Of a DNA stretch of 55,511 nt, positions 1 through 55,511 are shown piece by piece. The stretch comes from Gemmiger formicilis (lineage in GTDB: Bacteria > Bacillota > Clostridia > Oscillospirales > Ruminococcaceae): the NCBI RefSeq assembly GCF_016900095.1, contig NZ_JACJJP010000021.1, forward strand, positions 1 through 55,511. The letters are read 5' to 3'. The notes under the pieces are model-generated. The model did not search any database and had not been told where the DNA came from. It saw nothing but the letters and a program-made list of their open reading frames with translations. The stretch's first letter is position 1. Every line of letters begins with the position of its first letter. A program made the position numbers and the translations under genes.

Positions 1-36
1 GGGGTATGCGGGTTTTGTCTTTGGTAAAAATCGGCA
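1..36 (-). CDS. 5' end of an unidentified gene running off the left edge
   Basis: A minus-strand ATG at 34-36 is preceded by a strong GAGGGAGGG ribosome binding site (about 44-52) with normal spacing. Only the first 12 codons (MPIFTKDKTRIP) are in the window, so the product cannot be named. It would be divergent from the Sel1-repeat gene that starts at 260. Confidence 0.45.
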
Positions 37-259
37 TGGTATGATTCCCTCCCTCATATGCGGTTGTGACCGAAGTATAGCCGCTGCCGCCCGCACTTTT
101 TGCCGCAGGACAGCGAAAGCCCAAAACCAAACAAAAACCCGCCCCCCGCGCCCAAAAGAGCGCCGAAACGGGGCGGAGCCGCGCTTGTGCAACACCGAAA
201 AAAAGAATATACTGAAAAGAAAAATCCATGCCGCAACCGTCGGCCGGGGAGGGAAAACG

Positions 260-2020
260 ATGGAAGTGTATCGGTGCGAATCGCCGGATTGCGAATTTGT
301 GACCCAGCGGGAGGACCTGGCGGTCTGCCCGCTGTGCGGGGGCGTCTCCTTTGTGCCCGCCGACCCGGAGGAGATCACCCCCAAGGGCTGGCTCTGCCTT
401 TGCCGGGAAGCCGCCCGGGCGGGCAACCAGCGCCAGGCCTACGGCTTTTGCTGCCGGGGTGCCGAGGGGGACGACCCCGCCTGCCTGTGTGAGAAGGGCC
501 GCCGCCTGCACCGGGGCAGCGGAACGCTGCGCAGCTTCCGCCAGGCCGCCGACTGCTTTGAGCGGGCCGCCGCCCGGGGCAGCGACGACGGCCGCTGCCT
601 GCTGGGACTCTGCTTTGAAAAGGGAGAGGGCCGTCCCCAGAGCTGGGAGAACGCCGTCTTTCTGTACAAGCAGGCGGCGGAAAACGGTTTTGCCCCGGCC
701 CAGTGCAACCTGGGCTGGTGCTACGAGTTCGGCAAAGGGGTGCCCATGGACAAAAAAGCCGCCGCCTACTGGTACGGTATGGCGGCGCTGCAAAAGGAGC
801 CCCGGGCCCAGTGCTGCCTGGCGGTGTGTTACCTCAACGGCATCGGGGTGACGCCGGACCAGAGCCGGGCGGTGCAGCTGTACGGGCTTTCGGCGGCGGC
901 GGGGTATCCGCCCGCCCAGTGGAGCCTGGGCGGATTGTATGAGGAAGGCCGGGGTGTACCCAAGGACCCGGCGCGGGCGGTCCGGCTCTACCGCCGCGCC
1001 GCCGAAACCGGCCTGGACCGGGCCCAGTACGCCCTGGGCCGGTGTTACGAGAAGGGCATCGGGGTGGAAAAGAGTGCCGCGGATGCCGCCTGCTGGTATG
1101 GCGCCGCCGCCCGGCGTGGCCACGCGGCGGCCCAGGTGGCCTTCGGGCTGTGCTGTGAGTTCGGCGACGGGGTGGAACAGAACAAGCCCGCGGCGGTGGA
1201 ATGGTATCGCCGGGCGGCCCACCAGGGAGAAGCGGACGGAGAATGCAACCTGGGCTTCTGTTACCAGCAGGGCATTGGGGTGGCGTCCAACGACGCCGAG
1301 GCGGTGCGCTGGTACGCGGCCGCCGCCGAACACGGCCATCGCCGGGCGTTGTACTGCCTGGCCCAGTGCTATGAGGAAGGCCGGGCCCTGCCCCGGGACC
1401 CGGCACAGGCCGCCGCCTTGTACCTGCGGGCGGCGGAAAAGGGCAGCGAAGCCGCCATGAACCGGCTGGGCTTTCTCTACGAAACCGGTACCGGGGTACC
1501 CCGGGACGTGGAACGGGCGGTGGACTGGTACCGCCGGGCGGCGGAGCTGGGATACGCCCCGGCCCAGTGCAACCTGGGCTGGTGCTACGAAAGCGGGTCC
1601 GGCGTGGCCAAGGACCCCGCCCGGGCGGTGACCTGGTATCGGGCGGCCGCCGAGCAGGACAGCCCCCGGGGCCAGTGCAACCTGGGCGTCTGCTACGAGA
1701 ACGGCATCGGCCTGGAACCGGATGCCGCGGAGGCTACCCGGTGGTATCGCCGGGCGGCGGAGCAGGGGTATGGCCGGGCCCAGTGGTATCTGGGCATGAA
1801 CTACGAGGCCGGCAAGGGAGTGCCCCGGGATATCGCCGAGGCCGCCCGCTGGTACGAAAAGGCCGCCGGACAAGGGGTCATCGAAGCCCGGTATGCCTGG
1901 GGCCGCTGCTGTGAGCGCCTGGGACAGCGGGAACAGGCCCGCCGCCTCTACCGGGAAGCCGCCGCCCGGGGCAGCGAGAAGGCTCGCCAGGCCCTGGAGC
2001 GGCTGGAGGGCAACGGTTGA
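260..2020 (+). CDS. Sel1-like repeat protein with N-terminal zinc ribbon
   Basis: This 586-aa protein starts at the ATG at 260, which has a GGGGAGGG site just upstream; the frame stays open upstream but lacks a signal there. Residues 5-25 hold a C-x4-C...C-x2-C zinc knuckle. From about residue 90 to the end there are roughly a dozen 36-residue Sel1 repeats (consensus A..WY..AA..G...AQ..LG.CYE.G.GV..D). Such solenoids act as protein-protein scaffolds. No enzymatic motif, signal peptide or membrane segment is visible, so the protein is probably cytoplasmic; the partner is unknown. It abuts the convergent gene that ends at 2021 with no gap, so no separate terminator lies between them. Confidence 0.85.
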   Translation: MEVYRCESPDCEFVTQREDLAVCPLCGGVSFVPADPEEITPKGWLCLCREAARAGNQRQAYGFCCRGAEGDDPACLCEKGRRLHRGSGTLRSFRQAADCFERAAARGSDDGRCLLGLCFEKGEGRPQSWENAVFLYKQAAENGFAPAQCNLGWCYEFGKGVPMDKKAAAYWYGMAALQKEPRAQCCLAVCYLNGIGVTPDQSRAVQLYGLSAAAGYPPAQWSLGGLYEEGRGVPKDPARAVRLYRRAAETGLDRAQYALGRCYEKGIGVEKSAADAACWYGAAARRGHAAAQVAFGLCCEFGDGVEQNKPAAVEWYRRAAHQGEADGECNLGFCYQQGIGVASNDAEAVRWYAAAAEHGHRRALYCLAQCYEEGRALPRDPAQAAALYLRAAEKGSEAAMNRLGFLYETGTGVPRDVERAVDWYRRAAELGYAPAQCNLGWCYESGSGVAKDPARAVTWYRAAAEQDSPRGQCNLGVCYENGIGLEPDAAEATRWYRRAAEQGYGRAQWYLGMNYEAGKGVPRDIAEAARWYEKAAGQGVIEARYAWGRCCERLGQREQARRLYREAAARGSEKARQALERLEGNG

Positions 2021-2644
2021 TCACACCCAGGGCTGGGCAAACCAGTCCCCCAGATAGAGATAGGGCAGGGCGTACCGGTCCCGCAGAAGATCCTGCACCG
2101 TGGCGCAGGGGGCCGGGGTGCCGGAACACAGGGGCAGCCGGGCCGCCGCCGTAAACACCGGCCCCGCCCCGAACACCGCGGCACCTCCGCCCTCGGCGGC
2201 CAGCCTTTTCCATAAAGGAACGGTGTCGGCGGGGGTCAGGGCCGCCGCCCCGCCCCGGGCGCAGAGCAGGATCTGGCCTTCCCGGGGCAGGCAGCGAACC
2301 ACAGCCCGGCTGCCCCCGGTGTACAGCGCCCCCCGCAGCACACAGAGCACCGCAGCCTGCAAAAGCCGGCCGTGTACCGCCACCGGCAGGGCTTCCTGGG
2401 CAAAGACCATGGCGTACAGCCAGCCAGCCCGGCGGCGCACCCCCGCCTGTACCGCCCCGCACAGGGCGTCCAGCACCGCGGCGGCGTCGGCGGGACGCCG
2501 GGGCGGCGGCGCCGGGCAGAGCAGCTCCGCCGTGGTCAGCAGCCGCAGTCCGCTCAACACCGGGCCCGGCTCCAGCCCGCTGCGCGCCCGGCGGGCCGCC
2601 TGCTCCGCCAGACGGGCCCGGGCTTCGCTGTTCGGCTGGTCCAT
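2021..2644 (-). CDS. hypothetical protein, possibly a degenerate kinase-like ATPase
   Basis: This 207-aa Ala/Arg/Leu-rich protein starts at the ATG at 2644, with AAAGGAGG 7 nt upstream. No family is recognised with certainty. The stretch LLQAAVLCVLRGALYTGG faintly resembles the N-box region of histidine-kinase HATPase domains, but no H-box or G-boxes are clear, so this is only a hint. It is convergent with the Sel1-repeat gene, their stop codons being adjacent. Confidence 0.55.
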   Translation of the reverse strand: MDQPNSEARARLAEQAARRARSGLEPGPVLSGLRLLTTAELLCPAPPPRRPADAAAVLDALCGAVQAGVRRRAGWLYAMVFAQEALPVAVHGRLLQAAVLCVLRGALYTGGSRAVVRCLPREGQILLCARGGAAALTPADTVPLWKRLAAEGGGAAVFGAGPVFTAAARLPLCSGTPAPCATVQDLLRDRYALPYLYLGDWFAQPWV

Positions 2645-2877
2645 GGGTACGCCTCCTTTCCAATACAAACGGTAACAGCGCTATTGTATGCAGAAAGAGG
2701 CCCCCTTGCGCCCGGAAAATGCTGCCACGCCGGTTTTTGACACCGGAATCCCGGCGGTGACGGGGTGTCCGGCCGCCCGCCATGGACACAACGCCGAAAA
2801 ATGGGGGAGCAATGGCTCCTGTTTTTGACCAAATAGCATGATTTTTCAAATTTAGTGTTAAAATAATAACAACACAC

Positions 2878-2906
2878 TTGCAGTTTTTGTGCAAATCGAG
2901 TACAAT
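2878..2906 (+). promoter_or_regulatory. gap promoter
   Basis: TTGCAG (2878-2883) and TACAAT (2901-2906) are separated by exactly 17 bp, about 90 bp upstream of the gap start codon. This is a good sigma-A type promoter. The rest of 2669-2996 holds no gene. Confidence 0.75.
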
Positions 2907-2996
2907 AGAAACATACCGAAATGCGGTGCTGTCACCGCATCAAGGATGGGGCGGACAAGCTGCCCCGAAACAACAAAATCTTGGGAGGATTTTACT

Positions 2997-4025
2997 ATGG
3001 CTGTTAAAGTTGCTATCAATGGTTTTGGCCGCATCGGCCGCCTGGCCTTCCGTCAGATGTTCGAAGCTGAGGGCTACGAAGTCGTCGCCATCAACGACCT
3101 GACCAGCCCCGCTATGCTGGCTCACCTGCTGAAGTACGACACCGCTCAGGGCTCTTTCCTGGGCAAGATCGGTGAGCACAAGCACACCGTCGAAGCCGGC
3201 GAAGACTACATCGTCGTCGACGGCAAGAAGATCACCATCTACGCCATCAAGGACGCCAAGGATTGCCCCTGGGGCGAACTGGGCATCGACGTTGTCCTGG
3301 AGTGCACCGGTTTCTACACCTCCAAGGCCAAGAGCATGGCTCATATCGAAGCTGGCGCCAAGAAGGTCGTCATCTCCGCTCCTGCCGGCAATGACCTGAA
3401 GACCATCGTCTACTCCGTCAACGAGAAGACCCTGACCGCTGAAGATCAGGTCATCTCCGCTGCTTCCTGCACCACCAACTGCCTGGCTCCCATGGCCGAC
3501 ACCCTGAACAAGACCTATCCCATCGTCTCCGGCATCATGACCACCGTTCATGCTTACACCGGCGACCAGATGATCCTGGACGGCCCGCAGCGTAAGGGCG
3601 ACCTGCGCCGCGCTCGTGCTGGTGCTCAGAACATCGTTCCCAACTCCACCGGCGCTGCCAAGGCCATCGGCCTGGTCATCCCCGAACTGAACGGCAAGCT
3701 GATCGGCTCCGCTCAGCGCGTTCCCGTCCCCACCGGCTCCACCACCATCCTGGTTGCCGTTGTCAAGGGCAAGGACGTCACCAAGGAGAGCATCAACGCC
3801 GCTATGAAGGCTGCTGCTTCCGAGAGCTTCGGCTACAACGAAGACCAGATCGTCTCTTCTGACGTCATCGGCATGCGTTACGGCAGCCTGTTCGACGCCA
3901 CCCAGACCATGGTCACCAAGATCGACGACGACACCTATCAGGTTCAGGTCGTGTCCTGGTACGACAACGAGAACAGCTACACCAGCCAGATGGTCCGCAC
4001 CATTAAGTACTTCGCTGAGCTGTAA
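2997..4025 (+). CDS. gap: glyceraldehyde-3-phosphate dehydrogenase
   Basis: This is a 342-aa glycolytic enzyme that oxidises glyceraldehyde-3-phosphate with NAD+ and phosphate in the cytoplasm. The N-terminal NAD-binding motif INGFGRIGR (7-15), the catalytic Cys158 in SCTTNCLAP, His185 in [10 protein letters not shown] and the C-terminal SWYDNE motif are all visible. The start is the ATG at 2997 after TTGGGAGG. Its codon use is strongly biased, as in highly expressed genes. The last 27 codons, stop codon and 22 bp beyond are duplicated perfectly at 10446-10551, because a 6.5-kb element is integrated here. The encoded protein is therefore intact, but its native terminator is now at 10686. Confidence 0.98.
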
Positions 4026-4047
4026 TCGCTTCCTCCCAAACGATATA
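3942..4047. repeat. left attachment repeat of the gap element
   Basis: This 106-bp block is identical to 10446-10551. It begins at codon 316 of gap and runs 22 bp past the stop codon. The flanking bases differ on both sides, so these are the exact ends of identity. It contains CTGGTACGAC and the related inverted sequence GCTACACCAG separated by 10 bp, which could be core-type integrase arms. Confidence 0.9.
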
Positions 4048-4136
4048 ACGTAGAAAAAGCTGCTGTTCCTGTAACGGTTCAACGCTCGTCTGGTACGAAC
4101 ATACTGAACCAGCTACGACAACGATACGTCAGCTTC

Positions 4137-4173
4137 GCCCCTTCTTCTGTGCAACAGAAGGAGGGGCTTTTTT
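4137..4173 (+). terminator. terminator hairpin containing the integrase ribosome binding site
   Basis: A 13-bp stem (4137-4149 with 4155-4167, one G-U pair) and 5-nt loop are followed by six T residues (4168-4173). The AAGGAGG at 4158-4164 within the right arm is the Shine-Dalgarno site of the integrase, whose ATG follows directly at 4174. Transcripts from gap should stop here, or should fold so that the site is hidden. Confidence 0.8.
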
Positions 4174-5079
4174 ATGTTGTTTGTAAATGCGATGGAAGAA
4201 TTCTTGTATGACTGTGAGTGTAGACACTTAACGAAAGGTACAATTAGAAACTATAGAGCTGCACTGTCTTTTCTAAATTTGTATCTTGGAACTAAAGACA
4301 AATTAACTGTTGAGGAAGTAACGGCAAAAGATATACGCAACTTTCTGAGAGAGAAACAGACCGCCGGGTGCAAGCCTGCCTACGTTAACGACTTGTTGAA
4401 AGCGTACAAAGTTCTGTTTTCGTATTTAGAAGAAGAAAGCTATATCTCTACCAATGTGACAAATAAAGTTAAAAATGTCCATCAACCCAAAACGGTGATT
4501 GAAACATTCAGCGAAGAAGAAATCAAAGCCCTTTTAGGGTTCTACAAAGGAAATGATTTTCTGAGCGTGCGGAACAAAACGATGATTGCGCTTTTGTTCG
4601 ATACTGGTATGCGATGCAATGAAATGATTCTAATGAAGCAAGAAGATGTAGCAGAAAAATATATCATAGTCAAACACGGAAAAGGGAACAAAGAACGGGT
4701 GGTCCCTAAATCCCCCTATCTAAGTAAACAGTTGATGAAATATCTTCGCGTACGGCAGGGGTATTTTGCACAGCATCCGAAGCGCTATGATAATTTGTTT
4801 CTAAGCAAGACGGGAAAGCAGTTGACGGATGAAGCCGTTGCTAGAATGCTAAAACAAGCGGCACAGGCGGTGGGAGTTTCTAATACAATAAGAGTTAGCC
4901 CGCATACTTGCCGTCACACTTTCGCACAGATACAACTAAAAAACGGCCTGGACTTGTATAGTCTCAGCCGTATCATGGGGCACACAAATATATCTATCAC
5001 ACAGCGATATTTACAGGGTCTAAAGGATATGGACATTGTACAGCGTGGTGAGATGTATAGCCCGCTTATGAATTTATAA
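4174..5079 (+). CDS. tyrosine recombinase / integrase
   Basis: This 301-aa protein has an N-terminal SAM-like DNA-binding domain (about 1-100) and a C-terminal catalytic domain. The catalytic residues are visible: Arg147 in DTGMR, a Lys near 170, His244-x-x-Arg247 in HTCRH, His270 in GHTN and nucleophile Tyr279 in QRYLQG. It lies just inside the left attachment repeat, so it is the likely enzyme that integrates the element into gap. Its ribosome binding site is buried in the hairpin at 4137-4173, which suggests tight control of expression. No obvious dedicated promoter was seen upstream. Confidence 0.95.
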   Translation: MLFVNAMEEFLYDCECRHLTKGTIRNYRAALSFLNLYLGTKDKLTVEEVTAKDIRNFLREKQTAGCKPAYVNDLLKAYKVLFSYLEEESYISTNVTNKVKNVHQPKTVIETFSEEEIKALLGFYKGNDFLSVRNKTMIALLFDTGMRCNEMILMKQEDVAEKYIIVKHGKGNKERVVPKSPYLSKQLMKYLRVRQGYFAQHPKRYDNLFLSKTGKQLTDEAVARMLKQAAQAVGVSNTIRVSPHTCRHTFAQIQLKNGLDLYSLSRIMGHTNISITQRYLQGLKDMDIVQRGEMYSPLMNL

Positions 5080-5099
5080 AAATATTTTTTAAATTTATA

Positions 5100-5128
5100 T
5101 TGACATTAATATTTAAATGTGGTATAAT
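5100..5128 (+). promoter_or_regulatory. perfect consensus sigma-A promoter
   Basis: TTGACA at 5100-5105 and TATAAT at 5123-5128 have a 17-bp spacer. Both boxes are perfect matches. It fires toward a second promoter and a terminator-like hairpin upstream of the HNH gene. Confidence 0.85.
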
Positions 5129-5145
5129 AAAAAATTAAGAAGCCA

Positions 5146-5174
5146 TTGACAAACGGGGACGGCTGTGCTATAAT
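5146..5174 (+). promoter_or_regulatory. second perfect promoter with inverted repeat around the -10
   Basis: TTGACA (5146-5151) and TATAAT (5169-5174) have a 17-bp spacer. A perfect 7-bp inverted repeat, GGCTGTG (5161-5167) and CACAGCC (5180-5186), brackets the -10 box and so is a candidate repressor operator. Confidence 0.8.
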
Positions 5175-5180
5175 CATATC

Positions 5181-5255
5181 ACAGCCCAAACAGATGTAAA
5201 GCTGATTTACTTAGGCCTTCTGCGAAGCGGTTGCTTTGCAGCAGGCCATTTTTCT
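5181..5255 (+). ncRNA. candidate ~75-nt small RNA or leader attenuator
   Basis: The transcript predicted from the promoter at 5146-5174 begins near 5181. It contains a small hairpin (GTAAA/TTTAC, about 5197-5211) and then a 14-bp imperfect stem (about 5213-5246) ending in a T-rich run, which looks like an intrinsic terminator. This gives a compact promoter-to-terminator unit, either a small RNA or an attenuator for the HNH and helicase genes. Its function is unknown. Confidence 0.5.
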
Positions 5256-5322
5256 TTTATGAAATAATACTAATTGTACAAAAATATTTAGAAAAAAGAA
5301 CTATTTATACAGAAAGGAAAAA

Positions 5323-5988
5323 ATGGATAACATTCAATATACTCATAAAGAACACATCGTTGATTTATATGAATTTGATTCTATTGCAAAAGGAAATATT
5401 GAATTAGAGGAAGGCGAAAAGTGGGCTTTAATCAAAGGATTCCCCAACTATGTGATAAGTTCTCATGCACGATGCTGGAGCAAAAACAGGCATATTTTGC
5501 TAGCGGAGCAAGAACAAACGAGCGGATATCTTTATTATTATTTATGTAATAACGGACGTTGCTCAGGTTTTCCGATTCAAAGATTGGTACTGTTAAGCTT
5601 TAGACCTATAGAAAATGCACAGAGATATCAAGCATGTCATAAGGATGAAACAAGAGATAACAATCGTTTGGAAAACCTTGAGTGGGGTACACCAAGGTAT
5701 AACTGCAATCAACGAATGCATCGAAAGAGGCAAAGTAGAAGTCATAGAGGTCATGCTGTAAGCCTTAGAACAAGAATGAGAATTTCAAAAGCAAATCGAG
5801 GGCGAGCAATTTATGAATGTGATATGAAAGGAAACATCATAAGGCGGTGGACTTGTATGGCTCAGGCGGCCAATAGTTTAGGTTGTAATCAATCAAATAT
5901 CAGTAAGTGTTGCCGTGGACTGCGAAAAAGTACAGGTGGACGCAAATGGCGATATGTAGAATATATAACACACGGTTTGACAGGATGA
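5323..5988 (+). CDS. HNH endonuclease with NUMOD DNA-binding modules
   Basis: This 221-aa protein has a NUMOD4-like N-terminus (W..I.GFPNYVISSHARCWS, about 30-55) and an HNH_3-type nuclease core (CHKDETRDNNRLENLEWGT, about 106-124). A C-terminal NUMOD1-like helix-turn-helix follows (YECDMKGNIIRRW...NQSNISKCCRG, about 166-205). Proteins of this design are phage- or intron-type homing or nicking endonucleases. The start ATG follows GAAAGGAAAA. It is co-oriented with the next gene, which begins 3 nt after its stop, so the two are probably co-transcribed. Its role may be DNA nicking for replication, target cleavage or interference with competitors. Confidence 0.85.
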   Translation: MDNIQYTHKEHIVDLYEFDSIAKGNIELEEGEKWALIKGFPNYVISSHARCWSKNRHILLAEQEQTSGYLYYYLCNNGRCSGFPIQRLVLLSFRPIENAQRYQACHKDETRDNNRLENLEWGTPRYNCNQRMHRKRQSRSHRGHAVSLRTRMRISKANRGRAIYECDMKGNIIRRWTCMAQAANSLGCNQSNISKCCRGLRKSTGGRKWRYVEYITHGLTG

Positions 5989-5991
5989 GAG

Positions 5992-7176
5992 GTGGAAATA
6001 TTGTTAAAAATTGTTGACTCCTTAATGGGAACAGGAAAAACTAGTGCGGCTATCAATTATATGAATTCTAATCCGGATAAGAAATTCATTTATGTGGCGC
6101 CCTATTTGGGGGAAAACCAAAGAATTGTTAATGAGTGCCCTGAATTAGAATTCCGCATGCCTGAGGCACGAAAATATCCCAGCAAATACACTCATTTTAA
6201 AGTATTAATGAACCAAGGATTCAATATTTGTATTTCGCACGAACTTTTTAAGAAAATTGGAAGTGACAGCTACGACATAATAAAACGGCAAGGCTATACG
6301 CTTTTTCTAGATGAAGCTATAGATTTGATTAAGATTTATCAGTTATCTAGGGATGATTGGCGCATATTAACGGAAGAAAATTTGATTCAAGTTGATTCTA
6401 ATGGATATTGGCAGTGGTCTGGAGAAGAATATGAAAATGGCTTATTTTCAGATGTCAAGAGACTAATGCAGGCTAAAACATTGGAAAGAATTTCAGACCG
6501 GGAGACTATATGGAAATTCCCGGCGGATGCTTTTAGAATGTTCGATGATGTATTTGTCATGACGCATATGTTCCAAGGGTCTTTGATGGATGCTTATTGC
6601 CAAATGGAAGGTCTGGAGTATGAATTCTGGCATGTTGATAGTCAGAGACTTTTGCAAGGGTATAAGTCAGATACTAGAACTGCACTGGCCGAACTGGTTC
6701 GGATTTATCAGGGAAACTTGAATGATATTGGTGAACAAAGAGATAGTCTGTCCTCTACGTGGTTTAGAGCTGGCAGGAATAGGGGAAAACTATCCATTCT
6801 AAAAAACAACTTATATAACTTTTTCAGGAATATAGAACATTCTCGTTCGATATATAATATGTGGACCTGTTTTAAAGAAAAGAGGAGGAGTCTTTCTGGA
6901 AACGGGTACGCATTAGGATTTGTGCCTTGCAATGCAAGAGGAACCAATGAATTTCGTAGTAAAAAAGTGCTGGCGTATACGCCAAATGTGTTTTTAAACC
7001 CAGTGATTAAACAATATATGAATACGCATGGTGTGAATACGACTGATGACAATTATGCGTTGTCTTCACTTTTACAGTGGATGTGGCGCTCTAGAATTCG
7101 AGATGGACACGAAATCAACATTTATATTCCATCTGAAAGGATGCGAAATCTTCTTCGCTATTGGCTAAATAGCTGA
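5992..7176 (+). CDS. P-loop helicase-like protein of mobile elements
   Basis: This 394-aa protein has a Walker A motif GTGKT (13-17), a Walker B/DEAD-like box LFLDEA (104-109) and, in the middle, VMTHMFQGS. Near the C-terminus, LLQWMWRSRIRDG resembles helicase motif VI. Together these suggest an SF2-type helicase or translocase, perhaps for replication of the element. No primase or nuclease signature is seen. The start could be GTG 5992 or TTG 6001; GAGGTGG precedes the TTG closely. It is translationally close-coupled to the HNH gene. Confidence 0.7.
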   Translation: MEILLKIVDSLMGTGKTSAAINYMNSNPDKKFIYVAPYLGENQRIVNECPELEFRMPEARKYPSKYTHFKVLMNQGFNICISHELFKKIGSDSYDIIKRQGYTLFLDEAIDLIKIYQLSRDDWRILTEENLIQVDSNGYWQWSGEEYENGLFSDVKRLMQAKTLERISDRETIWKFPADAFRMFDDVFVMTHMFQGSLMDAYCQMEGLEYEFWHVDSQRLLQGYKSDTRTALAELVRIYQGNLNDIGEQRDSLSSTWFRAGRNRGKLSILKNNLYNFFRNIEHSRSIYNMWTCFKEKRRSLSGNGYALGFVPCNARGTNEFRSKKVLAYTPNVFLNPVIKQYMNTHGVNTTDDNYALSSLLQWMWRSRIRDGHEINIYIPSERMRNLLRYWLNS

Positions 7177-7434
7177 TTTTTAGTTAGCAAATTGGACCTG
7201 CTAAACACAGAAAATCGTTCTATATAAAATCTAAGATTTATATTGCTTTCCTTATAGAAAGAAATATATTTATAGAAAAGAATAAAAATATTTATATAGT
7301 TAAATTCTAAAATAGAATAGAAAACGGGGAAAGTATTATTGAGGGTTCAAGCCCTTTGTAAGCGGCCTACAAAAGGTAAGCGAACAAAGGGCGAATACAT
7401 GGAGAAAAAAGAATCATAGGAAAGTAACAGGAGA

Positions 7435-7518
7435 ATGCCTTTATTAGAACTTATTGTTTATTCCTTTGCCATTTTCGCTTTGGGGCTACAATGGCTTGGA
7501 ATAAACTGGAAAAGATAG
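7435..7518 (+). CDS. possible 27-aa hydrophobic peptide
   Basis: ATG 7435 to TAG 7518 encodes a short peptide with one hydrophobic stretch (LIVYSFAIFALGLQWLG) and a WKR end, the shape of type I toxins or small membrane peptides. The AGGAG before it is only 1 nt from the ATG, which is poor spacing. A six-codon reading frame (7399-7419) ends just upstream and could couple to it. The support is weak. Confidence 0.22.
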   Translation: MPLLELIVYSFAIFALGLQWLGINWKR

Positions 7519-7692
7519 GACAGAATTTTATAATAGAGAAAAAGAAGACAATAAAAAGTGAAATCAACTTATTTCGCTTATATAATATAAAAAGGCGTTA
7601 TTCTATTTTGTTTAGAATACAGAAATGAATAATGTCTTTATTTTTTGCTTTTTATTTATATGGGTTTAAAATGTAATATAGCTAAAATGTTA

Positions 7693-7721
7693 TTGGAAAA
7701 TAAGCGTATAAATGATATACT
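7693..7721 (+). promoter_or_regulatory. promoter of the membrane-protein pair
   Basis: TTGGAA (7693-7698) and TATACT (7716-7721) have a 17-bp spacer and end 36 bp before the start of the zinc-ribbon membrane protein. Confidence 0.6.
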
Positions 7722-7757
7722 TATAATAGAGCACAAAAGAATAAGGAGTAGATGAAA

Positions 7758-8417
7758 ATGGCAAATGTCACCTGCCCCAACTGTGGAATAGAATTTGATA
7801 GCAAAGAGAAAAAATGTCCTTCCTGTGGGACAAAAAATGGATTGAAAATTTGTCCAGTTTGTGGTGGACAAATGGCCAAAAGTGCTAAAAGATGCCCCAA
7901 ATGCGGTGCAAAGAACAAAAAGCCGATTTACAGACGGTGGTGGTTCTGGATTATAGTCATATTACTTGCCTTTTGGATTTCCGGACGGATGGGTGGTAGT
8001 AATACTGAACAAACACCAACAGTAGTGGAAAATAGCAAGGAATCGGATTCTGTCGCAGAAAATACTAATACGCCTGATGACATGATAGTAGGTACATGGG
8101 AAGCTAGTTATGCTTTCGATGAAACAAGTAAAACATTAAATATTGTAGATACTGCTTCAGATTCGGCCACCGGAGTGTGTATTAATACTGATGGTACGGG
8201 AAGTATTTATAAGCTTCAAGATAAGAGCGTAAGTGTAGATATTATGTGGAGCTATGTAAGCGAAGATGAGGACGGAATATATTATAATTTCGTTGATGGA
8301 ATAGGACCAACTATGAAAGCCCAGCTGATGTCAGATAATTATGATATTCAGGAAGTGCGGGGCTGCTTAGGTATCGGAACGGATGCTGGCATAGTCTTTT
8401 ATACAAAGCAAGCGTAA
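7758..8417 (+). CDS. double zinc-ribbon membrane protein with extracellular domain
   Basis: This 219-aa protein has four CxxC knuckles in residues 5-55 (CPNC, CPSC, CPVC, CPKC) forming two zinc ribbons. One membrane segment (WWFWIIVILLAFWI, about 62-76) and an acidic outer domain follow. The start ATG at 7758 has AAGGAG 9 nt upstream; the ATG at 7752 is too close to that site. The outer domain (VGTWEASYAFDE...) is clearly related to that of the next protein (VGTWAYNKAFDE...), so the two are paralogues or partners. Its function is unknown, but its position beside an Ltp-like gene suggests a role at the cell surface. Confidence 0.75.
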   Translation: MANVTCPNCGIEFDSKEKKCPSCGTKNGLKICPVCGGQMAKSAKRCPKCGAKNKKPIYRRWWFWIIVILLAFWISGRMGGSNTEQTPTVVENSKESDSVAENTNTPDDMIVGTWEASYAFDETSKTLNIVDTASDSATGVCINTDGTGSIYKLQDKSVSVDIMWSYVSEDEDGIYYNFVDGIGPTMKAQLMSDNYDIQEVRGCLGIGTDAGIVFYTKQA

Positions 8418-8540
8418 GAAATAAGGAAAAAATGGTTTTGTATAGAATATATGGAATTGATTTGCTGCTTATCCGGCCAGAGTAAAAGCCATTTATAGAC
8501 GACATAAGGTCATAAAGTTTAAAAAGGCGTGAATTAAATT

Positions 8541-9383
8541 ATGGAAAACAAAAAAAGAAAGATTCTAACGCTAGTATTGTTGTGTGTGTTGATATTGGCT
8601 GCTGTATGGTTATATTTTGATAGTAATAAATTTCAGAAAATTGATGGAGAAAAGGTTCTTGTTGGCACTTGGGCATATAATAAGGCTTTTGATGAAACAG
8701 GCAATGAAGTGCAAGATGATTTATCAAATACGATTTTAAGTGTATATGAAGATGGAACTGCAAAGCTGTCTTTCGAAGAAGTTATAATAGTTGATTTGAA
8801 TTGGCAATACATAAAACAGGATAAAGAGGGAGCATATTACCAGTTTTGCAGAAAAGACGAAAATGATACTGTAATTGATGCTGAAATAGTATCTGACTCA
8901 TCGACAAAGGAAAATAAAGATTTGGCGGGATGTCTTTGCTTAGAAAATGATGAAGACGCAGCAGGTGCTATGCTAGTTTTTATAAAAACAAGTGAAGAAC
9001 CAACAGAGGTAACTTCTATTGTCGAAAAAGCTCAGTCTTTAGCAGACAGAGTTCAATCAGCACTGGATGAAAGCGAGGAAGACCCCGAGTCGGCGACTAT
9101 TGGCGAGAAGCAGGCACTGGAAAAGGCGCACGACTACTTAGAATACATGGCATTTTCTTATACAGGCTTGATTGACCAGTTGGAATTCGAAGGTTTTAGC
9201 ACAAGTGAAGCAACATACGCAGTAGATAACTGTGGGGCAGACTGGAATGAACAAGCGGCATTGAAAGCACAACAATATCTAGAGTATTCATCTTTTTCGA
9301 GAAGTGAGTTAATTGACCAGTTAGAATTTGAAGGGTTCACATATTCGCAGGCTTTGTATGGTGTAGAAGCAAACGGATATTAA
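8541..9383 (+). CDS. membrane-anchored protein with two Ltp-type repeats, candidate superinfection exclusion
   Basis: This 280-aa protein has an N-terminal membrane anchor (ILTLVLLCVLILAAVWLYF, about 8-26). An outer domain related to that of the preceding gene follows (VGTWAYNKAFDE). Two tandem copies of a 45-residue repeat lie at about 190-279 (AL.KA..YLEY..FS...LIDQLEFEGF...A.Y.V). The repeat matches the host-cell-surface-exposed lipoprotein (Ltp) family, best known from the phage TP-J34 lipoprotein that blocks DNA injection by other phages. The anchor here is a transmembrane helix rather than a clear lipobox. A weak AAAGG precedes the start. A phage-exclusion role is inferred from the repeat family and the mobile setting. 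Confidence 0.75.
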   Translation: MENKKRKILTLVLLCVLILAAVWLYFDSNKFQKIDGEKVLVGTWAYNKAFDETGNEVQDDLSNTILSVYEDGTAKLSFEEVIIVDLNWQYIKQDKEGAYYQFCRKDENDTVIDAEIVSDSSTKENKDLAGCLCLENDEDAAGAMLVFIKTSEEPTEVTSIVEKAQSLADRVQSALDESEEDPESATIGEKQALEKAHDYLEYMAFSYTGLIDQLEFEGFSTSEATYAVDNCGADWNEQAALKAQQYLEYSSFSRSELIDQLEFEGFTYSQALYGVEANGY

Positions 9384-9452
9384 GATGCAGTAAAGAAGCG
9401 AAAAATAGTACAGACAATTTGATTTTGAGTATCAAAAGGTATACTTAAAGAA

Positions 9453-9481
9453 ACACCCGCTTTTGCAGTAAAAGCGGGTGT
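9453..9481 (+). terminator. terminator after the Ltp-like gene
   Basis: A perfect 12-bp stem (9453-9464 with 9470-9481) and 5-nt loop are followed by ATTTTAG. It ends the membrane-protein operon before the resolvase gene. Confidence 0.8.
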
Positions 9482-9518
9482 ATTTTAGTTTCAAAACATG
9501 CTATATTTAGAAATGAAA

Positions 9519-9563
9519 CGTATCAAAATATAAGTTGATATTTTGATACGAATATGCTATAAT
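9519..9563 (+). promoter_or_regulatory. resolvase promoter overlapped by a 13-bp perfect inverted repeat
   Basis: The inverted repeat 9519-9531/9538-9550 (half-site CGTATCAAAATAT, spacer 6 bp) contains the -35 box TTGATA (9535-9540). TATAAT follows at 9558-9563 after 17 bp. Serine resolvases often bind such dyads both as res subsites and as autoregulatory operators. Confidence 0.75.
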
Positions 9564-9589
9564 GAGACCATCGAAAGCGAGGCGATAAG

Positions 9590-10222
9590 ATGGAAAAAAC
9601 CATGTGGGGATATTGCCGGGTAAGCAGTACAGAACAAAACCTTGACCGACAGATAGTAGCGATGCAGCAAGCGGGTATTCCGCAACGTAATATTCTGTGC
9701 GACAAGGCTAGCGGAAAGAACTTCGATAGGAAGAATTGGAATTTGCTGGTTGGCACCAAGGAAACAGCTCCATTGCTTCGCAGAGGGGATTTGCTAGTTG
9801 TTCTATCCCTTGATAGATTGGGGCGAAACTATTCGGAAATTCATCAGCAATGGCGTTATATAACAAGCGAAATCGGCGCCGATATCAAGGTGCTTGATAT
9901 GCCGTTGCTAGACACCAGTCAGAGTAGTCAGAACTTAGATAATCGATTCATTGCCGATTTGGTCTTGCAGATTCTAAGCTATACGGCAGAGAAAGAAAGG
10001 GCCAACATCCATAAGCGTCAAGAGCAAGGAATTGAAATTGCAAAGAACAAAGGGGTTAAGTTTGGGCGGCCTGCAAAGGGCTTCCCTGAGAATTGGGGAA
10101 AGGTATATGGCAAGTGGAAGAACGGGGATATTACAGCAGTCTCGGCTATGCAGGAAACCGGACTGACTAAGCCAACGTTCTACAGATTGGTGAAAAAGTA
10201 TGAAGCTGATAGAATGCTTTAA
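9590..10222 (+). CDS. serine recombinase of the resolvase/invertase family
   Basis: This 210-aa protein has the N-terminal catalytic motif YCRVSS with nucleophile Ser12 and the conserved LDRLGRN (about 64-70). A KERANI...QEQGI helix and a C-terminal helix-turn-helix (TAVSAMQETGLTKPTFYRLVKKY) complete it. This is the size of Tn3/Hin-type resolvases. It is the last gene of the gap element and probably resolves multimers of the excised circle or inverts a segment, using the dyad at 9519-9550. In the excised circle its transcript would run across the attachment site toward the integrase gene. Confidence 0.9.
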   Translation: MEKTMWGYCRVSSTEQNLDRQIVAMQQAGIPQRNILCDKASGKNFDRKNWNLLVGTKETAPLLRRGDLLVVLSLDRLGRNYSEIHQQWRYITSEIGADIKVLDMPLLDTSQSSQNLDNRFIADLVLQILSYTAEKERANIHKRQEQGIEIAKNKGVKFGRPAKGFPENWGKVYGKWKNGDITAVSAMQETGLTKPTFYRLVKKYEADRML

Positions 10223-10445
10223 GAATAACATATACAAATTTCAACTTAGAATTTTTAATAGAGCCACATATAGCTGATACAGATTCATTTGCAGAAACAA
10301 AAATATCGATTAGAAATCGTGTTCGATTTGTCCATAAAAATTGCAGAAAACTGGTACGACAACGAACATTTCTGCTACTGTAACGATAACTGAAAAATAC
10401 GCGAAAAACAGAAGAAAATGGGCTAAAAATAACGTATCTACGATT

Positions 10446-10551
10446 GTTCAGGTCGTGTCCTGGTACGACAACGAGAACAGCTACACCAGCCAGATGGTCC
10501 GCACCATTAAGTACTTCGCTGAGCTGTAATCGCTTCCTCCCAAACGATATA
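10446..10551. repeat. right attachment repeat of the gap element
   Basis: This is an exact copy of 3942-4047, the 3' end of gap with its stop codon. It lacks a start and most of the gene, so it is not a functional CDS. About 90 bp inside, CTGGTACGACAACGA recurs at 10351-10365, and partial copies are at 4090-4099 and 4113-4125, which suggests integrase arm sites. Confidence 0.9.
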
Positions 10552-10685
10552 TCGTGTATTTTTGGTGATTCCGCTGCGTAATTTCCTTCCCTTTGCCCCG
10601 GCTGCAAGGCTCCGGCGGGGTGTGAACTACGACAATTGTTGGAAAAAATCGTAGCTGCGCTACGAGTAACCTCAAACACGAAATG

Positions 10686-10725
10686 AAGCCCCCTTCGGTT
10701 GTATGCAACCGAAGGGGGCTTTTTG
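10686..10725 (+). terminator. probable native gap terminator
   Basis: A perfect 16-bp stem (10686-10701 with 10706-10721), TATG loop and T run lie just downstream of the right attachment repeat. Before integration this would have been about 135 bp after the gap stop codon. Confidence 0.85.
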
Positions 10726-10737
10726 CGTGTGGCAAGA

Positions 10738-10968
10738 TCACTTGCGCCCGCCGCGGGGCGGGTACCGCCGCGGGGTGTCGGTGCACAGCAGAATATAGTC
10801 GATGCTCACATCATAAATGTCCGCCAGCGCCACCAGAAAATCTGCCGTCAGCGGCTGGGTGCCGGTTTCCAGATAACTGTATTTGCGCTGGGTGATGCCG
10901 ATTTTTTCGGCCAGCTGCTGTTGGGTGTAGTCGTGGTCTTCCCGCAGCTCCTTCACGCGGTTGGTCAT
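10738..10968 (-). CDS. small XRE-family repressor
   Basis: This 76-aa protein is almost entirely one helix-turn-helix domain (LREDHDYTQQQLAEKIGITQRKYSYLETG, about 7-35). The start is the ATG at 10968 with AGGTGG 5 nt upstream; a GTG three codons earlier is poorly placed. It is divergent from a promoter carrying a 9-bp palindrome at 11029-11049, which is its likely operator, so autoregulation is plausible. Confidence 0.8.
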   Translation of the reverse strand: MTNRVKELREDHDYTQQQLAEKIGITQRKYSYLETGTQPLTADFLVALADIYDVSIDYILLCTDTPRRYPPRGGRK

Positions 10969-11022
10969 CGGATCCACCTGCCTTTCTCTACATAAAAGAA
11001 TAGGCTAGATAGATTCTGTCTA

Positions 11023-11051
11023 TTGACTTTTAGATAAATGTTATCTAAAAT
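11023..11051 (+). promoter_or_regulatory. promoter with palindromic operator beside the XRE gene
   Basis: TTGACT (11023-11028) and TAAAAT (11046-11051) have a 17-bp spacer filled by TTTAGATAA-atg-TTATCTAAA (11029-11049), a perfect 9-bp inverted repeat. A related half-dyad (ATAGA...TCTAT) lies at about 11010-11022. Confidence 0.65.
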
Positions 11052-11325
11052 GAAGGAAAATCATTTCCGAAAGGGGGAACCGGCCACGAAGGACGAACCG
11101 AATGCAACCCGGTCCGGGGCCGTGTCTCCGGAACCGGACCTGCCCCACCAGGGGCTGAACACCCTGGCTTTTCTGCTGCCGCCCCTGGGGCTGGGCCTGT
11201 ATCTGTATCACCGGCGGAAAAGTCCCCGGCGGGCGGCCTCAGTGGCGCGGTGGAGCTGGGCAGGGGTGGGGCTGTATCTGGCGGGAGTGCTCCTGCCGGT
11301 GCTGGCCCTGCTGTCTGGCAATAAA
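11050..11325 (+). pseudogene. possible remnant of a small two-helix membrane protein
   Basis: The plus-strand reading frame shows two hydrophobic segments (NTLAFLLPPLGLGLYLY and WAGVGLYLAGVLLPVLALL) joined by a basic loop (HRRKSPRRAA), typical of small integral membrane proteins. It has no well-placed start codon after the predicted transcription start near 11058. It also has no stop codon before running into the 3' end of the opposite symporter gene. It may be a decayed gene controlled by the neighbouring XRE repressor. Confidence 0.25.
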
Positions 11326-11361
11326 AACAGCCTGCTTCCCTGGCAAGGGAAACGGGCTGTT
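11322..11361 (-). terminator. terminator of the AGCS symporter gene
   Basis: On the minus strand the arms (11347-11361 with 11326-11340, a 7-bp and a 5-bp helix separated by an internal loop) are followed by TTTTTATT. It lies about 12 bp after the symporter stop codon. Confidence 0.7.
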
Positions 11362-11372
11362 TGGCTGTATGG

Positions 11373-12728
11373 TTACTCATCCTTCTGGCGGGCGATGGAC
11401 GCCACCACGCCGGACAGGGCCAGCAGGGCGATCAGGTTGGGAATGGCCATGACGCCGTTGAAGAAGTCGGCCAGCTTCCAGACCAGGTCCACCTTCAGCG
11501 TGGAACCGATGAGCACAAAGGCCACCACGATGGCGCTGTACACCGGTACCGCTTTGGAGCCGAACAGGGCCTTGAAGTTGATCTGGCCGAAGAAATACCA
11601 GCCCAGGATGGTGGAGAAGGCGAAGAAGAGCATGCACACCGCAATGAACACCTGCCCGAACACCCCGAAGGACTGGGCGAAGGCCGCCTGGGTGAGGGCG
11701 GTGCCGTTGAGGCCGGTGGGCACCAGGCCGGAGGTGATGAGCACCAGACCGGTGAGGGTCAGGATCACAAAGGTGTCGATGAAGACGCTGACGATGGCCA
11801 CGGCGCCCTGGTCCTGGGGCCGCTTGACCTTGGCCATGGCGTGGGCGTGGGGGGTGGAACCCAGGCCGGCCTCGTTGGAGAAAAGCCCGCGGGCCACGCC
11901 GAAGCGCATGGCCTGCTGGACGGTCACACCAGCCACACCGCCGGCCATGGCCTGGGGGCGAAACGCCAGCACAAAGATCTGGGCAAAGGCGTCGGGCAGA
12001 GCAGTGATGTTCATGATCAGGATGACCAGACAGCCCAGAATGTAGAAGATGGCCATGATGGGCACCAGCTTTTCGGTGACGGCGGCAATGCGCTGCACAC
12101 CGCCCAAAAAGATGAAGGCGGCGATGGCAGCCACCACAATGCCCACCACCAGCTGGTTGATTCCGAAAGCATTGTGGAAGGCATCGCTGATGGAGTTGGA
12201 CTGCACCATGTTGCCCATAAAGCCCAGGGCCAGCACAATGGCCACCGAGAAGAACCCGGCCAGGAACTTGCCGAACTTACCCTTGAAGGCGGCGCGGATG
12301 TAATAGGCGGGACCGCCGGTCACATGGCCGTCCACGGTGGTCTTGTATGTCTGGGCCAGAACCGCTTCGGCGTAGATGGTGGCCATGCCGAAAAAGGCCG
12401 AAACCCAGACCCAGAACAGGGCACCCGGGCCGCCGCTGACCAGGGCGGTGGCGCAGCCGGTGATGTTGCCGGTGCCCACCTGAGCCGCCACCGCGGTGGA
12501 CAATGCCTGGAAGGAACTCATGCCGTCCTTGCCGGCGGCCTTGCCGTGCAGGCTGAATCCGCCGAACAGACGGCGCATGCCCTCCCCAAAGCGGCGGATC
12601 TGGATAAAGCCCAGACGCAGGGTAAAAAACAGGCCGGTTCCCATCAGCAGAAATACAAGGATGTAATCCCACAGAAAGTTGCTGGCCTGGGTCACGATGG
12701 CAGTAAATTGCTGCATGATACTTTCCAT
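11373..12728 (-). CDS. sodium:alanine/glycine symporter, AGCS family
   Basis: This 451-aa polytopic membrane protein imports small neutral amino acids with sodium ions. Family features include the N-terminal LRLGFIQIRRFGEG region, STAVAAQVGTGNITGCATALVSGGPG-type glycine-rich helices (around 75-105) and about ten hydrophobic helices. FSNEAGLGSTPHAHA, an AGCS hallmark, lies around 290-305. The start at 12728 (MESIMQQF) is preferred, although the ATG at 12716 is possible; AGAGGA lies very close to the first. A good promoter sits at 12786-12814 and a terminator follows the gene, so it is a single-gene unit. Confidence 0.93.
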   Translation of the reverse strand: MESIMQQFTAIVTQASNFLWDYILVFLLMGTGLFFTLRLGFIQIRRFGEGMRRLFGGFSLHGKAAGKDGMSSFQALSTAVAAQVGTGNITGCATALVSGGPGALFWVWVSAFFGMATIYAEAVLAQTYKTTVDGHVTGGPAYYIRAAFKGKFGKFLAGFFSVAIVLALGFMGNMVQSNSISDAFHNAFGINQLVVGIVVAAIAAFIFLGGVQRIAAVTEKLVPIMAIFYILGCLVILIMNITALPDAFAQIFVLAFRPQAMAGGVAGVTVQQAMRFGVARGLFSNEAGLGSTPHAHAMAKVKRPQDQGAVAIVSVFIDTFVILTLTGLVLITSGLVPTGLNGTALTQAAFAQSFGVFGQVFIAVCMLFFAFSTILGWYFFGQINFKALFGSKAVPVYSAIVVAFVLIGSTLKVDLVWKLADFFNGVMAIPNLIALLALSGVVASIARQKDE

Positions 12729-12785
12729 TCCTCTCATCCGATTTGTTACACCAAAACGCCTGCCCGAAACAGAACGTCGATACCT

Positions 12786-12814
12786 AGCATACCATGATTG
12801 CGAAGAAAGGTCAA
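12786..12814 (-). promoter_or_regulatory. promoter of the AGCS gene
   Basis: On the minus strand TTGACC (12814-12809) and TATGCT (12791-12786) have a 17-bp spacer, placing transcription start about 50 bp upstream of the coding region. Confidence 0.65.
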
Positions 12815-12843
12815 GTGTATTTGTATGACATACAGGTTGCGGC

Positions 12844-13215
12844 TTATCGCGGCGGGTCGCCGGCATGCCAACGGCTGCTCAGCATCTGCAGGGCCCGCTT
12901 TTCCAGGCGGGAAATATACGACCGGCTGATGTGGAATTGCTGGGCCACCTGCTGCTGGGTCAGGGGCGGCTGACGGTCCAGACCGTAGCGCAGGGTCAGA
13001 ATCCGCCGTTCCCGTTGGGGCAGGGAAGCCACCAACCCCCGCAGCCGTCTGGCCAGGTCCCGTTGTTCGCAGTCGTCCTCCATCACCCCGTCGTCGGGCA
13101 GCACATCCCCCAGGGTCAAAGCGCCCCCTTCCCGGCTGCTGGCTTCCAGCGGCTCCTGCAAGGATACCACGGTGCCTTCCCGCCGGATGTGCCGCAGATG
13201 CATGCGGATCTCATT
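12844..13215 (-). CDS. sigK: 3' half of split sigK (sigma regions 3-4)
   Basis: Codons from the shared AAT (13215-13213) to the stop encode 122 further residues. EIRMHLR and VSLQEP match the end of region 2 and region 3 of sigma-K/E factors. RERRILTLRYGL followed by TQQQVAQQFHISRSYISRLEKRAL is region 4 with its helix-turn-helix. This part has no start codon or ribosome binding site of its own; upstream in the same frame lies the out-of-frame 3' end of the recombinase. Joined to 42406-42069 it gives a continuous 235-codon frame. In its present state it cannot make a sigma factor. Confidence 0.95.
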   Translation of the reverse strand, partial: NEIRMHLRHIRREGTVVSLQEPLEASSREGGALTLGDVLPDDGVMEDDCEQRDLARRLRGLVASLPQRERRILTLRYGLDRQPPLTQQQVAQQFHISRSYISRLEKRALQMLSSRWHAGDPPR

Positions 13216-13225
13216 TGCTATCCTC
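13204..13225. other. attachment site at the sigK 3' junction
   Basis: Plus-strand layout is GCGGATCTCA (sigK side), TT core (13214-13215), TGCTATCCTC (element side). It shares the core with 42059-42079, whose element-side arm GAGGATAGCA is the exact reverse complement of this one. The recombinase stop codon (13211-13213) lies inside the site. Confidence 0.88.
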
Positions 13226-15031
13226 ACCCCAAGGGGTCTCGGCTGGAATATCGTGCGAGGTTTCTTCCTCCTCGTAATCCACGTCCCCGAAGGGCTCCAG
13301 ATCTTCGGTGTCCTCCTCGGCGCCCTCCGGATTGCGGATGTCCAGGGCGGGCAGCACGTCGGCGGCATCCCGCCAGTCCACATCCTCGTCCACCGCGCCG
13401 AACAACACCACATGGGCGTACTGGCCATCCCAGATGACCTTGCGTACCACCGTGCGGATGGCCGCCCGCTTCTGCTCCACCGTCATCTCGTCGATGCCGT
13501 CCCGGAACACCGTGAGCAGCTGCCGCATGAGGTCGAACTCAATGCCGCTGAGAGCGTGCTGGGCGGTCAGCCCTTCCAGCTCAGTGATGCGGGCCTGCAG
13601 CTCGGTGTCCTGGGCGTGGAGCTCCTCCAGCCGCTTTCGTACATGGATGGCCACCGTGCTGTCCCCGAAGTCCGCCAGCGAATCCACCAGGGCGTTGATC
13701 TTGCGCTGGGTCTCCGCCTGCTGCTGCCGCAGGTCCTCCAGCCGCTTGTCGTATTCCTCCCGGTTGCCGGTGTAAAACCGCTTGCTCTTTTCCAGCTGGG
13801 TCAGGAAGGTGCTGTCGTTGCTGGCCAGGCTCTTGACCTGCTCCACGATGGCGGCGTCCAGCAGATTACCGTGGGCGTTGCGCCGGTTGCATAGACTGCG
13901 CTTGCTGCGCTCCTTCATCTTGCAGACGTAGGTGTAGATGGGCTTGCCCTCCGCCGTAAATCGCTTGGAGAGTTTGGGGTACATCCGGTTGCCGCAGCGG
14001 CACCAGAGTAGCCCGGTGAGCAGGGCCTCGTTGCTGCGGGGCTTGCGGTAGCCCTTGGATTTATTCCGCTCCAGGGATTCCTGCACTTTGATCCAGGTTT
14101 TGGCCGGGATGAGGCCCGGATGTTGCCCCACCGAGACGATCCACTCGCTGGTGGGCAGATAGACGGTGGCCCGGCCTTTCTCCTGGTCGGTGCGGTTGTA
14201 GGCCAGAATGCCCCGGACGCCGTCGAACTCCTCCGGCGCCGAAAAGAGGTCGGCCTGCTTCTCCACAAAGTATTGGTAGGCGTCCTGGTCGGCGATCAGG
14301 TAGACCGGGTTCTGCAAAATCCCCCGTATGGAAAACCGGGTGAAGTTGCGCCCGGTCTTGGTCTTGATGTGCTGGCGCAGCAGCTCCGCCTCGGTCATAG
14401 TGAGGGAGTCGGTCTCGATGTACAGGTCGTAGATCTTGCGGACGATGTCGGCCTCCTCGGGGATGACCTTCAGCTTGCAGGCCCGCTTGCTCTTGCCGTC
14501 CACCGTGATGGTCTTGACCGCCTCCGAGGTGTAGCCGGTGGGGGTGGTGCCGCCCAACCAGCGGCCGGTCTTGGCCAGCTCGTGCATGTTGTCCCGGATG
14601 CGCTCAGCGATGGTCTCCCGCTCCAGCTGGCTGAACACCGAGGCAATGTACATCATCGCCCGGCCCATGGGGTTGGAGGTGTCGAAGCTCTCCCGGATGG
14701 AGACAAAGTCGATTTCCAGCCGCCCCAGTTCCTCGATGAGGGCGGAGAAGTCGCTGATGTTGCGGCTGATCCGGTCCAGACGGTAGACCACCACAGCCTT
14801 GAACTGGTGGTCCCGGGCGGCTTTCATCATCCGTTTGAAGTCGGGGCGGTTCAGGTTGCCGCCGGAAAAGCCCTCGTCCTCATACACCTTGGCCCCGTCT
14901 GCATAGGCATCCCCGAAGGCGGTGCGGATGTACGCCCGGCACAGCTCCACCTGGTTGCCGATGCTCTCCCCCTTGCCGGTAAAGCGGGATTTGCGGGAAT
15001 AGATGGCAATAACATCCTGGTTCTTTGGCAT
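13211..15031 (-). CDS. large serine recombinase, SpoIVCA-like
   Basis: This 606-aa protein has an N-terminal resolvase domain with YSRKS (catalytic Ser15 in the Y-x-R-x-S motif), TGKGESIGNQ, YEDEGFSGGNLNRP and YRLDRISRNISDF. Next come a recombinase domain (about 160-330), a zinc ribbon (C-R-C at about 346-348 and further Cys pairs near 373 and 384) and a coiled coil (about 410-500). AAAGGAG lies 6 nt before the ATG. Its stop codon overlaps the attachment site, so after excision the frame loses its stop codon. It is the likely excisionase/integrase that acts on sigK, comparable in role to SpoIVCA. Confidence 0.95.
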   Translation of the reverse strand: MPKNQDVIAIYSRKSRFTGKGESIGNQVELCRAYIRTAFGDAYADGAKVYEDEGFSGGNLNRPDFKRMMKAARDHQFKAVVVYRLDRISRNISDFSALIEELGRLEIDFVSIRESFDTSNPMGRAMMYIASVFSQLERETIAERIRDNMHELAKTGRWLGGTTPTGYTSEAVKTITVDGKSKRACKLKVIPEEADIVRKIYDLYIETDSLTMTEAELLRQHIKTKTGRNFTRFSIRGILQNPVYLIADQDAYQYFVEKQADLFSAPEEFDGVRGILAYNRTDQEKGRATVYLPTSEWIVSVGQHPGLIPAKTWIKVQESLERNKSKGYRKPRSNEALLTGLLWCRCGNRMYPKLSKRFTAEGKPIYTYVCKMKERSKRSLCNRRNAHGNLLDAAIVEQVKSLASNDSTFLTQLEKSKRFYTGNREEYDKRLEDLRQQQAETQRKINALVDSLADFGDSTVAIHVRKRLEELHAQDTELQARITELEGLTAQHALSGIEFDLMRQLLTVFRDGIDEMTVEQKRAAIRTVVRKVIWDGQYAHVVLFGAVDEDVDWRDAADVLPALDIRNPEGAEEDTEDLEPFGDVDYEEEETSHDIPAETPWGEDSK

Positions 15032-15100
15032 GGTGGGCTCCTTTCTGTATTAAGTGATAGTCTTTATTGTAGTATAACAGAAAGTAACGTTTTACACAAC

Positions 15101-15134
15101 AAAAAAATGCCAAGATATGTAAAAAATCTTGGCA
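15101..15134 (-). terminator. terminator upstream of the recombinase
   Basis: On the minus strand TGCCAAGAT (15134-15126) pairs with ATCTTGGCA (15116-15108) and is followed by seven T residues (15107-15101). It would insulate the recombinase from transcription of the IS21 region. A diverged copy is at about 21002-21037. Confidence 0.7.
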
Positions 15135-15264
15135 ATTAAATTTGTGTAACCGTGTTGTTTCGATTCCGGAAAAGTTTCTGTTTTTTCAATGAATGGATTT
15201 AAAACAGCATCGTGTTCTTTCCCAGTTTTGTGGGCTGCTTCTTTTTATTGAACCCGCTTATAGC

Positions 15265-15396
15265 CTATAGCGCAAACAGTCGCTTCCCTTTCTTCGCACA
15301 ATAATGCTGGTCATCACAAGTTGTTTTTTCCTGTATGTATCCTAAGGAATACAATCTTTTTGCGCATTTCGGCATCATAAAAGTGTTGAAAATCAC
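15265..15396 (-). CDS. possible 43-aa Cys-containing protein
   Basis: A GTG start at 15396 has GGAGG 7 nt upstream (15408-15404). The 43-codon frame contains KCAKRLYSLGYIQ and the pairs CDDQHYC, giving three cysteines and many lysines. No family is recognised. It lies 234 bp upstream of the recombinase in the same direction but is separated from it by a terminator. It may be a small regulatory or zinc-binding protein, or chance. Confidence 0.35.
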   Translation of the reverse strand: MIFNTFMMPKCAKRLYSLGYIQEKTTCDDQHYCAKKGKRLFAL

Positions 15397-15608
15397 TCAA
15401 AATCCTCCATTGTTTGCTTTAGGTTTTATAACGATCTTTGTATTTCTTCCATAAGCCTGTCATTTTGTCAATGTTGACGATTTTTTCAAAGAACACGTTT
15501 ATATAGTCAATGTTGAGTCAAAATCTATGGTACTTCACACACTATTTTTGTTACCTTATTCTTGAGGTGCTACAAATGAAAAACAAACATGAAATGGAGT
15601 TAAAAAGC
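15397..15608. other. non-coding stretch between small gene and IS remnant
   Basis: This is an AT-rich sequence with no recognisable gene or strong signal apart from the ribosome binding site of the small minus-strand gene. Confidence 0.4.
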
Positions 15609-15752
15609 CTAGGCGTACGCATTCAGCAATAGCCACTCATCCAGGATGAGTAGTTTCTCTTTCCTGAGCTTTTTCATGTAATCCCGGTAGGTTCCGTTGG
15701 CGCGGGCCACAGAGATCTCCACCAGCAGATCCGGCAGGCGAATATACCGGAC
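15609..15752 (-). pseudogene. 3' fragment of IS21-type istB
   Basis: The minus-strand frame reads RYIRLPDLLVEI and LLILDEWLL, the central part of the IstB ATPase including its Walker B region, then is truncated. Its 5' continuation is at 18620-19021. The gene was split by insertion of the IS at 15753-18619 and its end was lost by a later deletion. Confidence 0.8.
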
Positions 15753-15944
15753 TGCAAAAATCGCCACCCCAGCCCCATCTGCACGCGATTTGAGCACCAC
15801 TTTCACGCACTAAAGCCCCACCTGCATCGCCGGAGTTTTAGCGACACCCTGCCGGAGAACCAGCGACACCTCATCGCTCTAAAACGACACCCCCTGTGGC
15901 ACATGCAAAAGCTCTGCCAGCTAAGCCAGCCAGCAGAGCTCAGG

Positions 15945-16145
15945 TCAACTTTCTTCAGGAACAGGAATGCCGTTCTCTGTCAAGATGTTCTCCAACTGTC
16001 GAATCCGCTCGCGCTGTCGTTGGAGTTCTTTCTCATCTGCGTAAAAGTATTCCATCGACTCACGCTCCATCTCGTTGTAGCAGGCCCGTTCCAGTTCTAA
16101 AACCATACATTTTTCCTCATCGCAAAGATATGGGCGGTCACACAT
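15945..16145 (-). CDS. small coiled-coil protein within the IS21 element
   Basis: This is a 66-aa protein (start MCDRPYL at 16145; an ATG three codons upstream is possible) rich in Glu, Arg and Gln, with a probable coiled coil (EKELQRQRERIRQLENIL). Its start overlaps the 3' end of istB by 8 bp, so it is probably translated with it. A short hairpin (AGCTCTGC/GCAGAGCT, about 15907-15937) with TTTT follows. This is not a standard IS21 gene; its function is unknown. Confidence 0.5.
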   Translation of the reverse strand: MCDRPYLCDEEKCMVLELERACYNEMERESMEYFYADEKELQRQRERIRQLENILTENGIPVPEES

Positions 16146-16920
16146 CCTGGCCACCGCCTTCCCGAGTGGCCTTCAAGCCCTTGCGTTCCCGCATCGAGAC
16201 TCGGCCATCCACCAGAACCTCATAAGCGTTGTGGATAATGCGGTCCATAATGGCTTCTGAAACGGGGCTGTCAGATTCCGGGTTGGGATCAATCCTGGTG
16301 TACCAACCCTCAGATTCGTACTGCGTGCAAAAGATCGTAGACTTGTGGCACCGCGCCTCCACAATTTCCAGCATATCATAGGATTCTTGCGGGGACAGCG
16401 GACGAATCAGCCATTCGTCCAGAATCAGCAGGTCTTTCTTCTTGTACGATTCAAGCACCTTTTTCAGTGTTCCACCACTGCGGGCAATGCTCAGTTCGTC
16501 CAGCAGCTCTGGCATACGGATGTACTGCACCTTCTTGAAACGGCGGCAGGCGGCATTGCCCAGGGCACAGGCGATGTAAGTCTTGCCGTTGCCAGAGGCT
16601 CCCTTGAGGATAATGTGGTGGCCTTCGTCAATGTACTGGCAGGTGGCAAACCGCAGCATCTGTGCCTTGTCCAGCTTTCGGTCCTCGTGGTATTCAATGC
16701 CTTCTACAGTGGCAGACGGCACGGCGAAGCGCGCGTTGCGGATAAATCTGTTCAGTTTGTTGCTCTGGCGTCGGTTCCATTCCGCATTTACCAGCAAGCC
16801 CAGGCGCTCCTCGAAGCCCAGTTCATTGAACGTGGGGTCTTTCAACTGGTTGGCGAACTCCGCTGCCATAGCGGTCATCTTCATTGCCGTGAGCATATCC
16901 ATCGTTGCCTGGTTCAGCAT
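16138..16920 (-). CDS. istB: IS21 helper ATPase IstB
   Basis: This is a 260-aa AAA+ ATPase that loads and activates the IstA transposase. The Walker A motif GASGNGKTY lies at about 104-112, Walker B LLILDEWL at about 154-161, and VEARCHKSTIFCTQY follows. The ATG overlaps the istA stop codon by one base (TGATG), so translation is coupled. The length is normal and the gene appears intact. Confidence 0.95.
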   Translation of the reverse strand: MLNQATMDMLTAMKMTAMAAEFANQLKDPTFNELGFEERLGLLVNAEWNRRQSNKLNRFIRNARFAVPSATVEGIEYHEDRKLDKAQMLRFATCQYIDEGHHIILKGASGNGKTYIACALGNAACRRFKKVQYIRMPELLDELSIARSGGTLKKVLESYKKKDLLILDEWLIRPLSPQESYDMLEIVEARCHKSTIFCTQYESEGWYTRIDPNPESDSPVSEAIMDRIIHNAYEVLVDGRVSMRERKGLKATREGGGQDV

Positions 16921-18470
16921 CAGCGGTCACCTCCCTTCCGGAAGTAGGCCGCGCCGCGGGTAATGCCGTAGCTATTGGCTTTGGGCTGCGACAGTTGGCT
17001 CTCGGCCTTGTCCGGCTTGTCCAGGTCATTTTTCAGAATGCTGGCAATGGTGCGCAGCGAGGGCGTGGTGCTGTACGCCAGAGTTTTGCCGCAGGCTGCC
17101 TCCAGCCGCTGTTTGCCGTACCGCTGTTCCAGTTTGGTCAGACCAGCGCAGGCCTTGTAGCCCTGCTCGGCGGCCTTACCGGACTTCAGGAAGTGTTCGG
17201 CTACCTTCTCGGTCATAGGACCGACCGACATCGCCCAGCGGCTGAACTCGTCAGCGTTGTAGGTGAGATATTTCTGGTGCTCCGGCGGCATATGCTCGCG
17301 CTTCACCAGCGGATCACGCTGCCGGGTCTGCAGCCGGCGGTGGCTGGCTACACGGCTGCCGTGGTAGAATACCTCTACCGTTGTTTTAGTCACGCGGATG
17401 TCCACGCGCTCGCCAATCAAGTTATAGGGAACAGAATACTTGTTCCTGCCATCCGTAACAAGATAGTCGTTGGCGACCTTGGCAACCGACCAGACGGCCG
17501 GTTCAAACGCACTGACCGGCAGCGGCAGCATATAGGGCTTCTCTTCTTCCAGATAGGCACTTCGGCGGCAGCCAGCCATCTGCTTGAACGGGCGGCTGTT
17601 CAACTCATCCAGCTTTTCAGCAACTGCCTCATTCAATTCCCGCAAAGAAAAGAATTTGCGGTCGCGTAGAGCGGCCACGATCCATGTTTCGGCAAAGCGG
17701 ACGGATGCCTCTGCCGGACTCTTGTCCTTCGGCTTGCGGACACGTGCCGGTACGATTGCGGTACCGTAATGCTCAGCCAGTTCCTGGTAACTGCGGTTCA
17801 GAATCACATCGTACCGGGTGTTGGACAGCGTGGCCGTTTTGCAGTTGTCAGGGATCAGCAGCCGTGCAACACCGCCGAAGAAGTCAAAAGCGTGGACATG
17901 GCAGTTCAGCCAGTTCTCGGTTTTCATGTCGTCGCAGGCTTCCGCATAGGTGTAGTAGCTGCAGGGCAAAACGGCAACAAACAAATAAGCGGCACTTTGT
18001 TCCCCGGTAACCGGGTCCTGGATGGGAATGGTATCTCCGGCCCAATCTACCTGCATGGCATCTCCCGACTTGTGCTGGATGCGCATGGTCGCTTTTGTAA
18101 TGCGTGCCCAGCGGCGGTACCGCTCGCCAAACTGAGTACTCATGTACGGCCTTTTGCCCGCCTCCTGACACTTCGCGCAGTATTCTTCCCACAGCAGCGT
18201 CAGGGTCACGCCCGACCGTGCCTGTTCGCGGTGGATGTACGGATAGTCGGGCTCAGCATATTGACTGGATGCTTTGTGCCTGTTCGGAAAGAGAAGCTGT
18301 TCCAGATCGGCATTGGCGACATCGTCGGAGAGGGGCCAGGATATGCCTTGTTCCTTTGCTGCCTGCAGTACATCTCGCACCGTATGTCTGGAACAGTGTG
18401 CCATTGATTCAATGGTTCGCTGGCTGTACTGAAGACTGCTTAACCGCAAGATCTCCCGATAATTTGTCAT
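16920..18470 (-). CDS. istA: IS21 transposase IstA
   Basis: This 516-aa DDE transposase has an N-terminal helix-turn-helix (MTNYREILRLSSLQYSQRTI), then an rve integrase core with MQVDWAGDT (first Asp), LIPDNCKT (second Asp) and SPAEASV (Glu). The start at 18470 has GGAGG 7 nt upstream. It is followed by istB with overlap. The gene is intact, so this IS may still be active. Confidence 0.95.
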   Translation of the reverse strand: MTNYREILRLSSLQYSQRTIESMAHCSRHTVRDVLQAAKEQGISWPLSDDVANADLEQLLFPNRHKASSQYAEPDYPYIHREQARSGVTLTLLWEEYCAKCQEAGKRPYMSTQFGERYRRWARITKATMRIQHKSGDAMQVDWAGDTIPIQDPVTGEQSAAYLFVAVLPCSYYTYAEACDDMKTENWLNCHVHAFDFFGGVARLLIPDNCKTATLSNTRYDVILNRSYQELAEHYGTAIVPARVRKPKDKSPAEASVRFAETWIVAALRDRKFFSLRELNEAVAEKLDELNSRPFKQMAGCRRSAYLEEEKPYMLPLPVSAFEPAVWSVAKVANDYLVTDGRNKYSVPYNLIGERVDIRVTKTTVEVFYHGSRVASHRRLQTRQRDPLVKREHMPPEHQKYLTYNADEFSRWAMSVGPMTEKVAEHFLKSGKAAEQGYKACAGLTKLEQRYGKQRLEAACGKTLAYSTTPSLRTIASILKNDLDKPDKAESQLSQPKANSYGITRGAAYFRKGGDR

Positions 18471-18619
18471 TACGAAACCTCCAATTGATTTAGTCACAGC
18501 TTGGCTGTGCTAAACCAATTATAAGGTTTTGGGGCTTCAGTGCGTGAAAGTGGGGCTAAAACTCCGGCAAGGTGGTGCTAAAACTGCGTGCAGATGGGGC
18601 TGGGATGGCGATTTTTGCA

Positions 18620-19021
18620 CCGGACGGAATAAAAGCTGCGGCTGGCAGCCATGCCAAGGGCGCAGGCTAAATAAGTCTTTCCGGCTCCAGTGGCTCCCAA
18701 AATGATGACATTGTGTGCTTCCTGGAGGTAGGTGCAGGAAGCCAGGCGCAGGATCTGCTCCCGGTCCAGCCTTCGTTCCGGGTGGTACTCAATATTCTCG
18801 ACACAGGCGGCGGGATCCGCGTAGCCAGCGTTGCGGATGAGCCGGGTTAGACGGTTGCTTTTTCGGGCACTCCACTCTGCGTCTACCAGCATGGCAAAGC
18901 GATCCTCAAAGGACACCGCTTGGAACTGCGCATCCTCCAGTTGGGCGGAGAAGGCCTCCGCCATGGCGCCCAGGCGCATTTCATGCAATTTTCGTACCGT
19001 TTCATTGCTCAGCATGGTCAT
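18620..19021 (-). pseudogene. 5' part of a second istB, disrupted by the IS
   Basis: The frame (ML/MTMLSNETVRKLHEM...) covers the N-terminal domain and Walker A (GATGAGKTY) and stops at SFYSVR, where the IS inverted repeat begins. The missing part continues at 15752. The ATG overlaps the upstream istA stop codon. Confidence 0.9.
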
Positions 19022-20556
19022 TCCCCCCTCTTGTAATAGCCGGCGCCCCTGGTAAACTTATGGGCTTTGGGCTCTTCCGGCTTGGCCGGAGCATTCTTAT
19101 CCAGCAGCTTGTCCTGCCCGGATTTCAGAATGGACTGGACGCTTTTCAGGCTGGGGGAAGTGGTGTAAGAGAGAGCTTTCCGGCAGGCGCTCTCCAGCCG
19201 CTGAGGGGAATAGCGATCCGCCAGTTTCAGCAGGGCCATGCAGGACTTGTAGCCCTGCTGCTCCACCTTGTGGGCGGAGAGGAAAACCCGCACCACAGCA
19301 GCGGTGTGCTGGCCAATCTGTTCCGCCCAGCGGATGAAACGCTCGCCGTTCCATTGCAGGTAGGTCTGGTGGTCCGGCGGCATGTGGTCCTCCACCGTGC
19401 TGTACTGATTGGGACGGCCATGGAGACGCAGGTGAGAGGCAATTCGGGTACCAGAGAAGAAGATTTCTACTGTGGTCCGGGTAAGGCGCACATTCACTTG
19501 CTGCTTGATATACTCATACGGCACGGAGTAGTTCATGCGCTCCACACTGATATGGTAATTGTACTGGACAGTGGCGACCTTCCAAACAGCCAGCTCAAAC
19601 GGCGTAGCAGGAAGAGGCAGCAGAAACAGCTTCTCGTCCTCAAAGCAGGACGCCCGGCTACCCTCACGTTTTTGGAAAGGCTTATGGTTAAAGGCTTCCA
19701 GCTTCTCACGGATTGCCTGATTCAGTTCCGTGAGGGACAGAAACTTGCGGTTGCGCAGAGCAGCCAAGATCCAGGTAGAGACCACGCCAACGGATCCCTC
19801 TACAAAGGCTTTGTCTTTGGGGCTGCGGGGACGGGCTGGAAGAATAGCGATGCCATAGTGCTCCGCCATCTCCTGGTAGGACTTGTTGAGCACAGTCTCT
19901 GTCCGGGAATTCTTGACCACACCGGTCTTGAGGTTGTCCGGTGTGAGGATGCGGGTGACTCCGCCAAAATACCGGTAGGCGTTGACATGGCCGGTGATCC
20001 AGGCCTCCTGCTTCATATCCAGAAAGGCCTCTGTGTATGCATAGCCGCTGTATGGCAGCACCGCTACAAACAGATATGCTTCCAGCCGCTCCCCGGTGTC
20101 TGTGTCCACCAGAGCTGCCGTCTGGCCAGCCCAGTCCACCTGCATGGTTTCACCAGGCTTGTGTTCCAGATGCATGGTAGCTTTGGTTTTGTGGATATAG
20201 TCCGCATAATACTTGTTGAACTGGGTGGATTTGTAGGGCAGCTCGCCGCTTTGACGACACTGCTCGCAGTATTCCACCCACAGAAGGCTCAGGGTGACGC
20301 CGCTCTTCTGCATCTCTCGGTGCGCCCACTCGTAGTCTGGCATCTTGTATTGTTGGCCCAGCGCAGTGGAAGGATACAATTTCCGAGCAACTTCTTCTGT
20401 GCTGTAGTTCTTGATCTTGCTCCAGGAAAGATCCTGCTCTCTGGCACGTTGCAGAGCTGCTATGACAGTGCTCCGCGCACAGCCGCAGCTTTCTGCGATG
20501 CGAGTGTTGTTGATTCCCAGACTGTGAAGACGGAGAATCTCCTTATAGTTGGTCAT
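19018..20556 (-). CDS. istA: IstA transposase of the second IS21 element
   Basis: This 512-aa transposase has the same layout as the first: an N-terminal helix-turn-helix (NNTRIAESCGCARSTVIAAL), MQVDWAGQT, LTPDNLKT and KAFVEGSV acid residues. AGGAGG precedes the ATG at 20556. It is clearly diverged from the first copy, so the two elements are different IS types. Its helper istB is broken, so it is probably immobile unless helped in trans. Confidence 0.93.
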   Translation of the reverse strand: MTNYKEILRLHSLGINNTRIAESCGCARSTVIAALQRAREQDLSWSKIKNYSTEEVARKLYPSTALGQQYKMPDYEWAHREMQKSGVTLSLLWVEYCEQCRQSGELPYKSTQFNKYYADYIHKTKATMHLEHKPGETMQVDWAGQTAALVDTDTGERLEAYLFVAVLPYSGYAYTEAFLDMKQEAWITGHVNAYRYFGGVTRILTPDNLKTGVVKNSRTETVLNKSYQEMAEHYGIAILPARPRSPKDKAFVEGSVGVVSTWILAALRNRKFLSLTELNQAIREKLEAFNHKPFQKREGSRASCFEDEKLFLLPLPATPFELAVWKVATVQYNYHISVERMNYSVPYEYIKQQVNVRLTRTTVEIFFSGTRIASHLRLHGRPNQYSTVEDHMPPDHQTYLQWNGERFIRWAEQIGQHTAAVVRVFLSAHKVEQQGYKSCMALLKLADRYSPQRLESACRKALSYTTSPSLKSVQSILKSGQDKLLDKNAPAKPEEPKAHKFTRGAGYYKRGE

Positions 20557-20610
20557 GAAATTTCCTCCTGTAATTTAGATTACATCTTGCGATGCACTTC
20601 CATTATACAG

Positions 20611-20683
20611 GGGTGTCTGACCGGCGGTGTGGGTGTCTGATTTGAGCGGTTAGGGTGTCTGACGTGGCCGGTTAAGCTGTCCA
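20611..20683. repeat. terminal multiple repeats of the second IS21
   Basis: Three copies of GGGTGTCTGA (20611-20620, 20631-20640, 20653-20662) and a final GTTAAGCTGTCCA form the right end of the element. Repeated transposase sites at the ends are typical of IS21. The end at about 20683 is inferred from the break in the next reading frame. Confidence 0.6.
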
Positions 20684-20846
20684 TCTTGGGGCGGCGTATT
20701 CATCTGCTACGAGATACGCCGGTTCGTCGTTCTAATTCGGCCAAGTTGATACGTTCCAGGGAAAAGGAGTCTCCCTGGAACGCCTTCATTTCTTCTATGG
20801 CTTGTGCTATACTTGGTGCAAAGCCATTACCATTTTGCTCTTTCAT
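20684..20846 (-). pseudogene. N-terminal transposase fragment
   Basis: A 48-codon frame from ATG 20846 reads LERINLAELERRTGVSRSR, a helix-turn-helix seen at the start of some transposases. It meets a TGA at 20702-20700, yet the following codons (IRRPK) still resemble the family, so it was already decayed before the IS21 landed in it. Confidence 0.55.
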
Positions 20847-21001
20847 CGCTATTCCTTTCCACTGGGTTGTTGGCACTTTCCAGTGTACAGGATTTAAAAG
20901 AGCATCGGTAGTGGCTTTATCTTTTCCGACTAAATTTGGTCTCGAACGCCCGACACTTGAAGGTTAGTTTCTCCCGACCCGAATAGTAACGACTTATACA
21001 A

Positions 21002-21037
21002 CAAAAAATTGCCAAGATAGGTAGAAAATCTTAGCAA
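21002..21037 (-). terminator. terminator after the VanZ-like gene, copy of the one at 15101
   Basis: On the minus strand TTGCTAAGAT (21037-21028) pairs with ATCTTGGCAA (21018-21009), followed by TTTTTT. Similarity to 15080-15195 extends for about 100 bp on both sides (AGTAACG...ACAACAAAAAA, then TCTGTTTTT.CAA.GAAT). Confidence 0.6.
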
Positions 21038-21100
21038 TTAAAATTTGAGTTTTGGGAATTGAGTGACTATGTTGTTTGATATCGGATAAGTCTCTGTTTT

Positions 21101-21724
21101 TCAACGAATAGAATGGCGGACCTTCCACGCGACCCAATAAGCTACGCCGCCCAAAAGACCGCCTAGGGTATTGTAGAACAAGTCTGATAACTGGAATGTA
21201 CCCACTCGCAGGAAAAGCTGCAAAAATTCGATGGTCAAGGAAAAGAAAAAGGCGGCCTCTGCACTTTTAATCGCAAGACTTTTCAGAGAAACAACTTTTA
21301 CCAGCTTTTCCTTCGTGGTCCACATGAGCAAGGCCGTAAAAGGAAACATCAGGATTATATTCTCGAAGCACTCTGTTGTCAGTTCCTTAGTTCCATCCGA
21401 CGAAACTTTCCATATGCCCCAGCCTCCCATAACATCCGATAACGGATTAAGCCAGAGATTCCGGTTCAAGAGTGTCCGGAACAGGATCATAGCTGAAAAG
21501 AAAGCCAAAAGAAATAACTTTCTGAAAAAGCAATTGGTTCTAAACTCAATAACCCATGTTCTTAACGCCTCTTTCCAGCCCTTTCCCGTGTTTAAAGGAT
21601 GATAGGCATACAGGTAAACAAACTGCGCCAAAAACGCCAACAGCAACGCAAATCCAAAAGGCTCGTAAATCGCTGTTAAGACATTGGTTATGACTTTCTT
21701 TAGAATCTCCAATAATGCTTCCAT
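21101..21724 (-). CDS. VanZ-like membrane protein
   Basis: This 207-aa protein has about five membrane helices. The C-terminal half carries the VanZ-family pattern: ENIILMFPFTALL, then EFLQLFLRVGTFQLSDLFYNTLGGLLGG (a Glu before LQ, and D-x-x-x-N-x-x-G). VanZ proteins are linked to teicoplanin resistance and to cell-envelope lipids. Here it stands alone between IS remnants and the exopolysaccharide operon, so its specific role is unknown. Confidence 0.8.
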   Translation of the reverse strand: MEALLEILKKVITNVLTAIYEPFGFALLLAFLAQFVYLYAYHPLNTGKGWKEALRTWVIEFRTNCFFRKLFLLAFFSAMILFRTLLNRNLWLNPLSDVMGGWGIWKVSSDGTKELTTECFENIILMFPFTALLMWTTKEKLVKVVSLKSLAIKSAEAAFFFSLTIEFLQLFLRVGTFQLSDLFYNTLGGLLGGVAYWVAWKVRHSIR

Positions 21725-22475
21725 ATTTTATTATTCTGTAATATCTTTTCGCGAGTTTTTGGGCTAGGATAAAATTTATCGCAACCGTTCTATAATTCTC
21801 TAGTCAGTCCAAGATAGAATTGAGTTTTTTTCGTAAGTTGGTTTGTACCCCTAGTATTGAATGACATCGGTCAGTAACGGTATCATTTTCAAGAGTTGTT
21901 TCCAGATGATTCATGTTACCCCACTGGGCATCACCACATAGTGCAAGTGCAAACCAGCAAAAGAGCAAAATCCTCCTTGAGACTTACCGCCACAAGGATA
22001 TGGCGATAGATTTCCCTATTTAATCTCTCAATAATATTACAAACGTCTACTTAGAAAATTATAGTAGACAAGGATCTCCTTACAACCATCCTCTAATGCT
22101 TTTCCAACAGCCTTAACGTTCCCTCGATTATGTTGCTAGCTTTCTCCTGAACGACATTCTTGCCATTCTAAGCAGAAATTACTTTAGAAATCTTGTCTAG
22201 ACAGTTTTGCTCTAAAGCGAAAGTATTACGAAACACGAAGTAGGTCGTTCCCAGTTGATATTTGCCACCGAAAAACACTTTGGCCACAATTTTGTCATGC
22301 GAAGTCCATTCTCATCATCAATGATTTTCGCACCGCTAAAGCTACCTTCGCACAACTATTGGAAGAATATGCTTCAGACGGCCTCATTACCTTTCCATAG
22401 CCTTTACTTTTATCTAAAGGCAAAATCATAGATCGAAAACCTTTATTCCATGTCAAAAAGGTTCAATTACCGCAC
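21725..22475. other. 750-bp region of decayed sequence
   Basis: No intact gene is present. It contains an IS256-type transposase remnant at 21931-22038 and further short frames interrupted by stops. It marks the junction between the insertion-sequence zone and the exopolysaccharide operon. Confidence 0.5.
21931..22038 (-). pseudogene. IS256-family (mutator) transposase remnant
   Basis: The 36-residue frame NIIERLNREIYRH...LLLVC ends in a stop at 21931. ERLNREI is the conserved C-terminal motif of mutator-type transposases (usually TTN.LERLNREIRRR). Upstream the frame is shifted and broken. Confidence 0.5.
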
Positions 22476-23321
22476 TTACGCCTGCCAAGGGACAATATAG
22501 CTTCCCTGATCACAAGTGATGATTTCTCCCGAAATACACGCAGATGCATCGCATAACAAAAAGTTAACTACTTCAGCCACTTCTTCTGGTATAAAGTATC
22601 GATTTCCTGCCTGCATGTCTGAATACATATTGTTTTCTTTAGAAATGCCTGTCATATCAGTTGCCGTAACTCCAGGCCCCACGCCATTAATTCTAATTCC
22701 CTCTGAGATTACCTTTCGTGCAATGCACTGAATAAAACTACTAGACGCAATCTTGGTTAAACCATAGGGAATATCATCCGGCCTTTTTGCACGTTCAGAA
22801 GTAATAACAATAATATTTCCAGTTCTATCATCATGCTTTTCAAGATACCTAATAAAGGATTGTACTAAGAAATAGTTTCCTTTTAAATTGGTATTAAATT
22901 GCTTGTCCCAATCTGACTCCTTAACATTACGAAAATTTCCCTCATGCAAAGAAATTCCGGCATTGCTTACAAGTGAATCGACCTTTCCGCCAAATATACT
23001 CTCTGCTTGATCAAAAAAAGCATCAAACTTCGTTATGCAATTTACATCCAATACAAGGTAAGAAACATTGCGGCCTAGCATATCTGCTACTTGTTTCAAA
23101 CTTTCTTCATTTCGTCCACAAATAATAACTTTTGCGCCTTCTGCAGCGCATTTCTTGGCAATTTCTTTTCCCAATCCTTTGCTTCCGCCTGTGACAACAA
23201 TATTTCTTCCCTTCAGTAATTCATTAGGGACAATTTGTTTAACAACTACTGTTGTTTTTTGAATTGGAATACCTGAAAAAACCCATTTAAAAACTCTCTT
23301 TAAATACAATCTAAGAGACAT
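22476..23321 (-). CDS. SDR-family NAD(P)-dependent oxidoreductase
   Basis: This 281-aa protein is the last gene of the exopolysaccharide operon. It has the Rossmann glycine motif TGGSKGLG (44-51), NAG (120-122) and the catalytic triad Ser175, Tyr186 and Lys190 (YGLTK). An N-terminal extension of about 35 residues precedes the fold and includes an amphipathic or weakly hydrophobic segment. It probably reduces or epimerises an acyl or sugar intermediate together with the adjacent thiamine-diphosphate enzyme. The substrate is unknown. Confidence 0.85.
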   Translation of the reverse strand: MSLRLYLKRVFKWVFSGIPIQKTTVVVKQIVPNELLKGRNIVVTGGSKGLGKEIAKKCAAEGAKVIICGRNEESLKQVADMLGRNVSYLVLDVNCITKFDAFFDQAESIFGGKVDSLVSNAGISLHEGNFRNVKESDWDKQFNTNLKGNYFLVQSFIRYLEKHDDRTGNIIVITSERAKRPDDIPYGLTKIASSSFIQCIARKVISEGIRINGVGPGVTATDMTGISKENNMYSDMQAGNRYFIPEEVAEVVNFLLCDASACISGEIITCDQGSYIVPWQA

Positions 23322-23322
23322 T

Positions 23323-25071
23323 TTATTTACCCCTTATAATGTTTTTTATCTTTTTCAACCTTTTCTCACCAAGAACCGTTTTTGCAGCATATTTTGTCAA
23401 ATCTGCAGCAGTCAAAGGACTCCTCAAAATATAATTCATCTCTTTCAATGCGTCACTTTCTTCATCGGACGATGTAAATACCTCGAAAACAATTGGTTTA
23501 TCTTTTGTTTCGTGAAGGAACTTGTCTGCTGATTCCAAAAATTCCTCTTTAGAAGAAGCGCAAAGATATTCAAACCCCAAATCTTCCGCATAATGTTTAA
23601 CTAGTTTTTTCGATTTATTTCCATAATGTCCAGCTGCTGCAATATAATCATCAGCCGCTTCCCCAAATTGATACGCTAAATGGCTATAATTTTTAAACTC
23701 TGTGCCAACGCCATTATTAATTAACAGTATCCGAATATTGTTGCCAATATTATGATTACCTAAAGAATTCATATCATAAAAAAATGCAAGGTCGCCCAAA
23801 ACACAGAAGTTGAGTTTTTCTGGATCTGCGAGTGAAACTCCGAGTAACGTAGACAATATGCCATCAATTCCAAATCCGCCGGTATTAGAGTAACACCTAA
23901 TAGATTGATCAACTTCAAAGAAGTTCCAGCTGCGAAGACTATTCAAAATTCCAAGATGAAGTATCGCTCCTTGAGGAAGTTGTTTGCTAAGCGTTTTAGC
24001 TATCCAAATATTCGAGAACGGCAACTCTGGGATTTGATTTAAGATATTATCATAGAGTAATTTACAGCTCTGATAATACTGCGTATTGCTAGAGTCATTT
24101 TCAGACATTTCACAATAAGATTTAAAAAATGTTTTCTCGTCCATTTGGAACACATTGCTTAGTTTCTTAAATCTATCCTGGATTGCACCATCTTCACTGA
24201 CTCTCCATACTTCTAAGGGAAAGAGCTGCATATAGGAACCCGAAACCTCTCCCAGATCAATCAAAAGTTCCATATGACTTGTGTCTGCATGAAATGCTTT
24301 TTGATCTGAGATCAGATTATATTCCACAGAATATTTTCCATTATAGTTACTTGTATGATCACATAACACACAACCGTTGTATTTCTCACAAAACTTTTGA
24401 ATCGCTTCTATTGTCTCATGTTCAAATGGAGCATGATTTCCAATAAAAATTCCCACTTTTGGCGCATGAATAGCTGGAAGATTATCCTGCGCAAAGAAAC
24501 GTTTAATCACTCTGGCTTCTGGAATTTCACTCACATCAAAAGAATTATTGATCTCCGCCACAATGTTGATATGAACCGGTCCAAGATTCTCTTTTACTGC
24601 CAAAAGAGCTTCATTTATTCGGAGGTTACAGTTCCATGCATCTTCTTCTGACAGGACCGATGGCACTTGTACACTGAGTCTTACTACATCCTTTAAAACA
24701 GCAGTTCTGTCAATAGCTTGTGGTGTTAATTGTCCAATGTATCCTGCATGTCTCGTACTAGTGACTGCAATAACCGGCAATTTACGATAATATGCTTCTG
24801 TCAATCCAGGAATATAGTTGCGAGATGCCGTAGCACCTGTACAGGTTAGAACTACAGGCTTGCCTGACTCGGCAGCATACCCACATGCCATATAAGCCGC
24901 CGAACGTTCATCAGGTGCAGAATATACTTTAAAATAAGGATCAAACTGAATGCTTGCAACAAATGCAACATTTGTAGTACCCGGACTCGCAATTACTGTA
25001 TTAATATCGTGCTGTTTTAATAATGAAATTAACATCTGGAAATTCTTTTCGGCTGTGTAGAAGTGTGTCAT
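23323..25071 (-). CDS. MenD-like thiamine-diphosphate enzyme of the exopolysaccharide operon
   Basis: This 582-aa protein has the layout of ThDP-dependent decarboxylase/synthases. The N-terminal pyrimidine-binding domain has SPGTTN, APDERSAAYMACGYA (with the catalytic Glu) and TGATASRNY. The C-terminal pyrophosphate domain has GDLAFFYDMNSL...LLINNGVG (about 420-450). These details are closest to MenD (SEPHCHC synthase), but there are no other menaquinone genes here, so it more likely makes an unusual keto or branched sugar or acyl donor for the polymer. The start at 25071 overlaps the flippase stop by 4 bp (ATGA). Confidence 0.85.
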   Translation of the reverse strand: MTHFYTAEKNFQMLISLLKQHDINTVIASPGTTNVAFVASIQFDPYFKVYSAPDERSAAYMACGYAAESGKPVVLTCTGATASRNYIPGLTEAYYRKLPVIAVTSTRHAGYIGQLTPQAIDRTAVLKDVVRLSVQVPSVLSEEDAWNCNLRINEALLAVKENLGPVHINIVAEINNSFDVSEIPEARVIKRFFAQDNLPAIHAPKVGIFIGNHAPFEHETIEAIQKFCEKYNGCVLCDHTSNYNGKYSVEYNLISDQKAFHADTSHMELLIDLGEVSGSYMQLFPLEVWRVSEDGAIQDRFKKLSNVFQMDEKTFFKSYCEMSENDSSNTQYYQSCKLLYDNILNQIPELPFSNIWIAKTLSKQLPQGAILHLGILNSLRSWNFFEVDQSIRCYSNTGGFGIDGILSTLLGVSLADPEKLNFCVLGDLAFFYDMNSLGNHNIGNNIRILLINNGVGTEFKNYSHLAYQFGEAADDYIAAAGHYGNKSKKLVKHYAEDLGFEYLCASSKEEFLESADKFLHETKDKPIVFEVFTSSDEESDALKEMNYILRSPLTAADLTKYAAKTVLGEKRLKKIKNIIRGK

Positions 25072-26570
25072 TTTTGGTATTTCCTCTCTTTTATCTTTTC
25101 TGTTACCAGTCTCATGCACTCTGGATTAACCATAATATTTACAGCTATTCCAACAATTCCAACTACCATCGACAGAAGACATCCCCATATTATAAGATCC
25201 ATATAGTTATCGACTTGAATTTCAATTTTCTTTTCAATGAGCACTGTCGCCGTGAATAGTAAATAATTTAGTCCCAGAATTAGAATGGTTTTTCTACTAG
25301 ACCGCTGGAGAATCACTCTATCTGCCATATAGTTGCAGTATACAACCTTTAATGGTAGTGCTACCACTGTTGCTATCAGAACACCAGTAATTGAGAATCG
25401 TCTAACAAGGATAATAGAAAAAACGATATTTATGGCCGCTTCCAAAATATTCATTACTTGAGCTTCACGAATATGTCCAGCCACACCAATTAAGTTCCCT
25501 GCAACATACCTACTCCAAGATAGAATATTTACTAAAGCAAACAAAACAGGCAAAAGGGGGTATATATAATTAACATCAAAAATACCCTTTGTATATAACT
25601 TAATAAATGGAATAATTAAAACATAGGCAACGCACATAAGCATTGTCATTCCACCAACAAATACAGAATTAAAGCAATCATGAATTTTACAATACTTTCG
25701 AATATCTTCATGATAGGTTTGTCCTAATATATATCCAACCCCAGTATACACTGCATTCAACAGCACGCTGAGACTACTGAATACCATATTATATACAGAA
25801 TATACACTGGCCAGCTGTGTACTCACAAAAATCGATAGGACAACCAAGTCTGTTGAAGAAAAAATTGTCCATGTGATTTCCGTTATTATATAAGAATTCC
25901 TATCTTTCAGTTTTACATTGGGAGATGCTGCATTATAATCTATCCACGAATAATTCTTTTCAAAATATATTCGATAAAAAATCACCTTGGCAACTGTAAT
26001 TAAAAAACAGGCAAACTGAAGAAAAGCAATGTTTAACCCAGCAGCTGCCATAAAAATTTTTGCTAAATATACTGAGATCTTATTGGCAACATTGACTCCA
26101 TTATTAATGTAACCTCTACCATCTGCATTGAGAATAATGGTTTGTGTTTCAATATAATAAAACGAAATAACACCAGACAATCCTTCTAATAGTACTACAA
26201 GAAAAATTGTAAAAAAGCCAACATTGGATTTCAAAACAAATGGGAGCCCCAGCGAGAGTACAACTACAATAGCGCCATAATATAGTGTTATTTTTCGAAA
26301 GTATCTTCTGGATACGGAACAGACACAATTGATTCCCTCTGTATCGCCTTCTGAAAGTGGTTTAAACAAAGCGTTTCGCGCTGCTTGCCCAATTCCTGCT
26401 TCAAGAAGAGCCATATATGTAAAGACCTGTGTTACGGTGCTCATTAGGCCATTTACATCAGATCCATAGCTTGAGATTACAATTCTTGGAACTATAATCC
26501 CCAAAGCAAGGACCAAAAATTGCCCACCAAAGCCAAATATTACATTTTTTAACAGTTTTGATTCTTTCAC
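25068..26570 (-). CDS. Wzx-type polysaccharide flippase
   Basis: This 500-aa protein has about 12-14 membrane helices and the N-terminal pattern of MOP/PST flippases (NVIFGFGGQFLVLALGIIVPRI). It should move the undecaprenyl-linked repeat unit across the membrane for polymerisation by the Wzy-like protein at 28929-30086. It overlaps the MenD-like gene by 4 bp and belongs to the same operon. Confidence 0.88.
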   Translation of the reverse strand: MKESKLLKNVIFGFGGQFLVLALGIIVPRIVISSYGSDVNGLMSTVTQVFTYMALLEAGIGQAARNALFKPLSEGDTEGINCVCSVSRRYFRKITLYYGAIVVVLSLGLPFVLKSNVGFFTIFLVVLLEGLSGVISFYYIETQTIILNADGRGYINNGVNVANKISVYLAKIFMAAAGLNIAFLQFACFLITVAKVIFYRIYFEKNYSWIDYNAASPNVKLKDRNSYIITEITWTIFSSTDLVVLSIFVSTQLASVYSVYNMVFSSLSVLLNAVYTGVGYILGQTYHEDIRKYCKIHDCFNSVFVGGMTMLMCVAYVLIIPFIKLYTKGIFDVNYIYPLLPVLFALVNILSWSRYVAGNLIGVAGHIREAQVMNILEAAINIVFSIILVRRFSITGVLIATVVALPLKVVYCNYMADRVILQRSSRKTILILGLNYLLFTATVLIEKKIEIQVDNYMDLIIWGCLLSMVVGIVGIAVNIMVNPECMRLVTEKIKERKYQK

Positions 26571-26696
26571 TTATATCCTCTCACATAGAATATTTTATAA
26601 ATTTAACTCAGTTTATCTATCGGTCAACATTTTTAGAGATGCCTTATGTTTTTCTCAATAAGGATAAGAGCAACAAAACTATATCCAAACCAAATA

Positions 26697-27818
26697 TTAA
26701 GCCATGCTTTTTAAATAATCTAATGCGTGATCTCTTAAATCTGCCCAAGCTTTTTCAACTGTATTCCAGTCGACTTTTTCGGACTGTAGCTCCAGCTCAT
26801 CTTCGCCTTTAATGTTTTGGAACGAAAGACTTTCTAATAATTCTATTACTCGGTTATTAAAACTCCCGTCTAAATGTTTAAGTTCAAGGAAACAGTCTTT
26901 TTTAAAGATCAAACTAAAAATTGTCCCATGAAAAGAATTAGTAAACACCATTTTAGCATTATCTACAAGTTGTATAAAATCAGATGGAGCCACATCATTC
27001 TTGATTATAAATCCACGTTTCTTTTCTGCTTGTCCACGTAAAGCAGAGACCTCCATATTGCAGGCAACACAAATAACATCACAATTGTGTTTTTTGGCGA
27101 ACTCATATGCTTTATCTTGTAGCCTTTTTGTTTTTTTGACATAATAAACTAAAACATAGGGATTACTAATTGGCATATTCTGATCTTCAATTTTTTTCCA
27201 TTCTTCTCTGCTTAATAACAATGTTGGATCACAATTAACATTTGCATTGACGTTTAAAAGATCTTTGAGTATAACCTGCCCACTTTTTTCACGTACAGAA
27301 TATTTTCTATAGCCTTGTAATCTTTTAATGTACTCATCTCTTAAATCAGTGGGAACTTGCTGCATTCCAAAACTTGCCGCGTAAGAGAATCTTGGCTTAC
27401 TTTTAAAACATTCCAACGCCAAAAAATATACCGGATCAAATTCAGCACAACGGTTGTGCCATACCTGATCACTACCAGTAACAAATATATCAAAGGGTAT
27501 TTTCCCATTTAGCAATTGTTCATGTGTCTCGAAGGTTTTTTCAGTAATTAAAATATAATTCTGTATAAATTTCTCAAAATTCTTATTTCTTCTTTTCAAT
27601 ATACGCGATACTCGAATATGTCGTAACCACGTTTTGACCGGCGGATGTCTAAAAGAGAATTTCTTCGTAATATAATAATTATTTTTAAAATAATCTGGCC
27701 AGTAGTCAATAACTTTACATTCATAGCCAAGTTTATTTAATGTATAATTTAATGCATAGCATTGAAGAACTGCCCCATAATTATATGCACGATGAAATGT
27801 TAATAAACCCACTCTCAT
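26697..27818 (-). CDS. polysaccharide pyruvyl transferase family protein
   Basis: This is a 373-aa protein. Family marks are LLTFHRAYNYGAVLQCYAL at the N-terminus, FVTGSDQVWH in the middle and TNSFHGTIFSLI near the C-terminus. The family adds pyruvate ketals to sugars of exopolysaccharides. The start is placed at the ATG 27818, which matches homologues; ATG 27830 is next to AAAGGG with no spacing. It probably decorates the repeat unit made by this operon. Confidence 0.87.
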   Translation of the reverse strand: MRVGLLTFHRAYNYGAVLQCYALNYTLNKLGYECKVIDYWPDYFKNNYYITKKFSFRHPPVKTWLRHIRVSRILKRRNKNFEKFIQNYILITEKTFETHEQLLNGKIPFDIFVTGSDQVWHNRCAEFDPVYFLALECFKSKPRFSYAASFGMQQVPTDLRDEYIKRLQGYRKYSVREKSGQVILKDLLNVNANVNCDPTLLLSREEWKKIEDQNMPISNPYVLVYYVKKTKRLQDKAYEFAKKHNCDVICVACNMEVSALRGQAEKKRGFIIKNDVAPSDFIQLVDNAKMVFTNSFHGTIFSLIFKKDCFLELKHLDGSFNNRVIELLESLSFQNIKGEDELELQSEKVDWNTVEKAWADLRDHALDYLKSMA

Positions 27819-27910
27819 TCTTACTTTCATCCCTTTCACATCCACATAATACACATCATAGTTTTTCCTTCGTTCAACCTTATTGAAGTAATAGTACCCG
27901 TGATATAATT

Positions 27911-28936
27911 TTAGCCTTGTTTCACATTTTTTCTATATCGGTTTTTATTATATGCAAAAGACATTTTAGATATAATATGAATTGGAAGCATCCGACTAGC
28001 ATACATTTCTAAGCGCAAAAATTTACTCATTTGTTTTGGTTTAATTTTTTCCATTGTAAAATCCTGCTTATTCTCTTGATACCAAAGAATTGCCTCGTGA
28101 AATGACAACCGGTCTTCTCGCTGTAACCATTCATTCGCAACCAATGCATTAAAGGTCCCCCACAGAAATGATATGATTGCAGTATTAATACACTCATCCT
28201 GAGGGTACAACATTGCCTCCCCTTTAATCATCTTAAGTTGTCGGCGAGATTGCTCCAATAAATCATTTTTATATCTATGCACTGCAGATTGAGGTTGCAA
28301 ACGATAATTATATCCGCATTCATTCAATATACAAATGCTATCTATATAATGAATATATTGTAAAAGAAACTTTGCATCTTCTCCCAAATACAATGATTCG
28401 TCAAATCGTATATTGTTCTCTAAAATTATATTTTTATTGAAGAGTTTTCCCCAAACAGCCCGGAAAAAATATCCCAAAAAAATTCGCCCATAACACTCAT
28501 AGATTGTCGCAGCAACAATTTCCTCCCTACGAATTTTCTCTCCATATAAATCAGGGCTGCTTGTTTTCTTCCCATTAGCAATATATGCAGCATTCCAAAT
28601 AACCATTGATTTAAGATTGCTAGTCGCCAATTTTTCCGCTTTTGATAGAATTCCTTCTTCCAAATAATCATCGGAATCCAAAAAAGTAATCCAATCTCCG
28701 GCAGCATGCTCTATTCCAAAATTTCTAGTTTGGGAAACGCCTCCGTTTTGTTTCTTGAAATAACGTATCCTTGCGTCATTCTGAGAAAAGGAATAACATA
28801 TTTCCGCACTTTTATCTGTAGAACCATCATCAATAAGAAGCAATTCAAACTCCACATCGGTTTGCTTCAAAACGCTATTTATACATTGCTTTAGCCATTT
28901 TTCAGCATTATAAATAGGAACGATTATACTAATCAT
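27911..28936 (-). CDS. glycosyltransferase family 2
   Basis: This is a 341-aa GT-A-fold enzyme with ISIIVPIYNAEKWL, LLIDDGSTDKS, QNGGVSQTRNFGI and the metal-binding FLDSDDY (about 86-92). No transmembrane segment is evident. It overlaps the polymerase gene by 8 bp (28929-28936). It adds one sugar of the repeat unit on the cytoplasmic side; donor and acceptor are unknown. Confidence 0.92.
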   Translation of the reverse strand: MISIIVPIYNAEKWLKQCINSVLKQTDVEFELLLIDDGSTDKSAEICYSFSQNDARIRYFKKQNGGVSQTRNFGIEHAAGDWITFLDSDDYLEEGILSKAEKLATSNLKSMVIWNAAYIANGKKTSSPDLYGEKIRREEIVAATIYECYGRIFLGYFFRAVWGKLFNKNIILENNIRFDESLYLGEDAKFLLQYIHYIDSICILNECGYNYRLQPQSAVHRYKNDLLEQSRRQLKMIKGEAMLYPQDECINTAIISFLWGTFNALVANEWLQREDRLSFHEAILWYQENKQDFTMEKIKPKQMSKFLRLEMYASRMLPIHIISKMSFAYNKNRYRKNVKQG

Positions 28937-30086
28937 TCGGAACCTCCGTTCCTTTGATTATTTTACTGCCCATAGATTTAAAAACAAACGCACTTAAAAA
29001 TATCGGCATGCACAAAAATCCATTTAAGCCATGCACTTCTGTAACTCCATACAGGGCCCAAACAATAAGAAATATATTGACTTTTCCCGAATTCAGCTTT
29101 GCCAGCTTGTAAAAAATAAAAGCAAGCAAAATCAACCATATTACACCCTGGTTAACCATAAGATAAGTGTATATACAGTCAAATGTAAAGTTATTGAGCC
29201 CCCAAGTCTCATCCCATACAATCTGAAAGTCTAATAAATATTGCCCTAAAATAGATATTCCAAAATGATCCAGCGCGAATGCGCCCAATTTAATTCGTGC
29301 GTTTAATAAACTATCAATTACATAGGCTATCATTGATCCTCTTTGATATAAAAGTACTGTTCCCCATATAAACGCGAATAAAATCGGTATGCAAATTTTG
29401 GCAATAAAACTCGAGATCTTATCAAACCACGAAAAACGAAATAAATAGCATAAAAAGAGCAAAACTATGATATCAATCAACATAGTTCTTGTTTTTGTCA
29501 TGAGAACTATGACTAGTCCAAAACATCCTGTTAAAAGTAATTGAGAGGTATTTATTTTTTTAAAATTCAACCAAAGCCACATCAAAATCAAATTAAATAT
29601 ATATACCGAGAACGTATTCGGGTTACCAAAGCCAAATGTTGCTCGAAGCTGCCCTCTATCAAATATAAACAAATCAATTTCGCCCACTAAAGCAAGGATG
29701 AGTGCCGCTATGGTATGCAGAACCATTAATAATAGTTCATATTGATAGATTGTTTTAATCATTCGATCAAAATTTCTGGTTCTCGCTGCAAAACAGGCAA
29801 TAACAGTAATCAAAAATCCGTAGTTTCCTGTTTTTATTACACTAAATAAAACCACAATGCTTATTATTGCATAAACAAGCAATATTTTGTTACTATATCG
29901 CTCTCTTAAGATACACAAGGCAAATAACCCCGCCGATAAAATTGAAAGAAGCAAATCTACAGACTCACTATATGGGACAATCGAGGAAAGCGAAAATGTA
30001 ACTTTGCATATCATTAGTATTATTGCAAAATCAAAAACTGTTGTAGGCTTTCGAAGTTGCAGACTATCTATTCTCATACCTTGCAT
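28929..30086 (-). CDS. Wzy-like polysaccharide polymerase
   Basis: This 385-aa polytopic protein has about 10-12 hydrophobic segments and a longer outer loop near the C-terminus, the pattern of O-antigen or capsule polymerases. The motif GQLRATFGFGNPN resembles the conserved loop of Wzy/EpsG-type proteins. Sequence identity in this family is low, so the call rests on topology and on position between transferase genes. It overlaps the acetyltransferase gene by one base. Confidence 0.8.
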   Translation of the reverse strand: MQGMRIDSLQLRKPTTVFDFAIILMICKVTFSLSSIVPYSESVDLLLSILSAGLFALCILRERYSNKILLVYAIISIVVLFSVIKTGNYGFLITVIACFAARTRNFDRMIKTIYQYELLLMVLHTIAALILALVGEIDLFIFDRGQLRATFGFGNPNTFSVYIFNLILMWLWLNFKKINTSQLLLTGCFGLVIVLMTKTRTMLIDIIVLLFLCYLFRFSWFDKISSFIAKICIPILFAFIWGTVLLYQRGSMIAYVIDSLLNARIKLGAFALDHFGISILGQYLLDFQIVWDETWGLNNFTFDCIYTYLMVNQGVIWLILLAFIFYKLAKLNSGKVNIFLIVWALYGVTEVHGLNGFLCMPIFLSAFVFKSMGSKIIKGTEVPND

Positions 30087-30637
30087 TACCTACTTTTGTT
30101 ATTAGTATCACCCCAAAAAAATTGGTTAATGATTTCCATGGGCATATGATTATGTGGTCTTCCTACCATAGATTTATATCTCTTTTTCGCCAAATTATCT
30201 ACTGTCCCAATCACCTTTGCCGGTACCCCCCCAACGATACTTCCCGGCGGGACATCTTTTGTAACTACACTACCTGCTGCAACGATTGCATCTGGTCCGA
30301 TCTCAACATCATAAAGAATCGTAGAATCGGATCCAATTACCACATTATCATGGACCACAATCTTGCCCATGTAGAAAAGATTTTCTTCGCGAACTTGATA
30401 CTTTCCGCTTCTTTTTAACATTGTTTGAATGACATCATGTGTAATAAAATTGACATTAGCACTAACATTTACATTATTTCCAATGGAAAGAAGATATGGC
30501 TCACTAGGAATTTTAAACGGCTGATAAAGCACATCGTTCCCGATAGCATGTAAAATATTATGTTTTTTTAAATATTTTGCACGTTTTTCGCCATCTCCCA
30601 ACAATAACAGTCTTAAAATCAAAAGAAATCTTTTCAT
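30086..30637 (-). CDS. left-handed beta-helix acetyltransferase
   Basis: This 183-aa protein has hexapeptide repeats (VVHDNVVIGSDSTILYDVEIGPDAIVAAG...) and the family signature SVVTKDVPPGSIVGGVPAKVIG. It is of the serine O-acetyltransferase/sugar O-acetyltransferase type and uses acetyl-CoA. In this setting it should acetylate a sugar of the exopolymer. Confidence 0.88.
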   Translation of the reverse strand: MKRFLLILRLLLLGDGEKRAKYLKKHNILHAIGNDVLYQPFKIPSEPYLLSIGNNVNVSANVNFITHDVIQTMLKRSGKYQVREENLFYMGKIVVHDNVVIGSDSTILYDVEIGPDAIVAAGSVVTKDVPPGSIVGGVPAKVIGTVDNLAKKRYKSMVGRPHNHMPMEIINQFFWGDTNNKSR

Positions 30638-30642
30638 CTTAA

Positions 30643-31734
30643 CTACTCCTCTGGCCGTAAAATTGCATCTAACCGCTCCGAAAACGTTTGAATTGAAAAG
30701 TCTAGGGCCCGTTTTCTTGCGTTTTCTTTTATCATATTTTTTTCTTCATCGCTTTTGTTAAATATTGTTATTAAGCTGTCCGCAATTTGTTGAGTATCAT
30801 TGGGTACAAGGAATCCATTTTCCTCTGTTGTTATAATTTCAGGTATCGCTCCATGCATTCCACAAATACAAACCATCCCTGCGGCCATAGCTTCAACGAT
30901 TGTTATACCGAATCCTTCTTCCCATTCAGGGATATGGATAAAATATTCTGCAGAATGTAGAAGTTCAATAACGTCTCTACGTTCGCCCAAAAAATGAACG
31001 TTCGATAGATTTTTTTCCTTTACTAACGATTCCAACTGATTTCGATACGGGCCATCTCCTACTATTTTAAACTCATATTCTATATTTTTCGGAAGCAATG
31101 CCAGTGCTTTTAATGTGTTCTGCACGCCTTTAGGTTCTATAAGCCTTCCGACATAAATTAGCTCCGCACACTTTTCTGTTTGCTGATGTGCAATAGTTGG
31201 CACAAACTGAGCCACATCTACACCATTATAAACAACTTCAATTTTATTTTTTGGTGTCCCAAAGTAAGCCTCGCAGCTGTCTTTAACACAATTCGAAATT
31301 GCAATTACTTTTGTTGCGGATTTCAATGAGCATGATATAATTTTTTTTCTGATCCAAAGGAATCGTTTTTCAGCCGGGCACATATCATGGGCATGCGAGT
31401 GCGCATATCCTACAGTTTTTAAATATGGATATTTGATCTTCAACATCATTAAATATAGATGTGCAATCGGTGCCGAGTGATGCACAACCACAGTCTTTAC
31501 TTGATAATCTTTGCATATAGAACACAAACGCAAAAATGGTCTTATGAAATCTCGTTTTGATGCATTTAACGAGATGGCAACAGCCCCTTCGTTTTCCATT
31601 TCTTGACGGATTACACCATCATTCCATAAAAAAACAAAGACATTTTTATTTTTTGAGTACTTTGCATACCCTTCGCACAAAACTTCTATACCGCCAACAG
31701 TTCCGCCAGATAAAATGTGTAAAACGCTCCCCAT
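30643..31734 (-). CDS. glycosyltransferase family 4 type (GT-B)
   Basis: This is a 363-aa protein whose start at 31734 has AGAGAGGA 7 nt upstream; earlier ATGs are unlikely. HILSGGTVGGIE marks the N-terminal domain and HHSAPIAHLY the acceptor side. VYNGVDVAQF, YVGRLIEPKGV and the EX7E-like EWEEGFGITIVEAMAAG mark the donor-binding domain. It transfers a sugar from a nucleotide donor to the lipid-linked repeat unit. Confidence 0.92.
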   Translation of the reverse strand: MGSVLHILSGGTVGGIEVLCEGYAKYSKNKNVFVFLWNDGVIRQEMENEGAVAISLNASKRDFIRPFLRLCSICKDYQVKTVVVHHSAPIAHLYLMMLKIKYPYLKTVGYAHSHAHDMCPAEKRFLWIRKKIISCSLKSATKVIAISNCVKDSCEAYFGTPKNKIEVVYNGVDVAQFVPTIAHQQTEKCAELIYVGRLIEPKGVQNTLKALALLPKNIEYEFKIVGDGPYRNQLESLVKEKNLSNVHFLGERRDVIELLHSAEYFIHIPEWEEGFGITIVEAMAAGMVCICGMHGAIPEIITTEENGFLVPNDTQQIADSLITIFNKSDEEKNMIKENARKRALDFSIQTFSERLDAILRPEE

Positions 31735-32091
31735 TGATTTGTCCTCTCTTATTAGTTTTTCTAATGATTTGACCCGTATGAAACGCCTTCTAAAGCGAAA
31801 CATTCTAATTACTGTGGCCACCCTACCTGATAAGCTTTACGAATCTTATCTCTGAATTGCTTACTCATTCTTCAATCCATTAAACGGTTTCTAATCATGT
31901 TCTGTATTAACTAGATAAACTATATAACCCGAATTACAATTTGCCCATTTTTTCTTGTTAATCAATTCATTATTGAGCCCAAAATCATCTAATCATTTAC
32001 TTACTTTTTTAACACAATCAGTCTGAAATGCTTTATACACAATAAAAAGTCATGATTTCTCTTGCATGTCATGTGATAATAGCAATATTAT
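31735..32091. other. intergenic gap within the exopolysaccharide operon
   Basis: This is 357 bp of AT-rich sequence with no recognisable gene, promoter or terminator. It may be the scar of a lost or exchanged gene. Confidence 0.4.
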
Positions 32092-33189
32092 TCAAGTTTT
32101 TTCTCCATAAAAACTCATATAATAATTTTCTAACAACAAACAGGCATTTTTTATATTATACTCGCTATTTAGCGCAAGTTCTGGGTCTGCCTTTCGATGA
32201 AATCCCTTGTACTCCATGATATTCCTAGCCCATTCTTTTTCTGATTCCTTGAGAGAAATGAATTTTACATTCTCTGCAAATTTTACTTGCTTAGGAACTT
32301 TATCAGAGAAAACACATGGCAATCCAGCGAACTGAGCCTCTATACCAACAACCGGTATTCCCTCAAAAAAAGACGGCATAACAAAAACATCCATTGCCTG
32401 GTACAATTCATTCACATCACTTCGGTTGCCCAACATCACAACCCTTTTAGTTAATCCTAATTTTTCTATCAATTTTCTAATTTCTTCTTCTTTTTCTCCG
32501 ACACCAATAAGTACAAGCAACGCACTGTCATCCTGCATACTAATTTCCTTAAATATTTTGACTAGATAATCGTGATTTTTTTGATACGATAATCTTCCAA
32601 CATGCCCGATAATATAGTGTCCATCCCATCCTAAATTCCTCCGCTTTTTTTCTCTCACATTGGGATCATATAGGAATCTGTCCACTTCGATAGCATTTGG
32701 TATATATTGAAATTTTTTACTTCCAAAAAGAAACTCTCCCGCTTCTTTTCCGCAAGCGCAAAAATAATTAGCCACTTTTGGTATTTGAAATCGAAAATAC
32801 TGTTTAAGAAAGTACTTCATATCTCTATCGATGGAGGTATTATGGCTATGGGCAATACGTACGGGAACACCAGCCTTTTTTGCTGCAAGTAACGGCAAAA
32901 AACTCATGGAATCAATGTGAGAATGTACAATTTTGTATTCTGGATGTTCTTTAAAAAAATCCCTCATATATCTAAAATATTTAGGAAAATTCTGAGGATA
33001 CAGCCTCGGTGCATAGTAAATTCTTCCACCCAGTGCTTCGATTTCATCATCGTAATCACTTCGATATGGACGATGTGTAAGGAAGTCGAATTGGATTTTA
33101 TTTCTATCAATATGTCGATAATAATTCATAAGCATCGTTTCCAGCCCTGCGCGATGCATATCATTAACACATTGTAATACCCTAATCAA
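32092..33189 (-). CDS. glycosyltransferase family 4 type (GT-B)
   Basis: This is a 365-aa protein. A TTG start at 33189 with GGGGGAGGA just upstream gives an N-terminus MIRVLQCVNDMHRAGLETM that matches the family; an ATG 11 codons upstream is less likely. HSHNTSIDRDMKYFLKQYFR, IPNAIEVDRF, HVGRLSYQKNHDYL and FEGIPVVGIEAQFAGLPCV are the usual landmarks of EpsF-like transferases. It is part of the repeat-unit assembly line. Confidence 0.92.
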   Translation of the reverse strand: MIRVLQCVNDMHRAGLETMLMNYYRHIDRNKIQFDFLTHRPYRSDYDDEIEALGGRIYYAPRLYPQNFPKYFRYMRDFFKEHPEYKIVHSHIDSMSFLPLLAAKKAGVPVRIAHSHNTSIDRDMKYFLKQYFRFQIPKVANYFCACGKEAGEFLFGSKKFQYIPNAIEVDRFLYDPNVREKKRRNLGWDGHYIIGHVGRLSYQKNHDYLVKIFKEISMQDDSALLVLIGVGEKEEEIRKLIEKLGLTKRVVMLGNRSDVNELYQAMDVFVMPSFFEGIPVVGIEAQFAGLPCVFSDKVPKQVKFAENVKFISLKESEKEWARNIMEYKGFHRKADPELALNSEYNIKNACLLLENYYMSFYGEKT

Positions 33190-33339
33190 GAGTTCCTCCC
33201 CCATTTTCAATGCTCTAGACACTACTTATTTTTCGTGCATACGCTTTTTATCATTTGTATTTTCTTATGCGAGACCAATTTTTCTTCTATTGCTTTCGCC
33301 AATCGCCAGCTATGTAAATTTTAGTACATGAAAGACTTT

Positions 33340-34482
33340 TTAGGATTTTTCGTAAAGAGATAATATTCTTTGAGTAATATCGTCCCATTCATATTTATGG
33401 CAAATAAAATCTGCCGCTGCATCTTTATATTTTTGGACCATTGCTGGGTCGTCGCAAAGCCTTTGTAATTTTTCTTTCAGGTCTTCCACGTTACTCTTTT
33501 GGAAGGTGACAGCCTTATCCTCCACCACCTCTGCGCATTCCGCTATGTCAGATACCACGCAGCAATTTCCGTAACTCATAGCCTCTAGCAAACTGAGGGG
33601 CATTCCTTCCAAATCAGAAGGCAGCAAATAAAGATAGGCGTTGCTGTATAGTTCTTCCAACATCTGCCCGGCCACAAATCCCGTGAAGATAATCCTGTCA
33701 TTCCCGGCAGCAAGGGCTTGAATCTCCCGCATAAAATCGTCAGTATCCGAGGAGCCTCCAGCAATTACTAACTTTTTATCAGTATGTAATTCCTTATAGG
33801 CTTGAATCAAATAACGAAGACCTTTTTCTGGAACAATGCGGCCCAAAAATAGAAGATATCCATCCTTATCAATCCCGAATTTATTTTTGATCAAATTTGC
33901 CTTGCGCAACACTGGCCGATTCACGCCATTCGGGATAAAAAGAGTCTCTCTGCCATACGTTTTCCGGAAGTATTCCTGCACGCCTTTGCTCAGCACAATA
34001 ATCTCATCCGCATACTTGACAGCCATCTTTTCACCTAGATGGATATACTTGGAGCCAAATCCATTCTGCCATTTTTCTCGCTGCCAGTCCAAACCATGAA
34101 TGGTTACCACACACCGCTTTCCAAAAAGCTTAGGAAGCCAAATCATCGCACAAGGACCCTCAGCATGGAAGTGTACCACATCGTACTTTCCAAAAGCGGC
34201 TTGCAATGCCGCAAAGAAACTAGAGGTCATAGCTGCAAGACCCTTTTTGTCCAAAGTGGGAACGGTTATAAGGCGCACCCCTTTATACTGACTTATCTTC
34301 CTAGTATCGAACTCCTTACCACTTACATGGTGTCCTCCACGATTAAAGCAAGTAACGGAATAGCCCAAAGCCGCCATTCTGGTGGACAACTCCTCCACCA
34401 CAATCTCAATGCCGCCCTCGCGGGATGGAATCCGCTTGTGGCCAAGCATTGCTATCTGTAATTTTTCTTTATCCTTTTTCAA
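33340..34482 (-). CDS. DUF1972-type glycosyltransferase, probably a rhamnosyltransferase
   Basis: This is a 380-aa GT-B enzyme and the first gene of the operon. The N-terminus LGHKRIPSREGGIEIVVEEL is the DUF1972 signature found in early-acting transferases such as the capsular rhamnosyltransferases of streptococci. The donor domain shows IPNGVNRP, FLGRIVPEKGLRYL and PSDLEGMPLSLLEAMSYG. As first gene it may act right after the priming sugar, but no priming transferase is encoded nearby. Confidence 0.9.
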   Translation of the reverse strand: MKKDKEKLQIAMLGHKRIPSREGGIEIVVEELSTRMAALGYSVTCFNRGGHHVSGKEFDTRKISQYKGVRLITVPTLDKKGLAAMTSSFFAALQAAFGKYDVVHFHAEGPCAMIWLPKLFGKRCVVTIHGLDWQREKWQNGFGSKYIHLGEKMAVKYADEIIVLSKGVQEYFRKTYGRETLFIPNGVNRPVLRKANLIKNKFGIDKDGYLLFLGRIVPEKGLRYLIQAYKELHTDKKLVIAGGSSDTDDFMREIQALAAGNDRIIFTGFVAGQMLEELYSNAYLYLLPSDLEGMPLSLLEAMSYGNCCVVSDIAECAEVVEDKAVTFQKSNVEDLKEKLQRLCDDPAMVQKYKDAAADFICHKYEWDDITQRILSLYEKS

Positions 34483-34648
34483 AAAGAAAATCTTCTCCTT
34501 CCCACATCAAGGTTGCGTAAAAACACTCCGTTGTTTTTACCAAGCTTCCTTCCCTTTATATTCCTTAATGGAAAAGAAATTATTACATATCTATGTCCAA
34601 GATAATGTGAACAATCAATTCCCCAAAATCCTACAAAAAATCACTATA

Positions 34649-34677
34649 ATTATATTATTTACGGCGGACCTATGCAA
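34649..34677 (-). promoter_or_regulatory. exopolysaccharide operon promoter
   Basis: On the minus strand TTGCAT (34677-34672) and TATAAT (34654-34649) are separated by 17 bp. The predicted start lies about 160 bp upstream of the first glycosyltransferase. Confidence 0.7.
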
Positions 34678-35257
34678 GGTACGGATTTTCAAAAAATCGA
34701 CGCTATTTCCCACTTCTTTTCAGTTGTTTTGCGACCTTCTCTCGCAAAAAATAGAAGATCGGGTTGATGAAAAAATACACCGTACAACACCGCTAAAAGC
34801 TTTACTTAAAGGGATTCCAAACAGGGTAGCAAGCTGTCTTTTGGGGAGGGTACGCCCAGTTCCACCCCATCACCGCCTTTCCACCGCTCCCTCTGCCTGG
34901 CATGGCTTTCCCATCTATTTTTCTCAAATGGATAGCCACCAGGCAGGCCGAAGGGGCTTCCCAAGTGGAAGTCCCTTCGGCTCTGGGTTTCCAATAGGGG
35001 CGAGCAGCAGCCCTGTTGGCACACGACTTTGCTTGCAAAGTCTAGTGTGTTATACCTTTGCCGGACAGCTGCTGCCTTCCAAGTCATTCATGCCATCCAT
35101 GACACGCAACCATAATTGTATGTACCAACAAAAGGTGCCGGGAGGTGCGTCGCGTTATGCGACGCACCTCCCGGCATTTCTGCTGTCTGGCAAAGGTATA
35201 TAAAATCCTCGTTTCCGCCGCAGCGATACCTCGGGAATGCCCTGCGGTTCCGTTCCG
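34678..35257. other. 580-bp intergenic region with strong hairpins
   Basis: No convincing gene is present. A 15-bp stem with one G-U pair (34951-34965 with 34971-34985) and several G-rich short repeats occur in 34800-35090. The region looks like a structured RNA or repeat rather than a gene. Confidence 0.4.
35136..35176. terminator. very strong bidirectional hairpin
   Basis: A perfect 18-bp stem (35136-35153 with 35159-35176) has a 5-nt loop. It is followed by TTTCTG on the plus strand and CCTTTTGTTGG on the minus strand. It separates the sigma-factor gene (ending at 35258) from the exopolysaccharide operon. Confidence 0.7.
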
Positions 35258-35884
35258 TCATTTCTTCAGATAGTACCGCCGCACCGTCTGCAACGCCGTC
35301 TTGTCCGTGGCTTTTCCGCGGGAGACCGACAGGTGAAAATGCCGTGCCGTTTCCGCCACGGAGTGCTCCTTATCGTCGGTAAAACCAAACCGGAAAAACA
35401 GCCAAGTGCGCAGCCGGGCACCGGATTTTTGCAGGGCGGTGCGCACCTCCCGGATGGTTTCTTTCCGCAGATAAATCCGTTCCGGGTCCTGCTGGTAGGG
35501 GTCTGCAACAAAGTAGGAAAGCGGTCGCTGATCTTCTTGCCGCAGACTGTCCAGCCACACCAAGTCATTGGCATGGCGGCCCTCAAAACGGCTTTGAGCC
35601 GCAGCGACAACATCCAGCATGGCGTTGCGGATGGCGGGAGCTGCATAAGACAGGAATTTATTGCCGTAAGACGCCTCAAACCGGTCCACACATCCGTCCA
35701 GTGCAAGGCAGCCCTCCTGACAAAGGTCCTCTTCCTCGATTCCCAACGCCCTGCTCCAGTCGGGATTTTTGCCCCAGATGGAATGGGCCAGCTTGCGCAC
35801 AAAAGGCAGGTTGTTTTCCACCAGCTGCTCCCGTGCCCACCGCTGTCCGTCCCGGGCCAGAGCACACAGTTCTTCATTCGTCAT
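35258..35884 (-). CDS. sigma-70-family factor of mobile-element type
   Basis: This is a 208-aa protein. Region 2 is seen as ARDGQRWAREQLVENNLPFVRKLAHSI and EEEDLCQEGCLALDGCVDRFEASYGNKFLSYAAPAIRNAM. Region 4 at the C-terminus is weak (VAETARHFHLSVSRGKA). The start ATG 35884 overlaps the upstream XRE gene by 11 bp. It is unlike sigK and resembles sigma-like proteins of Firmicute plasmids and conjugative elements. It may drive genes of the element itself. Confidence 0.75.
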   Translation of the reverse strand: MTNEELCALARDGQRWAREQLVENNLPFVRKLAHSIWGKNPDWSRALGIEEEDLCQEGCLALDGCVDRFEASYGNKFLSYAAPAIRNAMLDVVAAAQSRFEGRHANDLVWLDSLRQEDQRPLSYFVADPYQQDPERIYLRKETIREVRTALQKSGARLRTWLFFRFGFTDDKEHSVAETARHFHLSVSRGKATDKTALQTVRRYYLKK

Positions 35885-36743
35885 GGTCAGTTGTTTCTGC
35901 ATGTTCTGTATCCACCGCAAGATTTTCAAATAAGGCGATAAAGGCGGCCCGCAGCTGTTCCAGCACGGCCCGGTCCTTGAGCGGAAGATCTTTCAGCACA
36001 TCCACCAGGGCATCCGCCACTTCTTCCGGCTGCAGGGGCGTCTGCACAGCGTCCTGCCCCTTGCGCAGCTTGGCATACAGCTCCTCTGCCGTCTGTTTGG
36101 TCAGCAGCGCAGCCCGATCAATTTTGAGGGAAGCAGTCTCGGCCACCATGTTCCGCTTGATTTCCTTGATGCTGAGCAAAAACTGCTCCTGGAGGGCATT
36201 GAGGTTTGGCTGACTCACAGGAATTTTCAAAATTTCGGCCCGGCGTGCCGCCTGGTAAGCGGCTGCCTTTCGCTGTTTGCTCCACTTTTGTACTTTCGCC
36301 ATTTCTTTGACGGCGGAGGACAGCACCTGGTTGCGGGCTGCATAGCCTGCGGCGATGGCACCGGAAAAGTATTCCGCTGCCAGTTCTGTCACAAGGCCGA
36401 ACCGGGAATTTTCCAGCAGCAGATTGACCACCCGGGAATCCACCCGACCCGTGTACAGATTCCGTGCTGCCTGCACCGAGAGTCCCAGTTCCCCGATGTC
36501 GTAGTTGATGCGGCCCCGGTCATCGCTTTCCCCCAGCAGAAAATCGGTGGACACCTGAAAGATTCGGGCAATGGAGATCACATTGTCCGCACTGAGCTTA
36601 TCGATTTTGCCGCACAGGAACCGGCTGAGAGTCCCTACCGTCATCCCGGTCCGGGCTGCCAGCTCCTGTTGGGTCATGGATTTCTCTTTCATCAGGTCGA
36701 TGATTCGTTCCCGCGCATCACCGGGCAGATAGGTCTGTTCCAT
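35874..36743 (-). CDS. XRE-family regulator with long C-terminal domain
   Basis: This 289-aa protein has an N-terminal helix-turn-helix (MTQQELAARTGMTVGTLSRFLCG, about 23-45). A helical domain of unknown function follows. AGGAGG precedes the ATG by 8 nt. It is divergent from the primase gene, with 203 bp between, and is translationally coupled to the sigma-like gene. It likely represses the replication/mobilisation module. Confidence 0.82.
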   Translation of the reverse strand: MEQTYLPGDARERIIDLMKEKSMTQQELAARTGMTVGTLSRFLCGKIDKLSADNVISIARIFQVSTDFLLGESDDRGRINYDIGELGLSVQAARNLYTGRVDSRVVNLLLENSRFGLVTELAAEYFSGAIAAGYAARNQVLSSAVKEMAKVQKWSKQRKAAAYQAARRAEILKIPVSQPNLNALQEQFLLSIKEIKRNMVAETASLKIDRAALLTKQTAEELYAKLRKGQDAVQTPLQPEEVADALVDVLKDLPLKDRAVLEQLRAAFIALFENLAVDTEHAETTDHDE

Positions 36744-36946
36744 ATGTACCGCCTCCTTGCGTTCATTATAAAAAAGAGTCCTCTATATATCGTGACAAAA
36801 AATGTCGATTTTTGGCCACTTCCCTTTGCATTTTTGCAATTTTTTGTTTTGCTGAACCTTGTTTTTTGCATTTATGCCGGATTTGGGCGGTCCGCACCGA
36901 TTTTTCCGTATCTTTGTATAGACAACGGAAAAAGGAGGTGTCCTCC
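36744..36946. promoter_or_regulatory. divergent control region with T-rich repeats and hairpin at the primase start
   Basis: The region 36795-36872 is T-rich with repeated TTTGCATTTTT/TTTTTTGCATTTA stretches, possibly an origin. At 36934-36946 GGAGG-TGT-CCTCC forms a 5-bp perfect dyad that includes the Shine-Dalgarno site of the primase, with the ATG immediately after. Confidence 0.45.
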
Positions 36947-38272
36947 ATGTGCAAGGACACGGAGCCCCGGGCTCTGCCGGAAGACTCCGACTCGCCCAAA
37001 TGGTTTGACGGCAAAAAGGTGATCGAAATCGCCTTCTGTGAGGAATTTCTGACCCGGCACCCCATGTGCTGCATTCACGGCCGCTTCTTCACGGCGGACG
37101 GGCCCATTCCGGACGATGTGGTGCGCAGGCTGATCTATGAGGAATTGAAAGCACATGCAGTGAGCGGGGTGGGCAAGGCGGTGGCCACTTTGCTGGATGT
37201 GCTGCGGATGGAGTGTTATTCGCCCGGGCTGCCGCTGCAGACCGACCGCATCCATGTGGCCAACGGCACGCTGTTTTTGGACGGGCGGTTGGAGCCTGCC
37301 AAGGAATTCTGCCTGAACCGGCTGCCGGTAGAATATCACCCCGATGCCCCGGAACCCAAGGCCTGGCTGCGGTTTGTAGAGGAGCTGCTCTACGACGAGG
37401 ATATTCCCACCCTGCAGGAGTACATGGGCTACTGCCTGCTCCCCACTACCAAAGCCCAGCGGATGCTGTTTCTGATCGGACGTGGAGGCGAGGGCAAAAG
37501 CCGCATCGGCCCCGTGATGCGGGCGCTGTTCGGCACGGCCATGAACACCGGCAGTCTGAGCAAGGTGGAGACAAGCCCCTTTGCCCGGGCTGACCTGGAA
37601 AACAAGCTGGTCATGGTGGACGATGACATCAAACTGGAAGCACTGCCCCAGACCCACATCATCAAGGCCATCGTCACCGCTGAACTGCCCATGGACCTGG
37701 AGCGCAAAGGAAAGCAAAGCTACCAGGGCAATATGTTCGTGCGGTTCATGGCTTTCGGCAACGGGGTGATGAAGGCCGCCAACGACCGCAGCGAGGGTTT
37801 CTTCCGGCGGCAGCTGATCCTCTCGGTGCGGGAACGCCCCGACGACCGGGTGGACGACCCGTATCTGGCCGAAGCCCTCTGCACCGAGGCGGAAGGCATC
37901 TTCCTCTGGTGTGTGGAAGGACTGCGGCGGCTGCTGGCCAACCGCTACCGCTTCACCGTCAGCGCCCGCACCCAGGCCAACCGGGAGTCCGCCGTCCGGG
38001 ACAGCAACAACGTGGTGGAGTTCATGGCTTCCACCGGCTATATCCGGCGCCGGGCGGATGCCGAGATCACCTCCCGGGTGCTCTATGCCATCTACCGGCT
38101 GTGGTGTACCGACAATGCCTACCAGCCGTTATCGGCCAAAAGTTTCAGCAATTACCTGTCCCAGCATGAGCGGGTATACAGCCTGAGCCACACCAACACC
38201 GTGCGCAACGCCGCCGGAAAACGGGTGTGGGGATTCACAGGCGTTGAAGGGCTGGTGACGCCGCCGGATTGA
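36947..38272 (+). CDS. D5/P4-type primase-helicase
   Basis: This 441-aa protein has a D5_N-like region (about 60-165) followed by an SF3-type helicase domain with Walker A GRGGEGKS (178-185) and Walker B LVMVDDDIKL (about 219-228). Motif C-like FMAFGN and a C-terminal winged-helix-like domain complete it. The primase polymerase part seen in full P4-alpha proteins is absent, so it is the helicase half. AAAGGAGG lies 8 nt before the start. It should initiate replication of the circular element. Confidence 0.88.
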   Translation: MCKDTEPRALPEDSDSPKWFDGKKVIEIAFCEEFLTRHPMCCIHGRFFTADGPIPDDVVRRLIYEELKAHAVSGVGKAVATLLDVLRMECYSPGLPLQTDRIHVANGTLFLDGRLEPAKEFCLNRLPVEYHPDAPEPKAWLRFVEELLYDEDIPTLQEYMGYCLLPTTKAQRMLFLIGRGGEGKSRIGPVMRALFGTAMNTGSLSKVETSPFARADLENKLVMVDDDIKLEALPQTHIIKAIVTAELPMDLERKGKQSYQGNMFVRFMAFGNGVMKAANDRSEGFFRRQLILSVRERPDDRVDDPYLAEALCTEAEGIFLWCVEGLRRLLANRYRFTVSARTQANRESAVRDSNNVVEFMASTGYIRRRADAEITSRVLYAIYRLWCTDNAYQPLSAKSFSNYLSQHERVYSLSHTNTVRNAAGKRVWGFTGVEGLVTPPD

Positions 38273-38286
38273 GTGTTCCCGCATCC

Positions 38287-38329
38287 GTACCAAACGTACC
38301 ATGTGTACGGCCCCCGGTACGCTTGGTAC
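38287..38329. repeat. inverted repeat upstream of the mobilisation genes, possible oriT
   Basis: GTACCAAACGTACC (38287-38300) and GGTACGCTTGGTAC (38316-38329) form a 14-bp inverted repeat with one mismatch. MobV oriT sites are dyads upstream of the mob gene, so this is a candidate nick-site region. It could instead be an operator. Confidence 0.5.
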
Positions 38330-38361
38330 ACATCTTTACCATTCAGAAGGAGGAGAAAACC

Positions 38362-38601
38362 ATGATGATCAAACGTCCTACCCACTATTTTGCCATGCCC
38401 CGCGAAATTCTCTGGAGCCCGCTTCTCACATTGGAGGAGAAAGGCCTGCTGAGCTTTTTCTACAGTATGCCGGACGATTCCACCGAGGAAGATGTGACGC
38501 TGCTGTGCAGCATCTCCGCTGAACGGCTGGAAGAATTGGTGGACAGCCTGATGGCCAAGGGTGTTCTCGACTATGAGTCCGGGTACAGGCTGGACGGCTG
38601 A
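38362..38601 (+). CDS. small winged-helix protein
   Basis: This 79-aa protein starts at ATG 38362 after AAGGAGG. The sequence FAMPREILWSPLLTLEEKGLLSFFYSMPDD followed by a second helical part (LEELVDSLMAKGVLDYESGYRLDG) resembles DnaD/replication-initiator type winged helices. It lies between primase and relaxase and may assist replication. No close family is certain. Confidence 0.65.
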   Translation: MMIKRPTHYFAMPREILWSPLLTLEEKGLLSFFYSMPDDSTEEDVTLLCSISAERLEELVDSLMAKGVLDYESGYRLDG

Positions 38602-38613
38602 AGGAGGCTGTAA

Positions 38614-39558
38614 ATGGACAAGACCCAACACGCCATTTTGCGTTTTGCCAAGTACAAGGGTCCGGAGATCAGCCGCATCGAAGCCCACAACGAGCGCACC
38701 AAAGAAACCTACGCCAGCAACCCGGATGTGGACACCGCCCGCAGCAAGCAGAACTTTCACCTTGTCACGCCGGAACGCAGGTACCGGGCCGAGGCCGAAC
38801 GGCAGATCACCCAGGCGGGCTGCCGGACCCGCAGCGACAGCGTCCGGGTGGTGGAGGTGCTGTTCACCGCCAGTCATGACTTCTTCAAAGGCAAAAGTAA
38901 GGGGGAAATACGGGCCTTTTTTGAGGAGTGCATGGCCTTTCTGGCCCAGCGCCAGGCCCCTGCCACCTATCTTTCCGCCGTGGTGCATATGGACGAGAAA
39001 ACGCCCCATATGCACCTTTCTTTTGTCCCGCTGACGGCGGACGGGCGGCTGTCGGCCAAGGAGATCGTGGGCAACCGCCAGAAGCTGACCCAATGGCAGG
39101 ACGCCTTCTGGGAGCACATGGTCAAAAAGTACCCGGACCTGGAACGCGGCGAGAGTGCCAGCAAGACCGGGCGCACCCACATTCCGCCCCGCATCTTCAA
39201 GCAGGCCACCCACCTGAACCGCCAGCTGGATAAGATTTTGCAGCTGCTGGCCGATACCAACGTCTGGAACGCCAAAAAGCGGGCCGCCCAGCTGGAAACG
39301 GCGCTGCGGAAATTTTTCCCCGAAATGGAGGACTTTCTCACCCAGACCAAGAAGTACGAAAAGGCCATCCAGGGTCTGTCCGCCGAGAAGGAGCGGCTGA
39401 AACAGGAACTGGACCAAAGCAAAGAAACGCAGAGGAAACAGAAAATGAACGAATACCGACTGGAAGCCGACTACGCCAATCTGCTGCGCAAGTTGGAGCG
39501 CATTCCGCCCGAACTGCGCAGACAGTTTGACACATCCCGCCAACAGAAAGAGAGGTAA
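38614..39558 (+). CDS. MobV-family relaxase (plasmid recombination/mobilisation)
   Basis: This 314-aa protein has an N-terminal Pre/Mob domain with the metal-binding motif HMDEKTPHMH (125-134), the hallmark HxDE..PHxH of MobV. Typical MobV upstream motifs and a C-terminal coiled coil (about 240-300) are also present. AAGGAGG is 6 nt before the start. It nicks oriT and pilots the strand when a conjugative helper is present, which would make this element mobilisable after excision. Confidence 0.93.
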   Translation: MDKTQHAILRFAKYKGPEISRIEAHNERTKETYASNPDVDTARSKQNFHLVTPERRYRAEAERQITQAGCRTRSDSVRVVEVLFTASHDFFKGKSKGEIRAFFEECMAFLAQRQAPATYLSAVVHMDEKTPHMHLSFVPLTADGRLSAKEIVGNRQKLTQWQDAFWEHMVKKYPDLERGESASKTGRTHIPPRIFKQATHLNRQLDKILQLLADTNVWNAKKRAAQLETALRKFFPEMEDFLTQTKKYEKAIQGLSAEKERLKQELDQSKETQRKQKMNEYRLEADYANLLRKLERIPPELRRQFDTSRQQKER

Positions 39559-39651
39559 CAGCATAGCGAACCGGAACAAAGCCGTGGCGCATATGAGACA
39601 GGCACTGCACCATAGAATGCACCAGATGACAAAAAACGGGAGGTGGACCAG

Positions 39652-39906
39652 ATGAGAACCAGCGCACCCATCAAGGTAATTGTACATTACCCCAAGACCG
39701 AGGAAGGCAGGCAGGAACTGGCCCGGCGGGTCGCGGACGTCCACGCCGATTTTGTCATCAGTTCCATCAACAAACTGGACTGCCCCATCAAGCAGAAGCT
39801 GGAGCTGCTGCAGGCGGTCATCGACACTACCAAGGGGACGTATAAAGCCCCCGAAGCCGAACAGGGGCAGAAGCCCAGGAAAAAGCACCAGGAGATGAGC
39901 CTGTAA
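39652..39906 (+). CDS. small protein downstream of the relaxase
   Basis: This 84-aa protein starts at ATG 39652 with GGGAGGTGG upstream. It begins with a beta-strand-like VIVHYPKT and is followed by helices rich in Ala and Lys, with a charged tail. It may be a mobilisation accessory protein; the function is unknown. A strong terminator follows. Confidence 0.6.
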   Translation: MRTSAPIKVIVHYPKTEEGRQELARRVADVHADFVISSINKLDCPIKQKLELLQAVIDTTKGTYKAPEAEQGQKPRKKHQEMSL

Positions 39907-39913
39907 AACAGCA

Positions 39914-39950
39914 GGGCCCCGGAGAGCGTTGCTCTCCGGGGCCCCTTTTT
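39914..39950 (+). terminator. terminator of the primase-relaxase operon
   Basis: A perfect 14-bp GC-rich stem (39914-39927 with 39931-39944), 3-nt loop and TTTTT. Confidence 0.9.
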
Positions 39951-40233
39951 GCGTTTGTGGGAAAGGGACGGAAAGGCGCATACGCTGGTTTCTATAGTTT
40001 CATTATACGCGCCGGTTGGTCCCATAAAGGGGATGTTATGTCGATAATAAGAGAAAAATGCACATGATACTGGTCGCAGACCATATCTTCCTTGGGTGGC
40101 GTGGGACCACTGCGGGAAGGTTCTTTCCTGCGGGCTGCACATCCGTTGTTTCAGCAGGGGTATAAGCCCCTGAAGACAAAGTGCCCTGCTGAAAAATGGG
40201 CGGGCGGTTTTGTTGTGCTGCGCAGACTTCCGA

Positions 40234-40262
40234 TTGAGGAAGTCCGCCGGAACTGATATAAT
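40234..40262 (+). promoter_or_regulatory. promoter of the SGNH hydrolase gene
   Basis: TTGAGG (40234-40239) and TATAAT (40257-40262) have a 17-bp spacer and end 26 bp before the ATG. Upstream (40159-40196) TTTCAGCAGGG and CCCTGCTGAAA form a long-loop dyad. Confidence 0.75.
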
Positions 40263-40288
40263 AGGCCCAACAGGAAAGGAGCGCCGCC

Positions 40289-40825
40289 ATGAAGGTAGTT
40301 TGTTTTGGGGATTCCAACACCTACGGATACGACCCACGTTCCTGGCTGGGCGGGCGGTATCCGGCGGACAGCCGCTGGGTGGACCTGCTGGCCCAAAAGA
40401 CTGGCTGGAACGTTGTCAATCTTGGGGAAAACGGCCGGTGTATTCCACTGCGGCCGATCACTTTGCCAGCGGATGCCGATCTTGTGATCGTCATGCTGGG
40501 CACCAATGATCTGCTGCAGGGCTGCACGCCGGAAAAGACCGCGGACCGGATGAAGCGCTTTCTGCAAAGTCTGCCACTGGCACCAGAGCACATCCTGCTG
40601 ATTGCCCCACCGCCTATGGCTCCAGGTGAATGGGTGACCGACTCATCTCTGATAGAATCTTCCCATCTGCTTGCTAAATACTACCATGAGCTGGCCGGGA
40701 AGTTGGGCATTCAGTTTGCCGACGCGGGGAACTGGCATGTAACGCTCGCCTATGACGGCGTACATTTTACCGGGCAGGGCCACCGGGCCTTTGCCGAAAA
40801 CCTTGCACAGGAGGTTTGCCGATGA
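40289..40825 (+). CDS. SGNH/GDSL-family hydrolase
   Basis: This is a 178-aa protein. Block I is FGDSNTYGY (nucleophile Ser9), block III GTND and block V DGVHFTGQGH with the catalytic Asp and His. No signal peptide is present, so it is probably cytoplasmic. Such enzymes are esterases or deacetylases; it could remove acetyl groups from sugars. The start follows AAAGGAG. It overlaps the rhodanese gene by 4 bp. Confidence 0.9.
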   Translation: MKVVCFGDSNTYGYDPRSWLGGRYPADSRWVDLLAQKTGWNVVNLGENGRCIPLRPITLPADADLVIVMLGTNDLLQGCTPEKTADRMKRFLQSLPLAPEHILLIAPPPMAPGEWVTDSSLIESSHLLAKYYHELAGKLGIQFADAGNWHVTLAYDGVHFTGQGHRAFAENLAQEVCR

Positions 40826-41211
40826 AACGACTTGTCTCTTTGTTTTTTGTCCTTGTTGCCCTGTTGACCGGCTGCGGCACATCTGCGACTTCCGGGGAAA
40901 GCAGCTACCAGCAGATCAGTCAGGAGGAAGCCAAGGAGATGATGGACACCCAGGATGTACTGATTCTGGATGTGCGTGAGCAGGAGGAATACGACAGCGG
41001 GCACATTCCTGACGCGCTGTTGCTGCCGGTGGGGACCATCACCGAGGAATCCGCCGCCGAGGTCATCCCGGACAAGGACACGACCATTCTGGTCTACTGC
41101 CGCAGCGGAAACCGCAGCAAAACCGCAGCCAAGACGCTGGCCGGGTTGGGGTATACCAATATCTACGAGTTCGGCGGGATTACCACCTGGCCATATGAGG
41201 TGGAACAATAA
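40822..41211 (+). CDS. rhodanese-domain lipoprotein
   Basis: This 129-aa protein has an N-terminal signal with lipobox LLTGC (Cys at about 18), so it is a membrane-anchored outer lipoprotein. The rhodanese domain has LDVRE...EYDSGHIPDALLLP and active-site loop YCRSGNRS with the persulfide Cys. AGGAGG precedes the start at 40822. It is coupled to the hydrolase gene and probably handles sulfane sulfur outside the cell. Confidence 0.9.
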   Translation: MKRLVSLFFVLVALLTGCGTSATSGESSYQQISQEEAKEMMDTQDVLILDVREQEEYDSGHIPDALLLPVGTITEESAAEVIPDKDTTILVYCRSGNRSKTAAKTLAGLGYTNIYEFGGITTWPYEVEQ

Positions 41212-41213
41212 AA

Positions 41214-41252
41214 CAACCGGGGCTTTCCGCATGGGAAGCCTCGGTTGCATTT
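41214..41252 (+). terminator. probable terminator after the rhodanese gene
   Basis: An imperfect 15-bp stem (41214-41228 with 41233-41247) is followed by a weak T tract (CATTTAA). Confidence 0.5.
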
Positions 41253-41444
41253 AAGGAAAAAGTCTAAAATGCGCCAACCGTGCAGTCCGATGAATTTACG
41301 TTCCTCACCCCAACCTGTCACCCTACCTTCCGCCTGATACCATTCGTTTCCCAAACTGGAATTTCGTGCGATTTCCACCATACAAAATACCCCGGAGAGA
41401 TTGGCTATAATGGCCGTCCCCTCCGGGGTGCTTTTTCTGTTGTG

Positions 41445-42044
41445 CTACGTCTGCTCCCGGAAGTACCGCTCCCAGCACTTCTTGCTGATGTTTTTTGTCC
41501 CTGTCTCCCAGGCGCGGAGGGAGCTTTCGCTGATGCCGGTTTTGCGGGCAAAGGCGGCACGGCTCAGACCTGCCCGCTGGCGGAGGGCCAGAATCTGCCG
41601 GGCCTGTCCCTCGTACAGAAAGCGGTTGTACCCGTCCAGCAGGTCGGTCACCGGCACGCCGTACAGCTCTGCCAGCCTGTCCATAACGGCGGCGGGGGTA
41701 TACTCGCAGGCGCCGGTCTCTAGGTCGATGTAAAAGGGCGTGGTAACGCCCACCCGCTCGGCCACCTCCCGCTGCAGCAGGCCCAGATGCAGGCGGCACC
41801 ACCGCAGCCGGTCGGGGACGCTGCCAATCTCCTCATAGCTTTGGTACTGCCGGGTAAAACGCTGGGCCTTGGGCAGGTTGGGTGGCGCGATGAGGCGGAA
41901 CCGGTGCACAGCCAGGGGCGCGAAGCGGGGCTTGCCGTGGTCGGTGCGGCAGAGTATGTAGAAATCTGGTGAGAGCTTGGCGAAGACCTTCCATTTTGGC
42001 AAAGTCCCGAAAATCCGTTCTGCTTTTCCAGCCGGAATTCCCAA
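41445..42044 (-). CDS. XRE/HTH protein at the right end of the skin-like element
   Basis: The frame has two helix-turn-helix units. The first is RLRWCRLHLGLLQREVAERVGV followed by DLETGACEYTP and a conserved LYGVPVTDLLDGYNRFLY linker. The second is LRQRAGLSRAAFARKTGISESSLRAWETG at the C-terminus. No good start with a ribosome binding site is visible: TTG 42044 or GTG 41909 are possible. The same frame is continuous with the recombinase frame across the rejoined attP, so after excision a fusion could form. It may be a directionality or excision control factor. Confidence 0.65.
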   Translation of the reverse strand: MGIPAGKAERIFGTLPKWKVFAKLSPDFYILCRTDHGKPRFAPLAVHRFRLIAPPNLPKAQRFTRQYQSYEEIGSVPDRLRWCRLHLGLLQREVAERVGVTTPFYIDLETGACEYTPAAVMDRLAELYGVPVTDLLDGYNRFLYEGQARQILALRQRAGLSRAAFARKTGISESSLRAWETGTKNISKKCWERYFREQT

Positions 42045-42058
42045 ACAGGCGTTTTTGA

Positions 42059-42079
42059 GAGGATAGCATTTTCAATGCA
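42059..42079. other. attachment site at the sigK 5' junction
   Basis: Plus-strand layout is GAGGATAGCA (element side, 42059-42068), TT core (42069-42070), TTCAATGCA (sigK side). Combined with 13204-13225 the excised circle would carry arms GAGGATAGCA and TGCTATCCTC around AA. Confidence 0.88.
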
Positions 42080-42406
42080 CTGGCTGGCATAGCTGGCAAA
42101 CCGGACCTTGCGTTCGGGGCGAAACGTGTCCACCGCCTTGATCAGCCCGATGGTGCCGATGCTGATCAGATCGTCCTGGCCGCTCGGGGTACTGTAGTAT
42201 TTCTTGACCACATGGGCCACCAGCCGCAGATTGTGGCTGATGAGTCTGTCCCGGGCAGCTTTGTCGCCCACTGCCATGGCGGCGAAGGCCGCCTGCTCCT
42301 GGGCAGGGGAGAGCGGCCGGGGAAAGCTGCCGCTTTCCAGATGAAGCGCCGCGTACCAGATATGCGCAGCGGCCTGCTGCAAAAAGACCCACAAAACCGA
42401 AAACAT
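42068..42406 (-). CDS. sigK: 5' half of split sigK with pro-sequence
   Basis: ATG 42406 after GGGAGGTGG opens 113 codons up to Asn (AAT 42070-42068). A hydrophobic pro-sequence (FSVLWVFLQQAAAHIWYAA) precedes FPRPLS, matching the cleavable pro-region of sigma-K. The body continues with DKAARDRLISHNLRLVAH, DDLISIGTIGLIKAVDTF and FASYASQCIEN, which is region 2 with its -10-recognition helix. In the integrated state the frame runs on into element DNA as unrelated residues. The promoter region and this half stay on the chromosome. Confidence 0.95.
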
Positions 42407-42430
42407 GGTGCCACCTCCCCTTCAAGGCAG

Positions 42431-42458
42431 GTGTATGCGAAAAAGGGGGAGAAAAGAC
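42431..42458 (-). promoter_or_regulatory. possible sigma-E type promoter of sigK
   Basis: On the minus strand GTCTTTT (42458-42452) and CATACAC (42437-42431) have a 14-bp spacer, resembling the sigma-E -10 (CATACA-T) and, weakly, its -35. It lies 25 bp before the start codon. No sigma-A promoter is evident here. Confidence 0.35.
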
Positions 42459-42473
42459 CATCGGGACTTGAGC

Positions 42474-42515
42474 AAAAAACAACAGGGGCTTCCCGTAAGG
42501 GGGAAGCCCCTGTTG
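42474..42515 (-). terminator. terminator of the Amr operon
   Basis: On the minus strand a perfect 15-bp stem (42515-42501 with 42494-42480) is followed by six T residues (42479-42474). It ends the amrAB-amrS operon and insulates sigK. Confidence 0.92.
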
Positions 42516-42518
42516 TTG

Positions 42519-43343
42519 TCAGCAGTTGCCTGTGTACACGTACCGCAGCTGTTCCCGGGCTATCCCGGCCAGGCGGTATACGGTTTGTACCGGCGTGGGC
42601 GGGCGGTCCTGCATCCGGTGCCGGGGAAAAAATCGGGAGACATGCAGCGGAATTTCCGGGCTGACCGAAGCCAGCCAGCCCGATAAAGCCCGCATCTCCT
42701 CGTCGCTGTCGTTCTCCCCGGGGACCACCAGGGTGGTGACCTCCAGATGGCATTGCTCCGCCGCCAGGGCGATGGACCGCTTGACCGTCTCCAGGTCGCC
42801 GCCCAGCCGCCGATACCAGGCTTCGGTAAAGCCTTTCAGGTCGATGTTCACCCCGTCCAGCAGGGGCAGCAGCGCCCGCCAGGGGGCTTCCTCGATGGTG
42901 CCGTTGGTCACCAGCACGTTGACCATGCCCGCCCGGCGGACCAGCGCGGCGCAGTCCCGCACATATTCGTACCCCACCAACGGTTCGTTGTAGGTGTAGG
43001 CCACCCCGATGTTGCCCTTCTCCCGCAGCGCCAGGGCCTGCTGCACCAGCTGTTCGGGGGTGCAGGTCCGGGTATAGGCTTCCGTGCCGGCAGCGGCAAT
43101 CTCGGCGTTCTGGCAAAAAGAACAGCGCAGGTTGCAGCCGAAACTGCCCGCCGACAGAATCACGCTGCCGGGATGGAACCGGCGCAGCGGCTTTTTCTCG
43201 ATGGGGTCCAGGGCCAGGGCAGTAAGCCGCCCGTAGTTCAGCGGTACAATGGCGCCGTCCCGGTTGGCCCGGGCCCGGCACAGGCCGGTCCGGCCTTCTT
43301 CCAGGACGCAATGATGAAAACACAGGGTACAGGTCACACTCAT
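42519..43343 (-). CDS. amrS: AmmeMemoRadiSam system radical SAM enzyme
   Basis: This is a 274-aa radical SAM protein. The iron-sulfur motif C-x3-C-x2-C is in FGCNLRCSFCQNAE (about 69-82), and an N-terminal Cys cluster (CTLCFHHC, CRARANRDG) precedes it. The family always occurs with MEMO1-like AmrB and AMMECR1-like AmrA proteins, here fused in the next gene upstream, which overlaps it by 4 bp. The reaction of the system is not firmly known. Confidence 0.92.
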   Translation of the reverse strand: MSVTCTLCFHHCVLEEGRTGLCRARANRDGAIVPLNYGRLTALALDPIEKKPLRRFHPGSVILSAGSFGCNLRCSFCQNAEIAAAGTEAYTRTCTPEQLVQQALALREKGNIGVAYTYNEPLVGYEYVRDCAALVRRAGMVNVLVTNGTIEEAPWRALLPLLDGVNIDLKGFTEAWYRRLGGDLETVKRSIALAAEQCHLEVTTLVVPGENDSDEEMRALSGWLASVSPEIPLHVSRFFPRHRMQDRPPTPVQTVYRLAGIAREQLRYVYTGNC

Positions 43344-44728
43344 AGATGCCGCACCACCTTGAACCGCTGCAAGGTATAGGGGTCATCCTCCCGGATGCCG
43401 CCCTTGCGCCGGGCAATGTCGATCTGTTCCGCCACCGTGTCCACCCCGTCCAGATCGGGCAGCAGCAGCCCTCGTTTGCGCCCGTAACTGACAATAACGC
43501 CGTATTGCTTCGGATCCAGTTGGGCGGGGGAGTCCACCGGTTCGGGGCGGCCCAGCACATCCACGCTGTAGGTCAGGTCGTCCAGCTCGTCGGCGCGCAC
43601 CGGCGGAAAACGGGGATCCCGGGTTCCGGCCGACACCGCGTTTTGTATGATCTCCTCGGCCACGGTTTTCTCGGTGGGGGCAATGGTCCCGATGCACCCC
43701 CGCAGCCGTCCGTCCTTGTGCAGCGAGACAAAGGCCCCGGCAGCCTGTCCGGTCAACCCGACGGGCAGGTTATCGGGCAGCTTTGTCAAGGGATGCCCTT
43801 GCCGGATATAGGTTTCCAGGGACAGGCGGGCCAGCCGCACAAAAGGGTCCTCCCCGGCCCGGCGGGCGGCCAGGCGTTCGCGAAGAATCTGCGCGCAGGC
43901 GGCTTCATACCGGCGGGAGTCGTCCCGCCCGGTGACCGGGAAGAGGGCCACGCCGTAGCCCACCCCGAAGGTGCCTTCATGGCTCAGCAGCCGGGGCTGC
44001 ACCGCCAGCCCGTCCAGTGCCCCCGCCATCATCTGGAAGGAGCGCAGCCCACATTCCGCAGCCCGCTCACAGAAGGACGGGTCCATGGTGAGAAAATCAA
44101 GGAAATTTCCCGACGCCATGGTTCTGGTCACGGCCTCGTCAAACCGGGGGCCTTCGGGGGCAAAAACGTAGGGGCCGTCAGCCCGGAGCTTGTGGGAAAG
44201 ATCCCCGCTGGCCACAAAGACCGCCCGACGGCCCAGGGCGGCCACCCCTTCGGCCACGCATCGGCCCAGCCGGTAGTGCTCCAGGGCTGAAAAGCCGGAC
44301 AGGCCCATGCGGACGATGGGACAGTTCACCCCGGCCTTGCGCAGAAAGTACAGCGGGATCAGCACGCCGTGGTCCAGGCTGGGGTCCCGCTGGCCCAGGG
44401 TGCCGGCCTGCAGACCGGCCTGCCCCGCCCGGCGGATGATCTCCTCCCGCAAGGGCGCGTCATACTGCACCTCCAGGCGGACCTGAGGTGCCCCGAAGGC
44501 CGCCATGGACCCCGCCGCGCCGTCCCCTGGCGCGATGTGGAAGTAATCCCCGTACAGGATGGTGTGGGGGGAAGAGACGATCAGCACGTCGGGGTTCCAG
44601 CGGGCCACCTCGGCGGCGGCTTCAGCCATGGCTTTCCCCGTGGCGGATATTTCCCGTTCCCGTCCGCCGCCCACCTCGGGCAGCAGAACGGGCGGGTGAG
44701 GGGTGATGACGGCACCCAGCATCGGCAT
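43340..44728 (-). CDS. AmmeMemoRadiSam AmrB-AmrA fusion protein
   Basis: This is a 462-aa protein. Residues 1-270 are the MEMO1/extradiol-dioxygenase-like domain (AVITPHPPVLLPEVGGG, SSPHTILYGDYFHI, VASGDLSHKL with the metal-ligand His residues). The C-terminal 180 residues are the AMMECR1 domain (HKDGRLRGCIGTIAPTEKTVAEEIIQNAV and SAGTRDPRFPPV). The start at 44728 has AAAGGAG 8 nt upstream. It is coupled to amrS by an ATGA overlap. Both domains appear complete. Confidence 0.93.
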   Translation of the reverse strand: MPMLGAVITPHPPVLLPEVGGGREREISATGKAMAEAAAEVARWNPDVLIVSSPHTILYGDYFHIAPGDGAAGSMAAFGAPQVRLEVQYDAPLREEIIRRAGQAGLQAGTLGQRDPSLDHGVLIPLYFLRKAGVNCPIVRMGLSGFSALEHYRLGRCVAEGVAALGRRAVFVASGDLSHKLRADGPYVFAPEGPRFDEAVTRTMASGNFLDFLTMDPSFCERAAECGLRSFQMMAGALDGLAVQPRLLSHEGTFGVGYGVALFPVTGRDDSRRYEAACAQILRERLAARRAGEDPFVRLARLSLETYIRQGHPLTKLPDNLPVGLTGQAAGAFVSLHKDGRLRGCIGTIAPTEKTVAEEIIQNAVSAGTRDPRFPPVRADELDDLTYSVDVLGRPEPVDSPAQLDPKQYGVIVSYGRKRGLLLPDLDGVDTVAEQIDIARRKGGIREDDPYTLQRFKVVRHL

Positions 44729-44768
44729 ACAGATCACTCCTTTCCGGCGATGCAACAAGGTTTTGCAA

Positions 44769-45260
44769 TCAGTCCAGCGCCACGATGTCCACGGCGGTAC
44801 CGTGGTCCCGCAGCAGCCGGACCAGGTCTTCGGCTTTCAGCCAGACGGTGGCGGTGTTGTCGTTGGGATGTACCCCGATCAGGCCGGAACCCTGCCAGAA
44901 ATCTCGGTCGATGTAAAAATGCACCCGGCACCTGGCGTCGTTCAGCAGACCGAAGGGGGTCACGGCCCCGGGAATCAGGCCCAGCATCTCCTCCAGCTCC
45001 TCCGGCGAAGCAAAAGTCAGGGGCTTGGTGCCCTGTTTGCGGCGAAAATCCTTCAGATTCACCCGCTTGTCCCCCCGCACGGTGATCAGGTAATAATTGC
45101 GCCGCTTGTCGTCCCGCACAAAGAGGTTCTTGGCATCCCGGTCGGGGTAGGGCAGCTGTACCTGGGCCAGTTCCTCCATGTTGTAGACGGCGGCGTGCTC
45201 GGTGATCTCGTGTTCAATGTGATTTTTCTCCAGAAAATCGTATACTTCCTGTTTGTTCAT
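44769..45260 (-). CDS. aminoacyl-tRNA deacylase of the YbaK/ProXp-ala type
   Basis: This is a 163-aa single-domain trans-editing protein. Conserved points are AKNLFVRDDKRRNYYLITVRGDKRVNLK (with the catalytic Lys), GLIPGAVTPFGLLND and IGVHPNDNTATVWL. Such proteins hydrolyse mischarged Ala- or Cys-tRNA(Pro). It is oriented with the Amr genes, separated from them by about 40 bp, and could share their transcript. Confidence 0.9.
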   Translation of the reverse strand: MNKQEVYDFLEKNHIEHEITEHAAVYNMEELAQVQLPYPDRDAKNLFVRDDKRRNYYLITVRGDKRVNLKDFRRKQGTKPLTFASPEELEEMLGLIPGAVTPFGLLNDARCRVHFYIDRDFWQGSGLIGVHPNDNTATVWLKAEDLVRLLRDHGTAVDIVALD

Positions 45261-45317
45261 ACAACGCCTCCCGATGGTATCTTCTGTCAGGGTGTGCCCG
45301 GAGGTACGGGCCCGGGG

Positions 45318-45968
45318 TCATTTTGTCGCCCGCAGCAGGTGGGTGGCAGCCCACTGCCCCAGATCCTCCACCTTGGCAAATCCCGCTTTTTGCAGGGCTT
45401 CCGTTTCGTGGGGGACGGTCAGCGGGGTGTCGAAGTGGTAGAATTCCTCGTCCCGGATGCCCTGTTCCTCTTTCAGCCGCCGCAGCTCACGGCGGAAGAA
45501 GGCTTCCTGCTCGTCGGAATCGGCAAAGTAGTCGGTCAGAATCAGAAACCCGCCCGGAACCAGCGCCCGGAATACCTTTTGGTACAGCGGGATCTTTTCG
45601 GCCTGGGTGAAGTGGTGCAGGGATTCCACCGAGACCGCCGCATCATAGCGGTTTTCCCCGAAGGGAAGGGTGAAATAGGACCCCTGCACAAGGGTCAGGT
45701 TTTTGTCCGGAAACTTGCGCTCCAGTGCCTGCAGCATCTCTCCGGCCAGGTCGATGCCGGTAACCTCCGCCGTGGGATTCCGGGCAAAATAGTAGCCCAG
45801 TTCCAGTCCGGTGCCGCAGCCCAGGTCCAGCACCCGGGCGTGGGGGCCTGCGGGCAGATACTGCGCCGTGAGGGGATAGAAGGTTTCGGCCTGCTCGATG
45901 GCGTGCAGCTGGTGTTCTTCGTACCCGTCCAGACGGCGGTTGAAAAAGTCACTCATTTTTTCCAGCAT
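45318..45968 (-). CDS. class I SAM-dependent methyltransferase
   Basis: This 216-aa protein starts at ATG 45968 with GGGAGGG 6 nt upstream. It has motif I VLDLGCGTGLELG (about 46-58), post-I GIDLAGEML and motif IV VSVESLHHF. The substrate is unknown; small cytosolic metabolites are usual for this subfamily. Confidence 0.9.
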   Translation of the reverse strand: MLEKMSDFFNRRLDGYEEHQLHAIEQAETFYPLTAQYLPAGPHARVLDLGCGTGLELGYYFARNPTAEVTGIDLAGEMLQALERKFPDKNLTLVQGSYFTLPFGENRYDAAVSVESLHHFTQAEKIPLYQKVFRALVPGGFLILTDYFADSDEQEAFFRRELRRLKEEQGIRDEEFYHFDTPLTVPHETEALQKAGFAKVEDLGQWAATHLLRATK

Positions 45969-46143
45969 GGAGATCCCTCCCAATGGGCTTGGCGTAAGAC
46001 AAATGCGGCGGGGCCCGACCGATGAAGGAACAAGCCCTGTGTTTTTATTGTACCGCATCCGCCAAGGGGGCACAAGCGGGAAAGAAAGAGCGTACCCTTC
46101 GGATGTGCCGGTGGGCAGGGGAAAGAGAATCTCTTCGCATGGC

Positions 46144-46185
46144 AAAAGCCCGCAGAGCCGGTCCTTACAGCCGGATCTGCGGGCT
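46144..46185 (-). terminator. terminator of the defence-like operon
   Basis: On the minus strand a 15-bp stem with one mismatch (46185-46171 with 46161-46147) is followed by TTTT. It lies about 35 bp after the stop of the TIR-like gene. Confidence 0.8.
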
Positions 46186-46220
46186 TGCACATCAAGAATC
46201 AGCGGAACACAGGGCAAAAA

Positions 46221-47718
46221 TTATTCTTTATAAACAACCCCGTAATCTGTCTCCATGATTTTTTTGATATGTTTGAAGAAAAGTTCTTCCAGTTCGGTCA
46301 CACCGGTGAAGGTGTAGTAATAGTCCGAGATGATATCGGAGGGAACTTTTTTCGCTTTTTCTTTTTCCCGAACCATAATAATGGGCTTTTTCTTGCTGTA
46401 AGCGATTCCCAGCTCATACATTACATTGGGGTTTGCTTCGGTGGTGTCGGCAAGAAACACGGCACAACGATCAATCTTTTCGTAGATATCTCGTGTGATG
46501 TTGATGCTTCTCCCCTCGCCGGTCATGATGGGATAGGCTTCCAGCGGGACATCCGGGCATAACTGATTGAGCCTGGTTACCGCGCGGGAGAGGGCATTGT
46601 TATAATCGCGTACGGCCTGATCACTTTTATATTGCATTGCCATAAAGATGGTTTTGGGTGCCAGGTGGATATGCTTGTACCCCACGTCAAACAGTTCCGA
46701 TACTTTGGTAAAGGCCGAACCGGTATACTGGTAACGTTTCAGCCAGCGGTCCAGGTCCTCCAAGGTGTGGCAGGCGCTTTCCAGGTTGTCGCTTTTGTAT
46801 CTTGTATAGAAGGCAAGCTGGAAAAAGATACGTCCGAATTCAGATTTTATGTATAGATACTTGTCCACCTGTTTTACGATTGTGATGGAATCGACAACCA
46901 GCGCGTCAAAGGTTTCCCGATCCGGATAATCACAGGTAATTTCCTGCAGCACATCACAGATCTGAGAAAGCGGCGCATACAGATATTCCGTGCGTGCAAG
47001 GGAATGGGCGGCATACTGTTCGCTGTAATGTTTCAGCAAAGGCAGATGCCGGTTGATCAGGGCCAGTTCCTTCTCGCTCCACTTTTTGGACTTTACCAGA
47101 CCCTTGAAGTTCTCTTCCGCCTCCAGCTTTTTGGCGGTGTTGTTCAGGACATAGAACAGGAACGCTTCGCTTTCGGTGTTGTCTGCGGAAAAGGCGGGCG
47201 GGGTATCCTCTCCGTCGGCGGTTTGCTCAGTCCACAGGATGATGGAAAAGGGAACATAAAAATCCAGTTCCTTTCCGGCTTCCAGGCGGTGGTTGCCGTC
47301 GGATTCGGGTCAAGGCACCTTCCTCCACTTCCAGCTCATAGTATTCCATATTCAGGATGGCGCCCTGGCCGGTTTTGGAGAGCTGCTGAAAGGATTTGTG
47401 TGTGTAGGGCTTCAGGGTTATGTTGGTACTTGTATTGACGGACAGTATCACTTCTGGCAAAAACTTGGCTTCGGCTTTGCAATCGGCCAGAAAATGGGCG
47501 ATGTCGGCCACGTGTTCGGGATTCAATGCACGCTGGTATTCTTCGTATTTCGGGCGGGATGCGGCCGCAAGGTCGGATATTTTTGCATATCCGCGCAGTG
47601 TGGCAATTCCGTTTTTGACCTCAAAGCCCTTCTCCTGCAAACGCTTGGAGGGACCATTGTAGGGTGTCACGTTGCCGCAGTTGCGGCCGTAGATACCCTG
47701 AAACGTATATGTTTTCAC
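46221..47718 (-). pseudogene. frameshifted DGNHR-domain plus TIR/deoxyribosyltransferase-like protein
   Basis: A GTG start at 47718 (GTGA overlap with hsdS) opens an N-terminal domain (EYQRALNPEHVADIAHFL...). A second frame continues as ESDGNHRLEAG, a DGQHR-type motif also seen in DndB-like proteins, and stays open to 46221. The shift lies at the CCC run 47309-47307; removing one C joins the frames (...ALT-ESDGNHRL...) into a protein of about 498 aa. The C-terminal 150 residues read IFMAMQYKSD, then DRCAVFLADTTEANPNVMYELGIAYSKKK, a TIR-like or nucleoside-deoxyribosyltransferase-like fold. It may be a true frameshift, phase variation or a sequencing error. The domain is a plausible nucleotide-acting defence effector. 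Confidence 0.75.
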
Positions 47719-49079
47719 CCTGAAATCGCTTCTTCAAATTCTTCCTTTGCCTGCCTGCGCAGTTCTTCGGCGCGGGTATACAGATCCTTGATTTTTTTCT
47801 TTGTCCGGAAAACTTCCTCCATGATGGATTGCTGGGTCAGCTCTGAAGGATCGGCGGAGGATATGGGGAGCCACGGAATGGTCAGCAAGGACAGAAAGTC
47901 TGTGCCCACCCGCTGCTGTCCGGCCGAACCGGTAAAGTAGGCCACGGCGGTGTGCCGCAGCTTGTGGGAGCGCAGGAAGCAGTAAAGATATTCCGGCAGC
48001 ACCTTTTCATTGGTGCGGAAAACGTGAAACTCCGTTGATCCATATCCGTACCCGTTGCGCAGGTTCCTGGCGATGGCGCATTTGCCATTCTGCATGCAAG
48101 GGGTGATTTTTGCCCAGAGAATGTCGTTCTCCTGGAACAAGGTATACCCTTTGCTTTGGGAAGCCGGGCCCAGGCGCTGCTCGGAAATTTCTCCATACCG
48201 GTCCGAAACACATTCCATGGGGATAAAGGAAACTTCCTGGATCTTGTCGGGAATGGTGGTTCTGGGATTGATTTTGCAGTAGTATTCTATGGCAACATTG
48301 GGATACCGGGCGGACCGGAATAGTTCCTGGGGCTTTACGGCGGTGCTGTTCAGCTTTGCGCCCCAGCCAATCAGATTTCGGAATCGGGTCGTTCCCAAAA
48401 GAGCGGCGGACGGTGTTTTTTCTTCCGTGGGAGGGATGGCCAGTATTTCAAAAAGTCGGGATTCGATGCCTTTTTCCAAGACGGCGGCCCGGGATTCGCA
48501 TTCCTGGGCCTGCGCCGAAGCTTCCTGATGGCGGCGGACCAATTCCTCCTGCACGGACAAAGGCGGCAGGGGAATCTCGATTTTGGACAGGTTTTTATAG
48601 GAGAGGGTCTGCCGTACCGATCCGGTGGTGTTTTCCTTGATCAGGAAATGAAAGAAGGAACTTTTGAGCACCAGAAGCAGGTATTCCGGCAACAGGGTCT
48701 GTCGGCAGCGGAAGACAACATAGGCGGGGCTGATGTACTCATTCTTCAACGCGGGGGTCTTCAGACCTACGGAACCTACGTTGATTCGGTATGGGTTATA
48801 TGCCAGACACCCGTCCTGCACGCGGATGTAGGGCTGGTTGATGTTTTTGCCGTATTCGGTGTAGGCGTCGAACATACCCGTTTCGTTGGAAATTCCCAGA
48901 AAGGAAAATTTCCGTTCCGGTTCATTGAAAAGCTTGGTCTTTTCGGTGATATGGATGGTATTGTCCCCGATGGCGCTTAGCGGAAATACCGAATGGAGCT
49001 GTGTGGAAAAAAAGTATTTTACGTTCCATTGACTGGTTTTGGAAAAGGGGACAAATTTCAGCAATTTGTCGGATGTCAT
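47715..49079 (-). CDS. type I-like specificity subunit (HsdS/BcgB type)
   Basis: This 454-aa protein has two target-recognition domains, each followed by a helical spacer (LPPLSVQEELVRRHQEASAQAQECESRAAVLEKGIESRLFEI at about 180-222 and a second at the C-terminus). LSYKNLSKIEIPLPPL and AGQQRVGTDFLSLLTIPWLP mark the ends of the two domains. The ATG at 49079 overlaps the methylase stop codon by one base. It gives the DNA sequence specificity of the upstream nuclease-methylase. Confidence 0.9.
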   Translation of the reverse strand: MTSDKLLKFVPFSKTSQWNVKYFFSTQLHSVFPLSAIGDNTIHITEKTKLFNEPERKFSFLGISNETGMFDAYTEYGKNINQPYIRVQDGCLAYNPYRINVGSVGLKTPALKNEYISPAYVVFRCRQTLLPEYLLLVLKSSFFHFLIKENTTGSVRQTLSYKNLSKIEIPLPPLSVQEELVRRHQEASAQAQECESRAAVLEKGIESRLFEILAIPPTEEKTPSAALLGTTRFRNLIGWGAKLNSTAVKPQELFRSARYPNVAIEYYCKINPRTTIPDKIQEVSFIPMECVSDRYGEISEQRLGPASQSKGYTLFQENDILWAKITPCMQNGKCAIARNLRNGYGYGSTEFHVFRTNEKVLPEYLYCFLRSHKLRHTAVAYFTGSAGQQRVGTDFLSLLTIPWLPISSADPSELTQQSIMEEVFRTKKKIKDLYTRAEELRRQAKEEFEEAISG

Positions 49080-51349
49080 CACAGTATGGTCTCCTTGTTG
49101 TTCCAGGTTCGCACAACCTGAAAATCGGCATTGAGGGAGTACTTGATATGGACCGGTGAGGTCTGCCACAGCGGATGCTTTTCACGGTAATCCCGGTACT
49201 CCTGCTGCAGCTGGGGCAGCTGGTTGCCTTCCGAAGCGCTGCCGGTGGAAGTAATGCCGGCGTCTTCCACAATGGCGACAGGGATCTCATAGTCAAAGTA
49301 TTCTTTCAGCAGCGGTTTGGCTTCTTCCGCAATGACCTTTTCAATATGCCGCAGTTCTTTGTTGGCGGCGGCAATAATGGATTTGTCCCGGTCCTTTTTG
49401 GCTTTTTCCTGCTGGATCTGCTCTTCCAGAGCGTGGATGTCCCCCACGTATTTCTGGCGGACCGTGTCCAGGGCCTGTTGCTTGGCTCTGGCATACTGCT
49501 GTTCCTCCTCCTCGGTAAAACGCCTGAAGAAAACAAGGCTAGGTTTTACGGTGGCGCCCGCTGCGATGAACACATCCTGGGGAATGGAGCAAATCAGGAT
49601 GAGTTTGGCTTTTCCCTCAAAGTATTCCCGGATCTTTTGCATGTTGGAAGTGTTCAGGACACCTTCCGGCAACACCATGCCCATGCGGCCGCCCTTTTTC
49701 AGCAGCTTCAGGCAACGTTCCATAAAAAGGACTTCAGTCAGGCCGGATATGGTGCCTAAATCATACAGCTCCAACAAGGGTTTCCCAATATGCTTGTTTA
49801 CCTGGTTCAGTGCTTCTTCGTAAGCCTTGCCGTATTTGGCTTTGTAGCGTTCAATCAGCTTTTCATCGGTAAAACGGTCGGCCTCTGTGATCTTCAGGCT
49901 TTTGTCAATGCGGGAACCGAAGGGCGGATTGGTGAGAATGACGTCAAACCGTTCTTCAAATATGCCGTCGATGTTCAGCAGGCCGTCATGGTGGTGAACC
50001 CCGCTGTGTCCGTCACCGTGCATGATCATGTTCATTTTGGAAGTCCGCGCCATGCGTGGGTTGGCGTCAGTACCGTAAATGCAGTTACAGGACAGATTGT
50101 GCAGGCGGCCGTTTTCGGTCTTCGGGTCCAGTTCCGCGTTCAGCTTTGCCTGCATGGCCTCGATACGCTCGTTGATGGCCAGCTGTTCCTTTTCGGAAAG
50201 GGTGTCGTACCCGTTGCCCTCCAGTTCGGCCCGCAGCCGGATCTTGGCATCCCGGATGTCTTCCTCAATCTGTTCCCGCACATATTCAAAGGCCTTGATC
50301 AAAAAACCGCCGCTGCCGCAGGTGGGGTCGCAGATGGTTTCGCCCTCTTTGGGGTCCAGTATGTTGGTCATGAAATTGACAATGGTGCGCGGCGTAAAAA
50401 ATTGTCCCAGCTCGCCCCGGAAGGTGGTTCCCAAAAACTGTTCAAAGGCAATGCCTTTCACATCGTCCTGGGTATCGGACAGGTTGTAGGATTGAAGCTT
50501 TGTAAGAATCTGCTCAAAGCTGTTCTGGCGGATCTTGATCGATTCATCCTTGTCAAACAGATGGTCGTCCTTGAACATCTCCTTGGTTTGATTGAACATG
50601 ATCTGCATATAGGGCAGGTCTACCCCCTGATTTTTCAAGGTCGGCCGGACATACTTTTCGTAGTCCTTTTCCAGCTGTTGATACTTTGTCAGGGTAAAGA
50701 CTTCGCCGCCGTTTTGGTCCCGCTCATAGCGGATTTTCATAAACAGAATCTTGCTGATCTCATCAAAAGCGGCTTCGGGAGAAAGCTTGTCGTTGTTACG
50801 GATGATGTTGTGGCAGGCGCGAAGGACTCGGGTGAATTCGTCCCGGGTAAATGTCTTGGTTTTGGTAAGCAGTTCGCGGACCTTCTGGTCATCCTGGGCC
50901 TCTTCTGCCGTGGGAAGGGCCACAACCTCCACCAGCTTTTTGGGCAGCATCTGTTTGTCCACCGTAAAATAGCGGGTTTCCTTCTCGTTGGTGGTGACAA
51001 AAAAACTGGCGCCGGCCCAGGAGGCATAATTATACCCCTGGTAATAGTCCTCTTCCCGGATTCGCACACTTTCGGCCTTGCATTCCACCACGATAAAAGC
51101 GGATTTGCCTTCATCCTTGTCCTGCGGGGTTTTCCAGATGACAATGTCGGCGCGGGCCTTTCCCTGCCCGCGGTGAGAGTTGTTCACCGTTACTTCCTGC
51201 GCCATCTGGTCCAGGGCGTAACCGTAATCCTCGACCAGTTTCCGGATGTAATTTTGTCGTACCCTTTCCTCCGGTGTTTCCAGGTTCCAGGATTTTGTCA
51301 GGGGACAAAATATTTTCCCGTTTTCTCTTCTGATTTCCAGCGAGTTCAT
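49079..51349 (-). CDS. nuclease-methyltransferase fusion of a BcgI-like restriction system
   Basis: This is a 756-aa protein starting at ATG 51349 with GGAGG 8 nt upstream. Residues 25-125 are an HsdR_N-type PD-(D/E)xK nuclease (ADIVI with Asp68, then VVECK with Glu89 and Lys91). Residues about 190-560 are an HsdM helical domain and N6-adenine methyltransferase with motif I DPTCGSGGF (341-349) and motif IV NPPF (474-477). A C-terminal coiled coil follows. No HsdR translocase is encoded nearby. With a separate S subunit this layout matches type IIB enzymes such as BcgI rather than classical type I. Confidence 0.88.
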   Translation of the reverse strand: MNSLEIRRENGKIFCPLTKSWNLETPEERVRQNYIRKLVEDYGYALDQMAQEVTVNNSHRGQGKARADIVIWKTPQDKDEGKSAFIVVECKAESVRIREEDYYQGYNYASWAGASFFVTTNEKETRYFTVDKQMLPKKLVEVVALPTAEEAQDDQKVRELLTKTKTFTRDEFTRVLRACHNIIRNNDKLSPEAAFDEISKILFMKIRYERDQNGGEVFTLTKYQQLEKDYEKYVRPTLKNQGVDLPYMQIMFNQTKEMFKDDHLFDKDESIKIRQNSFEQILTKLQSYNLSDTQDDVKGIAFEQFLGTTFRGELGQFFTPRTIVNFMTNILDPKEGETICDPTCGSGGFLIKAFEYVREQIEEDIRDAKIRLRAELEGNGYDTLSEKEQLAINERIEAMQAKLNAELDPKTENGRLHNLSCNCIYGTDANPRMARTSKMNMIMHGDGHSGVHHHDGLLNIDGIFEERFDVILTNPPFGSRIDKSLKITEADRFTDEKLIERYKAKYGKAYEEALNQVNKHIGKPLLELYDLGTISGLTEVLFMERCLKLLKKGGRMGMVLPEGVLNTSNMQKIREYFEGKAKLILICSIPQDVFIAAGATVKPSLVFFRRFTEEEEQQYARAKQQALDTVRQKYVGDIHALEEQIQQEKAKKDRDKSIIAAANKELRHIEKVIAEEAKPLLKEYFDYEIPVAIVEDAGITSTGSASEGNQLPQLQQEYRDYREKHPLWQTSPVHIKYSLNADFQVVRTWNNKETIL

Positions 51350-51574
51350 GAAGAAATCCTCCGCAAAAAGTAATGGTGGCCCTGACCGGAAAAGCAAAAA
51401 ACGATGGAATGCCGCGTTTTCTCCTGGGTACAAAGGGCAAGTACAGGGACAGCCCTGTCAAAATCATGATGAATTACTTAAAATTATGCCAGAAACAAAA
51501 AAAAATATCAATGATGGACGCAAACATTGCACGCACTTGCTGATGTCGCATCCATCAACGAAAAGACCTCAAAA
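51350..51574. promoter_or_regulatory. upstream region of the restriction operon
   Basis: No gene is seen. A palindrome ACAGGG-ACAG-CCCTGT (51443-51458) lies about 95 bp upstream of the nuclease-methylase start and overlaps a minus-strand TTGACA (51461-51456) without a good -10 at normal distance. It may be an operator. Confidence 0.35.
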
Positions 51575-51612
51575 ATCCCCCGCAGGCCTGGCAAACTCCA
51601 GACCTGCGGGGA
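51575..51612 (-). terminator. terminator of the XRE-TPR gene
   Basis: An imperfect 14-bp stem on the minus strand (CCCCGCAGG...CCTGCGGGG arms) is followed by ATTTTTGA. It lies about 45 bp after the stop codon at 51656. Confidence 0.8.
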
Positions 51613-51655
51613 AAAATGGTTTTTTAAGAAGGGGCAGCGTTTGTCAAGCCGCCGC

Positions 51656-52741
51656 TTACCCTTCGGCCTTCAGCCGTTCCAGGGCCTCCTTGCAGGCAGG
51701 AAAATCCCACAGCGGCCGGCAGCGTTCGTCCTGGGCCAGCTCCCGTGCCGCCAGGCGGTACATCTCCCGCACCGAGCCCTGGGGCGCTTCGGCGGGCCGG
51801 GCGGGAAGACCCGGGGCAAACAGGTCGGGGTCCGGCAGATGAACGGGAGCCAGTATGCTGTCCACATACCGTACAAAGCAGGCGGCGGCCCGTTCGGTGT
51901 CACCCTGCTCCAGATACAGTTCCAGCAGCAGCCCGTCACTCATGTCTGACAGGCCGAAGGCCTGGGTCACCGCCCGGTAAGCGGCACACACCTTGTGGCG
52001 CTTGGCTGTTTCGGGCAGCAGTTTGGGATTGGTCATGGTCACCAGGGCGGAAATGACCTGGCACACCGACCGGTACAGCTGCTGTTGGGTCAGTTCCAGG
52101 GCCTTCTCCGGCCGGTCGGTTTTCAGGTAATAAAGGGGCCACAGACCGGATGGGTCCCCCGTTCGCTCGGGCAGTTCCTTCAGCAGGGCGGCGCCCTGTT
52201 CCGGGTCACCGTCGGCCATTTCCATGGCGGCCAGGCTGATGGTGGCTCCTTGCCAGTAGGCGGCGTTGCCGGTGTCCCGCACCTGGCGCAGCAAAGTGCG
52301 CTTGCGGTCCTTCCATTCCTGTTGCAGGGACGGTTCCGCGGTGGGGAAAAACAGCCGGAAGGAATCATAAGCCGCGGCGGCATTATACTGTAAGCAGGTG
52401 CAGTTGGGATACTGGTGCAGAAGGTCGGTCAGCTGCCTGTGGACCGCGGCCAGGGTGTCGGGGCCGCCGTGCAGGGCCTGGTCCAGCAGGGCGTTCATCC
52501 GGGCGGTGACTTCTTCATCGGAAAGGGTCTGTTCAAATTGCAGCAGGGTGTCCACGTTGGTGTCCAGCGCCCGGGCCAGGGGGCAGAGCAGGGCGATGTC
52601 CGGGCAGGAACTGCCGGTCTCCCATTTGCTCACCGCCGGGGCGGAAACGCCCACCCGGGCAGCCAGCTGTTCCTGGGTCATACCTCTGGCTTTGCGCAGG
52701 GCGGCGATGTTGCCGCCCAGAGTGCGGGAAATGGCTTCCAT
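51656..52741 (-). CDS. XRE regulator with C-terminal helical repeat domain
   Basis: This 361-aa protein has an N-terminal helix-turn-helix (LRKARGMTQEQLAARVGVSAPAVSKWETG, about 15-43). About 280 residues of TPR-like helices follow (QYNAAAAYDSF, AAMEMADGDPEQGAALL, LELYLEQGDTERAAACF). Such two-part regulators often sense peptides or ligands. It stands alone, with its own terminator, and is divergent from the alpha/beta hydrolase. Confidence 0.85.
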   Translation of the reverse strand: MEAISRTLGGNIAALRKARGMTQEQLAARVGVSAPAVSKWETGSSCPDIALLCPLARALDTNVDTLLQFEQTLSDEEVTARMNALLDQALHGGPDTLAAVHRQLTDLLHQYPNCTCLQYNAAAAYDSFRLFFPTAEPSLQQEWKDRKRTLLRQVRDTGNAAYWQGATISLAAMEMADGDPEQGAALLKELPERTGDPSGLWPLYYLKTDRPEKALELTQQQLYRSVCQVISALVTMTNPKLLPETAKRHKVCAAYRAVTQAFGLSDMSDGLLLELYLEQGDTERAAACFVRYVDSILAPVHLPDPDLFAPGLPARPAEAPQGSVREMYRLAARELAQDERCRPLWDFPACKEALERLKAEG

Positions 52742-52879
52742 CAGGATAATACCTCTCTTTGTCTGGATTCAGCGTCCCGGGGGCTGTATCTGTATTGTAC
52801 CCCACAATCCGTCCCCCTCACAAGAGAGGCGTTGTTAAGCGCCGGGCAGGTTTTTGTAACCGGTGTTCAGGTGGGGCGG

Positions 52880-52908
52880 TTGACGGCGGAAACAAGAATT
52901 CCTATACT
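52880..52908 (+). promoter_or_regulatory. promoter of the alpha/beta hydrolase
   Basis: TTGACG (52880-52885) and TATACT (52903-52908) have a 17-bp spacer, 40 bp before the start codon. Confidence 0.75.
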
Positions 52909-52948
52909 TACAGATAGAAATACAAGGGAAAGCACAGGTGAATGGTGA

Positions 52949-53671
52949 ATGCAAGAGAAGAAGACAGGCAAGCGCAGAGCCCTGCGGGTGCTGGGTGTGG
53001 TGCTGGCGGTGCTGGCCCTGCTGGCGGGGGCCTTTTTGTGGTATGTGTCCGACTACTACCGGGCCGAGGACGTGGCCCTGGCGGTGATGAACGACGGCAG
53101 CGGCATCACGGTGCAGGACAATCTGACCATCTTGGCGCCGTCGGTGCCGGGGGATACGGCCCTGATCTTTTACCCCGGGGCCAAGGTGGAAGGAAACGCC
53201 TACCTGCCGTTGCTGGACAAAATCCGGCAGACCGGGGTGACCTGCATTCTGGTGAACATGCCCTTTCACATGGCCATTTTTGATGCGGATGCCGCCACGG
53301 ATGTGATGGCCGATTTCCCGCAGTACAGCCACTGGTATATCGCCGGGCATTCCATGGGCGGGGCCATGGCTTCCCAGTTTGCCGCCGACCACCCGGAGGC
53401 GGTGGACGGCCTGATTCTGCTGGGCGCCTACATTTACGGCGACTATCCCCCCGCCGATACTCTGACGGTGTACGGTTCGCTGAACCAGAGTGTGGAGGAC
53501 AAACTGGACTACACCGAAAACGTGGTGGAAATTCAGGGCGGCAACCACGCCCAGTTCGGCAACTACGGCCCCCAGAAAGGGGACGCACCGGCCGCCATCT
53601 CCGCCGAAGAGCAGCAGACCCAGACGGTGGACGCCATTGAAAGCTTTATCCGGCAGCGGCAAGCCGCCTGA
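52949..53671 (+). CDS. membrane-anchored alpha/beta hydrolase
   Basis: This 240-aa protein has an N-terminal membrane segment (ALRVLGVVLAVLALLAGAFLW, about 11-31) that places the enzyme outside. The fold shows LIFYPGAKVEGNAYLPLL, the nucleophile elbow AGHSMGG (Ser at about 135) and a late GGNHAQFG with the catalytic His. It is an esterase/lipase-like hydrolase of unknown substrate. Confidence 0.88.
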   Translation: MQEKKTGKRRALRVLGVVLAVLALLAGAFLWYVSDYYRAEDVALAVMNDGSGITVQDNLTILAPSVPGDTALIFYPGAKVEGNAYLPLLDKIRQTGVTCILVNMPFHMAIFDADAATDVMADFPQYSHWYIAGHSMGGAMASQFAADHPEAVDGLILLGAYIYGDYPPADTLTVYGSLNQSVEDKLDYTENVVEIQGGNHAQFGNYGPQKGDAPAAISAEEQQTQTVDAIESFIRQRQAA

Positions 53672-53676
53672 AACCG

Positions 53677-53717
53677 AAAGCCCCGTATCTTTCCCAGGGA
53701 AAGATACGGGGCTTTTT
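53677..53717. terminator. bidirectional terminator
   Basis: A long, near-perfect stem (53677-53694 with 53698-53715) has T runs on both strands. It serves the convergent hydrolase and flavin-reductase genes. Confidence 0.88.
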
Positions 53718-53727
53718 GCGGTTGGAA

Positions 53728-54288
53728 TTACTTCAGGGCGGCGCCATCCCGGAAGGCGTTGCCCACCTTTTCGCCCAGCTTGCGGTAGGCGTTGTGGATG
53801 GGATCAAAGGTGATGGGTTGCAGCTTGTCCGGGTCGATTTTGCCGGCTGCGTCCAGCACCGCCTCGTCGGCGCTGACGTTGACGATCTCGCCCACCAGGC
53901 GGCAGGTTTCGGGATCATAGCTCACCAGGCGGCATTCCACCGCCATGGGCAGCTCGTCAATGAGGGGGGCGTCCACAAATTCCGATTTGGTGGTGTGCCA
54001 GCCGGTCTTTTCCAGCTTGTTGGGTTCGGTGTTGCCCGAAGCAATGCCCACATAGTCGCAGGGAACCAGCTGGTCGGCGGTGGCCATGCTGACCGTAAAG
54101 GCCTTGCGGGCCAGGATGTTGGCGGTGGTCTTGTGCCCGGCGCCCAGGCAGATGGACAGCTGGGTGTCGTCACTGATGCCGCCCCAGGCCGCGTTCATGG
54201 CGTCGGGGGTGCCGTCCTCCTCATAGGTGGCAATGATAAAAACCGGCTGGGGATAGGTCCAGGGTTTGGCTCCGAAATTCTTCCGCAT
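53728..54288 (-). CDS. flavin reductase / flavoredoxin family protein
   Basis: This 186-aa FMN-binding split-barrel protein starts at ATG 54288 after AGGAGG. The N-terminal PQPVFIIATYEEDGTPDAMNAAWGG and SICLGAGHKTTANILARKAFTVSMA segments are typical of the flavoredoxin group that binds FMN. It probably passes electrons between a reductant and a redox partner. It is a single gene with its own terminator. Confidence 0.92.
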   Translation of the reverse strand: MRKNFGAKPWTYPQPVFIIATYEEDGTPDAMNAAWGGISDDTQLSICLGAGHKTTANILARKAFTVSMATADQLVPCDYVGIASGNTEPNKLEKTGWHTTKSEFVDAPLIDELPMAVECRLVSYDPETCRLVGEIVNVSADEAVLDAAGKIDPDKLQPITFDPIHNAYRKLGEKVGNAFRDGAALK

Positions 54289-54376
54289 TGTGCATACCTC
54301 CTGTTCTGCGGTTCCAAGGGGCACAAAGGCCCCTTTTCTCCATTGTACCACAGGGGGAAAGCCTGGGGCAGAGAAA

Positions 54377-55511
54377 TTACACCCAGTATATGGCTACCTC
54401 GGCGTTCTCAAACACCGGATGTTTGCCCGGGGGCAGACGGCCCGGCCAGCGCTTGGCCCACACCAGGCAGGTCACGCCCTCGCGGCGGCAGAGAACTTCC
54501 CGCTCGTCGGCAGGGGTGGCGGGGTCAAACACCGCGGCCACCACCGCCCGGCGGTGTTCCACCTCATCGGCGGGCACGCCCATGTTGCTCATGGCGTAGG
54601 TCCAGCCTTCCATATAGCATTGGGCGCCGGAAAAGGCGGTGTACACGTTGGAAATGCCGTCCTGGTTGTCAGGATCGGGCAGGCCGCTGGTGCGGTTGGT
54701 CAGAAACACCGCCCCCGCGGGCAGGTTGTCCCGCAGCCATTGCCCGGCCTGTTCATCGCAGGCGGTGACGGCGGCGGGGGTGAAAGCCCCGACCTCCGGC
54801 AGGGTGGAAAGCACGGCCAGTCCCTTGCTGCCCAGGGCCAAAACCATGCACAGGGCGGTGACCAGCCCCACGCATCCGGCCCCCAGGGTGAGCAGGGGCG
54901 GGTGTTTGGCCCGGCGCAGCCGGGGCAGCTGTCCGGCGGCCAGAATACTCATGCACAGCATACCGAACAGCCCGAAATACACCTGGCTGGAACTTTCGTG
55001 CCGGAAAAGGTGATAGGCCAGAAATCCCCCGATGGTCCCGGCATGCAGCGCCAGCCGGGCCACGTCCAGCCGGGGCAGATGGCGCAGGGCGCGGGGCAGT
55101 CCCCGGGCCCACAGACAGAACTGGAAGGGGCAGAAGAAAAAGACGTTGGCCACCCCGATGCCCACCAGCCACAGATACCCGGTGCCGGGCAGCAGCCGGC
55201 AAAGGCGGTCGGCCAGGGGCTCCAGGCGGGCGTAGGTCAGGGTATCCCGCAAAGAAAAGACCGAAAACTGCATGCTGGTGCCGGTCCCGGCGGCGTACAG
55301 CAGGGAATAGACCAGGGCGAACAGCCCGCCCAGCAGCACCGGAAAGGCCAGCGCCCGGAGCACCCGTGCTTTGCTGAACAGCACGGTCATCACCACAGCC
55401 GCGGCGCAGGCGCACAGGGCCAGGGCGGCTTCGGGGCCTTTGGCCACCGCAAACAGGGCGAAGGCCAGAAGACACAACCCCCACAGCCCCACGCCGCCCC
55501 CGAACCGTTCC
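54377..55511 (-). CDS. C-terminal part of a polytopic membrane protein (partial)
   Basis: The frame is open to the right edge of the window, so the N-terminus is missing. At least eight hydrophobic segments are followed by a soluble domain (EQAGQWLRDNLPAGAVFLTNR..., CYMEGWTYAMSN) of about 120 residues. This layout resembles GT-C-type membrane glycosyltransferases, in which a soluble C-terminal domain follows many helices, but no catalytic motif is in view. The call is tentative. Confidence 0.6.
   Translation of the reverse strand, partial: ERFGGGVGLWGLCLLAFALFAVAKGPEAALALCACAAAVVMTVLFSKARVLRALAFPVLLGGLFALVYSLLYAAGTGTSMQFSVFSLRDTLTYARLEPLADRLCRLLPGTGYLWLVGIGVANVFFFCPFQFCLWARGLPRALRHLPRLDVARLALHAGTIGGFLAYHLFRHESSSQVYFGLFGMLCMSILAAGQLPRLRRAKHPPLLTLGAGCVGLVTALCMVLALGSKGLAVLSTLPEVGAFTPAAVTACDEQAGQWLRDNLPAGAVFLTNRTSGLPDPDNQDGISNVYTAFSGAQCYMEGWTYAMSNMGVPADEVEHRRAVVAAVFDPATPADEREVLCRREGVTCLVWAKRWPGRLPPGKHPVFENAEVAIYWV

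What the first reader, a model, noticed from the sequence alone, without database searches (positions are those of the whole stretch)
12844..42406. sigK is split by a 28.9-kb skin-like element
A complete sigma-K gene, including its hydrophobic pro-sequence, is present as two pieces 28.9 kb apart on the minus strand. Joining 42406-42069 with 13213-12844 gives exactly 708 nt, a continuous 235-codon frame with the expected region 2 to region 3 junction (CIEN-EIRMHLR). A large serine recombinase sits inside, directly beside the 3' half, as in the Bacillus and Clostridioides skin elements. This implies that this gut clostridium may control late sporulation by excising DNA in the mother cell, with a cargo unlike known skin elements.
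Basis: partly seen in the sequence, partly recalled or inferred. Interest (0 to 1): 0.97.

Follow-up and report, generated by a model that had tools for sequence, protein, structure and literature searches.

The report
Mobile DNA element interrupts sporulation gene
In this gut bacterium a 28.9-kb mobile DNA element sits inside sigK, a gene needed late in spore formation; it belongs to a widespread family that enters this gene at one particular codon and is probably cut out only in the cell that builds the spore and then dies.

Summary
Confirmed. sigK is split at codon 113 by a 28.9-kb element; the halves join to a 235-codon frame. No other complete sigK was found in the genome. A same-genus species has intact sigK at the same locus, 604/708 nt identical, no gap at the junction. 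The excised circle would carry a 22-nt attP palindrome.

The element does not look like a prophage in the ORFs scanned. It carries a large serine recombinase (LSR), a Mob_Pre relaxase, a D5-like primase, two IS21 copies and a glycan gene cluster.

It belongs to a family in gut Clostridia: in 73 of the 80 best loci of titled genomes the sigK 3' half lies within 200 nt of the LSR. LSRs 98% identical sit beside sigKs under 50% identical, so elements move between hosts.

Two shared features look new. A small protein occurs in 30/30 complete elements, with a sigma-E-like promoter in 27 of 46 upstreams (3% background); I predict it is the excision factor. The att core also cuts the recombinase gene, so some circles would encode a longer, HTH-tailed recombinase.

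Excision is not shown: no circle junction in 396 assemblies.

The parts
42069..42406 (-). sigK 5' half: hydrophobic pro-sequence and region 2, to codon 113
12844..13213 (-). sigK 3' half: regions 3-4 and stop
42059..42070 (-). element end next to the sigK 5' half: core AA followed by TGCTATCCTC
13214..13225 (-). element end next to the sigK 3' half: GAGGATAGCA followed by core AA; with the other end it makes a 10+2+10 attP palindrome
   Evidence: in 75 of 75 scored titled loci this half-site has at most 2 mismatches, 57 exact
13211..15031 (-). large serine recombinase, 606 aa; its TGA stop (13213-13211) is supplied by sigK DNA in the core
15071..15099 (-). possible sigma-A promoter of the LSR, TTGTGT-N17-TATACT
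   Evidence: the stricter scan found none, so weak
16138..20556 (-). two IS21-type istA/istB pairs
21101..34482 (-). low-GC glycan/exopolysaccharide cluster: VanZ-like, SDR, MenD-like TPP enzyme, a protein read as a flippase (no Pfam hit), pyruvyl transferase, glycosyltransferases, hexapeptide acyltransferase
35258..35929 (-). sigma-factor-like ORF
   Evidence: (E 6e-9 to the SigK model)
35874..36743 (-). HTH protein, PHROG 34939 (unknown function)
36812..38272 (+). DUF5906/D5-like primase-helicase
38614..39558 (+). Mob_Pre relaxase
   Evidence: E 3e-49
39591..39618 (+). sigma-E-like promoter ATA-N17-CATAGAAT with an AGACAG box (SpoIIID-like by recall) in the spacer
39652..39906 (+). conserved small protein, 84 aa: predicted recombination directionality factor
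40289..40825 (+). GDSL lipase/esterase
40816..41211 (+). rhodanese-like protein
41445..42068 (-). HTH tail: double-HTH coding stretch in the LSR frame; in the circle it would extend the LSR by 208 aa

Best explanation
The window holds an integrative mobilizable element of a sigK-specific, skin-like family. Shown: it is inserted at codon 113 of sigK, with matching att half-sites, a recombinase at one end, and an empty site in a relative. Inferred: the recombinase is made at a low level outside sporulation from a sigma-A-type promoter. Excision is licensed when mother-cell sigma-E, perhaps with SpoIIID, switches on the conserved small protein, which acts as the recombination directionality factor (RDF). 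The element then leaves as a circle, sigK is restored, and pro-sigma-K is made and processed. The mother cell dies, while the forespore keeps the element. Because sigK is needed only in a terminal cell, the site is a low-cost home, which lets the family spread among gut spore-formers carrying whatever cargo it picks up, here a glycan cluster.
For: Exact 708-nt frame and both halves best matching SigK. Empty site: 604/708 nt identical, no gap, same downstream gene. attP palindrome and conserved half-sites. In the family, 58 of 297 genomes have the LSR (E<=1e-60), and 30 of 30 fetched loci (of 63 match rows) carry the sigK 3' half beside it. In titled genomes, 73 of 80 within 200 nt. Small protein in 30/30 complete elements; in the genus it is in exactly the 3 of 35 genomes that pass the LSR threshold. 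Sigma-E-like ATA-N17-[CA]ATA in 27 of 46 small-gene upstreams against 641 of 20006 control windows, and in 7 of the 16 loci not used to notice the pattern. It is not enriched upstream of the LSR: 4 of 93. SigE, a second sporulation-type sigma read as SigG, SpoIIID, SpoIVA and SpoIVB are found in the genome. Precedent: in C. difficile the LSR is constitutive and a 72-aa RDF under sigma-E and SpoIIID restricts excision (PMC5025042; abstract, passages and Discussion read).
Against: No excised product is seen: the main-type attP pattern is in 0 of 396 family assemblies and 0 viral contigs; assemblies of growing cells should rarely show a sporulation event, and divergent half-sites were not covered. 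RDF function is not tested: the small protein has no convincing family or fold match, and 26 of 30 are basic by computed pI, unlike acidic CD1234. The sigma-E motif was noticed before it was tested, 19 of 46 upstreams lack it (9 of the 16 held-out loci), and relatives are not independent. The sigma-A signal at the LSR is weak: 9 of 93 against 3.8% of control windows and 6.5% of shuffles, none. SpoIIID in this genome is below its curated cut-off.
Confidence: 0.76

Rival explanations
1. A mobile element has inactivated sigK and excision is not regulated; this strain no longer completes sporulation.
For: No excised form in assemblies. Faecalibacterium/Gemmiger-type relatives are commonly regarded as non-sporulating (recalled). 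A few relatives show a stop codon inside a matched sigK half (for example G168 and G192; not followed up).
Against: In the window both halves, the LSR, both att half-sites and the small gene with its promoter are intact, and the same set recurs over many genera. SpoIVA, SpoIVB, SpoIIID and SigE are kept.
Confidence: 0.12
2. The LSR alone excises the element at sporulation, as with SpoIVCA in B. subtilis; the small protein does something else, for example as a repressor, antitoxin or mobilization helper.
For: No RDF is known for skin of B. subtilis (PMC5025042 Discussion). Weak TIGR02574 addiction-module hit to the small protein (E 0.007, below cut-off).
Against: The sigma-E-like signal is at the small gene, not at the LSR. 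Besides the LSR, no other gene in the seven elements listed was shared as widely; the small protein is in 30/30 and tracks the LSR in the genus.
Confidence: 0.2
3. Host-domesticated control device: the insertion is kept because delaying sigma-K improves spores, and the cargo is incidental.
For: Deleting the C. difficile element gives premature sigma-K activity and altered spore surface layers (PMC5025042).
Against: Most of the genus has intact sigK (26 of 35). LSR and sigK identities are almost unlinked (Spearman 0.10 over 4656 pairs). A pro-sequence could already time this sigma-K (inference).
Confidence: 0.15

Closest known systems
skin element of Clostridioides difficile (PMC5025042)
   Same: Splits sigK; LSR-encoded; small RDF under sigma-E/SpoIIID with an LSR not so controlled, matching the pattern predicted here
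   Different: C. difficile sigma-K has no pro-sequence; its element is prophage-like, 19 genes; the paper says skin 'remains an exception in clostridia', whereas this family is common in the genomes sampled; kinship of the small protein to CD1234 was not tested
skin element of Bacillus subtilis
   Same: sigK with pro-sequence; LSR on the element; 5-nt core (passages of PMC13141910)
   Different: 48-kb prophage-like; the LSR itself is under sigma-E and SpoIIID; no RDF known (PMC5025042)
22-kb sigK island of Bacillus cereus biovar anthracis (PMC10745906, passages)
   Same: Non-prophage insertion in sigK, excised at sporulation as a circle
   Different: Different position (nt 195); type I restriction-modification cargo; recombinase beside the 5' half
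Integrative mobilizable elements
   Same: Integrase plus relaxase plus replication protein; no conjugation genes among the ORFs scanned
   Different: Target is a developmental gene, with predicted development-timed excision
Integration-dependent immunity phages and SSV-type viruses (recalled, no call)
   Same: attP lies inside a gene, so integration changes the protein made
   Different: There a repressor or tyrosine integrase; here the 3' end of a large serine recombinase

Membership tests
sigK-intervening (skin) element | Inserted in sigK so that exact removal restores the frame | tested here: met
sigK-intervening (skin) element | Encodes its own large serine recombinase next to the junction | tested here: met
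sigK-intervening (skin) element | Short repeated core and inverted-repeat half-sites at both ends | tested here: met
sigK-intervening (skin) element | Excised in the mother cell during sporulation | not testable with these tools
   Indirect only: sigma-E-like promoter
sigK-intervening (skin) element | Prophage-like gene content (B. subtilis and C. difficile type; not shared by all sigK insertions) | tested here: not met
   About 36 ORF frames of the element scanned with Pfam (some overlapping alternatives); none matched a capsid, tail or terminase family
Recombination directionality factor (small protein) | Needed for attL x attR excision with the cognate LSR | not testable with these tools
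   Inferred from conservation and promoter only
Recombination directionality factor (small protein) | Sequence or fold kinship to a known RDF | tested here: inconclusive
   No convincing hit in Pfam, NCBIfam, PHROGs or PDB; RDFs share little sequence (PMC5025042)
Integrative mobilizable element | Integrase plus relaxase | tested here: met
Integrative mobilizable element | No own conjugation (T4SS) genes | tested here: met
   None among the ORFs scanned; not every small ORF was scanned
Integrative mobilizable element | Mobilized by a helper element | not testable with these tools
   Indirect: between-host movement

The most novel reading that the evidence does not exclude
A sigK-specific mobile element family has solved directionality twice. 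First, a new small-protein family, made only under sigma-E, licenses excision. Second, the att core lies inside the recombinase gene: integration into sigK ends the recombinase at or just past the core and so removes a double-HTH tail, and excision restores the full-length recombinase in the circle. The recombinase would then be a different protein in the integrated and the free state, an integration-dependent switch. All 17 of 30 elements that keep the tail hold it in the same phase to the core; in 15 of them the recombinase frame is open into the core in that phase, and in 13 the joined frame stays open for at least 150 more residues.
Probability: 0.4. Interest if true: 0.9.

Novelty: new variant of a known kind. 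Interest (0 to 1): 0.78.

Why it matters
A 2016 paper says skin elements remain an exception in clostridia (PMC5025042). Here an LSR of this family is in 48 of 391 class genomes at E<=1e-100, and 22 of the 29 non-own loci fetched from that search hold a sigK half within about 1.5 kb of it. If excision is confirmed, programmed DNA removal during spore formation would be common in gut commensals. Tools that predict sporulation from gene content could also miss a split sigK (not tested). The family offers many natural LSR/small-protein pairs to study how serine recombinases are reversed.

Tried and rejected
Rejected: assembly artefact (the split recurs in single-contig genomes). Second sigK. Prophage (no structural genes in the scans; among viral contigs, 4 of the 5 closest LSR relatives, L274-L277, carry a sigK half beside the LSR and so look like sigK-integrated elements; L278, cut at a contig end, does not). 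Vertical inheritance only.

Led nowhere: attP searches for circles. Fold search of the small protein, best E 5.7. PDB sequence search, best E 0.017. The strict sigma-70 scan found no LSR promoter. ORF 35266-35877 was first taken as the sigma-like gene; its translation looked wrong and 35258-35929 is the matching frame. ORFs m38152 and m39687 first looked conserved but were the wrong strand of the small gene. L144 was first noted as holding only two genes; it has two more ORFs. My notes say 76 of 80 loci; the checked count is 73 within 200 nt plus 2 farther. My first script on the recombinase stop used the window's own core for every element; redone with each element's own sequence, 22 rather than 25 stop at the core TGA. 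Cargo tallies by Pfam used a crude ORF choice, left out G104, G171 and G113, and list only the top 25 families.
Full report
OBSERVATION. The two pieces join to 708 nt, 235 codons. Each half alone has SigK as its best NCBIfam match, and the matches are consecutive. The genome's other strong sigma hit, C12:3479, lies just upstream of a second sigma gene and is read as sigE-sigG; no complete second sigK was found. The host also has SpoIVA and SpoIVB above cut-off and a SpoIIID match below its cut-off. Two contigs of relatives have the length and content of titled records (171,019 bp Faecalibacterium sp. An122; 24,879 bp Gemmiger sp. An87), so the family is taken to be that of Faecalibacterium and Gemmiger; the genus was not named.

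EMPTY SITE. Of 35 genomes of the genus, 26 have an intact sigK-type hit (two, G308 and G326, show an in-frame stop inside the matched range, not followed up), 1 is cut by a contig end, 4 are split or half (G000, G274, G303, G315) and 4 gave none. One of the 26, G304, has an extra 3' half on another contig. G317 has an intact sigK with the same Na:Ala symporter gene downstream, 93% identical over its matched part. Its sigK aligns to the joined window gene with 604 of 708 nt identical and no gap. Upstream, the nearest gene differs (radical SAM in the window, GDSL/rhodanese in G317), but DNA of window 45333-45983 is shared at 75%. For the other intact genomes fetched, little or no synteny with the window flanks was seen.

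ATT SITES. The integrated ends read ...GAAAATGCTATCCTC (5' side) and GAGGATAGCAAATGAG... (3' side). In the circle this gives GAGGATAGCA-AA-TGCTATCCTC, a perfect 10+2+10 palindrome. In titled loci, 75 of 80 had a scorable 3' junction; all 75 have at most 2 mismatches to GAGGATAGCA before codon 113, 57 exact. More divergent elements in the family have related half-sites (by eye).

FAMILY AND SPREAD. In 297 family genomes 58 have an LSR at E<=1e-60. All 30 loci fetched (of 63 match rows) have the sigK 3' half beside it. Hosts by record title include Holdemania, Tyzzerella, Mediterraneibacter, Sellimonas, Faecalibacterium longum and Acutalibacter. In the class sample 48 of 391 genomes have the LSR at E<=1e-100; of 29 non-own loci fetched, 22 had a sigK half and 7 did not.

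MOVEMENT. LSR and sigK identities are almost unlinked over 97 loci (Spearman 0.10; three record pairs are held under two ids). For example, L080 (Holdemania) and L085 (Lachnospiraceae MAG) have LSRs 98% identical and sigK 3' halves 48% identical. For the window, the same-genus G315 is 662 of 700 nt identical on the LSR side of the core and 243 of 361 on the sigK side, with the drop at the core.

CONTENT. The window element holds an LSR, two IS21 pairs, a low-GC glycan cluster, a sigma-like ORF, an HTH gene and the HTH tail, a D5-like primase, a Mob_Pre relaxase, GDSL and rhodanese genes. This reads as an integrative mobilizable element. Window Mob_Pre and D5 found no relative by tblastn in the 29 other complete elements, so these two genes are not a family trait. 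The thirty complete elements range from 3.6 to 59.4 kb, with varied cargo; replication-initiator (REP_ORF2-G2P) hits occurred in 7 of 89 proteins scanned from small elements.

SMALL PROTEIN. A 56-87 aa protein (three predictions are longer, through over-early starts) is found in 30 of 30 complete elements. It was located in 46 of 100 sources when partial loci were added. In the genus it is in exactly the three genomes that pass the LSR threshold (G315 carries only a contig-end fragment of its LSR). It is predicted as two helices (pLDDT 85.8, pTM 0.56) and has no convincing match. One phage record encodes a distant relative.

PROMOTER. Upstream of it I noticed ATA-N17-CATA and then tested it: 27 of 46 against 641 of 20006 control windows and 4.4% of shuffles; that is 20 of the 30 elements in which it was noticed and 7 of 16 others. 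Upstream of the LSR it is at background, 4 of 93. The spacer starts with a [GT]ACA[AG] box in 23 of 28 sites. That ATA-16/18-CATACANT is the sigma-E consensus and that RRACAR resembles SpoIIID sites is recalled. This is the logic reported for C. difficile (PMC5025042), not for B. subtilis.

RECOMBINASE TAIL. In 25 of 29 scorable elements the LSR frame runs open into the core: in 22 it ends at the TGA that sigK supplies, and in 3 (G036, G260, L096), whose sigK codon is AAC, 32-47 nt past the start of the core. Four end before the core and 1 could not be scored. In the circle the frame would go on. Seventeen elements, window included, have an HTH-tail homolog at the other end, all in the same phase to the core. 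In 15 of the 17 the LSR is open into the core in that phase; in G115 it stops 1 nt before, and in L093 59 nt before in another phase. Thirteen joined frames stay open for at least 150 aa; L087 and L129 are frame-shifted. The homology starts right after the core. Thirteen of 30 elements have no such tail, so it is not essential, and no fused copy was found in any fetched DNA. Some viral-contig LSRs have a related HTH ORF just downstream (for example L300).

LITERATURE. Searches listed no report that I recognised of sigK elements in these gut families. The library holds only open papers and I saw only listings for most, so absence is not proof. Read: PMC5025042 (abstract, passages, Discussion), PMC13141910 and PMC10745906 (passages), PMC12946183 (one passage, a reference list).

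VERDICT. The new content is the family, its mobility, the conserved small gene and the split recombinase. Excision and its timing remain inferred.

Noticed in passing
window 40289-41211; L240:8765-9687: GDSL and rhodanese genes lie inside the element here but directly upstream of intact sigK in G317, so a flank segment has changed sides; cause unknown.
   Followed up: partly
L121, L254, L268: LSR lies beside the sigK 5' half instead of the 3' half, so some elements seem to sit inverted.
   Followed up: no
L226:7489-8227 (G304): A sigK 3' half lies just past sequence 96% identical to window 20674-20985 (next to the IS21 copies), while another contig has intact sigK: a relic or mixed assembly.
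   Followed up: no
window 4174-10222: Low-GC stretch with tyrosine recombinase, HNH endonuclease and resolvase: a second mobile element near sigK.
   Followed up: no
L164-L169, L177, L109: Some of these larger elements encode shikimate-pathway enzymes by Pfam tally; which element was not settled (one search did not settle it).
   Followed up: partly
small elements in alignment A4: One protein matches the chloramphenicol acetyltransferase family and three match protein kinases; described only.
   Followed up: no
L273 (PV036458.1:51302-51478): An Oscillospirales phage record encodes a distant relative of the small protein (36%, E 1e-4).
   Followed up: partly
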